This document shows, in pieces, positions 1 to 64,000 of a DNA stretch of 64,000 nt. The notes under the pieces were generated by a model. It was not told the DNA's origin, made no database searches, and worked only from the letters and a program-made list of their open reading frames with translations. The position numbers and the translations under genes are program-made. Numbering within the stretch: position 1 is the stretch's first letter; each line of letters opens with the position of its first letter. This stretch comes from Nautilus pompilius. Its lineage: Eukaryota; Mollusca; Cephalopoda; Nautilida; Nautilidae. The DNA is taken from contig JACATO010000309.1 in assembly GCA_018389105.1 (NCBI GenBank), positions 124,001-188,000 on the forward strand, written 5' to 3'.

Positions 1-131
1 CCCTTTAAACTGTCAGTGGCAGAGGCAGGATAACTTTCTTGCAATTTTCTGAGAAAAATAATGAAATATTAGTACTGAAAATAATAAATAGTAGTATCAT
101 TTGATTTCCAAACATTAATCATAACAGCACT

Positions 132-132
<1 letters not shown>

Positions 133-163
<31 letters not shown>
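133..163. repeat. (TAA)n microsatellite
   Basis: About ten uninterrupted TAA/AAT units, read directly from the sequence. Confidence 0.95.
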
Positions 164-3100
164 TCCCTACATCACAGCATGTATGTAGAGTCAGTACCAG
201 AAACAATTATGGAAATAGAAAAAAAAAATACAAACTATAGACGTAAAATGTAAATGACATGTGACAGAATCTTATCTCATCTACAAACATGAAATCCTCC
301 AAAGTACAGCCATGTCTTGATACTGTGCAGTGTGACTCCACACCTGCAAAATGATTATTAAAGTATAAGCAGGGACATCAATGCAGTGTGATGAATGTGA
401 GGTGATAGCATGGCTTCTGGGAAGGAATCAACATGAGGCAAGCATGTAATGGCATGCACTTCCTTAGTTCTTCCTTAAAAGGAATCAAAATACACCTTTT
501 GTCTTCGCATCATGACTGATGCATTATCTGAGCCAAAAAAAAACAATTTTCCCAATGGTATATTATTTTTAATCTATTTATCATCAATGATATTGAAAAT
601 ATTTTCTTCGGTTGAGCTATCATCTCCACGCCAGAAAGCATACACCACTGGATATCAATGGAAACCTCCATCACTGTTGCTCCCATCAGTACTTAAATAG
701 AATGGACGTACCTTTTGTTTATCTTCTAAACACCATGCACCGATGCCACTTTAGAGTCTGGAAACATTTTCTTGAAAAAAGGTTTGACATGCTCGGATGG
801 TGAAAGAGGCTGGTTGTTTCATCAAAAAACGAATGAATAAAACCTCTGAATTTGTAACTAAATCCTGATTGTCAGTTTTTTTTGCTGCAAGAAATGATGA
901 AATATTTTAACTTGTAGATGTTTCTTTTGCATGTCCACATGGTTTTTTGTATACAAATGTTTCCAACAGTCATCTTTGCCGCTTTGAGCAAAATGCACTT
1001 TGCACAGCATACAAAACGCATGGTTAACTCCAAGATGTGATTACTTCATGAACCACCACTCATTGCTGTACTATTTTATACCTCTGCAGAATACAAGGTT
1101 TTTTGTTGATAATTTGGACTACATTACATGTTTCACCATTTTGAAGGTGAAATGCATCATGGGATATGTTATTCATTTACATTATTTTTTATGTAAAATC
1201 ATTACACCTAATACCAGAGGTATTCTAGGAACAAGGAGTAATGGTTATGTGAGCTCCACTCAGTGGTTCTTTGTTAATTTACTAGCTTTTGACAATATAA
1301 AGTCTTAAAGCATTTAAGGATTTTAAATAGTAATGAGGGAAACAGTTGTTGGCAGTGTTAGGGCAAAATTGTACCTTGTGATATGTCATATGACACTAAA
1401 AATGATGAATGATGTAATGTTTTAAAAAATAATATTATTTAATAAGGCCATCTTAATAGTGGAATATGGTCTTATAAATTGTAAATATAGCTGAGTTTTG
1501 ATTGAACATTCCTACTGTTATGGAGGTATGATATAAACGATCTCCAGTCAACCATGACATAAGGGATCATAATCAAAATGAAAAATAGGAGGTCTTGTTA
1601 CATCATATTGATGAAGCACTGCATTTTAAAAGGAGAAATTCCTAAATGCACACATTTTCCCCTCTAAGTAGTCTATGCAGTAATATAATATATACCCATA
1701 ATAAAAGCAGAAAAATTCCAGTTCTACTTGTTGCATACCTGTTAATGCAACAGGATAAATGTCAGTCCTGACACTCCAATGATAAACATGGCCAGAAACA
1801 TACAGTGGAAAACAAAGACTTAAAAAAGAGAAAAGAGATACATTTATGTATTCCATTAAAGAATAAACAATAATGCAATAAGACAAAATATAATATTCTT
1901 TGCTTGAATGCAAGGTTGGCCTTTTAACCATTGTAGTTTATCTTCCTTAATCCATTACAGATTTTAAATATACTGAAGCACATTAAACTAAGCCCATGCA
2001 AAAGTGGAATGGTTTGGCATTATACACATCTGTTTACATGGGAAAAGGTGAATCTTTAAATGGCTAAGGAAACAAACTTAATACTGTAAAATTCATTGGC
2101 ATGGACAATTGGTGCCTCTACTCAAATCATTAATCAAATTGAATGCATGAACCAGATGATGTAGCACTAAATAAAGTCCATCGCCAAGCCTGAATGGGAC
2201 TTCCCCATTCTAAGATTGACAGCAGCAGAAGGGGAGAAGGCAATAAGCATTATCAGTTCCACAACAATTCAGAAAGAGAGGCCCCCACTAGAGATTTTCC
2301 AAGGCCAGGTCAATCTCGTGTCACCACACCTGGATAAGACAATCCAGCTTCCAGTCTCCAGAACAACAGGTGCTGAAGAATTGTCACCAGTATTAAAACC
2401 ATATACTGTTTGTTAGCTGTCAAACTTATAATAAGACATCCACAAAACAGCAAATATTCATTCAACTTCATTAACTTTGAGTACAATTGGGCAACAACTC
2501 CAGACACTGAACCAGACAACAATGCCAATGTGTTTTCTCCCACACAGATCAAAATCTCGCCCAAATAACACTGACAGATTGACTGAAAAAGCCTAGGTGA
2601 ATGGTTCACCAATGGCTGTGCTGTGCAGATTAAATTGTAAATTACACGCTAATGCAGAACCAAATCCAACTAAAAGCTCCAATTTGTTATATGTAACAGA
2701 AGATACTGCAGATCTTCATCCTAAACCTTATGATAAGGCAATGTTGTATTTTGGCTGCTGGAGAGCAGAACCGCTATTGACATTTGTGCAGTACCCTGTT
2801 AGCTTTCAGATGATCCGTATTTAAATGTTCTGAGATGCCGTTCTTCTTTGTCTTGTATATCTGTTTGCTAAATGGCCGACATGATTGGTGAATAGTTTTA
2901 ATTTCTAATGTGCTACAGTATATTTAATGTCACTGATAAGGTTAATTACAACCATGCAAATTCAAAGCTTTCCTATGTGAATATTATCCTGCATTAAACC
3001 ACACTCTAGTAATATATCACAACAGATCCCGCCATCATTCAACAAAAGATTTCACACACCATCCATCGCCATTCCAGAATATACAGCAGCCATCCAAGCC

Positions 3101-4220
3101 CGCCAGCTTCCCAAGCCAATAATGTTAATTTCCAATGAATGAATGAAATTTACTGTATCAATAAGATTTGTAAAATTGATAAATAATCCTACATTCTATA
3201 TACTCCGCTTGTTTACAACTTAATTGTGAGAGACAGACAGTTTTTTTAGAATATCTCTTCACCTTCTCTTCAGAGCAGAGAAAAGCCCTTCCAAGTCAGA
3301 ATCCAAACCAGACAGACATTGGCTCTGAAGAAAACAGAAATCCTATGCTATTTATGTATTTAAACACAGTCTCTGTATCAATGGGGATAGGTATCAGCCC
3401 TAATTCCTTTTCCTTCAGGTAAATTCCATTTCTCTTATATTTCTGTCGATTTCATGTGTCCTCAGTTTTGTGTGCAGATGTCTGTGCACACATTAGGAAT
3501 ACCACTACCCTTCCTTCAGCTGGACATCAGCACATGCAGGAGTTCCCATTGCATGCCTGCATTGTGTAGACATGAAACAGGCCCCATCAGTCTTCCAAAT
3601 GTGTTATTCTTCTCTATTATTTCCATTTATAAACATAGGGGATCTTCTGTTCGCCCCTTTAGTGTGGACTGCACAGTCAGTTATCCCGGAATGAAGCAAA
3701 GAGGAAATGAACAAATGTGTGCCAGTTTTTACAATTCCTGTTTAACCTTATAATGTAATGAGGCTACACACATAAAAAAGTGTTTCAGGGAACCTTACCA
3801 TAAAACAGGTGAATAGTGGAGGTTAGGAAGAAGATCGTGGTGGCAATAATCAGGAACACTGCGAAAAACTGTGGTTATTGTGGAAAATGCGATACACCAA
3901 CTATCACAGTGAACTGTTTCTTTGATGGATCCTGAAAAATCACAGTTAATAAATAAATCTTTACTAAAGCATCACTGGACTATAGGCTACTGACTATTTC
4001 TTGGTTAACTATGGAATGATGAGTAAAGAAGCAAATGAGCTTAATAACAGTAGTTTGTCATCAATAAAAGAGGACTGGATATAGAAAAATAACAGATTTG
4101 GCATTAATCATCATTGCATTTTTTCCAAAAAAGGCAAGAACAACCGATTCAATTAACCAGCAGAATGAAAATTACAGATTTTGGTCAACCTTTGTTTTAG
4201 AAAAGAAATCCTGAGTGATT
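164..4220. other. No supported gene
   Basis: Open frames here reach only about 100 codons. They show no recognisable motif and no matching splice-site pair, and I see no RNA gene. The stretch at 2.2-2.7 kb is somewhat less AT-rich, with short opposing open frames, and may be old repeat sequence. I could not assign it. Confidence 0.5.
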
Positions 4221-4261
4221 TGTATGTGTGTGTGTGTATGTGTGTCTGTGTGTTTGTGTGT
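4221..4261. repeat. Imperfect (TG)n microsatellite
   Basis: A TG-rich tract broken by single A and C substitutions. A nearby 107-codon open frame starts inside it and is composition-driven, not a gene. Confidence 0.9.
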
Positions 4262-6224
4262 TAGAGAGAGATAGATGGATAGTCAAACCCCTCTATACTG
4301 CCAATAAATCTCTAGATGCACACAAACAAACAAAAACAACAGCCAAAACAATGTGTACTTTGTCAGTGTGGAAACTGCAGTATAACTCATTAGTTATGCT
4401 GAGATGTTACTATGCCTACTGTGTTTGTGTCATAATGTCTGTACACAATAATGTCGTCACAAGATCAGCCCGTGAATTAAGCAGGCTAACATCGTTTATT
4501 CTCATTGTGAGGTCAAATCTCCAAAGTATGAAAAGTCACAAAATATCATAAGAGAAAACCCTTAAGCTTGTTGGGAACCAGGGTTAGGTCAATAGATCCA
4601 ACACTTAAGAGGAGGGTTAACTGTTCCCTTTATTCACTAAAATACACAAGGAAAGTGAATGAGAAAATATAATATCAAAGCCAAAAAACTTCAGCTGAAC
4701 GACCAACTACTGGGTACAAACGTTGTCTGGTACCAAGGTTAGGGGGAGACGGTAAAGAAAATTGTTTTGATCATTTCATAGTTTCTATCATCTCCTAAAT
4801 ATAAATTACATTTTTTAATTTTAAAATATCATCTTTGTTTATTTCTACAATAGTTTGCTTCCATATCAATTATCCATCCATCATCAGATCTCATCCTTTC
4901 CAGTTCACAAACTACGTCATCCTCCAGAACAGAGCAGAAATATTTGGTAAAGAATCTGTCAATATATATATAGTGCACGAAATAATATTATAACCAGTGC
5001 ATTAAAAATATCCCATATGCTAAGGAAAAGCTATAAATATTTAAAATTTATTCATTTATCTAAATTTAAGTTCGCTTAAGAACTAAATGAATGCAGATTA
5101 CAGTAACATCCATATAACAGTAAGGCAAAGCGAACCCCATCAGCCAGTTTCATGTAAAGGAAATGCCCAATATTCTAGAGCCAATTTTATAAAGCTACAC
5201 CATATTTCATTCTTTGCGGAAACCTTTCCAATCATATATCAGGCCGTTGGCAGAGTTCTTCAAATTGGGGCCCATAAACATAGGAAAGCTACAATAATGT
5301 ACTGCTGTATTCCACATCTCATGTAAGTCTGGAAGTAATGAAAGGCTTCATTTACCAACAAGATGCTGGGATTAGCAAATACCGTTTTGAGAATTAATCC
5401 ATAGGATAGCTCTCTGATTATGCAAATATACTACAAAGGGTTACTCTTTTATTTGCACAATGGTCTAAGCTGGTATTGAGCCTACAAACTATAACTGTTC
5501 ATCACCAAGCTCTTACAGCCTCCTGCTCTGAAGCCAATCATCCCAAATTTTTCTATTTCTGATGGTGTAAACAGAAAAAAACCTGTAAAAGTCCATAGTT
5601 TGATAACAAGATGGTAAAAAACGCTACTCAATAACCTATGTACTTGTGATGAGATTGACACATAATAAATGTTTTCTTCTGCTTCTCAATAATGCAGTAC
5701 AACCTATAATTATAATTTTCAATAGATTACCTCAGCTTAAAAGTATCACAGTCATGAAGTTTTGTTTAAATATAAGAAGCTGAGCAGCAATAACGAGGAA
5801 TTCACCTGCCCCTTTCATGCTGGCTCAACTGTAAAATTCAATCGGCCCACACAATTCCAATATTCCACCTGATTTATTCAGGTTTGAATTAACTTTCTCA
5901 TTTAGAGACACTGGGATACCAAACCACCTTTCTTAGATACATAAATAATTCTTGTTTTTATCTTATTATGCAGAATTTTATTGATTGAATTCTACATTTT
6001 TTCTTAGAAACTCAAAAATCATAAAATTAAAATTAATGAATTCTGGAATATTTCAATGCCGTCCTCAGTCATCTACCAACTGGAAGAGGAAATGACTTCA
6101 GGTTAGAACAAAAATTCATCAATAAAACTAAATTAGCTACACCGATTTGGGCATTTTAGGTAAGAACAAATTCAATTGCATATTACATGCAAAATCTCTT
6201 ATTTGTGGAAGATTATTTTAAAAC

Positions 6225-7640
6225 ATGAAGTCCTCATTCGACAAATTTCATTTATTGATCCAAAATAATGATATTTCTGCATTCCAGCTACTGAATGCTG
6301 AAACTGCTTCTTCCATACCTTTACTTAAACAAATGAGGGTCATCCTAGAGCATGCTCGTTACCAAAGCAGAAAAGATCACTGGCTATTAGAATTTTGCTC
6401 TCTACAGACTGCTGAAAGCTTTCATGGGCAGCCATGCGTTTTACTGTCCATACCATTCGATCGCACATTGATTGGCAATGACAGGAAATGAAAAGTCACC
6501 ACTAAAATCCATGCCATAATTTGCAGATTTGTATTTTTTTTCAACTATGATTCTCAGTGTTCAGAAGAGTATTGGGTGTTTGACTTTACTAAGGATGCTC
6601 TGTAAACACGAGACTACCTTCTGCTAGAAAGGTATACAGAGTTTCTGTTTCAGATGTCAGGATTTTGTTTGTTTTTTTTTTTTTTATTATTTCCAATACT
6701 GAATTTAATGACTGACCTACCTTGTAGTAAACTCACTATATATCGTATTGTGTAGAGAAACTGAGAATTTCAAAACTTGAAAATGTTTTTTGTTTTTAAT
6801 ATGCAGCTGAGCTGAGCTTTAAAGCTAAAAATTGCTGTTATTTGTAGTTCCTAAAACAATGTACCAATTAGAAATTTTCACATTTTCTTTTTTGTTTGTG
6901 CTTCGGTAATAGTGAATATCCCTCTGATGGAAGACAGCTTTTAATCACATTCCATTTCTTCAAGAGGCGGTAGTTTAATCGTCTTTAAGATATCAATAGT
7001 TTGTGGCTTTAGCCTGAGCTGAATTAGGGGTACTCCGATTAGTTCTACCTGTTTGAGAAAGAGTAACTGCAGCTTGGAGGAAAATCAATCCGAACCATGC
7101 AAATGAATGCAGCAACAAAAGTGCCAGCAAAGGTACGATCAAGATAGGAAACTGAGCAGCATATTTGAGAGGAAAAGCAACTTCAAATTACACAAGTGTT
7201 AATAACCATAATGAACCTTGTGACACAATTCACTGAAATGTATTCAGGTTCAAACATCAGTTTTTTATTAACACAAGGTATCTGAATATAGATTCAAAGT
7301 CACGAGTCAATGTTATCCTGCACAGACTCCTAGGCCCTACATATGCTGAAATTTTGGGACCATTAACCTTAGATTTGTTTGAATTAATTAAGTGGTCCAC
7401 CAGGTCAAAATGAGATTTTACAATTTTTTTAGAATATGTATTTTTAATGAAAAATATACACGAGTCAATCATCCATCGCTACATGGAAATTATATTTAAG
7501 GAAGAAATTATAAATATAAAATGAATTTAAAACTTTGAACTTGGTCAACTTTAACTATAACTGGTCCATCGTATACTCCAGTTGGAAATCATTCTTTATG
7601 ATGGTGGAATAAAGTGGTTACCAATGGAATTTCACTCTAT
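6225..7640 (+). repeat. Dispersed repeat, copy A
   Basis: This segment recurs as a long diverged inverted copy at about 18.06-19.35 kb and as a shorter direct copy at about 44.56-45.37 kb. Its last ~100 bases also recur inverted at about 14.32-14.43 kb. Shared landmarks include a stretch around 6345-6430 and an AT-rich tract around 7257-7540. A 60-codon open frame is kept in copies A and B but resembles nothing I know, so I do not call it a gene. The edges are estimated by eye. The family could be an unclassified transposon or a local segmental duplication. Confidence 0.7.
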
Positions 7641-8873
7641 CTAATACAACTGAATATCAACTAATGTCTCAATTTTTTCCTTTTCTTTTGAATTACTTCT
7701 TGTTTTACTGAAACTGACTTTTCTCTGTTAGTTAGTAAATATGCTAATGTTTATAAAAATTGGATGGTTACTCTGAGCTTCTGTCTCCTAAAATTGAAGT
7801 TTTATTACTTTATTTAATTTTGAAGGTTTCCTTCTTTGTATTTTTGAAATTATCCCTTTCTTTTCTGGTATTCAATGTCTTTTTTTCAAACAGTAAATCA
7901 GTTTTATAACTACAACAAACACATTAATCAGACACTATTTTCATATAAAGGGACATAACTCCCACAACTTTAGTAGACTTACTTTCCATTGTACAGTTTT
8001 TTTATTTAACACATTCTGACCAGTTTTACAATTCCTCTCTGATGTTTTCAGTTTTTGCCAGGTTCACTGTTGAATATTATTTTAAGTTACTTGTACACAG
8101 ATCTCATTATCTTTGCTCCACTCATGTGCCCAATTTTTCTTTTTTCTTTTAAATTTCTTCTGAATGCACAGAGATTTCTTCAGTTCCTCACAGGTGCTGA
8201 AGACCTTGGCATATGGTGGGCGGGGTGTGGCTATCTTGAATCATTGGTTTCCATTGGTTGTCTATTAGCCAATCGCTACATGGGAGAAAGAAACCTTTCA
8301 GGATAATTCCAAGTTAACAGTTCAAAGAAATTGAGCAAACTGTTTGAACCTGATGGCTGACAGCCGCTTACAGTCAAATTTAATGGTTGGTTTACAGAGA
8401 AAAGGCATCTAAACATTAAACATTTTTCCTCATTTCATATCTGTTGGTCAGATGGTTGTGGAATAAAGATTCTGTGGATGAAGATGTGATATGTGATGCT
8501 TGGAGCTGATGCCTGATTGTGCCGTATTATTTATATCTTTGTAAAAGTAATAAATAAAGGAAAAAGCTGATATTTCTGGTGACGCAACATCCAACATTTA
8601 AATACCCATAAGGGGCCATCTCCTGTTTTTGTAATTTTTCTTGTGTGTCGAAGCCATGATGGCTGTAACTGCTGCATATCCACACACTTCCTATGTTAGT
8701 CCCTGATACGGCCATGGTATTCATTTCTGTTAATTTATGGGGATTAATTGGCAAAATTCTAACTGATGATCCTTCCTGTTTTCTGTATTCCTTCCTCTAC
8801 AAACTATTCCTCACACACTCAGACACTTGGGCCACTGTTATACTGGATCAGGGAGAATGGAGACATCAATGTG

Positions 8874-8951
8874 TATAAAAACACAAAGGGGCTCAGCTGC
8901 TCTGTTTTGTTTCATTATGCTTTCGCCCCGTTATCCTGATGATAGCACAGG
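8874..8951 (+). promoter_or_regulatory. Candidate TATA promoter and first exon
   Basis: TATAAAA at 8874-8880 is followed about 40 bases later by an ATG (around 8918), a short open reading frame, and donor-like sites CACAG|GTGAAT (about 8951) and TTCAG|GTGAGA (about 8970). The spacing suits a transcription start near 8905. No partner exon was recognised, so this may be chance. Confidence 0.25.
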
Positions 8952-8979
8952 TGAATGCCAGGGGTTCAGGTGAGAGATT

Positions 8980-11900
8980 TGTCCGTGTTTTCATTTGTTT
9001 GTCATTTATTTTTACTTTAAAAAAATGAAATGAAAATCTGTGATTTTGTAAAGTGAAATTCAAAGGTAACTTGTTATATAGAATTAAAAAAATGTTTGTT
9101 TATTCTGATGAAATCTAGAATCATCTTTCACACTGTATACAGACAGCAGATTGTTCTGCTGGTGAACAGAGGTCGATGTGAGCGGCTGAATGGCTGAACA
9201 ACTGAAGCTGCTGGCCTTCGTTTTTCCGTCTTCGCATCATTGATATTTTTTAAAATATAGATGATCGAGTCGTGAGAAATCACAGTAAAGTAAAAGAGCT
9301 GAGATTAATCTTTATGTTCTTATATTTCAAACAGTTTATTACTACTTCTTTAGGTAAACTATCAGATTATTCCATTCTGCTGAGGTGTGTAGTTACTAGA
9401 ATATTAATTAAAACTAGAGTTAAAGAGAATTAAAAAATATTTTACCAATTAATTTCTCTGAAGAACACAACCAGGAAGAAAACTGAGGAATATTCATGAA
9501 AAGGATTTTAAAAGTCAATCAAATGGAAGATTTGATTTTTTAAAATCTTTTATTCAGCCAATTTAACACTGAGGACCCAGGCTCTGTCATGGAAAGGATA
9601 TAAAATAAAATTTTAATATTTTTAAAACTAAATAAATAAAAAGATAAAACCTTAACACTGTTTGAGGTAAATCTGTCCATCACAAAATCCATCCCATTCA
9701 GAACAAAATTTTTGAGAAAAGATGAGGTCACAGTTCACCTGGTGCTATTGTTTTCATTATTTTACATTTCAAATCTATTAACTTTTTACGGTGTATGCTA
9801 TATTTTCTGTACCGCACTTGAAATCTCTCATAATTCTCAGTTAAAAAATATAGCTGACAAACAAGGTGGAAAATATAAATCTTCATGGGTGCAAATTGTT
9901 TGGCTAAAAGGGATCGTGAAGGTATAGGTGTCCTGGTTTGAACTCATGAAGCAAAATGGCACATAAAACTCTTCTATCCACACTTCACTCAGAACCATGA
10001 AACAAATATCCATTTAACGATTTTTAAAACGGTAGGTTTTGCATAATGTATGCCAAAGCAAACGCTACAAAACGATATGTAACTTATCTACATACACCTT
10101 CACAAGCTTGCAAAAACTGAACCATAAATTAACATAGTATAAAAACCGACAAAACTTTTGTAAGGACCAGTATACCTGTAGGAAACAATGGCAGTAAAAA
10201 TGTCTGGAGATTAACTCAAATGAAAATGGGAATCAATAAAGGTCTTCATATCAAAGAATATTTAACCGTTGAAATCAAAACAGAAAAATGGAAAACTCTG
10301 TTTAATACACAAGGAACCTACTACGGATTGCTAATGTTCTCGAATAGGAAATGATGTACTACATATGGACTGATTTTACCACTTCTATTTAATTTCTTTA
10401 GAAGAGGATAATTTTCAGTTCATTTGCTCTGGTGGACAAACATTCTGTTTTCTGTAAAGGAAGTCATTCTTGTCAAAACTGCATTCTTTATATCTTGAAG
10501 GAAAGCAAATGTTCACCTCATTTTCTAAAACAACTAATCTGTATATCTGTTATAGTACATCAGTGTTTTAATATTAAAATTACTTTTAATCCTATTTTTT
10601 AACTTATGAAAATATTGAGCAAGTTATAAAATTACTTCATTAAAACCCATCTTTCTCTTTCATGCAGAACATGAGTAAAATACTTTACAATTATATTTCT
10701 AATGAATTTAAATTATCCATTTAGAGATTGATGTTTTAACCATTCATGGTTAGAAAAAATGAAATCAAGAGAGTTGATCTGTAATCTTTATCAGTGCTGT
10801 CAGTTGATTGACATTTACTGCTGCCTTCATTGCCAACTTATGACACGAAAATAGTGAGGTGTAGCCAGATAGAGAGAATTTCTTTAAAGAGGTCAAATCT
10901 TTTAGTTTGAAATTGAAGTTATTTGTTTGTATAACTGTGATCTCTCGCTCTCTCTTTGATAGGCTCATTAATGGGGACCATTTAGTGCTTTTCTGGTAGT
11001 GGAAACTGCAAAGTAAAAGAAAAGATGAAGTAGAATGTCTGAAAAGTATATATTGATGAATTGATGCATTGTGATGCACTTTTCTGAATCTCTTTGTCAG
11101 TGTCATGTGACTGCTGTTTAATGTCTGGAAACAAATTAAAATGTATAAAACAGTCTCAACATTGTATTTTTTTATTTTCTACTAATTATCCATAACCATC
11201 ACATGAAGAAATCAGGCAAAAACATTGGCCACTTTAGACAATTTCTAGCTAGATCTTGTGCTATTATCCATCATTCGTCCATTCCCATCTGTTAATTAAC
11301 AGGTGTTTATCTCATTTTTGCCGTCAGCTGTTTTCATTTGTTGAAGCTCACTGCTGTATCTTTCCCTCAAAAGACAAAATATAATCTAAAGTTTCTGTCT
11401 TTGCATTGATCAGCTCTGTTTCTGTAACCAAAATTATTCACCAGTACGTGGTCAGAATATTCCAGTATTCACAAGTGGTCCAGTTTGAAGATATGAAAAG
11501 AAATGCGATTCAAAAAATAAATAGCAACAAAAGAATTGTTTTCACTAACATTGAGAAAATGAGAAAATTCAAGCTCTTTCTGATCTTTGATAATACAGTG
11601 GCTTCCTTTGCATCAAACTCCTCTGCCACATGTTCATGCTGAGGGGATAGAAACTGTTCACTGTGGAGTTTTAAACTACTACTACCAGCTGAATCCATAA
11701 TTGGTATAGCCTTCATAAGCCAGACATATTGGAATTGTGAAGACCTAGAGCTGTATGAAGAATAGGTGTAAGATAACTTTATTGAAGTAACAACAAGTTT
11801 ATTGTTGTTGTATAATCATTGAACTCAAAACTGGAATTTACCAGTATCACATCAAAAAGTGTGATGTTCAATATATATAATAGTTATGATTCAACATGGC

Positions 11901-13950
11901 AGCTTTGTTATCAGGTGTGTAACTCAATAATACCAGCTGTGTTTTATGTGAAGGGAGCATTAACTGTTAGGGAAATGAGGCTTATTATTGTGCATTGGCT
12001 TTTATCCTGTCCTGTCGCATTGTGATTTATGTTGATGTGCAGATTAGAAGAGTATCATTCTGACACTAAAGATGACAAAAAGACATGTCCACGAAGAACC
12101 AAAAGTTCAGGTTTAAATCAAATGTTTTGATTTTGAATATGGATACCACCTGAAGGTCAAGGGTTAGTTTCCTGTCATATTAGAAATAATTAAACTAATA
12201 ATGAACTAATGTTTCAGCAATGATTCACAATCCTCATCCTCAGGTTTTGTACTGTTGTGAAGTCAAACAATATTAATTTGTGAATGATTTTACAGTACTG
12301 TTGTTTTCATCTTAAATCCAGTAGAAATAGCACATCTGAATCTCTCTACTTGTGTGACAAATATAGTATTCTATGAATTAAATTAAACTGTTTCATAAAA
12401 ATACTGCCTAAAGAAATGTTGCCAAAAAGATGAATGTTTATGGTGCTGTACATTTGTAGTTTTAGGTCACTCTGGCTGAAAATAATTCTTTAGCAGTTTA
12501 GAGCAAGATAATAAAACGATTGGGGTAGAAAGCCACTGATCCATTAAAATTGAATCTGCTGTTGATACCCATCCAGAGGCAATCACTGATCTGTGATCTT
12601 TTCTTCTCGGTTCTCATTGCTGACTTTCCATCAAATTTCACGTCATTAGAGGCATCTTCAGTCAGAAGTGATCTCCGTGTCAGTGCCATCCATCACATTG
12701 GAATCAAAATAGACCTTAACAGGTTTTCAAGCCGTCAGTGGTAATTCATTTTAAAATGGGCATCTTTTTGTTGTTTTCCTCAATGCTCTTCTTCACTTCC
12801 AAACTCATATCTGACTTTCAGTTGCAGAAGAATACCGATGAATGGTATTGCAGGTCTCAGGAACCCTAAGATTTAATGGCTCCAGATTCTGTAAAATTAA
12901 CTATTTAACCTCTACGAATATAAAACAGGAATCAGTTCTGTGTTGAGTTTTAAGTTTCAGTTCTTCTCTTTTTTTCACGTTTCTCATTTTTAAATAAAAT
13001 ATTTTAATAATAATAATAATAATTCAGCATAATTTAAAAAGATCCCAAAATTATTGGATCAAATAGAAAACTGAATCCTGTGCCTACGAATGACGGCCTC
13101 TCCAATAATTTTCGTCCTTCTAAATTCGGGACATTTTCCTGGAATGATTTCTGGGAAGAAAAAGGAAACCCACTTTTATAAAACTGCTATTTGTCACTGA
13201 TTCTCAGAACCCAACAGGCAGAATTCTTTGTTTCCACTAGAATTCACGAAGTTTATTGGCGAAAAATGTACAAAAATAATCTGTGATGTTCTGTTATTAT
13301 TTGTCATTTATTTATATTGATGCTGATAAAATATTCTCAGGTCTCAGTTTAAAATACGTAGAGTTATTTCCCTTGGTAGTTTAATTTGTGTAGTTGCGAA
13401 TTAGTTTACGATGGAAAGAAACAACGTTGACACAAAAACAAACAATTAAGGAATTCGGTATAATTCTCTGAAATACGGGTAGATGAGCGATGTTTGCGGG
13501 GTTTGTGCCCCCTAAATACTCAGTATCCCTGTGATTTCCGGAGGCTGGTTCTTTTCGTCGGTAGAGAAACGGATTCTGGTAAAGAAACCAAAAAACAAGA
13601 AAAAAACTGAATGTTTTTTTGATATAAATTAGTGAAGTCTGTGTATAGATATTGAAGATTTTACTGATGAAGATATCGTTTGTTCCGTGTTTATTTTCTG
13701 GTCTTGAGATTCTAAAATTGTAGTCGCGGTACGATATGTATTAATGGCGAGTAGTTGTTAGGCCTGTTTACTGCCTGTAAAACCGTTATATTACTACGCG
13801 TGACGGAGAAGATGGATGGTAAAATCAGCCATTGGCCGGGTGTAATCTGATTGTGAATTAAGCTTGTTACTGTTTTCTCTCAAACGATTGTAAACAATAT
13901 GACTGAGCTTTATTCCATAAAGAATTAACTTCATCCACTGCTGTTTCTGT
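8980..13950. other. No supported gene
   Basis: AT-rich sequence with open frames up to 113 codons that carry no recognisable domain. A short (TAA)n tract lies at 13005-13022. From about 13.1 kb the sequence becomes richer in CpG, leading into the possible exon at 14.0 kb, which would fit a promoter for Ig gene 1. That link is inferred. Confidence 0.4.
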
Positions 13951-13974
13951 TATGTTCTGTTTGTTCTCTTGGAA

Positions 13975-14044
13975 GAGAGGAGGACGGCCAGCGAACTGGG
14001 AGAGGGGAACAATGGCGTGGTCAGCGAACGCCATTTGTTGCCAG
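13975..14044 (+). CDS. Possible first exon of Ig gene 1
   Basis: A locally GC-rich segment has an ATG at 14012 followed by 11 codons (MAWSANAICCQ) and a strong donor, CCAG|GTAAGT, at 14045. Joined to the acceptor before 20844, this frame runs without a stop into the signal-peptide ATG at 20865. The exon could therefore add an N-terminal extension, or be 5' UTR with translation starting at 20865. The matching exon of gene 2 starts with its own ATG, which favours the UTR reading. The pairing across a 6.8 kb intron is inferred, with about a one-in-three chance of matching phase by accident. The 5' end is unknown. Confidence 0.35.
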
Positions 14045-14314
14045 GTAAGTAAACTCTGGTGTAATTAACTGGAACTGTCCGTGATGGCGATTAAGAGCAA
14101 ACTCTTCAGTGCCAAAACAAGGAAACTGTTGATGCAGAGAGTAAAGACGGCAACGGAAGTTGCGACAAATGGAGGGAATAAGAAGGAAGCGACAGGAAAA
14201 GTCAAAGGCTAAGGATGGTAAATAGGGTTAAAAATGGGAACAAAGGAAACTTTTGTATATCGATGGAGAAATCTCCGAACAGTCGCTGGTAGCCAGTTGT
14301 CATACATTGAGGGG

Positions 14315-14428
14315 AATTCCATTGATAACCACTTTATTCCACCATCATAAAGAATGGTGTCTACCTGGAGAACACGATGGACCAGCAGCTACTGTTCAAG
14401 TTGACCAAGAATCAAAGTTGAAATTCGT
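14315..14428 (-). repeat. Tail fragment of the copy A repeat, inverted
   Basis: About 110 bases are the reverse complement of 7535-7640, with scattered mismatches. They share the segment reading CACTTTATTCCACCATCATA. The rest of the repeat is absent here. Confidence 0.7.
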
Positions 14429-14599
14429 GTAAACGATGATAATCTAAGAAGACAAAAATGATGGAAAACATCAAAGATGTTAAATAACGATGTTATGCTG
14501 GGCGGGTTTGGGCTCCTCTCAAAAATGCCAGTCTTTGGTTACAGAGAGAGAGCAAGAACTTACCTGATTCTCCAAAGTGACAAAATCCTTCAGTGTCTC

Positions 14600-15065
14600 G
14601 TGTGAGAGCTTTATCGCAAATTGAAGGTTGATGTTTGTGTTTCTAATGATTCTAAATAGTGGTCTGGGCCAGATAATCCTATTCCTCCCTTTACAAGGGC
14701 ATCACCAAGCTCCTGTGAGGTTTGTGGGAGCACAGGGCATCTTGCAACGGTAGCCTAAAGAATGTTCCAGATGCGGTTGATTTGTTAAGGTCTGGAGAAT
14801 GAGGCTGCGGTTGACTTTATCATCCATGGGAATGAAGTTATTTCCATAAGCTGCACCGTTTTGTTTCAGTGAACGTCTAAGGATCTTCACCATGTACGAT
14901 AAACCAGCCATGGGGCTGACCTGAAACACATGAAAACCAGCCTTGCCATAACAGCTAATTTCTCTTACAATCAATGAGCCTCCTTGATGGCGGTCATGTT
15001 CAGTACTGTTGGCATCTCGAAATCTCTCTGGCCAATTACACGCTGTTTGTAGTAAGACATTGACA
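14600..15065 (-). pseudogene. Tc1-like transposase remnant
   Basis: The minus-strand translation around 14702-14974 keeps the signature of the middle of a Tc1 DDE domain: an NGAAYGNNFIPMDD-like segment, which in the family holds the second catalytic Asp, and further on pieces equivalent to the SPDLNPIE region in a shifted frame. Stops and frameshifts break it, and no N-terminal helix-turn-helix part or terminal repeats were found. It lies inside the putative first intron of Ig gene 1, on the opposite strand. It is an old non-functional insertion. Confidence 0.65.
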
Positions 15066-15479
15066 CTTGATGCATTTTGAAGGTTAGATTTCAGGTGAGA
15101 TTCTGTATGGGAACAGTTTCTTCTCAGTTACAAAGGCTAAAAAAAACAATCTTTGATATGTTGCTGTCTTGGAAGCTCTGATAGATGAGGTTATGGAGCA
15201 TAAGTAAATTGTACAATATAAATAATATTCTCAGTTGATTTTTAATCATTTGATCCTTAGAAAATGTATTCATTTCAAGAAAAACATCTAATCTAGATTC
15301 TGATATTAAGAGGTTCAAAGTTTGTGAAATGTGTAGGAATATTTGGAGGAATGCATTTAGTTGTAGTTTGTGCTGATTTCTTTAGTTCTGAGTGAAATCG
15401 AGAGAGATTACACTGATCTTCTTAAACTCAGATGGTGATGTCTTTCATTTGTCCATGTTGTACATGGTGCCCATCTTGC

Positions 15480-15912
15480 TTCAAATCAGTATCTGTAGCC
15501 ATTTGAATAATTGGAATTTGAAAATGATATACTGATTTGATTGATAACTTGATAACGTTTTTCTTATTCTGTGTACTAATCAGCTATTGTTTCATTGCAA
15601 AATCACAAAAATTTTGGAACAGTCCTAAAGAAATGACTGCTTCTAACAAGTGTGGTGGCCATCTTAGTTAATGAACAGCAGCGCACGTCAAGCAATTTCA
15701 CGAACCTTTGCCATCTTGAGAAGGATTTTGGTTTTGTAGAATGCCACATTTTTGCTATGAGTGATGATGAAAATACTTGTGATGGTATTGTGAAGCACTT
15801 TGCTGACAGAGAAAAATTTGATATGCCACTTGATGAATTTATAATTTTGAAGCAACTGCATTGGTGGGCTATACAATATATTCATGACATTGTGTTACTG
15901 TATCAAAGTTAG
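15480..15912 (+). pseudogene. Transposon-like fragment with a C-D-G motif
   Basis: An 86-codon open frame (15652-15912) contains ECHIFAMSDDENTCDGIVKH, followed by a Trp-rich end (HWWAIQYIHDI). I recall an equivalent arrangement, HFFATSHGK..CDGIGG then a Trp/Ile-rich segment, from proteins of uncharacterised invertebrate transposons. The Gly-Gly and Lys-Arg positions are degraded here, so this looks like a short fossil. The family assignment is from memory and tentative. Confidence 0.4.
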
Positions 15913-18060
15913 GGTTGTGACTTGGACTAAAAAGCTAAAATGATCAGAAAATACTAAGACATTTCAGATAGCTGTAGATCACATTTCAGCATAAACGGGT
16001 ATGAAAGAGATCATCCTTAAGATAATAGATTATATACCAGAAAATTATGTTGCATGTTTTTTTTTCTTTTAGTGTCTTAGAAATACAATGAGCTGTTTTG
16101 ACAAATGATTATTATAAAATTTGTGACATTAATGGGACATATTTTCACAAAAACAATATATTTTGGACTTTATCAACAAACTTTTTAATTTATGTGATAT
16201 CCAAAAGAATGTACACTGTACAGTATCCCAAAGTTGATGTGAGTGTAGAGAGTGGAGAGAAATTACTAATTGACCTGGGTTTAGGCAAACATTATTTGAT
16301 ATACACCATCAAATGTAGACCTTCCAGTTTTTATTCATTTCTTTACCATACAAATAGCAATTTTTTGTAAAATATGTGCAGATTTGTGGTGGTGATTTCT
16401 CTTTAGCTTCTCATCTGTTTCTGCTAATTTTCTTTTGGTTGCATTTCCTGTCTGGATGCAGTCTTCAGTTTCAATTAGATCTTAAACAAAATAGGTCTTT
16501 TCAAATTGCATGATAAAAAGAAAATTCTCAAGTCTGAAAAGATTTAGATAAAGAATTAATGTGCTATATGCTTCCATGTTTTGCAGTAGATTTCCATTGT
16601 AATTGTAATAAACAACGATTGACAGTTTTCAAATGAGGTTTGGAGGAGTCCCAACATTTGTAAAATGGTGAATTTTAAGGCTCTACACCATATTATCTCA
16701 ATATTGGCTTTTAAGTAATTTTTTTTCTTTACCAAGCGACTTTATACTAGTTTTCTGTATCTCTTTGTATAGCAGCCCTGGTTTTGAGTTCTGTTGTCTT
16801 GCATTATCAAGGGTGTTCTTACAAGCATCATGATTCAAAATGAAATTTATTCAGGTCACGTCACAATGACTCTGGCTTGGAATATTTTCCAATCATGGCC
16901 ATGCTGACAAAAACACTGATTTAGTTCAAATGCTCTCTCAGTCCCTGAGCATATGTACAATATACATTTGAAAGGCAAGTTAACTTTCCAGGCCTTTTCT
17001 GCTACAGGAATTCTTAATTAACATGTAGCATTTAGCATACCAATGTCAACAAACATAAATCCGCTACCATTTGCTGTCTTGGCACTTGTTGTTTGTTCCT
17101 TGATGAGAAGATGACTATTAAATGAAAAATCCAGAGGTCAAAGTGTGCAACTTGGGGACACCTTTTTCTAATTATTGCAGAATAGTCCAATTCTAGATGC
17201 ACATCTTTTCCTGATGGCTCTACAGATGAAGTCTTTTTGGCATACAGGATTTAATTGCACCTTATTTTCATTGCTGTCTCTTGTTTGTTTTTGATGGATT
17301 ATCATTTTTACTGATGTATTTGGTTTTTTTTAATTTGCAACCAATTTCTGGCCTTATTTTGTTTCATTGCAGAATTTGTTTCATAGATGCCTCTCCAAGT
17401 GTTTTAAATGGTTTTCTTTCGCTGTATTGTCTTCTCCTTCCAACAAATAGAGAGTAAAAGTTCATTTGAATAAGTTTTCAATTGAGCCTCGATGATGATA
17501 GAATCCAGTGCTCTATAAGTTACCTCATGCCATTATTACTGACTGATTGTCTTCTCTTTTTGCTCCTAGATGTTCAAAATTTGCATTTGAAATCCATCGC
17601 CTTTATTGACAAAATCTGTGGGTTGAATTCTTGGAGGAATTTACTTAACTCTTTATGGTTCTTATTGTGTACATTTGCAGGCTCATACACACACACAACA
17701 AGTCCAGCTCCAATAACTATTTTATCTTGGTTTTTATTTGATCCCAGAACCTTACAAGGTCTGTTTGAAAGTGGTTTTCTCTGATGCTTTTCTCTCATCT
17801 TGTTTCTGCATTGTGTCTATATACCATCAGTAAGCAGAAATGTTAACAACATGCGACCATACTAAAATACCAAGCTATACCTATGAATGTGATACTCAGA
17901 TTGCTCAGAGGTCTTATATTCACATAAATATTGTAGAGTCAAAGAAACAATCAAAATCAGCCCCACATTAAACTATTTTTGTAAAATTGTGATGGCTAGT
18001 TGGAAAGACGTGATTATACAATTATTTAAATTTTGTTAGCAAACTGAGATATAATCTTCA
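15913..18060. other. Intronic sequence without a recognised feature
   Basis: AT-rich sequence, presumed first intron of Ig gene 1. Two overlapping open frames of 74 and 100 codons on opposite strands near 17.5-17.8 kb show no motif. No RNA gene was seen. Confidence 0.4.
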
Positions 18061-19350
18061 GTTCAATGTTTTAAATTCATTTTATATTTATAATTTCTTC
18101 CTTAAATATAATTTCCATCTAGCGATAGATGATTGACTCATGTATATTTTTCATTATAAATACAATATTATAAAAAATTGCAAAATCTCATTTTGACTTG
18201 GTGGTCCACTTAATTAAATCAAACAAAACTAATGGTAATGGCCCAAAATTTCAGCATAAGTAGGACCTAGGAGTCTGTGCAGGATAACATTGACTCGTGA
18301 CTTTGAATCTATATTCAGATACCTTGTATTAATAAAAGACTGATGTTTGAACCTGAATACATTTCAGTGAATTGTGTCACAAGATTCATTATGGTTATTA
18401 ACACTTGTGTAATTTGAAGTTGCTTTTCCTCTGAAATATGCTGCTCAGTTTCCTAACTTGAACGTATCTTTGTTGGCACTTTTGTTGTTGCATTCATTTG
18501 CATGTTTCGGATTGATTTTACTCCAAGCTGCAGTTACTCTTTCTCAAACAGATTGAACTAATAGGAGTACACCTAATTCAGCTCAGGCTAAAGCCACAAA
18601 CTATTGATATCTTAAAGACAATTAAACTACCGCCTCTTGAAGAAATGGAATGTGATTAAAAGCTGTCGTCCATCAGAGGGATATTCACTATTGCCAAAGC
18701 ACAAACAAAAAAGAAAATGTGACATTTTCTAATTGGTACATTGTTTTAGGAACTACAAATAACAGCAATTTTTAGCTTTAAAGCTCAGCTCAGCTCAGCT
18801 GCATATTAAAAACAAAAAAAACATTTCAAGTTTTGAAATTCTCAGTTTCTCTACATAATACGATATATAGTGTTGTTTACTAAAAGGTAGGTCAGTCATT
18901 AAATTCTGTATTGAATATAATACAAATTTAAAAAAAAAACAAAATCCTGACCCCTGAAACAGAAACTCTGTATACCTTTCTAGCAGAAGGTAGTCTCGTG
19001 TTTACAGAGAATCCTTGGTAAAGTCAAACACCCAGTACTCTTCTGAACGCTGAGATTCATTGTAAAAAAAAATATGAATCTACAAATTGTGCATGGATTT
19101 TAGTGGTGACTTTTTGTTACCAGTCATTGCCAATCCACATTTGATTGAATTGTAGGGACAATAAAGGACATCGCAGCCCATGAAAGCTTTCAGCAGTCTG
19201 TAGAGAGCAAAATTCTAATAGCCAGTGATCTTTTCTGCAATGGTAACCAGCATGCTCAAGGATGACCCTCATTTGTTTAATAAGGTATGAAAGAAGCAGT
19301 TTCAGCATTCAATAGTTGAAATGAAGAAATATCATTATTTTGGATCAGTA
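18060..19350 (-). repeat. Dispersed repeat, copy B, inverted relative to copy A
   Basis: Reads as the reverse complement of about 6225-7545 over nearly its whole length with scattered substitutions and small indels. At one edge the match stops near 18062, where copy A continues into its ~100-base tail (that tail is found separately at 14.3 kb). At the other edge it fades near 19345. Copies A and B form an inverted pair with about 10.4 kb between them. Confidence 0.75.
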
Positions 19351-19999
19351 ACATAAAATCGAATCAAAGTCACCCAGGTTTTGAAGTTAGGATATCTTTT
19401 GTTTGAAAATTCGGAGAAGGCATCTTTATCTTTAGAAGATAACGGCAGACTGCTCATAGTCAAAACTCTTCTTCTGTTATCTCAGTTTGGAATAAGATTA
19501 GAATTACATACTTTAAAACTTCTTATCTTGGCAATTATTAAGCTCCAAATATAGCTTTTTACACTAGATGACTTAATCGAATGCCTAATTTGGAATCTAC
19601 ATAACAGTTATCATAGGAACTATATTTTCACGGCATTATCTGCCTTGGGCTTCAGTTACTGATGATTGAAATGTGGATGTCATCTGAATAAAATGAATCA
19701 TTTTGATAAAAGTAGCCTTGGTTGAGTCCTTTTTGTTGTTGTTTTGAACTTGTGTAAATTGGTTGCTACATATTTACCTACCTTTGGAAGGCCAGTAAAC
19801 CTTTAATAGAAGAACAAAATTAACAAGGGTGAGGGGTGCATTTGAATTATTTAATGGTGCAGAATGAACAAGTTTTATAAATCATTAACGCTATTTTGCT
19901 GTATAGAGAAATAAGAGAGAGACCATGAGGTATAATGACAAAGATTTCTGACTGAATTTATTGTGCTAATATCCTGTGTGAATATTTACAGGGTACTCT

Positions 20000-20640
20000 T
20001 GAGAGTAGTCACTTTCCACATGTATGCACTTAATCCAGTGGTTCTATGTATTTTTACAATGTCTGATCTAGAGTATCTTCCATATTTACAATAATCATAG
20101 ACACATGGTTAAGTCTCCTCTTCAAGGTATACTTTATTTTCAGGAAGAGCAAAAATTCCCGTGGTGCCAAGTCCAGTGAACAGGTTGGATATGCAATAAT
20201 AGGAATGCAATGTTTGGCCAAAGGAATGATTTACTGAATGTTGCATTGTCTTTACTTTTAGTCTCTCCTGTCTTGCTTTCTATGGTTTTGGTGATGATAG
20301 TGTTTTCCATTGAAAGAATTGATTCATGGTTTCTGGATCACAGCCACAAGCCCAAGTTCAATTGTTTTTTATGATGTTCTGAAGTATTCTGTACAATTTC
20401 CTGTCTGCCATTTAAAATCCTGGTGTAAGGATGCAATGTTCTTTTAACATGCTTATTGAGAAAGCACAGAAGAGACTTGGCAGATAGATAAAGTATTATC
20501 TAAGTCTGTGATATTTGACCTTTGGATATTGACTTATTATTCCCTAACATTCATCAAAATTTGGTTGATGCTCACCTGCCATCTTGAGATATGGCAGTCA
20601 CTTCTGGTATGCCTGTATGCTGCTACACTTACACATGACT
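20000..20640 (-). pseudogene. Mariner transposase remnant
   Basis: On the minus strand a piece reading SLDLAPREFLLFLKIKYTLK matches the mariner SPDLAPCDFFLFPKLK block, which holds the third catalytic Asp of the DD34D triad. Further along, WIKCIHVESDY matches the family's C-terminal W.KCI...GDYFEG ending. Stops and frame changes separate the pieces, and terminal repeats were not identified. It is a dead copy in an intron of Ig gene 1. Confidence 0.65.
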
Positions 20641-20843
20641 AGTTCAGAATTATGCAATTTTGCTTCAGGTGTTGTATTATCATAACTATGGCTACATTGA
20701 GACTTCATATATCACATTTCAGTTATTGATATTTCTGCACAAAATTCCATCTATGAACGTTTTGTTCACAGCTTTTATATAAATTACTTTTTGTTTGAAG
20801 ATATCTTTATATTCAAATGTTTACCTTTTTACCTTGGTTGCAG

Positions 20844-20901
20844 TGTTGGACAGCACCATCTTCTATGTGGCTCCTGTTTTTGAGCATATTTTCATTTTCT
20901 G
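20844..20901 (+). CDS. Ig gene 1, signal-peptide exon
   Basis: An acceptor (TTGGTTGCAG) precedes 20844 and a donor (CTG|GTAAGT) follows 20901. The ATG at 20865 opens MWLLFLSIFSFS, a short hydrophobic stretch typical of a secretory signal core, and the exon ends in phase 1, as signal-peptide exons of Ig genes usually do. The equivalent exon of gene 2 (61276-61323) has the same layout: a short leader containing TTGGA, an ATG, a hydrophobic run, and a phase 1 end. The codon split by the intron becomes Gly when joined to 23716. The product should enter the secretory pathway. Confidence 0.75.
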
Positions 20902-20906
20902 GTAAG

Positions 20907-23710
20907 TAATAGAATGTTTGATTTTTAATGCAATAAACTTTGAAAGTCAGTTATTGTATGAAACATGCAAACATTTTTTGATTAGATAGGAAGTATCCAG
21001 TAACTACTGAAGGACAATATAAAGCCAAATTTTGTTTGTAAACGGAAGTGGAATTCATTTACTTGATATACTTTCTGAGAATAATATTTCAAATTCATTT
21101 CCATTCCTTCTTAAAAGAGTTTAGTCTTGTGACATTCTCTTCTGAATACCGCCTTTTGGATAAACTCACAAACTGCTGTTAATTGTAATTGTTAGAATTT
21201 TATTTAAGATTCTATTTCATTGTAAAATACATGGAGTAAATAGTAATTTAGAAAATTGTGTAGTTTAACATACTTTATTAAAATTAATGAACTTGTAGTA
21301 ACACTGTTTTGTGCCTCAATCTATAAATATATAAAATCTTATTACAATTAAATGAAAATTTATGTAAATGAGAATTAAATCATCTTTTCTTTTGGATATT
21401 AAACAAAGGATTTGGATTTTTTTAAAATTCCATTATCAGCTCTGATATCAGCATCATATATATATATATTATTTGTGAAACAAAAAATAAATAGTTTAAC
21501 ATTAAAATATAATTTTTATGGTTTTGTTATTGGAAGATGGAAATAGTAAAGAAATTACTAGAGTTGAGCAAAATGTGATACATTTACGTTACATATAATT
21601 TACAGTCATAATATTAAAGTAAACATAACTGCAAAGGTTTTTAGAGGAGATATCGTAGATTATGATGGAAAATGTTTAATATGTAATGATAAAGGAAAAC
21701 CATACTAATCAAATAACTGAACAAGAGAAACTACTTATTTTTGGGCATTTAAATCAGTACTTTTTTCCTCAGGAAGTCAAGGTTTTGACTCAAACTCCAA
21801 ATTGACTAAATTATTGACAGTCATTGAAATTGCTTTGATAATTAAAAAAAAGAAATTTTCTGAAATAAACTGTAAAATTATTCATTTGAATCAGACTACA
21901 TCGATTATTTCTAGGAATGTTTATTAATTAGGTGAGCATTTCACTGTTAATGCACTCACTGAAGCATGTGAAATTATTTAACCAACAACTAGCCCATACT
22001 CACCAGTTACATTCTATCTATATGTATACATATTCCCAACAACTCCTCTACCTCATCTTAAAATGCCTCCTGTAAAGTCACGCAAATCTCACACGATATC
22101 TTTTTAAGCTAGAAGTTGTAAAGTTTGTTGTGGTAATATGGCCAAACATGGGAAGTGCGGTGTAAGGGATTGGCATAGAAAGGAGGATACATTACACACT
22201 CTAAAGGCCAAGTAAGTTAGTGTCTTTACATCTCTCCCTATATTACTTTTACTGATGTGTGGTATTCATCATGGCAATTTCTTGGATGTGTGTATCATTT
22301 CATCCACTCAGAGATCAGCAGAGTGTGTTGATTTTTGTGTTGGCCTAGGTGCAAATCCAATATGTCAGATAACTTAATAAAAGAAAGTTGGAGTTGAATT
22401 TCTTCATTTGAGTGTGCTGTATTATCTCAAAATCAGAATGTCGAAGATAGATAAAACTGACACGTTTGGCTTTCTAAAGTATGAGATTCAATAATACAAA
22501 CGACAGAGATGGCCTGATGATTGATAATGTGATGCAGTGAATAAAAATAGACACTGGGTTTTGATACCTGAACCTTGCAGTGTATTTTTCAAATATCTCT
22601 CCATGATTATAAACATGTTTAAAAGTTATTCCAAAACCTCATTTATCTGTAGGATTGTTCCACAAAGTAGTGAAATGATATGCACAGACAGGTCATTAAT
22701 ATTCATGAGCATAGAAGTACTCTAGACAGCAACGTGATGTGACAGTATTACGAAGGATTTGGTATTGTTCTGACTGGTTCATAACAATGTGACCCCCCCC
22801 AAATAATTTAGCTTTTGCTCCTAAGTGGAAAAGTGCTGAATGAAAACTGGCTTAAAGTTGGTAGCTATAGTCAGTGATTAAATGAACAAAAAAAACTTGC
22901 TTTTGACAGAAAAAAGGGTGATTAATACAGGGAGGTTTGGGCAATTCATATTGAAATGACAAATTGAAAAGAGCAGCAGCACGTACAGCTTGTAGATATA
23001 ATGAAAGTCATTTCAGCAATGTAAGCTGCACGTGTTAATATTTTGTGCTGCATACAGAATGTAAATAAATTGCATGTAAATATTTTTGAAATTGTTTTAT
23101 TACTTCTATTAAATAATCTGAGTTCTGAAATTTTTTTCTTTCTTTTAAATATATTAGCACCACTTCATGGTTTTAGTATTTAACAAACAGGAAACAGTTT
23201 ACATTTAAATCTGTTAGAGAAGTGGTGGCATAGAATGAAATGAAAAATAGCAGTAAAAGTAACCAGAAACTGGGCACAACAATTGGGATTTGATATCAGG
23301 AATTATACTAGTCCAGTCAGATAACAGCCCTTGAGGTGGTGTCTTCTGCCACTGCCAATAAATCCATACTTTATACAAGTGTACCAGAATAAAACACATT
23401 GCTCAGAAAGAAGATAAATGTGCTTTTTTTCTTTTTCTTTTTTTTAATACATTTATTTCTGGTGAAAACATGGATTTTTTTACTTTTAATCTTAAATCTT
23501 TTAAAAATAATTTTAAAAACCTGTATTTGTTGGTGTTTCTTGTTTGGTTCTAAATAGGTGACTGATCATAAATGAACATTGCACACAGTTATTGATGTTA
23601 CACTTTTAAGGTATGAAGAACACACACACACACACAAGCCATTTCTATTTATTTTTAGCCACCATTAGACATCTTCCTGCAAATATTTATGCTGTTTTAA
23701 TTCTTTATTT
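20907..23710 (+). other. Intron of Ig gene 1
   Basis: AT-rich sequence between exons ending at 20901 and starting at 23716. It holds an (AT)n tract near 21456-21470, a C-run near 22793-22800 and a (CA)n run at 23621-23636. No gene was recognised inside it. Confidence 0.6.
23621..23636. repeat. (CA)n microsatellite
   Basis: Eight CA units just upstream of the acceptor of the next exon. Confidence 0.9.
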
Positions 23711-23715
23711 TTAAG

Positions 23716-23994
23716 GAGCAATTACCTTGACTGGGCCAATAAATGTGTTAGAGAACAAACCCGTGACATTGATTTGCAAATATGCCTCTACCTATTCTTT
23801 GGAATGGTTTAGAAATAGCAGATCTTTTATAGCATGCACTACCAGGAGACCATGTACCTCTGCGACTGGCTACAAATCAACAGTGAATAAGACAACATCA
23901 GTGCTGCATATAGAATCAGTTACCATTGCTGACAGGTGCTGGAAATGTAAGCCTGACCTTGTTTCAACACCAGAATTTTGTTTGAATGTAGAGA
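23716..23994 (+). CDS. Ig gene 1, first Ig-like domain exon
   Basis: A 279-base exon between TTTATTTTTAAG and the donor GTAAGT, phase 1 at both ends, the classic symmetric exon of an Ig-superfamily domain. Translation gives a complete small Ig fold pattern: VTLICKY (first core Cys), YSLEWFRN (core Trp), a TSVLHIESVTIADRCWKC strand F region (second core Cys). The usual Tyr of Y-x-C is Trp. Two more Cys (FIAC and RRPC) lie between the core pair and could form an extra disulfide. It joins the signal exon directly, so the mature protein should begin with this extracellular domain. The ligand and partners are unknown. Its paralogue is the exon at 62072. Confidence 0.8.
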
Positions 23995-24236
23995 GTAAGT
24001 ATTCTTTCTATTATCTTTTTAACAAATAAAAACAATTTTTATTATTTAAAGTGTAAATAATTTTAAGGTTACTTTAAGATTGATTTTAAAAACAAAAAAG
24101 AAATTGCACAAACTGGATAGATCACAGATTATTTTTGTAATTCGGTTAGAATATTTTTATATACTGATATATTAAGTATCAGACCCTTTGTTAATTATCA
24201 TAAAGGTACTTGATCACATATGCTTATTTACCTTTT

Positions 24237-24261
24237 ATTATTATTATTATTGTTGTTGTTG
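24237..24261. repeat. (TTA)n(TTG)n tract
   Basis: Adjacent TTA and TTG triplet runs in an intron of Ig gene 1. Confidence 0.85.
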
Positions 24262-24963
24262 TAAAATTGCTGAACCTGGAAAAAGTACTCTGGTTAAAAT
24301 TCAGTGTTGATTATTTTTTTTTTTTTGCACCCAATTAAACAATTAAAATTTTTGTCAAAATCAGGCAGAATAAGTTTGTTTGTTTGTTTGTTTTTTCTGC
24401 TAATGGAAGCAGAATTTTCTGAAGATGTTTTGTGACCAGTGGTAAGAGAGATCAATGCAGTTGACAGTGGGTCTTCAAGATTTCCATTTGTCTGAAGTGA
24501 CCTCTGAGTACAGAAAATCTCTGAAAACTGCATTTGATCTAAACAGCTGTAAATCTGACCAGTTTTTCCCACCAAAGAACTTGCTAAATAACATATTACT
24601 AGAATCAAACTGATTACACACGAGATCTATTGGTAAGCAGTGGTCTGCTACAAATGAAATAGCGTTTTACCTACCAAATTGATCCTTTAAAGGGCTTTTT
24701 CTCTGGTTGGTATATGTGAAAGGTTTGGGAAATAAATATGGGTTCAAAACCAATTTCAGCAATAAGATAATAAAACCTGTAAATTCCAAGCTTTCTAGAA
24801 TTTCATACCTTTTTGAAATATTTTTTTTAAAATAAACTGATGTAGCTTAATTGTTTTGTTTTCCTTTTATTTACATTTTCAAATTCTTTTTCTTCATCTT
24901 TTCCTCATCAAATTCAAAAACTAATTTAGTGGGAAATGAATTATTTTAATTAATCTTTTGCAG

Positions 24964-25073
24964 AACTTGGCCATAATATCACGTTAAGTGGAAAAACACT
25001 TGATCCTGATTCACTGACTGCTTGGATCGATTGTTCAAACCCTTATTACAAAAATGTAGTATGTTATTATAAA
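24964..25073 (+). CDS. Ig gene 1, second domain, N-terminal half exon
   Basis: A 110-base exon between TTTTGCAG and donor GTAAGTA, entering in phase 1 and leaving in phase 0. Joined to the previous exon, the split codon is Lys and the frame stays open. The translated end, AWIDCSNPYYKNVVCYYK, closely matches the exon at 63869 in gene 2 (AWIQCSNPIYTNITCYFLK), which confirms it as coding. The domain has one Cys early and one before the intron, and continues in the exon at 28671. A two-exon Ig or Ig/FnIII-like domain is likely. The exact fold class cannot be settled by eye. Confidence 0.8.
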
Positions 25074-25089
25074 GTAAGTACCAGTTTTT

Positions 25090-28000
25090 AATTCTGTTTT
25101 ATGGTATTATTATTATTATTAAAAGGATCCATTTTTCATGTTGTTGTATGGTTATGTAAGTATAACAAACAAATTTATAGAAAACAGCATGTTTGCTGCA
25201 GAGAGATGGAGACATAGTTGAGAACGTCAATTCTAGATTCACAGTCTGGTGTACAGCCTCACCAGAATCTTTCCTAAACGTTTTGAGTGAAACCCTCTCG
25301 ATTATGGCAGTGTTCATTCTAAGGTGTACATTTGGACCTTGGATGTGTTTGTAGGTACCAGCAGCAGGTAATCAGTTTGAATGAAATCCTTAATCGTGCA
25401 AGTTTACTGGGAGGTTACAGGGAGAAGGGTTAAAATTAGTTAAATTTTTAAATCATTAAATATTTAATTTAAAATATACCAGTGGAAAGATAGAAATGTC
25501 TTAATTGCTTTTGTCCTTTGTTTCATTAGTAAATATCTGATGATTAAAATATCCTATAAATGGCCATTCTTCAGGCTGTGGAATACTAGCCAGCATCAGG
25601 TCACACATCACACTTCGCTTTACTTTTTTGTGACAAGTTGTTGACCAAACTCATATCTAAAAGTAGCAACTTAAGCAGGAGAAATTTGGCTTTCATCTAG
25701 TAGCATTTTAAAGAATGATTGTTTACTTGTCTACTGATATATACAATTAATAATAAGGTGAGTTTTTAAACATTTGCTATTTAAAAATACTCATACAAAT
25801 GTGGTATCAAAATCATCATCAGTGAATAAATGTTTATTCAAAGTAACACAAACATGCATTGTAAAAGAAAAGACCATCCTACCCCCATGTGGCTGAGACA
25901 CAAAAGATGCCTGTCAGAGGAGCTAGAACAGCAACAATCATTCTTAGATTATTTATGCCAAGGTAGATCAGTCCAAAATGTTTCATCGTTAATAAATTGG
26001 TGATGCGCTGACTTTAATGAACTGGGAATATTATTTCATTTATACATTGAAAAACTGGTTAATAGAAAAGAAGAAACTTCAGTGCTTTATTTTGAATTGG
26101 AGTTGATGAAAGATTTATATCTATCATATTTTAAATCCTAAAGCTATTGACATTCCTTCAGTGAAATAAATAACAACAAATTATATACTCATTTGATTGA
26201 AATGATTTTCTGTTAGCCTCGATAGATTCTGTTTGTTACCCGCTTTACTGGTTAAATTTCTGGGGATTTTTTTAGAGCGGAAGCTGGTCTGTATTTTACA
26301 TATGGATTTAATACATTTGCTTGCTCTATAATAATTTTATATTATGAAATTATAGTTATTAAGTGATTTATATCTACTTTTTTTGTAAATAATATTTCAA
26401 ATATACTGAACCAAATTATGATCAAATAAATTGAAAAATGTTGGAAACTGTGTAACAAGTAACGTTTGACCTGGATGTGATGGTCTGTGGTCTTCATGAA
26501 GAAAAGCATCAGGGAAATGTGCAGCAATGAATTTGTGATTTTTCGCAGTTTGTACAGTCAATTGACTAATTAGAGAAGGCATCTTGGATTTTTACAAAAC
26601 TTTACTTGAGAAGGTGATTATCTTTTTTTCCCAATCAAGGTAAGTGTGTTCACCAAGCAGTTTGCAATAACTATCTCTTTACTGAGCAATCTGAGAGAAG
26701 AATTGCTGTAGAAATGCCTCAAGCAGTCAGTCAGTCAGTCAACAAGGCAAGTTGCAGGACTGCAGAAATGTCACCCATGCCACCATTGTTCAGCTGTAGG
26801 GTGGTTATGCATATTAAAGCAGGTTAAACTTGCAACTCTGCACACACCAGACAACAAATGGTTAAAACTGTTACACAAGCCTGATAATCATCAGGCTCCT
26901 GATAGCAACAGTTATGGCAGAGCAGTAGTTCAAGGTAGCTGGATTGGGTAACCAGTTAATTGAGATACAATTGTCTGCAAGACTTTACATAGTGGACCCA
27001 TTTTTACCAAGGCATACAGCAGCAAAGGCAATTTTCTTGACTAATGTGAAGGGTCAACATTGAAAAAAATAATTGGGGTTGTGTATGTGCTGGGCTGGTC
27101 ACACTTAACTACTCAGTAATTTAAACATGAAGTTTCTTCTCCATTTTTGGCAAACAGCACTTTGAACCTTTTGTAGTAGGGCAGTAAGCATGCTCACACT
27201 GAGAGGATGTTTTAATTCCTTTAAGAACAGAAAATTGCTGTCATTCCATGGCCTGGCACACTTTTTGGATATGGCATCTGCAGCATTCCTGTGATGTGTT
27301 ATGATGCCAAGTTTATTGTCAAGGCCCTGTCCATATTTCTAAGAACTTTCAGAAGACTTACAGACTCAGTAAGACAGCACTGTGGCCTTTGTGCAAAACA
27401 ACAGAGAACGGGCTCAGTATTGGCACTTGTTGGCATGGTTGTCTGATGTGGCAATTTTTTTTCTCACTGGAATAAAACTTCCTTTATTTAATATTACAAG
27501 ACAAAACTTCTAGACTTCAGGGCAATTTAAAATATGAACAACTGAGGAAAAAACTATTACTGAATAGCAAAAGAACTTTGAAGTAGCATCATTAGTAAAT
27601 ATGGCTGCTGTTGTGGTCACACTCAGAGGACATCTAAGCAAAACACCCTCTCTCCTTGCCAGTACCAGGTGTGAGGTAAATTTGAGTTATGATTAAAACT
27701 AAAATCTCACAAATATATCAGCCATTTTTTTTTCCATTTGATCTTTTGTAATGTAGACAATAATTCCATACTTTGTGAGGTTTATTTACTGCAGAAGTAT
27801 TTTGTTCTTTGTATTCATCACTTTGATAGTTAAAGATTTTAGTTAATTTTATTATTTAAAAATAATCATAAGATTGTGTTGATTTTAGTAGAGATTTATA
27901 AGTTTTTCTTTGTTGTTTTCTCTTCAGTTATTTGCAAGTCTTATAGAGTATTTACTTCTTAACTTAAAAAAAAAGACAGAAGGATACAGAAATTTGATCT

Positions 28001-28660
28001 GAAATATTTAAATATACGAGCTATTTAAAATTGATTAATTTTAAAGGTTTTTAACTCATACATTTGTAACAGTTAAACTGCAGCAGTCATAATTCAGGAA
28101 TTGCTTTGGCTTTCTTATTTAGGATATCTTTTAAATCACTGGATATTTAACTTGTGTATATCTCAGATGGTTGAGGTACGATCGAGCCATCCTACAGAAA
28201 ATCATGAGTCAGACAGAACAAAGCACAGTTTGTCATTTACATTGTTTGAACTCTGCTGAACCATACGATGATAAGTGTGCATAAGAGAGATTTTATACTT
28301 GTTTCACGATATTTTCAGCGTTCTTCAAATTTGTCACAGCATACTACTTTGAAAAAGTAAAATTTTTATAATCAAAACATTCAGTGGCTTGGACATACAT
28401 GCATTTCAGAATCTGTCATTTGTACAATCTGCTAAATGGTTTTATTAACCATTGGACCTACCCCAATTTACGGCAAAATAATACATAGAAAACTTAAAAC
28501 TTGTAGAAATAAAAAGAAATTATGTAAAAATACAAGAGCTTCAGCTTTTAGAATTAGGCAGAAAACTGCATAAAAGACCAAATTGTTTTGTTTTCTTCTG
28601 TTGTATTTCTTTAAATGTAGATTTTGTTACATTTATACTGTAAAAATAATCACTTTTTTG
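25090..28660 (+). other. Large intron of Ig gene 1
   Basis: A 3.6 kb AT-rich intron. It holds a CAGT tetranucleotide run at about 26725-26742. A less AT-rich stretch around 26.7-27.5 kb resembles an old repeat but was not classified. Confidence 0.55.
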
Positions 28661-28670
28661 TTTTTTCCAG

Positions 28671-28884
28671 AATAAAACTACCACTAAAGAATTTGCTCAT
28701 GTAATATCTAAGCCTGTGTCAAAATGTTCATCTCCTGTTTTCAAAAAGACACTGGTAACTATAAATGTCACAGCTCAACAGCTACTCTCATCAAGAAATT
28801 ATTCTGCTTACTGTAAAGCAACCTTTGGTGGGTCTGAGGCTGATCAAACACTGACAAGCAATGAAATAACATTTTGGATAGCTG
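28671..28884 (+). CDS. Ig gene 1, second domain, C-terminal half exon
   Basis: A 214-base exon following a strong polypyrimidine acceptor (TTTTTTCCAG) and ending at GTAAGT. It enters in phase 0 and leaves in phase 1, so with the previous exon it makes a complete phase 1-1 domain unit. It encodes about 71 residues with several N-glycosylation sequons (NKT, NVT, NYS) and two Cys (SKCSS and AYCKA). The AYC motif with preceding Ser/Tyr-rich strand looks like an Ig F strand. It lies on the same strand and in frame with the exon at 24964. What follows, membrane anchor or stop, is uncertain (see the candidate at 29663). Confidence 0.75.
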
Positions 28885-29662
28885 GTAAGTCAGTCATTCA
28901 TTTTTACTTAAAATCTATTTTCTGTTAAATGAAACTTGTAAATACAATTTTTTAACTTGCTTGAAGATAAAGCATGAAGACTATCCATTTTGTAATGCAA
29001 ACTATTGCCATGTTGTTTTGTTTCCTAATTATTAACAGAGGTTCAACAACTTTCTTGTGAGTTACTATTTGCTACAAACACTTGGTAATGACACATTCAT
29101 AGATGTAAGTGTTTGATTTTAAATCTCTTAATTTCAATTTAAACTGTGCATGAATTAATTTTGGTTTGCTCTCACTCATTTTAATTAAAAACCAAATATA
29201 CTTAGAGCATAGTTTGAATTAAATTACTTATACTGAGTGTTTGACATGAATTTGGTTTAAGAAAGACATTGAAATATGAGTTTGGTAAAATCCAGAGCTC
29301 TGATAGATGGTTAATTGGAAGATTTCCTTTTAAGTATACACCGTAAATACTTGGAATTGTGCATGTTTACTTTATATAGATGTTTAGTTTTGAAAACTTA
29401 TATATAAAAAAATTTTTTAATTAGTAATGAAAACTATCCATTTATTTCTCTGGTTACTGATTAGGTGGAAGGCAGAGAGTGTAGCCTTGTTGATGGTTCA
29501 TTCATTCTCTGCAGAAAGAATTGCCAAATGAAATTGTTTTCTAAATATTTTCTCAGAAGAAAAAAAAATGTAAGAGAGAAACATGCAAAGTAAAATAACG
29601 AAATAATTTATGGACATAATGAAAACATTAATTGTTTCTCTTTTTCACTCTTTCTCACCCAG

Positions 29663-29793
29663 ATGGAGGAAGCCAGGTGGCCTTCAGTCTTCAGGATGCC
29701 TTTAACCTCAGAGGTCAGGCATATACTCTTGTGTTAGTTTTGAACTGCCTCAAACTTTGTGGAGTATTTGATATGCACCATAATTACATTTAA
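29663..29793 (+). CDS. Possible terminal exon of Ig gene 1
   Basis: A very good acceptor (TTTCACTCTTTCTCACCCAG) precedes 29663. Read in phase 1 from the previous exon, the frame is open for 43 codons (DGGSQVAFSLQDAF...) and includes a hydrophobic run, AYTLVLVLNCLKLCGVF, before TAA at 29791. A poly(A)-signal-like AATAAA lies near 29963. The hydrophobic run is short for a membrane span. Alternatively a weak donor (AGAG|GTCAGG) after 29713 would give a 51-base phase 1-1 exon. It could also be no exon at all. Confidence 0.35.
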
Positions 29794-30067
29794 CGTCAGC
29801 AACATTTACTTTTTCTTTTCTTCTACATTGGCATATCTGCTTAGTAAAACAACCAGCAGCAATAGATTATTTTCCATGGATTAATTGTAATATCTGGTCA
29901 TCTTTTTATCTAACAGCTTGGTTTATGCCGTTGACTTGAAATATGTATATTAACTGCCTAAGAATAAAAATGTTTGTCCCTGAATATATCCCTATACCAT
30001 AACAAAATATCATTGTGTAGTTCACTAGAAATGTAGGTTTATATTACTTCAGTAATAAAATTAATTC

Positions 30068-30400
30068 TCAAGTGGGTGCCCAAGTGGTCTGGTGGCCAGT
30101 CTATTGGACTGATAAGACTGATGGCCTGAGTTCAAATCTTGATCAGGGCCGGCTGAGTTTAATGTACCTTCGTGGTTTCTTCTCTTCACCAGTTGGCCAC
30201 TTGGGTTTCCACTAAATTTGGTTTTTGATTGCAGAAGAGTTCTGATAGGGACTTTTGCTTGTGGTCCACTGAGACAAGTTTTCGGAATCCACTCATGTAA
30301 GTGAGTAAATGTGATCCCTAATCCAAAACCAAGATAGGGATTCACAATCCCTGTAATGGTGAAGTGTATGACAACAATGACAATTTCATGCATAAATCTA
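30068..30400 (+). repeat. tRNA-derived SINE
   Basis: A tRNA-like head carries an A-box-like CAAGTGGTCTGGTGG (30081-30095) and a B-box GAGTTCAAATC (30128-30138) at tRNA-like spacing. A unique body follows, ending in a CAACAATGACAA-type simple tail. The layout is that of a pol III SINE. A 110-codon minus-strand frame across it is an artefact. Confidence 0.75.
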
Positions 30401-30734
30401 TGTATGTCAGCTTTTTTGTGCTATGATAATTAATGGGTTTCTTGCACCTGGATTTTTTTCATTTGAATCAGGTTTCCTCAATTCTCAGAGAGTAGTCATA
30501 TGTGAGTTTGGTGCTTTCCAATACAGGAATTATTAATGAACCCACGGGCAAGCCATTAAAAAATAAGACAGTTATTTATCACTATTATTAATATTAACTA
30601 TTTTATAAGCTGAAAATATTGTTGTAAGACATTTTAAATAAATATATTCATATTTGTAAAAATATTTTATTAAAGATTCAAGTAATTAATCTTTATAGAA
30701 TAAATAATACTTTATATTTTTAGACTTTATTTAA

Positions 30735-33050
30735 CAAGGAAAAAAAATGTCGGTTTGCAAGATAGTCTAGGTATTTCAAATTTATCCACCAGATATTTTG
30801 ATATTGTAGGATACATGTCAGCCAATGTCACTGTCGTGATCTCATTGTCCTCAACAACAAAGAACACACCTATCAGAACCATTCCTCTGGACAAACAGAC
30901 TCAATAGATATCACAATCACTAGCCCAGACATGGCAGCCAGAGTCAATAAGTGGAGAGTTCTTCATGATTCACTTGACACTGACCATTTTCCTATAGTAA
31001 CCTGCATAGAATATCCAGGAGTGGAAAGAAACATTCAAGCACAGCCCAAATGGAACATCAAAAAGCAAACAGGCAGCTATTTAGTTCGATTATTCAGCAA
31101 ACAGCAGCTGATGTTAGTATCTCAAGTAAACAGCAGCTGAACATTGATGACAAAGTTGAAGTTGTCACATCTTGCATAATCAATGCTGCAGAGGAAAGCT
31201 ATCCCTTAACAAGACCCCATCCAACACCGTGGTGCAATGAAGAGATTGCCAGTGAGCACCAAATAAAAAGAAAGCATGACAAAAGACACGGTTGCTTACA
31301 AAAGATAACAAGCTGTAGTCAGAAGAATCGTCAAACTAACAAAACACAGCTCATGGAAAGATTTTGTTGGCTCAATCAATCGAGATATCCCTTCATGCAT
31401 CATCTGGAAAAGAATCAAGACTATCAATGGTTCAAGTCGACCTATCCAAACAGCTTTGGAGCATGAGGGTGAATTTGTCACAGATCTTCAAGACCAGGCC
31501 CACTTATTTGGAGAGTATTATTCTGAAAAATGCAGTATTTTGAATTCTTCAATCAATCCTAAATTATTTTTGGATACAAAAGTCTTATCAACCAATCTAT
31601 AGACCTGCTCTGTGATAGAAGACATATGTGATCATCCTTCACGGTGGAAGAGCTCAATCTTGGACTAGCTGAGCTTTCTAACTCAGCTACTGGAGATGAT
31701 AAGATCCACATCCAGATGCCTAAAGATTTACCCATCAATGGGAAAGACATGATGTTTTCACACTTCAATGACATCTAGAAACAGGGAACTTACCCCTCAT
31801 CATGGAAGATTAGTAAAATTGTTCCTTTGCTAAATCCTAATCAGGATAAACAAAGAATTAAGTCTAACAGACCAATAGCTCTCACCTCCTCTCTAGACAG
31901 GCTATTTGAAAGACTCGTTAACACCCGCTTGAACTGGAAACTACACAAAGATCAAGGCTGGAACTCTTCATGCTCTAATGAAAATCAACGAGCAGGGTAA
32001 CAAAGGTCTGTTCAACAAGGAATATACTGTTTTAATTTTAATTGATCTCGAAGGTGCCTTTAATAAGGGGTGGTGGGAGGGTCTCATCACTAAGGCAGTA
32101 GAAATTGGAATAGCAGGGAACATGTTAAATTCAATAAGAAGCTTCCTAAATGAAAGATACATTAAAGTTCAAGTATCTGATCAAACCTCGAAGTAATTTA
32201 GCATAATACTGGCAATACCACAAGGTGCAGTTCTGAGTCCAACAATTTTCAATACCATGATGTATGATCTCCCCTCCATCATTCCAAAGCCCTGCTTTCA
32301 AATTACTTATGCTGATGATGGTACCATCACCATCACTCACATCAATCTAAGCTTTATGTCATCTAGCTTAATCAGTGCATGGCTGTCATTGACACCTGGG
32401 TGAGCAAATGGAAACTCAAAGTCTCCAAAGACAAGACAGAGTACACTGTTATCAACAAAAGGAGAGAAAACACCAACGACCTAACCCTAAACCTCATTGA
32501 CAATATTCAAGCCTCTGTTACACTTCAGTGGATACCAAGCCATGTACCAGTAGAAATGAAAGAACGTACACCCTGGTAAAGTTAGCAACAAGAAGTGGAC
32601 CGTCAACAAGCCTATGGAATCTATAGCTTCTCTCAAATGTGCTGTCAGTCGGTCAACTCTCAATATTTGGAAAAATCGTTGGCATGACGAGACAAGAGGC
32701 CTACTGTTCCCTACAGAAAAAGCCAAACTCAGTAAGCTACAGGAACAAGTAATTCTATCCTCACTGTGAATGCAACACTGTCCTTGCCAGAGCTACCTGT
32801 ACAGATTCAACTTGTCCCCAGATGCAACCTGTCCACTCTGCAAATCTGCAGATGAAACAATCATACATATTGTTTATGTCTCTCAAGAACTACAACACCT
32901 CAGACATCTTGACACAACCAAGACCTTCAAAGAAATTCATGAGAACAGGAACAATGAATGGGCTATCATTACATCACTAGTCAATGAAATGAAAATAAGG
33001 ATCCATGCAAGGACCTTGTGGGAAGCATGATTTACATAATAATGATAATA
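30735..33050 (+). mobile_element. LINE retrotransposon remnant, 5'-truncated
   Basis: Pieces in three + frames follow LINE ORF2 order. The end of an apurinic-type endonuclease (LHDSLDTDHFPIV, near 30960) comes first. Next is the reverse-transcriptase palm, with LIDLEGAFNKGWW (32040) and PQGAVLSPTIFN then YADD (about 32310). A QWIPSHV motif (32525) is typical of a C-terminal RNase H, and a CPLCKSADETIIH motif near 32835 sits at the end. An AT-rich TAATGATAATAA tail lies near 33035. This set suggests the Jockey/I/LOA group. Stops and frameshifts make it inactive, and the 5' half is missing. Confidence 0.8.
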
Positions 33051-33059
33051 ATTTAAGAA

Positions 33060-35225
33060 AAATGTACAAGTCCTAAAATTATCAAATATTTGAAATTACC
33101 AAAATACATCATCAGTGTGATACTTGATGTTGGTTTTCTGTTGAAAGTTTTTCTACATCGGGTTTCAAGTTGGATAACGCAAGGCTGAGTCTGTGAGTTG
33201 TGTGTGTGTGCATCTTGTTCTGGGTGAACTTCGTTTTTGAAAACAGTTGCTCACACATGTAGGTACTTCCAAATATGCACGCCATCTTTTTTGCATGATC
33301 TATCAAATTTGGATAAATTCCAGCTTCCATTACATACTTTTGGTAAAAGTCCAATAAGGAAACTCCTGCATGGAATTTTGATTTCATAAGTTCACTTGTT
33401 TGAAGCTCAATGAGTTCCATCTGAACTTTTTCAGGAACACTGTCCACTTCTATATCAAAAGGTGTAGCAAACAGCTTTAAATCCCCTTTGTATGACCGAG
33501 TGTCTGCAAAAAACAGTTTTTAGTTCACGTATAACAGACACAGACATCGAAGTGTCAGTGGGTTGATTTTTCTGCAGCAGTGGAAAGTGAGCAAAATTAT
33601 ATTTTTAAGCTGGCATTCCCAGAGACGAAGCTTCATCTCAAATGCCATAATGTGCTCGTAAAGTACATTCACTAGCTGACTGCATCCTTGTAGCTGCAAA
33701 TTTAGCTTATTTGAATGTGAAGTAATATCCACTAAAAATGAAAGATTTGAGAGCCACACAGGATCACGGAACTGTGATGCATTCATGTTTTTACTCCCCA
33801 AAAATATAGCAATCTCCTAACAAAGTTCATAAACCCGTTCTAACATAGCACCTCGGTTTAGCCAGCGAACTTCATAGAAGTACAGTGATACATAGTATTG
33901 TGCATTGTGGAATTGTCAATGATTCAGATCTTGAGATAATATGAAATGTACTGTTTTCACAACCACTTGCATTACTTGATTTCCTGAAGCCTTAGCACAC
34001 AATGCCTCCTGATGAATAATCCACTGCAATTTGATCATTTGTTTTTAATGCCAGTGTGCATTGTTATGCTACAAAACCTGTATTTTCACCTACCATAGCA
34101 GGGGCACCATCCATAGTCACTGAAATTAACTTTGAGAGATTTAAATTCATGTATTTTATACAAAGTAAAACAGATTCAAGAATGTTTGCTCCAGTAGTAT
34201 TTCATTGTAGCAATACAAGTTGAGGAAATTCTTCCACTATTTCAAATTGTGAGTTGACACCTTGCACAAGCTGTGCGGTGTCTTTTACATCAGTACTTTC
34301 ATCCAATGCCACATGAAGATATTGGAATCTTTGACAGCAGTCACATAGTGATTGCTTTCATCAAGGGACATTTCTTCAGCTTGTCAAAATACTGTTCTTG
34401 CAGAGCGGCTGATATTAGAAAATAATTCTTATAAGGACATAAAATATCAGCCACAGCCATCAAGCATTCCTTGACAAATTCCCCATCTGTGAAAGGTTTC
34501 ATGTTCTTAACTATTAATGAACTTACCTCATAACTGGCACATGTATTTCCCTGGCATTTGGCACTTTGTTTAGCAAACAGTGAATGTTGTGCTTTCAAAC
34601 TTGTCTTCAGCTGATTGATTTTGTCATTTCTCATCTGCCCAGTTAGCTCACTGTAGTTCTTGTGTTTGGTTTTGTAGTGACGATTTAAGTTATATTCTTT
34701 GTTGACAGCTAACGTATCATGGCAGATGAAGCACACTGGGCTGCTGTTATATTCCACAAACAAATACATTTCTGTCCATTTTTCTTGGAAGATTCGACAT
34801 TCAGCATCTACTTTTGTACGTTTTTCTACCGTTTTGAAATTCAGCACTAAACAAAATATAAAAAGAAGATAAACACAGTCTTTTATGGATTCGATCTATA
34901 AAAGATTTCCACAAGTTACTGGATGGTCTCTCCTCTGCTGATGGCTCACACGAAGGACTTTAGTACCCCCATCTCTAAGTAAGTTATTTTCACAATAAAC
35001 AACACAACTGAGGATGGCACGTTATTTGCACAATTCACAGCAGTTCAGTTCAGTAATTAGAATTTAGCAGACACCGGGCTATAATTCTTAGTCTAGTTTA
35101 TTAGAAAACAAATGAGGGTTTTATGCATTAATGCAGGGTTAATGTCAATTGCATGGTTTGCAAGCACTGGACCATTAACTTGTATATTTGATCAAGGTAC
35201 TGGCAGGCCGTAGGTTGCCAAACTT
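33060..35225 (-). mobile_element. hAT element, GTF2IRD2/ZBED5-like transposase, decayed
   Basis: The minus-strand start (34847) encodes a BED-like zinc finger, CFICHDTLAVNKEYNLNRHY then H, as in the GTF2IRD2/ZBED5-type hAT group. The following ~100 residues (KTSLKAQHSLFAKQ, FTDGEFVKECLMAVADILCP) also match that family. Near 33112-33447 is the C-terminal dimerisation block, FGSTYMCEQLFSKTKF. Between them the frame is broken by several stops and shifts. A GGTTGCCAAAC stretch near 35215 resembles a hAT end, but the second end was not located. It is non-functional. Confidence 0.75.
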
Positions 35226-35343
35226 TTAGATGTTTGTTATATTTTCTGAAAAGAAGAGAAAAGCGGGATGTTTCGCTTTTAAGCACTGCACGGTATCGTG
35301 GTACTCACATAGCAGCAACAACAGCTACGATATAAAAACCGTC

Positions 35344-35395
35344 ATGTACCCACAAGTAAAAGAATTCATCCAAGAATGGGCACAGCCCATGTCAG
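35344..35395 (+). pseudogene. Exon-like segment 1 of an unrecognised gene, left copy
   Basis: The ATG at 35344 opens MYPQVKEFIQEWAQPMS, ending in phase 1 at a consensus-like donor (GTCAG|GTATAG). The right-arm copy keeps the start (MDPQVKGIGQDWAPP) but has a stop, and GG in place of the donor GT. Two copies with related protein and a donor in one suggest a former first coding exon. I do not recognise the protein. Later segments in this arm are damaged, so I list it as a pseudogene. Confidence 0.4.
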
Positions 35396-35699
35396 GTATA
35401 GAAAAATCAATGCAATAAACAAACCTAAAGCAAACATGATTATTTTCCTTTAGACGTCCATGGTTAGATTTTGCTTTTTTAATGACATTTGATAGATTAA
35501 TATTTGCTTGCAGTGACAAGATAATGGTAGAACAATTGAGGCAGCTGTCCACCTGCTGAGGGAAACCTGCTGAGTATCTTACTATAACTGTATTTCCGCA
35601 GACCAAAATGTACGGAATTTGATTATAAACTACAGTTTAAACAAAATCTATATATTTCAAATTCAAAGGGATGCTGACTGTTTGTTTATAATTAATGAT

Positions 35700-36960
35700 T
35701 CAGAAGATTCGTCTCTTTCAGTGATTGTCTCGTTTCACTGCAGAAACTCAGTGAAATGTTTGTCATCCTCAGATCCATCCATTGCATTGCTGATGTAGTG
35801 GTTAGGCAGCCATGATCCACTCAGAAAGCTGGGTCAGGGGAGATATCTTCAGCTTTCTTTGATTTCTTTTCAGCATCCACTGAACCTGCTGTTTGTTCAG
35901 TTCAGCTCTGAATGGCAGATTCAGAGATACATCCACCAGCTGAAGAACTGAACCCATTCCTCCTCAGATGATCACCAGTCTCCAGTTATTTCTGAACAGT
36001 TGACAAGTTCAGGAGCAAATGGATCCTTCAAGCTGCCAGCGTGCATGCCACTCTGACACCACCTCCAATGGTACAGATGCTAGCAGTTTTCAACATTTCA
36101 ATTTCACTTCAGATGGCATATTAGGGTAAACAGGTGTTTTACCTGCATTACCAATACATGAAATTTTGAAGCTGATTTCTAATCTTTCACTCTTAATACA
36201 TTTGTGAAATCTGATCAAATTTTGCTCATAATCTTCTATGAGATGTGTGCTCTACTTCATATTGACGGACCCTTTTGTTTCATGAAGTGGCTGACCAATC
36301 TTTGTTTGCTGGTGAACTTACGATTTTCAATTTCTCAAGCAGATAGGATGGGCAAGTAAACTAATTCTCCTCTATTCTGACAAGAAGTTTTGCTTCAATT
36401 ATAAGTTAAGGTTTTTCAAAGTGAATTTTCTCTCTACTCCACAATTCCCAATTACATCACAAGGTGAACAGCTGCAGTTTTTTTGGCTTTTTATTCTTCG
36501 CAACATTTCCAAGCTTCATCTGTTTTATAACATCACTTTCATCTTCCTTATCTAAGAAAATATTGTCCTCTGGAATGAATGAATTTGGCATCATGCAAAT
36601 AATCAAGAACAGAACAGAACTTATCAGCTAAAACTGGTTGGTAGATGGACAGCGCAAGCGAAAACAACTGGAAAATTTAACTGCACAGGAATTCCCCATT
36701 AAAGAAAAGTTTAACTGCTGCTGAGGTCGGGCATCAAGTCAATTTAAATCCTGATAATTTTGGGTTTCTCAGGAACTGCTTTTCCTGAAGTTGGTTTAAC
36801 TGAGATTCTACTTGGATTTTTTAGGTAAAGTAAAAAACAAAACAAATGATCAGTTTTTAATATTTCATTCTAAAAGCAGTACTGTAGAATTATTGAATGA
36901 AGACCTGATGATACAAGGCTGCTTTGTTTATTATCAGCAAAATAAAATGTTTAATGGCTT
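35700..36960 (-). pseudogene. Pogo-type (DDE_1) transposase remnant
   Basis: Minus-strand translation in several frames gives pogo/POGK-like landmarks: SCIGNAGKTPVYPNMPSE (family: IGNADQTPVFFDMP), then GGMGSVLQLVDVSLN (family: GGLTSVLQPLDVSLNKPF), QVQWML, SEWIMAA, and SNAMDGSEDD at the C-terminus with a shift. Stops are frequent. The segment is missing from the right arm, so it was inserted after the duplication or lost from the right copy. Confidence 0.7.
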
Positions 36961-38583
36961 AAATCTAAAGATGATGAGACAATTGATAGGTTTATTAATA
37001 TTTTAAACAGCAACTACTAATTTGAACTGGGATTATAAAGAAATGTTTAGTATTCTCTGATGTAATTATTTATATATAGCTCCTAGTATTCCTGAAAAGA
37101 GTGTATCTTTACACATGTAGATCCAGTTTGTTTCTGAAGCAAAATGAAAGCAATATTAACGTTATAATCTTAAATCTGTCTTATTAATTTGATCCAGTCA
37201 ACACAGTAAACCATTATTACATGTAAAGATGTAATTTTCAATTATCAATGAATACATATTTTATGGCCACGGACATTTAACATTTGTACTATGAAATAAA
37301 TCTGAACAGATAAATTGGCTTCTTCTTAGCAACATCTGTTCCCTGGAAAATAAACACTGGCTTTCTTGGTTAAGTTGGATCCTCTCAGTTGGTCAAAATC
37401 ACAATAAATTCAGCAGTTGCTTTTGTCAATAGAAGGTGGATAATTTCTAGATCATGAATATTTTATAGTGATCTCTAATAAAGCTAATTACCTCCCTTGT
37501 ACTGTTTGTAGACTAGTCATTCAAAAGATTTACAATATGGAGCCAGGTTGTAATTCTTACCAGTGTTATTGGCTCTCATGTGCACTAGTAGATAATTTGT
37601 TAAGTGTTTTGTGCACAATGAACAGAATTTATTTCTTGGGTGGGGTCAAATATCACCATAAAACAGATCAACTCGTGGCTTGCTGGCTCATTCCTGAGAT
37701 ATCCTTTTTCTTCATTCTTCCAGCCGACATCAAGTAACTTAGTGTGCACGGCATGCTGGGTAATCACATGCATGTTGGGTGTTTTAATTTTAAATCATCA
37801 GAAGTGATTCCCTTTCTCAAACTACATCACATCCACAATGTCTCGAGCTTCAAGTTGTAGGACATCAGTGCCATCTTCATAGGAACATTAGCTGCTAGGT
37901 AGTTAAAGGGTTATTTTTCTTGGTCCTCCATGAATAAGGAACTGTATTAGATCAACAGATCAAAGGCCCCACTGTGGATGCCATCCCCTACTTTCTATGC
38001 TTGCTTCATATTACATGTACAGTATGTCAGGTCTCTGGCTGTTTCTCCCCATATCTTGAATGTGCTTTATTTCAGTAAAGCTAAGCTATTTTTAACCTGC
38101 AGTAGAGCAGAGATCTAAAATCAGTCTTTTTCACTGATATAAAAATATTATTCCATGAACCCCTTTACTTCAAAATTTCTATGACTACAGAAAATTTAAT
38201 TAAATTCCAATAATTTTTCCTTGAGTTTACTGTTTATATTGTGTAGTTCTATGGGAATTAAGTCTCCACTCATCGACATCATCAATAAAATCTTATCTCA
38301 GCAGACATTAGCCATTTAAAAAATATGGCATACTAATTTGAGGAAGTTGTTACTAGCAGCTACCCAATACAGAAGAAATTTGTGCTCAGATGACAGCTGC
38401 TGCTGCTGGAGCTAGCAGGAGTAAGTCACTCCCATTGTATATGGGCCAAATTATGATTTACATGGAAATACTGAACTGAACAGTGAACGTTTCTTTTTTG
38501 TTACTGTATCTGTTTTGTTTCTTATCTCCTTTTCTGTACACAACTGTCATTATGCCGTTAAAAATCAAGGCAAATTCTTTCAG

Positions 38584-38669
38584 CACCGCCACTTTAAAAT
38601 CAGGCACCATTATTGATTCTCTCTTGAATATATTAAAATACCACAGTGCCATGTTTGAATCTTTTCAAG
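38584..38669 (+). pseudogene. Exon-like segment 2 of an unrecognised gene, left copy
   Basis: An 86-base segment follows AATTCTTTCAG and ends at CAAG|GTAAAT. One frame is open throughout (TATLKSGTIIDSLLNILKYH then SAMFESFQG). The right arm (55575-55660) encodes the same peptide with no change and has donor GTAATT. Because the surrounding DNA is also nearly identical, conservation of the peptide is weak evidence of function. Phases do not join segment 1 directly, so an exon would be missing between them. Confidence 0.35.
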
Positions 38670-39117
38670 GTAAATACAAAATTTGTGTCCCCTTTCTCCT
38701 CCTCTACATGGAATGTAAAATGTTGTTTTCTCCAGCATGGGATAAAAATGCATTTAGTAAATAATTAAAGCAAAATCAATTAGAAAGGAAGAAACTTTAT
38801 TTCAAATCAATAAGCTACATGTGCTTTCAAACGAGTGAGTTAAACACCGAATACTTGTAATATTTACTTTAGCTTCTGCCAATAAAATTTCTCACTTCTG
38901 ACAGCAGGTGAACTCCCTTACACGTGATTATTGTCAGGTTTGCTCAGATATTAGCAAATTATATCAAACAGTGATATTTCGAAACAAATCTCTTGATAAC
39001 AGTGGCCGTGCATATACACACTATACATTAATACAGTTGCTCATTGGCTATTTCTTTGAAATCATCACTATGGGAACACACAGAAACCTACTAAAAACTA
39101 GAAAATGAATGATTTTA

Positions 39118-40182
39118 GTGAAATATAGACGGCTCAGAGAAGCTGCTGAAACCATTGGTTATTGGGAAATTTCAAAAGCCACGTTGCTTCAAAATCTGGA
39201 AACTCTACTGTGTCTCTATCGGCATTCAAGAAATGCATAGATGGATAGGGTACTCTTCACTGAATGACCATGTGTTCTTGATCCAAAGATGGGTGCAAGG
39301 GATAGGAAGATAGTGCTTCTCATCGACTAGTGTCCAGCTCATCCCAATTTAGAGTTCCTCAATGTGTGATTACTATTTTTTCCACTGAATGCAACAAGCT
39401 GTTTACTTCCTATGGACCAAGGTATTATTGCTTCGGTGGAGGAGGTTTATCGGACTCGTCTCATTAGAGACATCCAATTTCTAGCCAGAGGCAATGCCGA
39501 AGTGGAAAGTTTTAGAATCTGTGCATCACCTAACTGCAAGCTGGAAATGAATTACAGCCACCTGCATTGCCAACTGTTTCCGGTATGCTGCCTTCACAGG
39601 CATTGATTCCACCAGCTTTCTTCTTGAGAGTACGACATCAACACTCAAGGAAATGGATCGTCTCTGTGGTAAGTTACGGAGTGCGTCTCTAGCAGTGGAT
39701 AACAATTTGACAAAGTGGAGGTATCTGTCAGCCGAGAACACAATTCAAGCATACATGGAGAAGAGTGGGAGCCAGGAAAAAGATGATGGCCAAGAGAAAG
39801 AGCAGGCTCTTTATATCCAAACTGATGAGGAAGTAAGTTGCCTTGGTCTTGGAAACCATAAATCAGAATTGCCATACTGTTTGGAATACAGAGGAGGAGA
39901 ACAGGGCTCTGTCTTCCTTGGAAAATGCATTCCCATCCAGATTTTTGCCTGAATCAATGCAAAGAAAAATTGATAATTATTTTTCCAACTTCGAATGAGG
40001 ATTGAATGTTCAATTTAAATTGAAAGAGTGAAATAATAAATAAAAGCATTTTTTTAAAATTCATGAGTGCATTCTTCTTATCCTTGAAAAGGCAAGAAAA
40101 ATTAGTAGGTCACCCGTCATGTTTTCTATAATCCAGACAAAATTGTCTATCCCTTGAAATCCAGTTTAATGAGAGTTCACTG
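39118..40182 (+). mobile_element. Tigger/pogo transposon, 5'-truncated
   Basis: Translation around 39410 contains PMDQGIIASVEEVYRTRL, matching the Tigger motif LQPMDQGVIASFKAYYRR. Upstream pieces (KMGARDRKIVLLID.CPAHP) match the segment with the second catalytic Asp. A ~100-codon C-terminal tail is open (39653-39952). The 3' end GAGAGTTCACTG followed by TA (40183-40184) is a typical Tigger terminus with a TA target site. The N-terminal DNA-binding half and the 5' end are absent. Confidence 0.75.
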
Positions 40183-40199
40183 TATATTAAGGCTGTTTT

Positions 40200-40342
40200 A
40201 TCAGATCTATATGTATAAGATTTGAAAATGAAAATTAGTCTGCTATTTAAGAGCGAGTTGTATCTGGACTATTCAAACACATTACTAGAGTTTGTACATC
40301 AGTTTTCATTCCATTATTTTGACATCAACTAACTACAGGTGA
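40200..40342 (+). pseudogene. Exon-like segment 3 of an unrecognised gene, left copy, broken
   Basis: The sequence up to CTACAG|GTGAGT (donor at about 40339) aligns with the right-arm segment at 54733-54828, where one frame is open to the donor. Here small indels put stops into that frame (VVSGLFKHIT is kept, then the frame is lost). The donor is intact. Confidence 0.35.
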
Positions 40343-40505
40343 GTCTGTGCCTCTTACTAACATTAAATACCTAATACAAGGGAAATATTGTACAGAGAGA
40401 CCCTGTTTAGTGCCACCCATCTCTAATCTGATTTGTTACAGAGCTCTTGTCTCCTTGAGAGATTGTTATTTTTACAAGAGAAAAGAGATTAAGAAAATTC
40501 ATATA

Positions 40506-41994
40506 CAGGTGCATCTCAAAAAATTAGAATATCATCGAAGAGTTCATTTTTTTCCGTAATTTAATTCAAACAGCGAAACTCTCATATATTCTAGATTCAT
40601 TACACATAAAGTGAAATATTTCAAGCCTTTTTTTGTTTTAATTTTGATGATTATGGCTTACTCAAAATATTAGATATTTCATAAGAAAGTATGTTCATTT
40701 ATGCACTCAATATTTGGTCAGGGTTCCTTTTGCACGAATCACTGCATCAATGCAGCGAGGCATGGAGGTGATCAACCTGTGGCACTGCTGATGTGTTATG
40801 GAAGCCCAGGTTGCTTTGATAGCGGCCTTCAGCTCGTCTCTATTGTTGGGTCTGGTGTCTCTCATCTTCCTCTTGACAACACCCCATAGATTCTCTATGG
40901 GGTTCAGGTCAGGCGAGTTGGCTGGCCAAGCATGCTAATACCATGATCAGCAAACCAGTTATTAGTAGTTTTGGCACTGTGGGCAGGTGCCAGGTCCTGC
41001 TGGAAAAGGAAATCAGCATCTCCATAAAGCTTGTCAGCAGATGGAAACATGAAGTGCTCTAAAATCTCCTGGTAGATGGCTGTGTTGACTTTAGACTTGA
41101 AAAACACATTGGACCAGCACCAGCTGATGACATGACACCTAAAATCGTCACTGACTGTGGAAACTTTACATTGGACTTCAAGCAACTTGGATTCTGTGCC
41201 TCTCCATTCTTCCTCCAGACTGTCTGACCTTGATTTCCAAATAAAATGCAAAATTTACTTTCATCTGAAAAGAGGACTTTGGACCACTGAGCAATGGTCC
41301 AGTTCTCTTTCTCCTTAGCCCAGGTAAGATGCTTCTGACCTCGTCTCTGGTTCAGGAGTGGCTTGACACTAAGAATGTGATACTTGTAGCCCATTTCCTG
41401 AACATGTCTGTGCGTGTTGGCTCTTGATGCACTGACTCCAGCCTCAGTCCACTCCTTGTGAAGCTCCCCCAAGTTCTGGAATCGGCTTTGCTTGACAATC
41501 CTCTCCAGGCTGCGGTCATCCCTCTTGCTTGTGCCCCTTTTCCTACCACACTTTTCCCTTCCAGTCAACTTTCCATGAATATGCTTTGATACAGCACTCT
41601 GCGAACAGCCAGCCCTTTCAGCAATGACCTTCTGTGGCTTACCCTCCTTGTGGAGGGTGTCAATGAGTGTCTTCTGGACAACTGTCAAGTCAGCAGTCTT
41701 CCCCATGATTGTGGTTTGTGTACTGAACCAAACTGAGAGATTCTTGGTATTTGTGCTGCATAAATAGTGATTTACTCAAACTCAAAATGGAATATTCTAA
41801 TATTTTGAGATACGTTTTTTTCTATTTTTTTTTTAGCTGTAGGTCATAATTATCAAAATTAAAATTAAAAAAATGCTTGAAACATTTTAGTTTACATATA
41901 ATGAGTCCAGAATATATACAACTTTAACTTTCTGGAATAACTGACAAAAAATATTGAACTCTTCCACAATATTCTAATTTTTGAGATGCACATG
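40506..41994 (-). mobile_element. Tc1-like transposon with both ends and TA target site
   Basis: About 1.49 kb. Inverted ends share CAGGTGCATCTCAAAAA..TTAGAATATC on the left and its complement on the right (...TTTTTGAGATGCACATG), flanked by TA at 40504-40505 and 41995-41996. The transposase runs on the minus strand from 41706: helix-turn-helix (KVIAERAGCSQSAVSKHIHG), then catalytic landmarks FSDESKF, FQQDLAPAHS and, in a third frame near 40880, SPDLNPIENLWG. At least two frameshifts separate them, so it is not coding-competent as it stands. It sits at the edge of the inverted-duplication left arm. Confidence 0.93.
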
Positions 41995-42189
41995 TAAATG
42001 GTGATATTGTTCAACACTGCAACCAAAGTAAAAATATGAATAAAATTATTTTTAAACAAAAATGTATCTGTACAAAAGGTTCATAAATTGTGTGAAAACA
42101 CCAATACTCAAATTTGATATTTAATATCCTAATGTACCCCTAGTTATGTTACTGCAACACCTAAAACAGAACTGCATCATTTCCAACGA

Positions 42190-43010
42190 TGCAGGCATGC
42201 TTGGCATATTTCAAGATGCCAGATGAACATGAGCAGCAAGCATGCATCAAATTTTGTTGGGAGTTAGGAAGTACTATGGCATCGGCCATGCTACATTTGA
42301 ATGTTTTTTTTTAATTTAGAAATGGTACATCTGTTAAAGATGATCTACATCTCAATGGCCAGCAATTTCACACAGATTCAGTAAATCTTGTTTGAGTTAA
42401 TTCATGCAAACAGGCTAATGACTATCATATAAGTTTCTAAGTTAACATTTCCTATACTACATGTCAATCAATTATTACAGATTTAGAAAATCCTACATGT
42501 AACTGCCAAGTCTCTCTCATGCCTTGTATAATGACACACACACACACAAAAAAAAATGTTGCATCCTTGTGCAATCATCTTAAAACAACAAGAAATGATT
42601 CAGAATGTTTTCAGATCATCATAACAGGCCAAGAAATTTGGGTTTGTGATTATGATCTAGAAATCAAACACCAATCTTCTCAGTGGAAGAGTCACCCAAA
42701 GTGAAGAAAGCAATTCAGGGGAGACAGTGAAGATAATGCACCAGCTATGTATTAATACCCAGTGTATGATTTTTTAATCAAACACTGCATTCCAGTTATT
42801 GCATATCTACCAGACTTGGCACCTTGTCATTTGTTTTTTTCTTTTCCAAAATGAATTGTGCCTTAAAAGGAAGATTAGACCAAGTGTCTCTTATTATAAA
42901 TAAGGAAGAGAACTTTACACCAGACTTTAAAAAATACAAGAGGGGGTTTCCAAAAATTGCAAAATCATTGGAATGTGACTACAGTGAAGGATATACCTAT
43001 AAATAGTTAG
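42190..43010 (+). pseudogene. Mariner transposase remnant
   Basis: Pieces on + follow the mariner order. First is EQQACIKFCWELG (near 42230, helix-turn-helix region). Next is HLKTTRNDSECFQIIITGQE then IW (42570-42640), where the family has ITGDESW, so the catalytic Asp is replaced. After that come KHQSSQWKS and finally LPDLAPCHLFFS then KMNCALKGRLDQV (42810-42880), the third-Asp block. A C-terminal DFKKYKRGF segment follows. Frame changes and stops show it is dead. A (CA)n run at 42533-42548 interrupts it. Confidence 0.8.
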
Positions 43011-43019
43011 TCTTGTTAT

Positions 43020-44550
43020 CAGCACAATAAATTCAGTCCAGGACGAACAGACGCACACACAAACACATTTCTATATGAAGAAAAAATAGCAATCATGATT
43101 TCTAATAAATTGGTGATTCCGCATCAACAGATTATTCAAATGTGACCCACCTCACCCACTGAGTTTGATGAAACTTCTAGAAGGTGCATTTGGCATCCAA
43201 AGCAAGGTTTGTAAATTTGTTGCTGTCATTTCACAATAGTTCCAAAAAACATACAAGGAATCAACCATTAGTACTTGCAGAGTTCATCTGCATAAAATAA
43301 AGCACATTCTTACACATTTTATTGATCAGTAGCTATAAGCCCAATATAGCTATTTCCACAAAACTAGAGTTCCTAGGTTAGCTTTTGGTATGAATTATTT
43401 TTGTCCCAAATTAAGCATTTGATTAAGTAATCAAAATGCATAAAGCCATATTTGGAGTTTAATAGTTGCCAAGCTGAGCACTAGTAAAGTATGTTATCTC
43501 TACTTTTATTTCATGCCAAGATAAAAGAAGCAGAGTATGAACAGTTTATCATTACCTTCAAAAGAGTTCTCTCTTTATGAAGATGCCCTCTGAATGAACC
43601 ACCAAAAAATATCCCAACTTCAGCCGCCAAAATAGTCGTGTGTCTCTGAATGAAACTGTAAAGTCCATATACAAAATACCCATATACTAAGGTGTAGGAA
43701 TCACTGAAAACATGGTTCAGTGATCTTGATTCTGATAGATAAAAAGTATGCAACAATGCAAACTACTATTTGTATTTATACATATATTTTGAAATCAGGT
43801 GGACACATTTTTTTTTAGCCTAACAAGATTGGGTTAAACAGAACCATTAGTTGCAGACAATTAAGTAATTTATGCAGTCTTCCCAATGAGGTTGCGTGTT
43901 GGACAGAGATAGTGCCGATTGTGTGTGGCTCTAGCACCCAACACTTAAATATTCTCTTCTTTTGAAACTTCAATGATATGTTCTACCCATTAATCCTCAA
44001 CAGATGCAAGCAACGTTTTTTGCTGATTGCAACTTTAAATATCTTGTAACCAAACTATTAGAAATGGCAACAACTGCTTGAAATTCTATTTTGTCCTATG
44101 AAACATGGCTAACTTTGATATGATTTTTATTTATTGGTAAAAAATTGTGAATTTTTTCTTTCTTCAAACTATTGCATGCCCAAATTGCTTAACTGTTCTT
44201 TTGCATATTCACTTGAAACATATAAGGGCATTCTTGAATATTCTCCTTACAATAGTTGAAAAGATAACCAACTTAGGATTTTGTCATCTATAGGCTGTTG
44301 AAGGCTTGCCCCGGCTGCATTGTACTCTATTGTGCCTCCCATTTCATTACACAAGGAGTTGAAATGACTAGTTACGAAGTTCTGTTCTGCTGTATTGCCA
44401 TCGAAATCATTGCTGTGAAATTCATAAAATTCTTGTACTGCGCATCTGAGCCATCCCTAAAGCAATGAATATTTAATTTCACCAATAATGTTCTTTAAAC
44501 ATGCAAATACCTTTTTTTTAAAAAAAAGGCATAGGTAGTTGATTATACAG
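43020..44550. other. No supported gene
   Basis: AT-rich sequence without recognised coding, RNA or repeat structure. An 81-codon minus-strand frame at 43511-43756 shows no motif. Confidence 0.4.
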
Positions 44551-44559
44551 GAAGTTTTA

Positions 44560-45368
44560 TCTTTATTTTAGAAATTCTTTTCAATACTAAATTTAATGGT
44601 TGACCTACCTTTTAGTAATTTATGTTGTATCATATTATGCAGATGGATTGAAAATTTCAAAACTCTCTTGTTTCTAACATGCAGGAATGAAGGTCTGAAG
44701 CTGAAACTGTCTTATTTTTAGTTTATGTACAATTTAGAAAGTTTGAAATTTTTTTTTTTTTTTGTTTGTGCTTTGGAGAAACTAGTTGAATTCCCATCTG
44801 CTGGAAGACTGGATCATATTCCATTTCTTCAAGAGATGACAGTTTAATCTTCTATAAGATATCAATACTTTTCTAGTTCTTGCTGAGTTAAGGTAGAAGG
44901 GTACACTCATTTGAGAATAACCACAGCCTGGAGGAGTTTAGAAAAACTTGTACATAAATGCAACAACAAAACTGGCAGCAATGGTACAATCAAACTGTGA
45001 AGATGGGCAACATATCTGAATGGCCAAACAACTTTAAATTACAGTGTTTAACATTACAAATGCAAAATGTAGCATAATTCATTGAAATTTCAGGTCCTAA
45101 ATTTTTTTAAAATAAAATACTGGGTTGAGTACAGATTCAGAATCATATGTCAACATTGTTACCCTATATAAACTATTAGGCCCTACATACGCTGGAATTT
45201 CTAGCCCACCATCCTCAGATTTATTTGATTTAATTAAGTGGACTTTTAGGTCAAAATAAGTTGTTTTTTTTAAATTTTTGGAAAATTTTATTTTTATTAA
45301 AAAATATAAGTACATTTATCATCTATCACTACATAATATTTAAGGGAAAAACTATTTCTACAATAAAC
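44560..45368 (+). repeat. Dispersed repeat, copy C
   Basis: Diverged direct copy of about 6680-7500 in copy A. It shares the segments TTTAATG.(C/T)TGACCTACCTT and CATTTCTTCAAGAG, and the AT-rich end that encodes the same minus-strand frame (SNKS..G..I.AYVGP.SL). It is more diverged than B is from A, and it lacks the first ~450 bases of A. Confidence 0.65.
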
Positions 45369-46559
45369 AAAAAAGGGTATGTAAAACTTACTGTAGATTA
45401 CCTCTCATTTCTATAAAATTTCTGAACTAATTTTACAATTTAAAAGTCTTGATTTACACTTCTTTCCAAATAGCTATCACAATTTTTTTTTTGTGTAAAA
45501 TTATTTTGATTAGTTCTTTAAATCTGTAATATCTATGTGAGTATAAAGACTCTGGGTAATCAGTGGGCACTTCCATAGTTGTAGAGTTTAGTATTCCAGT
45601 GTGGGCACATTCTGTTAAAATGTTCATTGCCTACTGATGGGTTACAGACATAGTGCAGAGACAAGTACAAGGAAACACAAGAAAAGCCATCTTGAAACAG
45701 ACATTGTAAGACTTAGGATTCAAATGAAAAACATTAAGAAAATAAAACAGTAGTCATCAAAGAAAATAATGCACAATTGAATCCTGTACCCAGAAAAGTC
45801 TTCACCTGTAAATCTTGCAGGAAAAACTGTTCATCCAGAATTGAACTATTCAGCCATGATCAGAAAAAATCCCTATGCTGCACACTTTGACACCTGGATT
45901 TTTTTTGTGAATAGGTCATCCTTGCATTGAGCAGCAGTCAACTGATGCTTAAGTATATTTTACATATCCTCCGGATTTGGGAAAGCATTTCAAGTAAATT
46001 AGTGGCATTTCACATACGGCTAAAATTGGAAAAAAATTTCAAGCCCTCAAATCATTGAGTAGTGACTTGAATATGGCTCATCCAACAATTTCTGGTACTC
46101 ATGAGAGCACTCTTGACAACGAGGAACACAACAGATCTGAAGCCAGGGCTGATACAGACAGCTCCGAAACACTGGCATAAACTGTCTGGGTACGGAAAAA
46201 ACATCCTCTCTCCGGAAAATCACAATTTTACATGACCTCTCCTGTCCCAGCCATATATTACATTTATTTTCTATCAAAACATGGCAATTTTCTTTCCATC
46301 ATGCAATGTCATAGGACTCATTTTGTTTAAGATCTAATTGAAACTGAAGACTGCATCAAGACGAAATGCAATCAATAAGAAAATTAGCTGAAACAAATGA
46401 GAAACCACTATCAGTAAATTTGCACATATTTTGCTAATTAAATGAATAAAAGTGGATGATCTACATTTGGTGGGCTCAAATAAAGTCATTTGCTTTAATC
46501 CAGGTCAAATAGAATTCATTTTTCTCTACTTGACCCAGAAGTACCCCTAAATGTTTAGC

Positions 46560-47160
46560 CAATGCAGCACTAATATCATTTTTGGCTTTGCAAATAAGAA
46601 AAAGTTTCCAGACGGAAACTCATTTGAAACCTGATCTTCAAAAGGTAGCAAGTGTCAATGTCTCAATACAAACTGTATGTAATCAGCTAGAAGAGAGGTT
46701 TTAATACTGTTATGGAGATGGCTTATTGTTGGTGCAAGAAATTTGCTGATATGGTAAGACTAAATTTTCATGAGTTACGAAACAGCACCATGACAGGTTT
46801 ATAGTGCAGGACTAAGGTATTTGATGTTTATCAAGGCTACATGCTGGTGCTTTTGGGAATAACTTTATTCTCATGGATGATAATGCGCAGATAGTCAACC
46901 AGTACCTAGAGCAATAGACAATCATCTATAAGGAATGGTCAGCTCATTCTCCAGACCTTCAACCAACCAAACACATTTGTAACATACTTCAAGCTACCAT
47001 TGGAAGATCTCCTGTGCTACCATAAATCTTGCAGCAGCTTGGTGATACCCTTGTAGAGGAATGGGATAATCTGTTCCAGTCTCGCCATTTGAGAAGTCAT
47101 CAGAAGCACAAGACACCAGCGCTACAGTCTCTCACACACACACACACATAAGATAACGAA
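46560..47160 (+). pseudogene. Tc1-like transposase remnant
   Basis: Around 46840-47110 the + strand encodes GAFGNNFILMDDNAQIVNQY (second catalytic Asp), then a shifted AHSPDLQPTKHICNIL (family SPDLNPIEHLWD) and QQLGDTLVEEWDNL, all in Tc1 order. Stops lie between them. A (CA)n run at 47132-47148 follows. No terminal repeats were found. Confidence 0.75.
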
Positions 47161-47164
47161 TGGA

Positions 47165-48190
47165 TTTTCCTCTTTACAGTATGATGTCAGGTTCATTCTG
47201 TCTCATTGACAAAAAAAGTTTATTTTTAAAAGGCGTCTCAAACGCCCCAGTGTAACATAATTAATTAATATATTTGACATTTTCCAACATTTGTCTCCCC
47301 TTAAATCATCGTTTGCACGCATATCAACTTTGGTTCCAGATAAACCTTAAGAATAGTAATTGGTCCATAAACCCCAGCCAGGAGCCATGGCCGGATAAAG
47401 TGATTGTGAACGAACTTTCTCTCGTGCTAGTAGTACAGCTAGCTACCAGTCAATGTTCCTAAAGTTCTCCGCTATTATATAAAAGTAACATTTGTTACCA
47501 TCTTCACTGACATTTCCTGTGCTTTAAACTTTGCTCTCGTTTCGCTTCTTCCCAGTCTCGCCATTTGTCGCAGGAAGAACGAACGTTGAAAGTCAATTCG
47601 TAACGGGATAAAGCTCAGTCGTATCGTCTATGTATCTCTGGGTAAACAGATGTATTAAGTTTAATTTACAACGTAAATTCCACGACCTCTCGGCAGTGAG
47701 ACGCAGTGGCTCTGCAGAAAGAAAGAAGGACCGCAGAAACTATTTTCTAAGATTGAAAGTACGAAGCGTCAATAAGGAAAACTTAGAAGTATTCTTTTGA
47801 ATTGCTAATATGTCCAGTGATCATTAAAATTTGTATCATTTTGTTAATTAAAATCGTTCATCGTGCGACACAAAAAATGAAGAAAAAAAACACGGTGACG
47901 TATTTCTGGAAACTGGTCCTGGTGAATAAGCTTACCTGTAATTATGTTCCTACCTATAAATTAAATCATCTTCTCTTTTTATTTTATGAAATACATTTTT
48001 TTTTACAGAGAAAAAGAACAACTGGCTTCCGGGTACCAGAGAAAATAATAGGTGCATATAATCGATAGATACGGTGAGTTATAGATGATGTTTAATAATT
48101 TTATAAGATTATACTGAATTTCTAAATAATTTTGTCATTTGTTTGGTTGTTATTATAGTTTACTAAAATGTCAATTGTTACAATTCAGCA
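47165..48190. other. CpG-richer stretch, no supported gene
   Basis: Between about 47.37 and 47.77 kb the sequence has noticeably more CG dinucleotides than its neighbours. That would suit an unmethylated promoter or a younger insertion. No initiation codon with a convincing frame was found. Confidence 0.3.
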
Positions 48191-48199
48191 CCATAATGG

Positions 48200-48990
48200 G
48201 TCTTCCTCCATGTCGGCAAATGTTCCATTGCATCAAGATTGGTTAGTGTCGTCTTAATTCGTAGTCATCGACCTGCTATCTGGCCACCAAATATAGTCCA
48301 ACGAACGCGGTGTCAGATACAGCACTAGAACTTGGTGTATGGTCCCTACCAATAATACATCCCTCATTTTCATCCACATTGTCGTCTTTATCATCATCAG
48401 AATCAAAAAAAAATACCTCATCATTAGCTACATTGTTATCTCTATCCTCATCCACAGCCATTCGTTCGTTTGTCGTGTCACCTGACGCAATTTGGTCGAA
48501 ATACATCGTGTGATGGTTATCCAAATTTTGCTCTCTCTCGTTCGGATCGTATCTTGTATAGATCATTACTCCGTATCCTTTTTATTCCCATAGCGATCTA
48601 CGGTTTATTTCGCGAAGTTACATTTGCCTGAAACCTCATCTTGAAATACCAATTATGCTTGTTTCCGAGCGAGGGATACTAGAATTGTATCAATATGAAC
48701 CCGCTGGTTGTGGACTCGGATCCTATGCCCCATGTACGCGTAGGGTTTAATTTTATCAGCGCCATCCAGTAATAATCGCTCGTGCTCCGGGTCGACCCCT
48801 TCCTTGATAAACTCGAATGCTGTGAACGGCAGGCAGTAGGTCTCACAATTAGTATTAATCCACTGATGCTGAGCTATACTTGGACACTTGGTTTTCAAAC
48901 ACTGATTTCATAAACGCTTCCAGTGCACAAAATTCACACAGCCGTGATCAACACGGCACTGAGAATAGGCCTTAGGTCAGACATCACGGC
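48200..48990 (-). pseudogene. Unidentified coding block, distal part
   Basis: Two minus-strand frames follow each other: 48898-48653 (81 codons, containing VDPEHERLLLDGADKIKPY) and 48566-48276 (96 codons, with an Asp/Glu-rich stretch FFFDSDDDKDDNVDENEG and ending FVGLYLVAR). GC and CpG content are well above the host introns. Just outside the hAT insertion the open frame here lines up with the frame on the far side (about 51.62 kb), so both belonged to one gene or gene array. I do not recognise it. A large DNA transposon or an integrated DNA virus would be possible sources, which is inference only. Confidence 0.5.
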
Positions 48991-48999
48991 GTGTTGATT

Positions 49000-51614
49000 T
49001 CAAAGCAGTCGCCAGTCTCTGTGTTGGTGGTGTCTTGTGCTACATACAGCCCTCTACACTGGTGTGCTGGGCATGTTTGTTTGACCTAGCTATGTCATTT
49101 TATCATTCAATTTGTTGTTTCAAGCAGATTGTTTTGTTGTCAGCCATGTCTGGCAAACGAGACAAACCATCAAGTTCTTCTCAGTTGTCCATTGAGTCAT
49201 ATTTTGTAGAGACCGAAGGGTGATACAGCTACAATGAAGGCAACATCTGGTGGATTAGCAGAAGTACTACGAGAACTTCCTGATGTTTTGAACCACTTCT
49301 ACCAACCGATCCTTTTCAACTTTTGCCAAATGATATAGGTTCAACTGTCACTGATGAAAAACGATATAAGTTACTGAAAAGTCCATGGATGCCTTCTGCA
49401 GACTACAGATTTCCATGTGTTGTGCAGTGTGGGCATAACAGCTCCTTTCAATGCCACTGGCTAAACACCTGGGATTTTCACTTGTATAACCAAAGTCAGC
49501 TTGGTGTCTACTGCAAATGTTGTCCATTATTTGGTCCGGAGAATGTTAGAAACCAAAAGCTTTGAAAATTTGTAACGCAACCACTTTGTAGGTACAAAGA
49601 TGCCCCAAAAGACTTTCAGAAGCATGCGGGACAGGACTATTACATTGCGAGTCGTAAACAAGCTGATGAGTTCTTGGTGAGGTATACGGAGAAAGAGAAA
49701 GATATCAGATTGTTGGATTCGTCACGTAAGCTTCAAATTGAAGAAAAGAGGAGCAAGATTCGACCAATAATAAAAACAGTCATATTTTGTGGACAACAGG
49801 AACTCGCATTAAGGGGGGCACAGAGATTATGGACCACTCAAAATGGAGATGCCTCAGCACAATGACGGGATTTTCAGAGCATTATTAAGATTCAGGATTG
49901 ATGCTGGTGATGCTGCACTTCAACGCCACCTTGACACTGCAAACGCGAATGCAACCTACCTCAGTTGATAGAACAGAATTAAATCACCAATGTGTGTGGT
50001 ACTGTCATTGTGCAAACCCTTGTCGAAGAAATAAAAGCTGCAAAATTCTTCAGTCTGCTTTTGGATGACACAACAGATATGGCAACAAGGGAGCAGTGTT
50101 CTATCTCTGTGAGATATATCATGGAGAACAAAGTCTATGAAAGATTTCTAGGATTTTGTGATGTTAGTGGAGACTTAACTGCCAAGGGTATCACCACCAC
50201 AGCTTTGAATATGTTGAGGCAAGTTGGTCTGGATATCGGTCTTATCCGTGATCAGTGGCATGATGGTGCAAGCACCATGAGTGGCCAATGGAAAGGGGTA
50301 TAGGCAGAGGTGAAAAAGGTATCTCCTGCAGCACCTTATGTGCATTGCAACAGTCATGTTTTAACCTTGCTACACAAGCAGCATGTTTAATCGTGTCAAT
50401 TCGAAACTGTCATGACCAAGTGAAGCAGATAGCCATCTTCTTTCATATCTCAGCAAAACGAACAACAATATTGAAAGCGCATCTACCCTCCAGGAAAGGA
50501 ATCAAAAAGGTCTGCCCAACCCGTTGGGTCGAAGGTCATGCATCGATCATACGTTTCACAGAATTGCTGGAGCCTGTTGTTCGAGCTTTGGGGGATATTT
50601 CTCAGCAAGGTGGTGTTGGGTGGAAATTCTACGTCATTGCTGCGAGCAATATGAAACACAGAATTTATCATTGCCATTCATGTCATCAACGAAATGGCAG
50701 CCTTGTTTTTGCCATTGTCTAAGGCTCTACAAACTACAGATATTGATCTTTTAAACTACATGGTGGACGAGGTTTTGAAGGTTTTGAGAAACAAAAGTGA
50801 AAATGCGGAAGCAGAATTCCATCCTATTTTTACTGATTCAGTTATGACCACAGCTGATCAACTGGATGTCGATATCAAACTTCCAAGACGCACTGGGTGC
50901 CAAGTTCATCGAGAAAATCACGAAGCATCTAGTCTAGAGGAATTCTACAGAAGAACCATCTACCTTCCATACTTGGAGAACATGATTCACCGGATGGAGG
51001 TGCGATTTGATCCTATGGAACGACACTTTAAAGATCCAACACTTGAACCCTGCTTTCCTTAGTTCGAGCAACTTCACTGCTCTCCAAGAGGTATTTGATC
51101 TTTACAACTGTGACATTGACACCTCTATGCCAGTCTTGAAATTAGAGTAAGAGAGATGGATATCAAAGTGGTCCAGTGTTTTGAAGACTGAACTGCCAGA
51201 AAATGTCATGGAATATCCACACACTGCTGCGCTTATTTGCAACATTGCCAGTCACTACAGCGACAAGTGAACGTTCGTTTTCGACACTTCGGCGGCTGCT
51301 CACATATATATACCGAGCACTATGGAACAATACTGTTTGATTGGATTGGCTCATTTGACGATCAACCGTGACATTACAATTGATACAGAATTTGTTATCG
51401 ATGGGTTGTCTAAGTAAAAACGCAGATTGAATTTTGTTGTGTAATTATTTGTGTAGTAAATCAGTTGTAAAATAAATCTTAGCGTACTCTAGTTTATGTC
51501 TTAAGAATCTACAAATCTAGGTACACACTTCTTTGGTCCTATTCTGGAATTTGAATAAACATCTCTGTCGGGTGGTTGGGACCCCCCCTAAAATATATCC
51601 TGGCTGGGCCACTG
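49000..51614 (+). mobile_element. hAT element, ZMYM1/TTF-type transposase, decayed
   Basis: Starting near 49146 the + strand encodes a family-typical N-terminus (SSSSQLSIESYFVE). A TTF-like zinc finger region follows (VYCKCCPLF, 49505), then IIKTVIFCGQQELALRG (49770) and the DDE region (LLLDDTTDMATREQCSISVR, 50055; HDGASTMSG, 50260; a shifted HCNSHVL). The C-terminal dimerisation motif is TATSERSFSTLRRL then TYI (about 51255). Stops and frameshifts are frequent. The 3' end, CTGGCTGGGCCACTG (51600-51614), is a typical hAT terminus. A GTGCAC sequence flanks both sides (48923-48928 and 51615-51620), consistent with a partly decayed target duplication. It splits the minus-strand block around it. 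Confidence 0.8.
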
Positions 51615-52600
51615 GTGCACGGACTAATTTCTTCATTTCAACAGCATGAGTGGTTGAAGTGGATACAATGCGATTTAGCATGTCCAAATTATCATGAGAT
51701 AGAATTTCTCCCGACAGTTCGTTTCTCCTTCATGTCTTTGAATGTTACAGCCTTGTCTATTTTCGATAGTGAATTACCACCGATTCGATCGATTGGACCT
51801 GGATATTTGTCCAAAGATGCTCGCATTACGAATCTGGACGGTGGTCTTCGAATCAGCCTCGGAAAGTGTACTTCATTACTGTCCAATAAGATCTTTTTCG
51901 TTGTTCAGAATATCATTTGTACATTTGATTTGTACACTAAAAATTTGACAGCTCTGTTCACTCTCAAGTCATCGTATCGCATCACATGTCTTGTTTCAGC
52001 AGCAATGCATTATCGTCAACCATGTATTTGAAATGTCGCCTGGAAGGTGCTACCTGCTCTTCACTAATAACAAACATCTCTTTCAACAAGTTCGACTCGA
52101 AGGTTTTGCATATCGGAGCCAGCCACACCGGCTTTTGAATATTCCATTCGGGCAAACTGCTGATCAACGTCTTCATGTTCTTTTTCAGTTTGTCGTTTGA
52201 AGCTCTCTCTCCGATGGATTATTAGGTGCCCCAACGAATCCTGGTTATGAGGATATATCACTTCACAAATTCCATCACACACATGGCTTACATAGTGAAT
52301 CATTCGGCCGACTGATTCTTCTTCCAAGTCCGTCACTGATATGATCTCCCTTGCTTCTTTGCTGGCAAAAATTGTCGAATATCTGATACAGATGGCATCG
52401 TTTGCTTCTCCAATTCCTCAAAGGATTCTTTTGTGCGTCCTTTTTTATGTCGCCGTTCAGTCTCTTTGTCGTCATCAATTTCTCTGTATATAGTTTGGGC
52501 CTGCCCACGTCTTGGCTTTCGCCCACTGATCAGTTGGCACCTACACGTGCATTTACTGTATTCTAAACAATTATAGATTAGCTCTATGGCAGTTTAATGA
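51615..52600 (-). pseudogene. Unidentified coding block, proximal part
   Basis: Minus-strand open segments follow one another with overlaps in changing frames. About 52590-52345 has a Cys-rich start (KCTCRCQ) and then a charged region. 52336-52064 includes SVGRMIHYVSHVCDGICEV. 52176-51982 includes VAPSRRHFKYMVDDNALLL. 51886-51692 includes SRFVMRASLDKYPGPIDRIG. The overlaps suggest single-base shifts in a once continuous gene. Base composition is GC- and CpG-richer than the surroundings. No known family was recognised, and the block ends abruptly at the hAT insertion. A 151-codon frame on the + strand is probably a shadow. Confidence 0.5.
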
Positions 52601-52609
52601 AATGGCTAT

Positions 52610-53725
52610 TGTATAATGCTTTTATTTTCTTCTTAATTCATTAAGGTAGAGCTGGACTGAGAGGAAGGGTTATTTAGCCTTGGCGACGGCGCGATGAAGA
52701 AAACTCATTGGATTTAGTCGTTTCAGGAAATCAAAATTTGGGAATATATTTGCTTATCCATTTGTAATTCCGCAAATCTCACCTGTTCAGAGTTTCACGA
52801 TAATTCCCCAGGACTGCCTCGCGCGACCAATGTCAACATATATATATAGACATTGGTTGCCTGCCTGCGCCTTAAACATTAATTATTATTTGTTTTGATC
52901 ATTTTTAGCCTCTCCTCAGCACATCAACATTTCATCTCTAGTCTCATACAGTCTGTACTTTTATGCATTTAACTTTTTAAGATTTTATCGTGTGGCGAGT
53001 TTGCATCGTAATTAAGAATTATTTGTGTTTTATTTTATGTTAGTTTTAATTGATGAACAGTTATCTTCAACAATGATAAATTTATGTGCAGCTTCTTAGT
53101 ACTATGAAATAATAAACAAGCAAAAATGTTCTTGAATTTTGGAATAAAAATTCTAATCCATTCCTTGATCTTGGACCAGTGATGGGTTTAGATGCTGCAC
53201 ATTAATAGATAGAGAGATTAAGTGAAAGTCAACACAGCATCTTTAAATATATTGTGCTGGGTGGACAGCAATGTTAAGGTTGCAGTTGTCCCGAGTCTCT
53301 GAGATGCAGACTTGAAAAGCTGAATATCAGAAGAAAGGAGTCTGACTGGCCATTGTTGCTTGTACAGTGCAGATAAGAATGCTTCTGAATAGGCGTTTAC
53401 TGCTTCTTCATCGTGATTTGTGTGTATGTGTGTCTAACTGTTCCATTGGTAGTTTCAGGCTATTATTCAAGAGAACATCCATCACCATGCTGGGAGCCTG
53501 ACTGCTTTTGAATTTTTGTCGGACTGTGGGTTGGATTGTTATGGCAGACATTTCTTCCCATTGGTTTTACACGGTTCCACATTGAGTACAAATGAAAAAA
53601 AAACAAGAATAGATAGAGATGCCAAATAATGGATGATAGAAAACTTGTAACAAAACTATCGAGTATTTATGCGAGTAGGCATTTTTGTTTGTTGCATAGT
53701 GGCCTCTGCATAACAACTCTCGTGT
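52610..53725. other. No supported gene
   Basis: Mixed composition. A small perfect inverted repeat, ACCAATGTC (52826-52834) and GACATTGGT (52849-52857), flanks an (AT)n loop. Nothing else was recognised. Confidence 0.4.
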
Positions 53726-53730
53726 TTGTA

Positions 53731-54358
53731 CAGTAATAGTTCGATTAGGGCTCAGAGTGGGTTACTGACAAAGCTCTACATGGGGTCATTTTACCCTTAC
53801 GTACATGGCCATATGTAACTGAAGGCATTGTCTCTTACCTGTGAATGTTGTATAAGTGCTTTATTTAGGTTGTGGCAAATATACATTGTTAGAGTACAGA
53901 ATTACTTATTAAAGTAAATGAACACAGACTTAAATCTCCAAGAAAGGCTTGTTTCTTCCACGCCGAAAACAAGCTGGGAGGGTACTTTCCACGGTTGATG
54001 GTGGCTTGGAGCGTGTCGGGGACTTCGGGGGCTGCCTGCTCCTCTGTACTAACGGCTTCTCCGCCAACGTGGATGTGATGCAGGTTACCTCCTCCCTTAA
54101 ACCATCTTCTCCAACAGAATGCCTCTCGACTGAGTTGACTTTGTTGCCATTAATGGATTGTTGGTCTCAGAAGCAGTTTTTATCTTGTCACTGTTCCTTT
54201 AAATTGTTCTGATGGTCGACGGAATGAGCCACGTCCACCTGCCGCTCATCCGCTTCAATCCGCCGTAACACCTCTATTTCCACATGTAAGTAATTGCTTG
54301 TTCTTGACACTTTTGGCACATTCATAGAAGAATCACACCTACGCCTTTTCCCAATCAT
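53731..54358 (-). mobile_element. Tigger/pogo transposon, internally deleted
   Basis: On the minus strand the ATG at 54358 opens MIGKRRRCDSSMNVPKVSRT and then VLRRIEADERQVDVA, the CENP-B-type helix-turn-helix found at the start of Tigger transposases. After a stop and frame shift, SRGILLEKM matches the second DNA-binding half. A third frame ends with INRGKYPPSLFS and then WKKQAFLGD, resembling the region just before the first catalytic Asp (YPP.QVFN.DETGLFW). At 53731 CAGTAATAGTTCGATTAG next to TA looks like a terminus. The catalytic core is missing. Confidence 0.65.
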
Positions 54359-54449
54359 TTTGGCTCAATGTTCAAAATATTAGGCAGAAACTGTGAGTAA
54401 GGGTAGACCGCGGTGCAGCACGTAAGGAGCAATTTTTGATGAAGAAGAC

Positions 54450-54528
54450 AAGCGCTGATTGGCTATGAATGTACAGAAAGCTTGGCATTAATTGGCTGAT
54501 CGAATGTAAACAATGATGGCAGCTCTGG
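54450..54528 (+). promoter_or_regulatory. Candidate CCAAT promoter with short first exon
   Basis: Two inverted CCAAT boxes (GATTGGCT at 54457-54464, ATTGGCT at 54491-54497) lie just before ATGATGGCAGCTCTGG, which ends at donor GTGAGT (54529). CpG content is raised upstream. No further exon was identified, so the gene, if any, is unknown. Confidence 0.25.
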
Positions 54529-54732
54529 GTGAGTTCTATGTACGAAATCGTAACTTTTGACTAAGTTTATGGATTTTCATAATTTGTTTTCTCTCGTAAA
54601 AATAACGATCTCTCAAGGAGACAAGAGATCTATAACAAATCGGGTTAAAGCGGGTTGGCGCCTAGCAGGATGCTACTGTACATTGTTTCTCTTGTATCAG
54701 GTATTTAAAGTTAATAGGAGGCACAGACTCAC

Positions 54733-54828
54733 CTGTAGTTTGTTGGTGATGTCAAAATAGTGGAAAGAGAACTGGCTTACAAACTCTCCGGTAATGTGTT
54801 TGTCTAGTCCGGATACTGGTCTGTCTTT
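54733..54828 (-). CDS. Exon-like segment 3 of an unrecognised gene, right copy
   Basis: On the minus strand, one frame is open from about 54828 to a good donor (CTACAG|GTGAGT) before 54733, ending in phase 0. It includes VSGLDKHITGEFVSQF and FHYFDITNKLQ, protein-like in composition. The left copy has the same donor but a broken frame, so this copy retains the better frame. No clear acceptor was seen on the 5' side. The function is unknown. Confidence 0.35.
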
Positions 54829-55574
54829 CTTTTTTAAAATTTCTTATGTATAGATCCAATGAATCAGGTCTTAAGACTTTTAAAATCAACAAATTCAGTT
54901 GCATTCCGACAGGAATTTGAGGCTCATTTTCTGTCGGTGCATAAATATCGTTGATTTTTACGAGTAATTTAATTGGGATATTTCTACTTTTAGTAATTTC
55001 AAAGTTTGCCGTTCAGACAGAAGGTAAAACATAGCAAGAGAAACTCTTGATAACAGTTATACAGAAGTTCTCTGAAGTACCGTGTACTGGATCACATCAT
55101 ATGCCCTAAATCAATGAAGAACACTTCAGGAAACAGCGAACAATTCTTATGAATAAGTCGGTTTATTTTCTTAAATAAATAATTTACATTTACACTTCTG
55201 GTAAATAATCTCGACCTTTTACTTATTTTTTCAAATCCAACTTGATCATTTCATTTATATTTGTATGAGTAATAATGACACCCTCTAATCTTGTAGTTAT
55301 CACTAAAATCATTTACTTTCCTGTTTATTTTCTAGTTTTTAGTAGGTTTCTGTATGTTCGCGAAGTGATGATTTCAAAGAAGTAGCCAATGAGCAGCTTT
55401 ATTAATGTATAGTGTGTATATGCACGTCCACTGTTATCAAGAGATTTGTCTTGAAATATTGCTGTGTAATAGTTTGATATAATCCGCTGATATCTGATCA
55501 AACTTGACAGTAATCATGTACAAGGGAGTTTAGCTAGTGGTGAATGAGAAAGGAGAGACAAATTTTGTAATTAC

Positions 55575-55660
55575 CTTGAAAAGATTCAAACATGGCACTG
55601 TGGTATTTTAATATATTCAAGAGAGAATCAATAATGGTGCCTGATTTTAAAGTGGCGGTG
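55575..55660 (-). CDS. Exon-like segment 2 of an unrecognised gene, right copy
   Basis: Same 86-base unit as 38584-38669, preceded on its strand by AATTCTTTCAG and followed by GTAATT. Its open frame encodes the same peptide. See the left copy for limits of the evidence. Confidence 0.35.
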
Positions 55661-57612
55661 CTGAAAGAATTTGCCTTGATTTTAACGGCATAATGACAGT
55701 TGTGTACAAAAAAGGAGATAAGAAACAAAACAGATACAGTAACAAAAAAGAAACGTTCACTGTTCAGTTCAGTATTTCCATGTAAATCATAATTTGGCCC
55801 ATATACAATGGGAGTGACTTACTCCTGCTAGCTCCAGCAGCAGCAGCTGTCATCTGAGCACAAATTTCTTCTGTATTGGGTAGCTGCTAGTAACCACTTC
55901 CTCAAATTAGTATGCCATATTTTGTAAAATGGCTAATGTCTGCTGAGATAAGATTTTATTGATGATGTCGATGAGTGGAGACTTAATTCCCATAGAACTA
56001 CACAATATAAACAGTAAACTCAAGGAAAAATTATTGGAATTTAATTAAATTTTCTGTAGTCATAGAAATTTTGAAGTAAAGGGGTTCATGGAATAATATT
56101 TTTATATCAGTGAAAAAGACTGATTTTAGATCTCTGCTCTACTGCAGGTTAAAAATAGCTTAGCTTTACTGAAATAAAGCACATTCAAGATATGGGGAGA
56201 AACAGTCAGAGCCTTGACATACTGTACATGTAATATGAAGTAAGCATAGAAAGTAGGGGATGGCATCCACAGTGGGGCCTTTGATCTGTTGGTCTAATAC
56301 AGTTCCTTATTCATGGAGGACCAAGAAAAATAACCCTTTAACTACCTAGCAGCTAATGTTCCTATGAAGATGGCACTGATGTCCTACAACTTGAAGCTCG
56401 AGACATTGTGGATGTGATGTAGTTTGAGAAAGGGAATCACTTCTGATGATTTAAAATTAAAACACCCAACATGCATGTGATTACCCAGCATGCCGTGCAC
56501 ACTAAGTTACTTGATGTCAGCTGGAAGAATGAAGAAAAAGGATATCTCAGGAATGAGCCAGCAAGCCACTAGTTGATCTGTTTTATGGTGATATTTGACC
56601 CCACCTAAGAAATAAATTCTGTTCATTGTGCACAAAACACTTAACAAATTATCTACTAGTGCACATGAGAGCCAATAACACTGGTAAGACGTACAACCTG
56701 GCTCCATATTGTAAAATCTTTTGAATGACTAGTCTACAAACAGTACAAGGGAGGTAATTAGCTTTATTAGAGATCACTATAAAATATTCATGATCTAGAA
56801 ATTATCCACCTTGTATTGACAAAAGCAACTGCTGAATTTATTGTGATTTTGACCAACTGAGAGGACCCAAGTTAACCAAGAAAGCCAGTGTTTATTTTCC
56901 AGGGAACAGATGTTGCTAAGAAGAAGCCAATTTATCTGTTCAGATTTATTTCATAGTACAAATGTTAAATGTCCGTGGCCATAAAATATGTATTCATTGA
57001 TAATTGAAAATTACATCTTTACATGTAATAATTGATATACTGTGTTGGCTGGTTCAAATTAATAAGACAGATTTAAGATTATAACGTTAATATTGCTTTC
57101 ATTTTGCTTCAGAAACAAACTGGGTCTACATGTGTAAAGATACACTTGTTTCAGGAATACTAGGAGCTATATATGAATAATTACAGCAGAGAACAATAAA
57201 CATTTCATTATAATCCCAGTTCAAAGCAATAGCCATTGTATAAAATAACAATAAACCTATCAATGAGCTCGCTTCATCAGGTTTAGATTATTAAAAACTA
57301 TATCTTGTTGAGGTCACCATTAATTATAAACAAACAGTCAGCATCCTTTTGAATTTGAAATATATAAACAAAAGCTAAGCTGTAGTTTGTAATCAAATTC
57401 CATACATTTTTGGTCTGTGGAAAATAAGATACTGGTCAGGTTTCCCTGACCAAGTGGACAGCTGCCTCAGTCGTTTTACCATTATCTTGTCACTGTAAGC
57501 AAATATTAATCTATTAAATGTCATTAAAAAACCAAAATCGAACCACGTACGTTCAAAGGGAAGTAATCAGGTTCGCCTCGTGTTTGCTTATTGCCCTTGA
57601 TTTTACTATCCC

Positions 57613-57663
57613 TCAGAAGGGCGGTGCCCAGTCTTGGCCGATTCCTTTTACTTGTGGGTCCAT
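57613..57663 (-). pseudogene. Exon-like segment 1 of an unrecognised gene, right copy, broken
   Basis: The ATG at 57663 (minus) starts MDPQVKGIGQDWAPPF and then hits TGA. At the position where the left arm has CAG|GTATAG, this copy reads GAG|GGATAG, so the donor is lost. It is degenerate here while the left copy is intact, the opposite of segment 3. Confidence 0.4.
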
Positions 57664-58242
57664 GACGGTTATTATATTGTGGATGCTGCTGCTAGGTGAG
57701 TACTGCGATACTGCGCAGATTTCTTTAAAGCGGAACATCCCGCTTTTTTTCCTCTCTAGGTATAACAACAAACATTTAAAGTGGCTCAGTAAGAAACAGA
57801 GAGAATTTTTGGCCGTGTGGTTTGGCCCCGGACTTACATCCGACCAACGGCTCGGGGACATCTCAGGGAGCCGTGTTGCTGGTCACCAGGTCCGCCCGAG
57901 CTGGACGTGGACCCGGTCGAGGAATGGCGCGACAGCTGATTTGGTCGGCACAAACACCCGCTGGAGCTCGTGTACCGGGGTCAATCGGGGCCACCACACA
58001 CCTTAGTAATTCCCTTTCTGAGACATCCTTACCATTTCCCTTATGTCAGACAGACGGTTTAACTTGGCTTCCGAAAGGATTTTGTTCTCTTCATGTTTTC
58101 TTTAATTTTTTATTATATACACCCATGAATCAGTCAGTGGCCGCGAGAGGTCGGGGGAGGGTTAACGGTGGGGTGTATTTCCACTCATTCATTATTTCGC
58201 GAGTTCCACCGGAGACTCGAATAAGCCGGTGACTTTGGCCTA

Positions 58243-58353
58243 ATGGCGGAGCCGTCCAGGGTCGAGGATCCTGTCCCGGTGTTGTTGTTGTTGTTGTTGT
58301 TGTGCTTTGGCTGTTTGTATCCTCAGCATCGGGTGTCGCACACGCTTAGCCAG
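58243..58353 (+). CDS. Possible first exon with a Leu-rich hydrophobic start
   Basis: The ATG at 58243 opens MAEPSRVEDPVPV, followed by seven Leu encoded by a TTG repeat and CFGCLYPQ, up to a donor AGCCAG|GTGAGC in phase 0. It looks like a signal peptide or membrane anchor, but the Leu run could simply reflect the microsatellite. If spliced to the exon at 61276 the frame soon meets a stop, so for Ig gene 2 it would only be a leader or upstream ORF. It may belong to another gene or be non-coding. Confidence 0.3.
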
Positions 58354-58899
58354 GTGAGCCCTCTTCGGAATAGGACAGAAGGTCTGCCTCCCGAAAGTGA
58401 AAGTCCGCCTCGCTGCCGTCGGGTTTGTCCCCTGGGGACAGACGGGTCCCGGTCCCGAGCTCTGGTCGGGGAGCTGGAGTGAAAATAAGGGCGTTAGAAA
58501 GCGGAAGAAGGGCGACCTCGTGACAGACAAATGGGGCCTGAGTGGAGGGATCGCCATCTTCTCGGACATCCGGCCTCCAGCTATCGAATTATGGGGTGGG
58601 GAGGGAGGGCTGATCGGGAGAACTCGATCTGTGGGAGACAACGAACCGAACTGTTCAAAATTTGTGTTTGAGAGGGTGGAAATGACGGGTAACGGGGGGG
58701 GGCGGCTCCTTTGGAGAGAAGGGGGCAGGCGGCTGGCGTTTCTGGTGACGACGATTCATATTTGAAAAGCAAGCAGCAGGCGAGCGTTTTCCAACAGAGC
58801 CTCGCCGAGGAGCCCATCAGGGTCTGGCCGTAGACGGGCGTCTTAATTGTGCCCCGGCCTGGGTTCTCCATAATTCCTGTAAGCGGATGAGAGGAATTT

Positions 58900-59975
58900 T
58901 TGACGGTTGCTGTTAGTATTAATAGTGGTAGAGTAAATTTAAACATAGTATTAGTAATCACCACCCCCTCCGGCTCATAATGACTGAACTAGGCTTAAAA
59001 TATAATTAAATAACAATAACAACAAAGTAATGTTAGTGTATTCATCAGCAGCCATTCCAGAGAAATATGAACGGAAAAATAAACTTCTCATTGTTAGTAT
59101 TAATTGCTGGGTGTTGTTTTCTCCACTAGAATCGGGGCTATGGCTTCCTAAACCTTTGCAGTAACTCGAATACATACCTGCTAAAAATCATACTTGTGAA
59201 CTGCTGCTATTTATAAAAACTACTAAAGGATCTGAACTAAATATCTTTTATACATAGGCTTTCTCTGACTCTGTATATATGTAGTCAGTACCTGGTAATG
59301 TAGGTAGAGCAATTACTGTTTCTGCTGGTCATCTTAGTCATTAAATATAATGTAAATCTATTTATGATGCATATATTAAATATTAAGCAGCATGGAGTTT
59401 ACTCAATGTCCATGTGTCTTCCGTTGCTTCAGCCTTTTCTGTAGTTAACTATTCACCTATGAGAGTTTTCTTATTTCTGAAAACAAGATGTTTGAACAGT
59501 TTGTCTTACATGTAATGTTTACCCACCACCAACATTCTGATAATGATGCTGCTGATAGCTGTTCAGGGTTTCTCTCAAAATCTCCTGAATAGTGCAGCTT
59601 TGAAAGCTAAATTTAAGTTGCCCATTTACAATTAGATATCTGTTTTGTTGTCAGTCAAACCACGAGCTTGATGGACCCAATGATTAAAAAGTGGCTACAT
59701 TTAAGTAAAGGAAGTTTGTGCTGTACACTTGAAAAATAACTGGCTGTTTTGTTAAAAGAGATGAAAGTCTTACATTTCCCATCTAGCTGCAGAGAAAAGG
59801 TTGCCTAGAGAAAGTTTTTTTTAAAACTATATGACACTTAGGATATTTTTGGATGGGAAAAAAAAATGCTGCATAATATTTCCTATGACACCTGTTTTAT
59901 AAGTTTGTTGTTTTCCTATTTTGAACGGCTGTCCCCTCAACTGGCAAATAGATTAAATTTATGCTGTGCACTATA
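58900..59975. other. No supported gene
   Basis: Composition returns to AT-rich after the CpG island. No coding, RNA or repeat feature was recognised. It may be the first intron of Ig gene 2. Confidence 0.4.
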
Positions 59976-59979
59976 TATA

Positions 59980-60218
59980 CAGGGTGTCCGTAAAGTTACT
60001 ATACAGTCTTTACCAGTTTACGATCACGTCCCAATTGAACCAGCCTGGAATAACTGTCTGGGCAGGAATATCGTCTGATGGAATTGTGGGTCCACAGTTC
60101 TTCGACGGAACTGTTACAGGAGAAAGGTACCTGGACAAACTGAGAAATGTCATCGTACCGGCATTGAAACAACGACCAGTAACTTGTAAGACTGTATAGT
60201 AACTTTACGGACACCCTG
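59980..60218. mobile_element. MITE from a Tc1/mariner element, TA-flanked
   Basis: A 239-base unit with ~31-base perfect inverted ends (CAGGGTGTCCGTAAAGTTAC and onward), flanked by TA at 59978-59979 and 60219-60220. The interior still encodes a piece of transposase on + (ITVWAGISSDGIVGPQFFDG then TVTGERYLDKLRNVI), the stretch between the first and second catalytic Asp in this superfamily. It is therefore an internal-deletion derivative of an autonomous element. It cannot encode a working enzyme but could be mobilised by a full-length relative. Confidence 0.9.
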
Positions 60219-60224
60219 TATATA

Positions 60225-61270
60225 TCTTATTATTTGTAGTATTTTGTTCTTAGCAGTATTAAGATATCTAATTTTTTTTTTTACGCTGGTATAAATATTG
60301 AATATTGTGTAATAATAAAATTTGAAATTAAATGAGTTTTAAGCTTTTAATGTTTTGGATTAGTAAATTCTGTCAAGGCAGTGTCCTGAATTTATATGTT
60401 GGTTAGCATCTGAAATAGGATAGTTTTTGTTATTAATATAAGTGGCATTTCCATTGTTTGAAAAACAAAAGTTAGCCTCTGCCTTTTATTTGTACTTTAA
60501 GTAAATAATTTTTTCTAGAATGCAACAAATCTATCTCTAATTTAGCATGATCAATAGAATTCTGCTATTTGTATTCCATGAAAAATTATAGTCTTTATCT
60601 TGCCATAAACTGCTGAGTTTTAAGTCTTTTATACTTCCACATTTATCAATACAGGCAAGTTTTTTGCTCAAAGGTTGTTATAATGACCTTTGCTTGGTAA
60701 TTAACTAATCAGTTAATGAATATGCAGTAAGGAAATAAAAATAGCAGCAGCTATCTCATCAAGTTTTTATTATTTTAGAATAAACCTTTCTTTTGTTAGT
60801 ACAATCAGAATGTTTTCAGTCAAGCATAAATTGTATCTAATGATATACATTTCATCATTTAAAGAAGCTGTTTCTTGAAAGACTTTGCTAAGATAAGTTT
60901 TTTCTGTTGCATCAAACAGACAAACCAAAGTGAGTATTTATTAAATATAAATAAACTTTAAAATGACCAGATTTATAGATTTTTGTTACAGAAGTTCCTT
61001 TGATCAATGTACTTGTTAGTATATACTGGTACAGCTACAGTTGCTAGGATTGAAAAATAACAGCAAGCAAGTTCTGCATCATCTTTGGCTTCAGTACAGG
61101 ATTTAAGCACCTTTATGTATTTTTTTTCAATTTATTGCCTTCTCCAACATTGGATTCTCAGTCGTGTTAGGAACATAATGACCAAATATTTGCATTTAAT
61201 CTATTTTTACAATACATTTTTCAAAATAAAATTATGTTTTCTTGTATAAATAATTATTTCTGAAAATATT
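60225..61270. other. No supported gene
   Basis: AT-rich sequence between the MITE and the signal exon of Ig gene 2. Nothing was recognised. Confidence 0.45.
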
Positions 61271-61275
61271 TTCAG

Positions 61276-61323
61276 ACTTGGAAACAATGTTGCTGCTGCA
61301 CTGCATGCTTTTAGCAGTCACAG
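61276..61323 (+). CDS. Ig gene 2, signal-peptide exon
   Basis: Acceptor ATTTTCAG before 61276; donor ACAG|GTAATA after 61323. The ATG at 61287 starts MLLLHCMLLAVT, a hydrophobic signal core, and the exon ends in phase 1. The split codon becomes Asp when joined to 62072 and the frame continues through the Ig exon. Same architecture as 20844-20901 in gene 1, including the short TTGGA-containing leader before the ATG. The product should be secreted or a type I membrane protein. Confidence 0.75.
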
Positions 61324-62071
61324 GTAATATGTTACTGTGTAATGTTTATAGAAATTTTAAAAAATGCTTCTGTGCCAACTTTCTAACTATTGTTTATATC
61401 TACTGTTTCATCCAGATATTCACACTATTTGTGATATTTTAACCGTTAGATGAGAAATCAGAAAAATTGCTTTATTTGCTGTACATTGTGTGTTTGTGTG
61501 TGAAATATCCAAGTATATTAGTTGTCTTCTCTTGTCAGCTTTAACTTACAAATGGCTAAGAAGTTGATTTTTTATAATTTCTAAAAATAAAATTCATTCC
61601 AACAGATTTAAAAAATGCCCTGACACTAAGAAAAAAATCTTTGCTAATGATTAGATGAAGTATTGATTGGTGTTAAGATTTTATTCAGATCTAGGATTTG
61701 ATCAGTCTGTATTTATTGGTTCTTTGATAGGCTGAAAAATAGAGAAGAGTGGACTAGAGAAAGAGAGGTGGTGCCAATCAATGAAAAACATTTCTGTGAT
61801 CTGTGACAGGCAAAGCACTTGAAGAATTGGCCTTTTTAGCTATCTCAGAGCTCATGCTCTTTGCTGATCTTTTAATACATAATTATCTTCAATATTTTGG
61901 CACTGAACCTCATTGACAAAGAGTGTCATACCATAATATCAGGCTGCATATAAATTTATTAATGAATCTGTGTAATATTAAGGAAATAAGATTAAATGGC
62001 TTTATTTATTTATTGATTTTATCTTATAATTTAAAAAGAAAATTATTTGTTCTTTCTTTTTTTTTTTGAAG

Positions 62072-62383
62072 ATGCTCTACCAAAAATAAGTTATCCTAAA
62101 AGGCCTGTTCATGGAGAAGCTTTTGTTATTACCTGCTCTTTTTCAAGGAACTGGGATTCTCCATTGATCTGGAAGAGAAATGGTGAAAAGGTTGTTCAGT
62201 GTGTTAGAAAAGCAAAAACAAAAGAAAGGGAATATTTGTGCATTCCTCACAAATCCTACTCTGCAACAGCCAATGCTACAGCATCAACACTACAGATATT
62301 ACAGTTTAACATATCAAATGATCTCATTTGGTCCTGTGAAGACTGGCAGAGTACTGCAGCTAAGCAAACACTCACTTCATACA
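62072..62383 (+). CDS. Ig gene 2, first Ig-like domain exon
   Basis: A 312-base exon between TTTTTTTTGAAG and donor GTAAGTA, phase 1 at both ends. Pattern: FVITCSFS (core Cys), PLIWKRN (core Trp), STLQILQFNISNDLIWSCED (strand E-F with second core Cys, again W-x-C instead of Y-x-C). Two extra Cys (VVQC and YLCIP) lie between the core pair as in gene 1. There are N-glycosylation sequons at NAT and NIS. It is alignable by eye with 23716-23994 in gene 1 but clearly diverged, so the duplication is old or the domain evolves fast. Its ligand is unknown. Confidence 0.82.
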
Positions 62384-62759
62384 GTAAGTACACAGCAGCA
62401 AGGAGGGGTTGTTAAAATCTCTATAATTCAGAAAGGGAAAGACTAAAACAAAAACCTCAAACAGTGAAGAATAAACAAGTGATGTAGACACATTCTCGAT
62501 AAATTAATAGAAGCAAAGCTAGAACTGGTGGCATAAGGTCTGTTACAGCTTCAGGAAAGAATGAGAAACAGTGCTAAAATGTTTTATCCCAAACCTTTAA
62601 TGATTGTATGATTCCTCATCTTTGGTATTTTCCATATTTTTATAACTTTTTATTAATCTCTGGTCTAACATCATTTTAAAATGGAGCACTCAGTTTAGGT
62701 TGGCTGTTATGTAATAAGTGCTAGCGACATTTGAAAATTCACAACAAGTCGGTTTATTG

Positions 62760-63075
62760 GGTGATGTTTATGCCTTTGGATGATGTAGCATCACACAACT
62801 TGAGGGCTCTAAATGGCGTGGCCAGCCCTTGCTAAGATACATATGGACTCTATGCCTCGTACAATGGCTGCAAGAATGATTCTGGCTCATCCCAGACCTG
62901 TACAATTGGGTTGAGACCAGGAGGCCAGTCAAGCACTTTGATGCACTTAAGAAAGCTTGTCTCATCAGCCTTTGTGTGTGGGCATGCTCAATGTTATGCT
63001 GGATCATCTTGTGCACCCTGCAGCATTGTGGAGGATTGCACAGAATACTGTGCACACATCCCTGGCTTATCACAG
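62760..63075 (-). pseudogene. Tc1-like transposase remnant
   Basis: Minus-strand translation across two frames gives a stretch equivalent to the QDNDPKHT block (MIQHNIEHAHTQ), then IKVLDWPPGLNPIVQVWDE, which corresponds to [20 protein letters not shown] around the third catalytic residue. Here it is degraded. It lies in an intron of Ig gene 2 on the opposite strand. Confidence 0.6.
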
Positions 63076-63079
63076 TGTT

Positions 63080-63865
63080 ATGTGCTCTAATCTGATGATT
63101 CCGCCATCAGATCTTGTTGAAGTCATTCAATTATATGACAAACAAGTACACAATTTTATCTGCATCATACTTGGAAATAATAATGTTTAAAATTATTTGA
63201 ATGCATATCTTTTCTCCAGCAGAATTCAGAGAAAATGGAAATTCATTATTTTAAAAAATATTGAGGGTATTCAATTACATCTACAATTGATATCTTTAGA
63301 GAATCCATCTTTAAACAAACCACGATTTCTTTTATACTGAGCACATGGCTCATTGTAGATTAATGGCTATCGCCGTTTTCCTTCTCTACAAAAGTCCATG
63401 TCCTTTACCCAGCCTATTTAAATACATTCAAGGGATCGGAGTGCCATTATTGAATTTCTTTTCTTAGGTCTCACACTGAACTAAAGTTCCATGATGTCTG
63501 CTCTTGGTTCTGATGGTACATCTGTGAAGTTTGGTTTAATTTGATTGTTTCTCTTCTGAATTCATTCCATGCTTTTCAAGTGCAGAACAAATTATAATAT
63601 GGCCTAAATAACAACTGAAACAAAACAAAAATGTCAAAAATATAAGTGCTAAAATAATAATAATAATATAATATTAGAAATTCTCTTTTAAAGAAAAGAA
63701 AAATTAATAGCACAAATGTAGGATGGGTCTAATAAAGTATTTTAAGATTAATACAACAAATGTAATGACATTAAATAGAAAGGATTCTCTTTGGGTCTAC
63801 CACATTAGTAAACCGTTTTGTATAATTTGTTTATAGTAGTAAAAGGATTCTCTCCACATTTCTTG
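63080..63865 (+). other. Rest of an intron of Ig gene 2
   Basis: AT-rich, with a short TAA run near 63653. No feature was recognised. Confidence 0.5.
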
Positions 63866-63868
63866 CAG

Positions 63869-63984
63869 AGTATTCTTCTGGCATGTTTTTGAAAATTCTA
63901 AAAATTGCCAATTCCTTTATGCTGTTTGCATGGATACAGTGTTCAAACCCTATTTACACTAATATCACCTGCTATTTCCTCAAG
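63869..63984 (+). CDS. Ig gene 2, second domain, N-terminal half exon
   Basis: A 116-base exon between TTTCTTGCAG and donor CAAG|GTAAGT. It enters in phase 1 and leaves in phase 0, exactly like 24964-25073 in gene 1. The end AWIQCSNPIYTNITCYFLK is the clear counterpart of AWIDCSNPYYKNVVCYYK. The codon split from the preceding exon becomes Lys in both genes. The other half of the domain should lie just beyond the window, by analogy with 28671-28884. Confidence 0.82.
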
Positions 63985-64000
63985 GTAAGTACATGTCCAG

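Follow-up and report, generated by a model that had tools for sequence, protein, structure and literature searches.

A dispersed family of V-set immunoglobulin genes with variable V exons in Nautilus pompilius

Two sets of exons lie on one strand of a 64,000-nucleotide stretch of the Nautilus pompilius genome (the window). They raise the question of whether they are paralogous immunoglobulin (Ig) genes and whether, as the initial annotation proposed, they belong to a fast-evolving family of secreted or membrane-bound recognition receptors.

Structure and domains of the two genes

All exons of genes 1 and 2 lie on the plus strand with AG acceptors and GT donors (Table 1). The phases first assigned to both sets agree with these splice sites, and an intronless retrocopy in the same genome (C592) has gene 1's exons fused at the same bases as the predicted junctions, which demonstrates the splicing of gene 1. 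As annotated, the half-domain exons share the motif AWI.CSNP (AWIDCSNP and AWIQCSNP), and the spacing given as about 40 kb corresponds to V-exon starts 38.4 kb apart; the annotated start at 20844 is the precise first base of gene 1 exon 2. The retrocopy continues through the 3' untranslated region (UTR) into an A-rich tract and exposes an overlooked first exon of gene 1, together with a stalk, a transmembrane segment and a short tail. The first exon matches the retrocopy at 95% identity right to the exact GT donor, and over 181 bases of this exon, 21 of 24 matches in the genome (gene 1's own counted) are 99-100% identical. Background CpG o/e in the window is 0.21-0.47 in seven of eight 8-kb bins.

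Table 1 Features of genes 1 and 2 in window coordinates
Feature	Position	Strand	Details
Gene 1 CpG island, probable promoter	13001..14500	.	Surrounds first exon; CpG o/e 0.79-1.45
Gene 1 exon 1, 5' UTR and start	13857..14044	+	ATG 14012, MAWSANAICCQ; mapped 5' edge may not be the transcript's real one
Gene 1 exon 2, signal peptide, end phase 1	20844..20901	+	AG/GT; frame fits exons 1 and 3; joined in retrocopy
Gene 1 exon 3, V-set Ig domain, phase 1-1	23716..23994	+	Additional cysteine pair
Gene 1 exon 4, domain 2 first half, end phase 0	24964..25073	+	AG/GT; junction confirmed by retrocopy
Gene 1 exon 5, domain 2 second half, end phase 1	28671..28884	+	AG/GT; junction confirmed by retrocopy
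CpG island 5' of gene 2, candidate promoter	57251..59250	.	Presumably gene 2's; CpG o/e 0.77-0.97, GC <=0.59
Gene 2 signal exon, end phase 1	61276..61323	+	Acceptor 61275 by eye; ATG 61287; donor and frame checked
Gene 2 V-set Ig exon, phase 1-1	62072..62383	+	Pfam Ig_3 E 0.0022 (below curated cut-off); AlphaFold pLDDT 83.8
Gene 2 domain 2 first half, end phase 0	63869..63984	+

The second half of gene 2's domain 2 falls outside the window, at window-equivalent positions 67069-67285 (continuation in C300:185001-195000), and is followed by a transmembrane exon 4 kb past the window end, as far as the gene was read. The stalk, transmembrane segment and tail known from the retrocopy were not found at gene 1 itself, and positions 28885-45000 contain no transmembrane exon for it. 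The proposed membrane form is thus supported for gene 2 and for a further copy, C1010, but not for gene 1. As read from the sequence rather than by domain scan, the retrocopy and C1010 both run from domain 2 through stalk, transmembrane segment and tail to a stop, with no C-terminal fibrinogen or lectin domain.

Compared over the whole ectodomain, genes 1 and 2 are 26% identical (E 2e-17). This homology bears out their assignment to one Ig family and their paralogy, but they are distant relatives rather than recent tandem twins. The V domain, encoded by exons with ordinary splice sites, is modelled as a V-set fold with the canonical B-F disulphide and tryptophan. Pfam Ig_3 scores (21.1 and 18.9 bits) do not reach the curated threshold of 30. 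Against PDB, a four-member profile matched T-cell receptor (TCR) V-alpha domains best (E 2e-4), and a seven-member V profile matched antibody light chains, JAM and TCR V domains (E 4e-4 to 6e-4). The second domain has four cysteines and matched no Pfam or PDB profile; a possible likeness to cytokine-receptor D1 (C-x9-C) was backed by no search, and PDB matches to designed TPR proteins were 20-residue chance alignments added up across repeats. Neither a protein search with gene 1 and the four-member profile (5.8 billion proteins) nor a search of viral contigs returned a match, and NCBIfam gave only a chance match (E 0.032). In simulation, a half-domain-like exon (acceptor, phases and W-C-C pattern) arose once in 40 one-strand windows; in the real window the script caught gene 1's half-domain exon only, because an edge margin excluded gene 2's.

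Copies of the gene 1 family in the genome

The gene 1 family comprises about 20 copies, of which the close relatives are dispersed in both orientations. Each module carries its own second domain, and no common 3' exon was found for them. Three single-exon copies (C570, C1816 and C332) may be retrotransposed. Tandem arrays of V exons only, in 3.27 kb units, are present on C773 and C2491; eight of ten units have no stop or broken frame, splice dinucleotides are intact in all six aligned units of C773, and no promoter exon or exon 5 was found on either contig. Tc1-type transposase sequence and CpG depletion initially hinted at a vertebrate source, a reading abandoned once a molluscan haemocyanin had been identified. 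The mosaic look of the family may be heightened by collapsed or redundant assembly, since many copies are on short contigs.

Some of these features would suit an origin in which a single receptor gene was amplified by recent, transposon-rich segmental duplications. Most of the copies would now be decaying, and the V differences would be old alleles that gene conversion has reshuffled, with little function today. Several copies have damaged exons, and at least two have lost the V exon and exon 4; the two are missing together in C1985 and one C1536 copy, and probably in C300:57k, where the fetched stretch ends early. Apart from the retrocopy, C1010 has the sole gene 1-type transmembrane exon found. 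The duplicated segments contain transposon sequence, and the V-only arrays fit the same account, which we consider unlikely in view of how the V exon varies.

Variation and possible selection in the V exon

Across the nine copies having all three exons, the V exon carries 92.6 substitutions per kb versus 46.4 in introns and 0.80 indels per kb versus 9.75; none of 150 intron windows of the same length matches it on both rates. Neutral decay would not double substitutions yet cut indels 12-fold in one exon, and 10 of the 11 dispersed V exons compared have neither gaps nor insertions. Nor would it prefer loops to strands, and V changes cluster in loops (0.83 versus 0.36 extra residue types; shuffle P = 0.005; 0 of 91 circular shifts). 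In the neighbouring exons, the indel rate of exon 4 is near intron level, and the low divergence of exon 5 is common to its flanking intron, with a dN/dS of 1.15 and without the expected purifying selection.

The V exon dN/dS is 1.62 in 11 copies, with an excess of pN over pS that is barely significant (bootstrap 0.035 with 11 copies and 0.053 with nine), and 1.02 in six V-only array units. Synonymous change in the V exon exceeds the intron level too (pS 0.064), so conversion from divergent donors may account for part of the V excess. All 11 V proteins are different, yet they share blocks between copies: at least 14 recombination events fall within the V exon, and the mean identical tract was equalled in only one of 500 column shuffles. 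Fast evolution of the first domain, as initially annotated, therefore holds among gene 1's close relatives, and the comparison of gene 1 with gene 2 is not its basis.

Candidate functions and known systems

We favour, with modest confidence, a diversifying family of recognition receptors: multigene type I surface proteins with a signal peptide, V-set Ig domain, four-cysteine second domain, transmembrane segment and tail, plus a stalk in the C1010 form. The V-domain loops would bind variable ligands, whether pathogen surfaces or self markers, and the second domain would serve as a spacer or partner surface. Selection would favour novelty in the loops, supplied by segmental duplication and gene conversion. 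Gene 1 and the other copies that lack a transmembrane exon may encode secreted forms, serve as sequence donors or be in decay. In our reading, the tail of C1010 contains no tyrosine, and signalling would therefore need a partner.

A role in immunity or other recognition is plausible, and the targets need not be pathogens. Membrane-anchored variable V domains also suit allorecognition or gamete recognition, and the existence of the retrocopy would imply germ-line transcription; specialization for self/non-self discrimination, gamete recognition or cell adhesion is nonetheless somewhat less probable than the decay account. We regard as improbable that the V-only arrays are a donor or cassette bank for about 20 modules sharing a near-invariant promoter exon, giving this mollusc a V-plus-constant receptor system in which gene conversion or splicing generates diversity, possibly somatically. 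It is scarcely credible, despite the weak Pfam scores, that both sets are open frames that arose by chance or parts of a single transcript with different boundaries: the retrocopy junctions refute this for gene 1, and the homology between the genes, their separate signal exons and CpG islands, and gene 2's own downstream exons speak against it.

The main text of PMC8257504 does not contain the word 'immunoglobulin'. Titles and abstract openings of the papers listed by our searches mention neither the Nautilus gene 1/2 family nor any molluscan membrane receptor family built of one variable V and one conserved second domain. Snail FREPs (fibrinogen-related proteins with IgSF domains) are grouped with VIgLs. 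Extracts of the literature describe them as having one or two V-type Ig domains, with some single-exon and probably retrotransposed (PMC7588048). The Nautilus family is likewise a molluscan multigene family with V-type Ig; FREPs, compared here by description, are secreted proteins with a fibrinogen domain, whereas in the Nautilus retrocopy, C1010 and gene 2 a transmembrane segment follows. In chelicerate shortened Dscam (sDscam), many tandem Ig cassettes lie behind promoters, according to the source's extracts (PMC4835542); they splice to a constant exon, whereas the Nautilus modules have their own domain 2, lie in both orientations and have no common 3' exon that we found. Hydractinia Alr is outlined in its source as a V-set multigene family for self/non-self discrimination (PMC11999971); its 41 genes combine V-set and I-set domains, whereas the Nautilus domain 2 fits no profile, a comparison by description only.

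The Biomphalaria GRC and PTC2 clusters, as summarized in their sources, encode single-pass transmembrane proteins whose extracellular parts (beta-rich in GRC) are hyperdiverse; PTC2 also includes related genes without a transmembrane part (PMC4361660, PMC7494358). PTC2 genes lack known domains and are non-homologous to GRC, whereas the Nautilus family has a clear V-set domain. GRC/PTC2 diversity is between alleles, in contrast to diversity between copies in one assembly here; gene 2 and C1010 are transmembrane, but the V diversity figures come from gene 1-type copies, of which C1010 alone has such an exon. If the favoured reading is true, a cephalopod family with antibody-like, loop-focused change and V blocks common to copies would offer a concrete place to study invertebrate recognition diversity, and to ask whether it arises in the germ line only, and would form a membrane-bound V-set counterpart to snail FREPs and the GRC/PTC2 resistance clusters.

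Exon structure and an intronless copy

The initial annotation had described two receptor-like exon sets of identical phase, and this is confirmed by phases, intron borders, ectodomain homology and common cysteines. The ectodomains of genes 1 and 2 are 26% identical over 215 aligned columns (E 2e-17), so their description as paralogues stands as regards homology, but the relationship is distant. Four cysteines in the V domain (alignment of seven members) and four in domain 2 (five members) are common to both genes and to three relatives (contigs C1816, C570 and C332), each with one long open frame. One relative with a 321-codon open frame (L044:665-1627) has about three hydrophobic stretches by eye at its C-terminus and looks multi-pass, not single-pass.

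Features of the two genes and of the interval between them (window positions)
Feature	Position	Strand	Remarks
Gene 1 exon 1	13857-14044	+	from C592 alignment; within CpG island 13.0-14.5 kb
Gene 1 signal exon	20844-20901	+	end phase 1, AG/GT borders
Gene 1 Ig (V) exon	23716-23994	+	end phase 1, AG/GT borders
Gene 1 domain 2, first half	24964-25073	+	end phase 0, AG/GT borders
Gene 1 domain 2, second half	28671-28884	+	end phase 1, AG/GT borders
Spin-doc zinc finger	34341-34895	-	Pfam scan of ORFs
Tc1-type transposase	41059-41775	-	Pfam scan of ORFs
DUF4371	49983-50303	+	Pfam scan of ORFs
Gene 2 signal exon	61287-61323	+	phase as gene 1 counterpart
Gene 2 V exon	62072-62383	+	phase as gene 1 counterpart
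Gene 2 domain 2, first half	63869-63984	+	phase as gene 1 counterpart
Gene 2 domain 2, second half	67069-67285 (window-equivalent)	+	past window, same contig (L018)
Gene 2 transmembrane exon	68042-68152 (window-equivalent)	+	past window, same contig (L018)

A copy on contig C592 aligns contiguously, without introns, to 13857-14044, 20841-20902, 23709-23994, 24964-25073 and 28671-28884, the few-base overhangs at exons 2 and 3 being alignment overlap. It reveals a gene 1 exon that had been overlooked (exon 1, ATG at 14012) and extends into a 3' UTR common to contig C1010, followed by an A-rich tract. Its V part is damaged by a small insertion; past domain 2, the frame runs through a stalk rich in Thr/Ser and a transmembrane segment to a short basic tail. 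Because this copy joins the exons end to end, we infer that the germ line once held an mRNA with gene 1's exons 1-5 joined.

Genomic surroundings and copies

Between the genes, 33112-52417 holds remains of transposons; 7 of the 10 ORFs scanned there lacked a Pfam match. A large inverted repeat (35314-40506 and 54565-57693; blocks 81-99% complementary, 14-22 kb apart) is probably one mobile element in two opposite copies, and a short element at 59981-60222, with inverted ends by eye, surrounds a transposase-like fragment, possibly mariner-type. CpG is strongly depleted across the window, with an observed/expected ratio of 0.38 overall and of 0.21 in two bins; stretches rich in CpG lie at 13.0-14.5, 47.3-49.0, 51.0-53.0, 54.0-55.5 and 57.3-59.2 kb. 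Elsewhere, 14 molluscan haemocyanin units, matched in 0/14 control genomes, lie seven each at C557:780-792 kb and C1362:511-522 kb, two loci that may be either separate genes or a pair of haplotypes.

In the assembly (727,640,739 bases, 2558 contigs), the gene 1 V exon has at least 44 matches (E up to 0.001), some being pieces of one copy, and exon 5 has 25 (E up to 1), weak or partial ones among them. For exon 1 there are 24; 21 of these, counting the one in the window, show 99-100% identity across 178-182 bases. The window's contig (C300, of which the window is 124001-188000) carries four gene 1-type copies, in both orientations. V exons recur at ~3.27 kb spacing on C773, C2491 and C2341, plus two units on C469, and the matches listed place neither exon 1 nor exon 5 on these contigs; of these, sequence was read for C773 only. 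Each tandem unit (C773:1-19602, read as L035 and L036; also C2491) carries one V exon and combines window segment 21761-24087 with an inverted part of 27542-28531. The short contigs could represent redundant haplotypes.

Exons 1, 3, 4, 5 and 6 follow one another on a single strand of C1010, and exon 2 would fall outside the stretch read; beyond C1010 and the C592 retrocopy, no gene 1-type transmembrane exon was found. The C1010 V exon lacks one base relative to the window. The published Nautilus assembly is PacBio-based according to the available part of its report (PMC8257504), so single-base gaps may be errors if the two assemblies are the same.

Exon 1 with its 5' UTR (13864-14044) is far more alike among copies than are introns, which differ by ~4.6% substitution around nine copies. 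Divergence between the window and L028, the single copy compared near exon 1, is near zero around that exon and climbs over ~3 kb, which suggests homogenisation of copies there.

Diversification of the V exon and nearest known systems

Of 19 V exons aligned, all within loci read, 11 remained after removal of six array units, the retrocopy and near-duplicate C2140. Pairwise counts among copies are not independent. For the 11 V exons, pS was 0.064, pN 0.100 and dN/dS 1.62, with pN ≤ pS in 3.5% of codon-bootstrap resamples (5.3% when restricted to the nine copies that have all three exons). Values for exon 4 (0.38, 12 copies) and exon 5 (1.15, 14 copies) were not distinguishable from 1 by bootstrap, and the array units gave 1.02 for the V exon. 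In the nine-copy alignment, substitutions and indels per kb were 92.6 and 0.80 in the V exon, 46.4 and 9.75 in introns, 8.8 and 7.75 in exon 4, and 24.1 and 3.12 in exon 5. Among 150 overlapping intron windows of V-exon length, 8 reached the V substitution rate, 3 were as low in indels and none satisfied both.

All 11 V proteins are distinct. At least 14 recombination events are required in the V exon (38 sites, 345 incompatible pairs), zero in exon 4 (2 sites) and one in exon 5 (7 sites); a single one of 500 column shuffles reached the V exon's mean identical tract. On average, V-domain loops have 0.83 extra residue types and strands 0.36 (shuffle p 0.0049; 0/91 circular shifts); among the internal loops, C'-D and FG have the most. 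Evidence for V-exon diversification is moderate to good.

The predicted domain layout is consistent with a surface receptor in which the V loops would contact variable ligands. No tyrosine was seen in our reading of the C1010 tail, leaving that copy without a classical ITAM or ITIM. An immune role may be proposed by analogy only. The absence of a fibrinogen domain speaks against counting the family among the FREPs of snails under the definition in PMC7588048. Going by the available parts of their reports, snail FREPs (PMC7588048) and the GRC/PTC2 genes (PMC4361660, PMC7494358) are the nearest molluscan parallels found.
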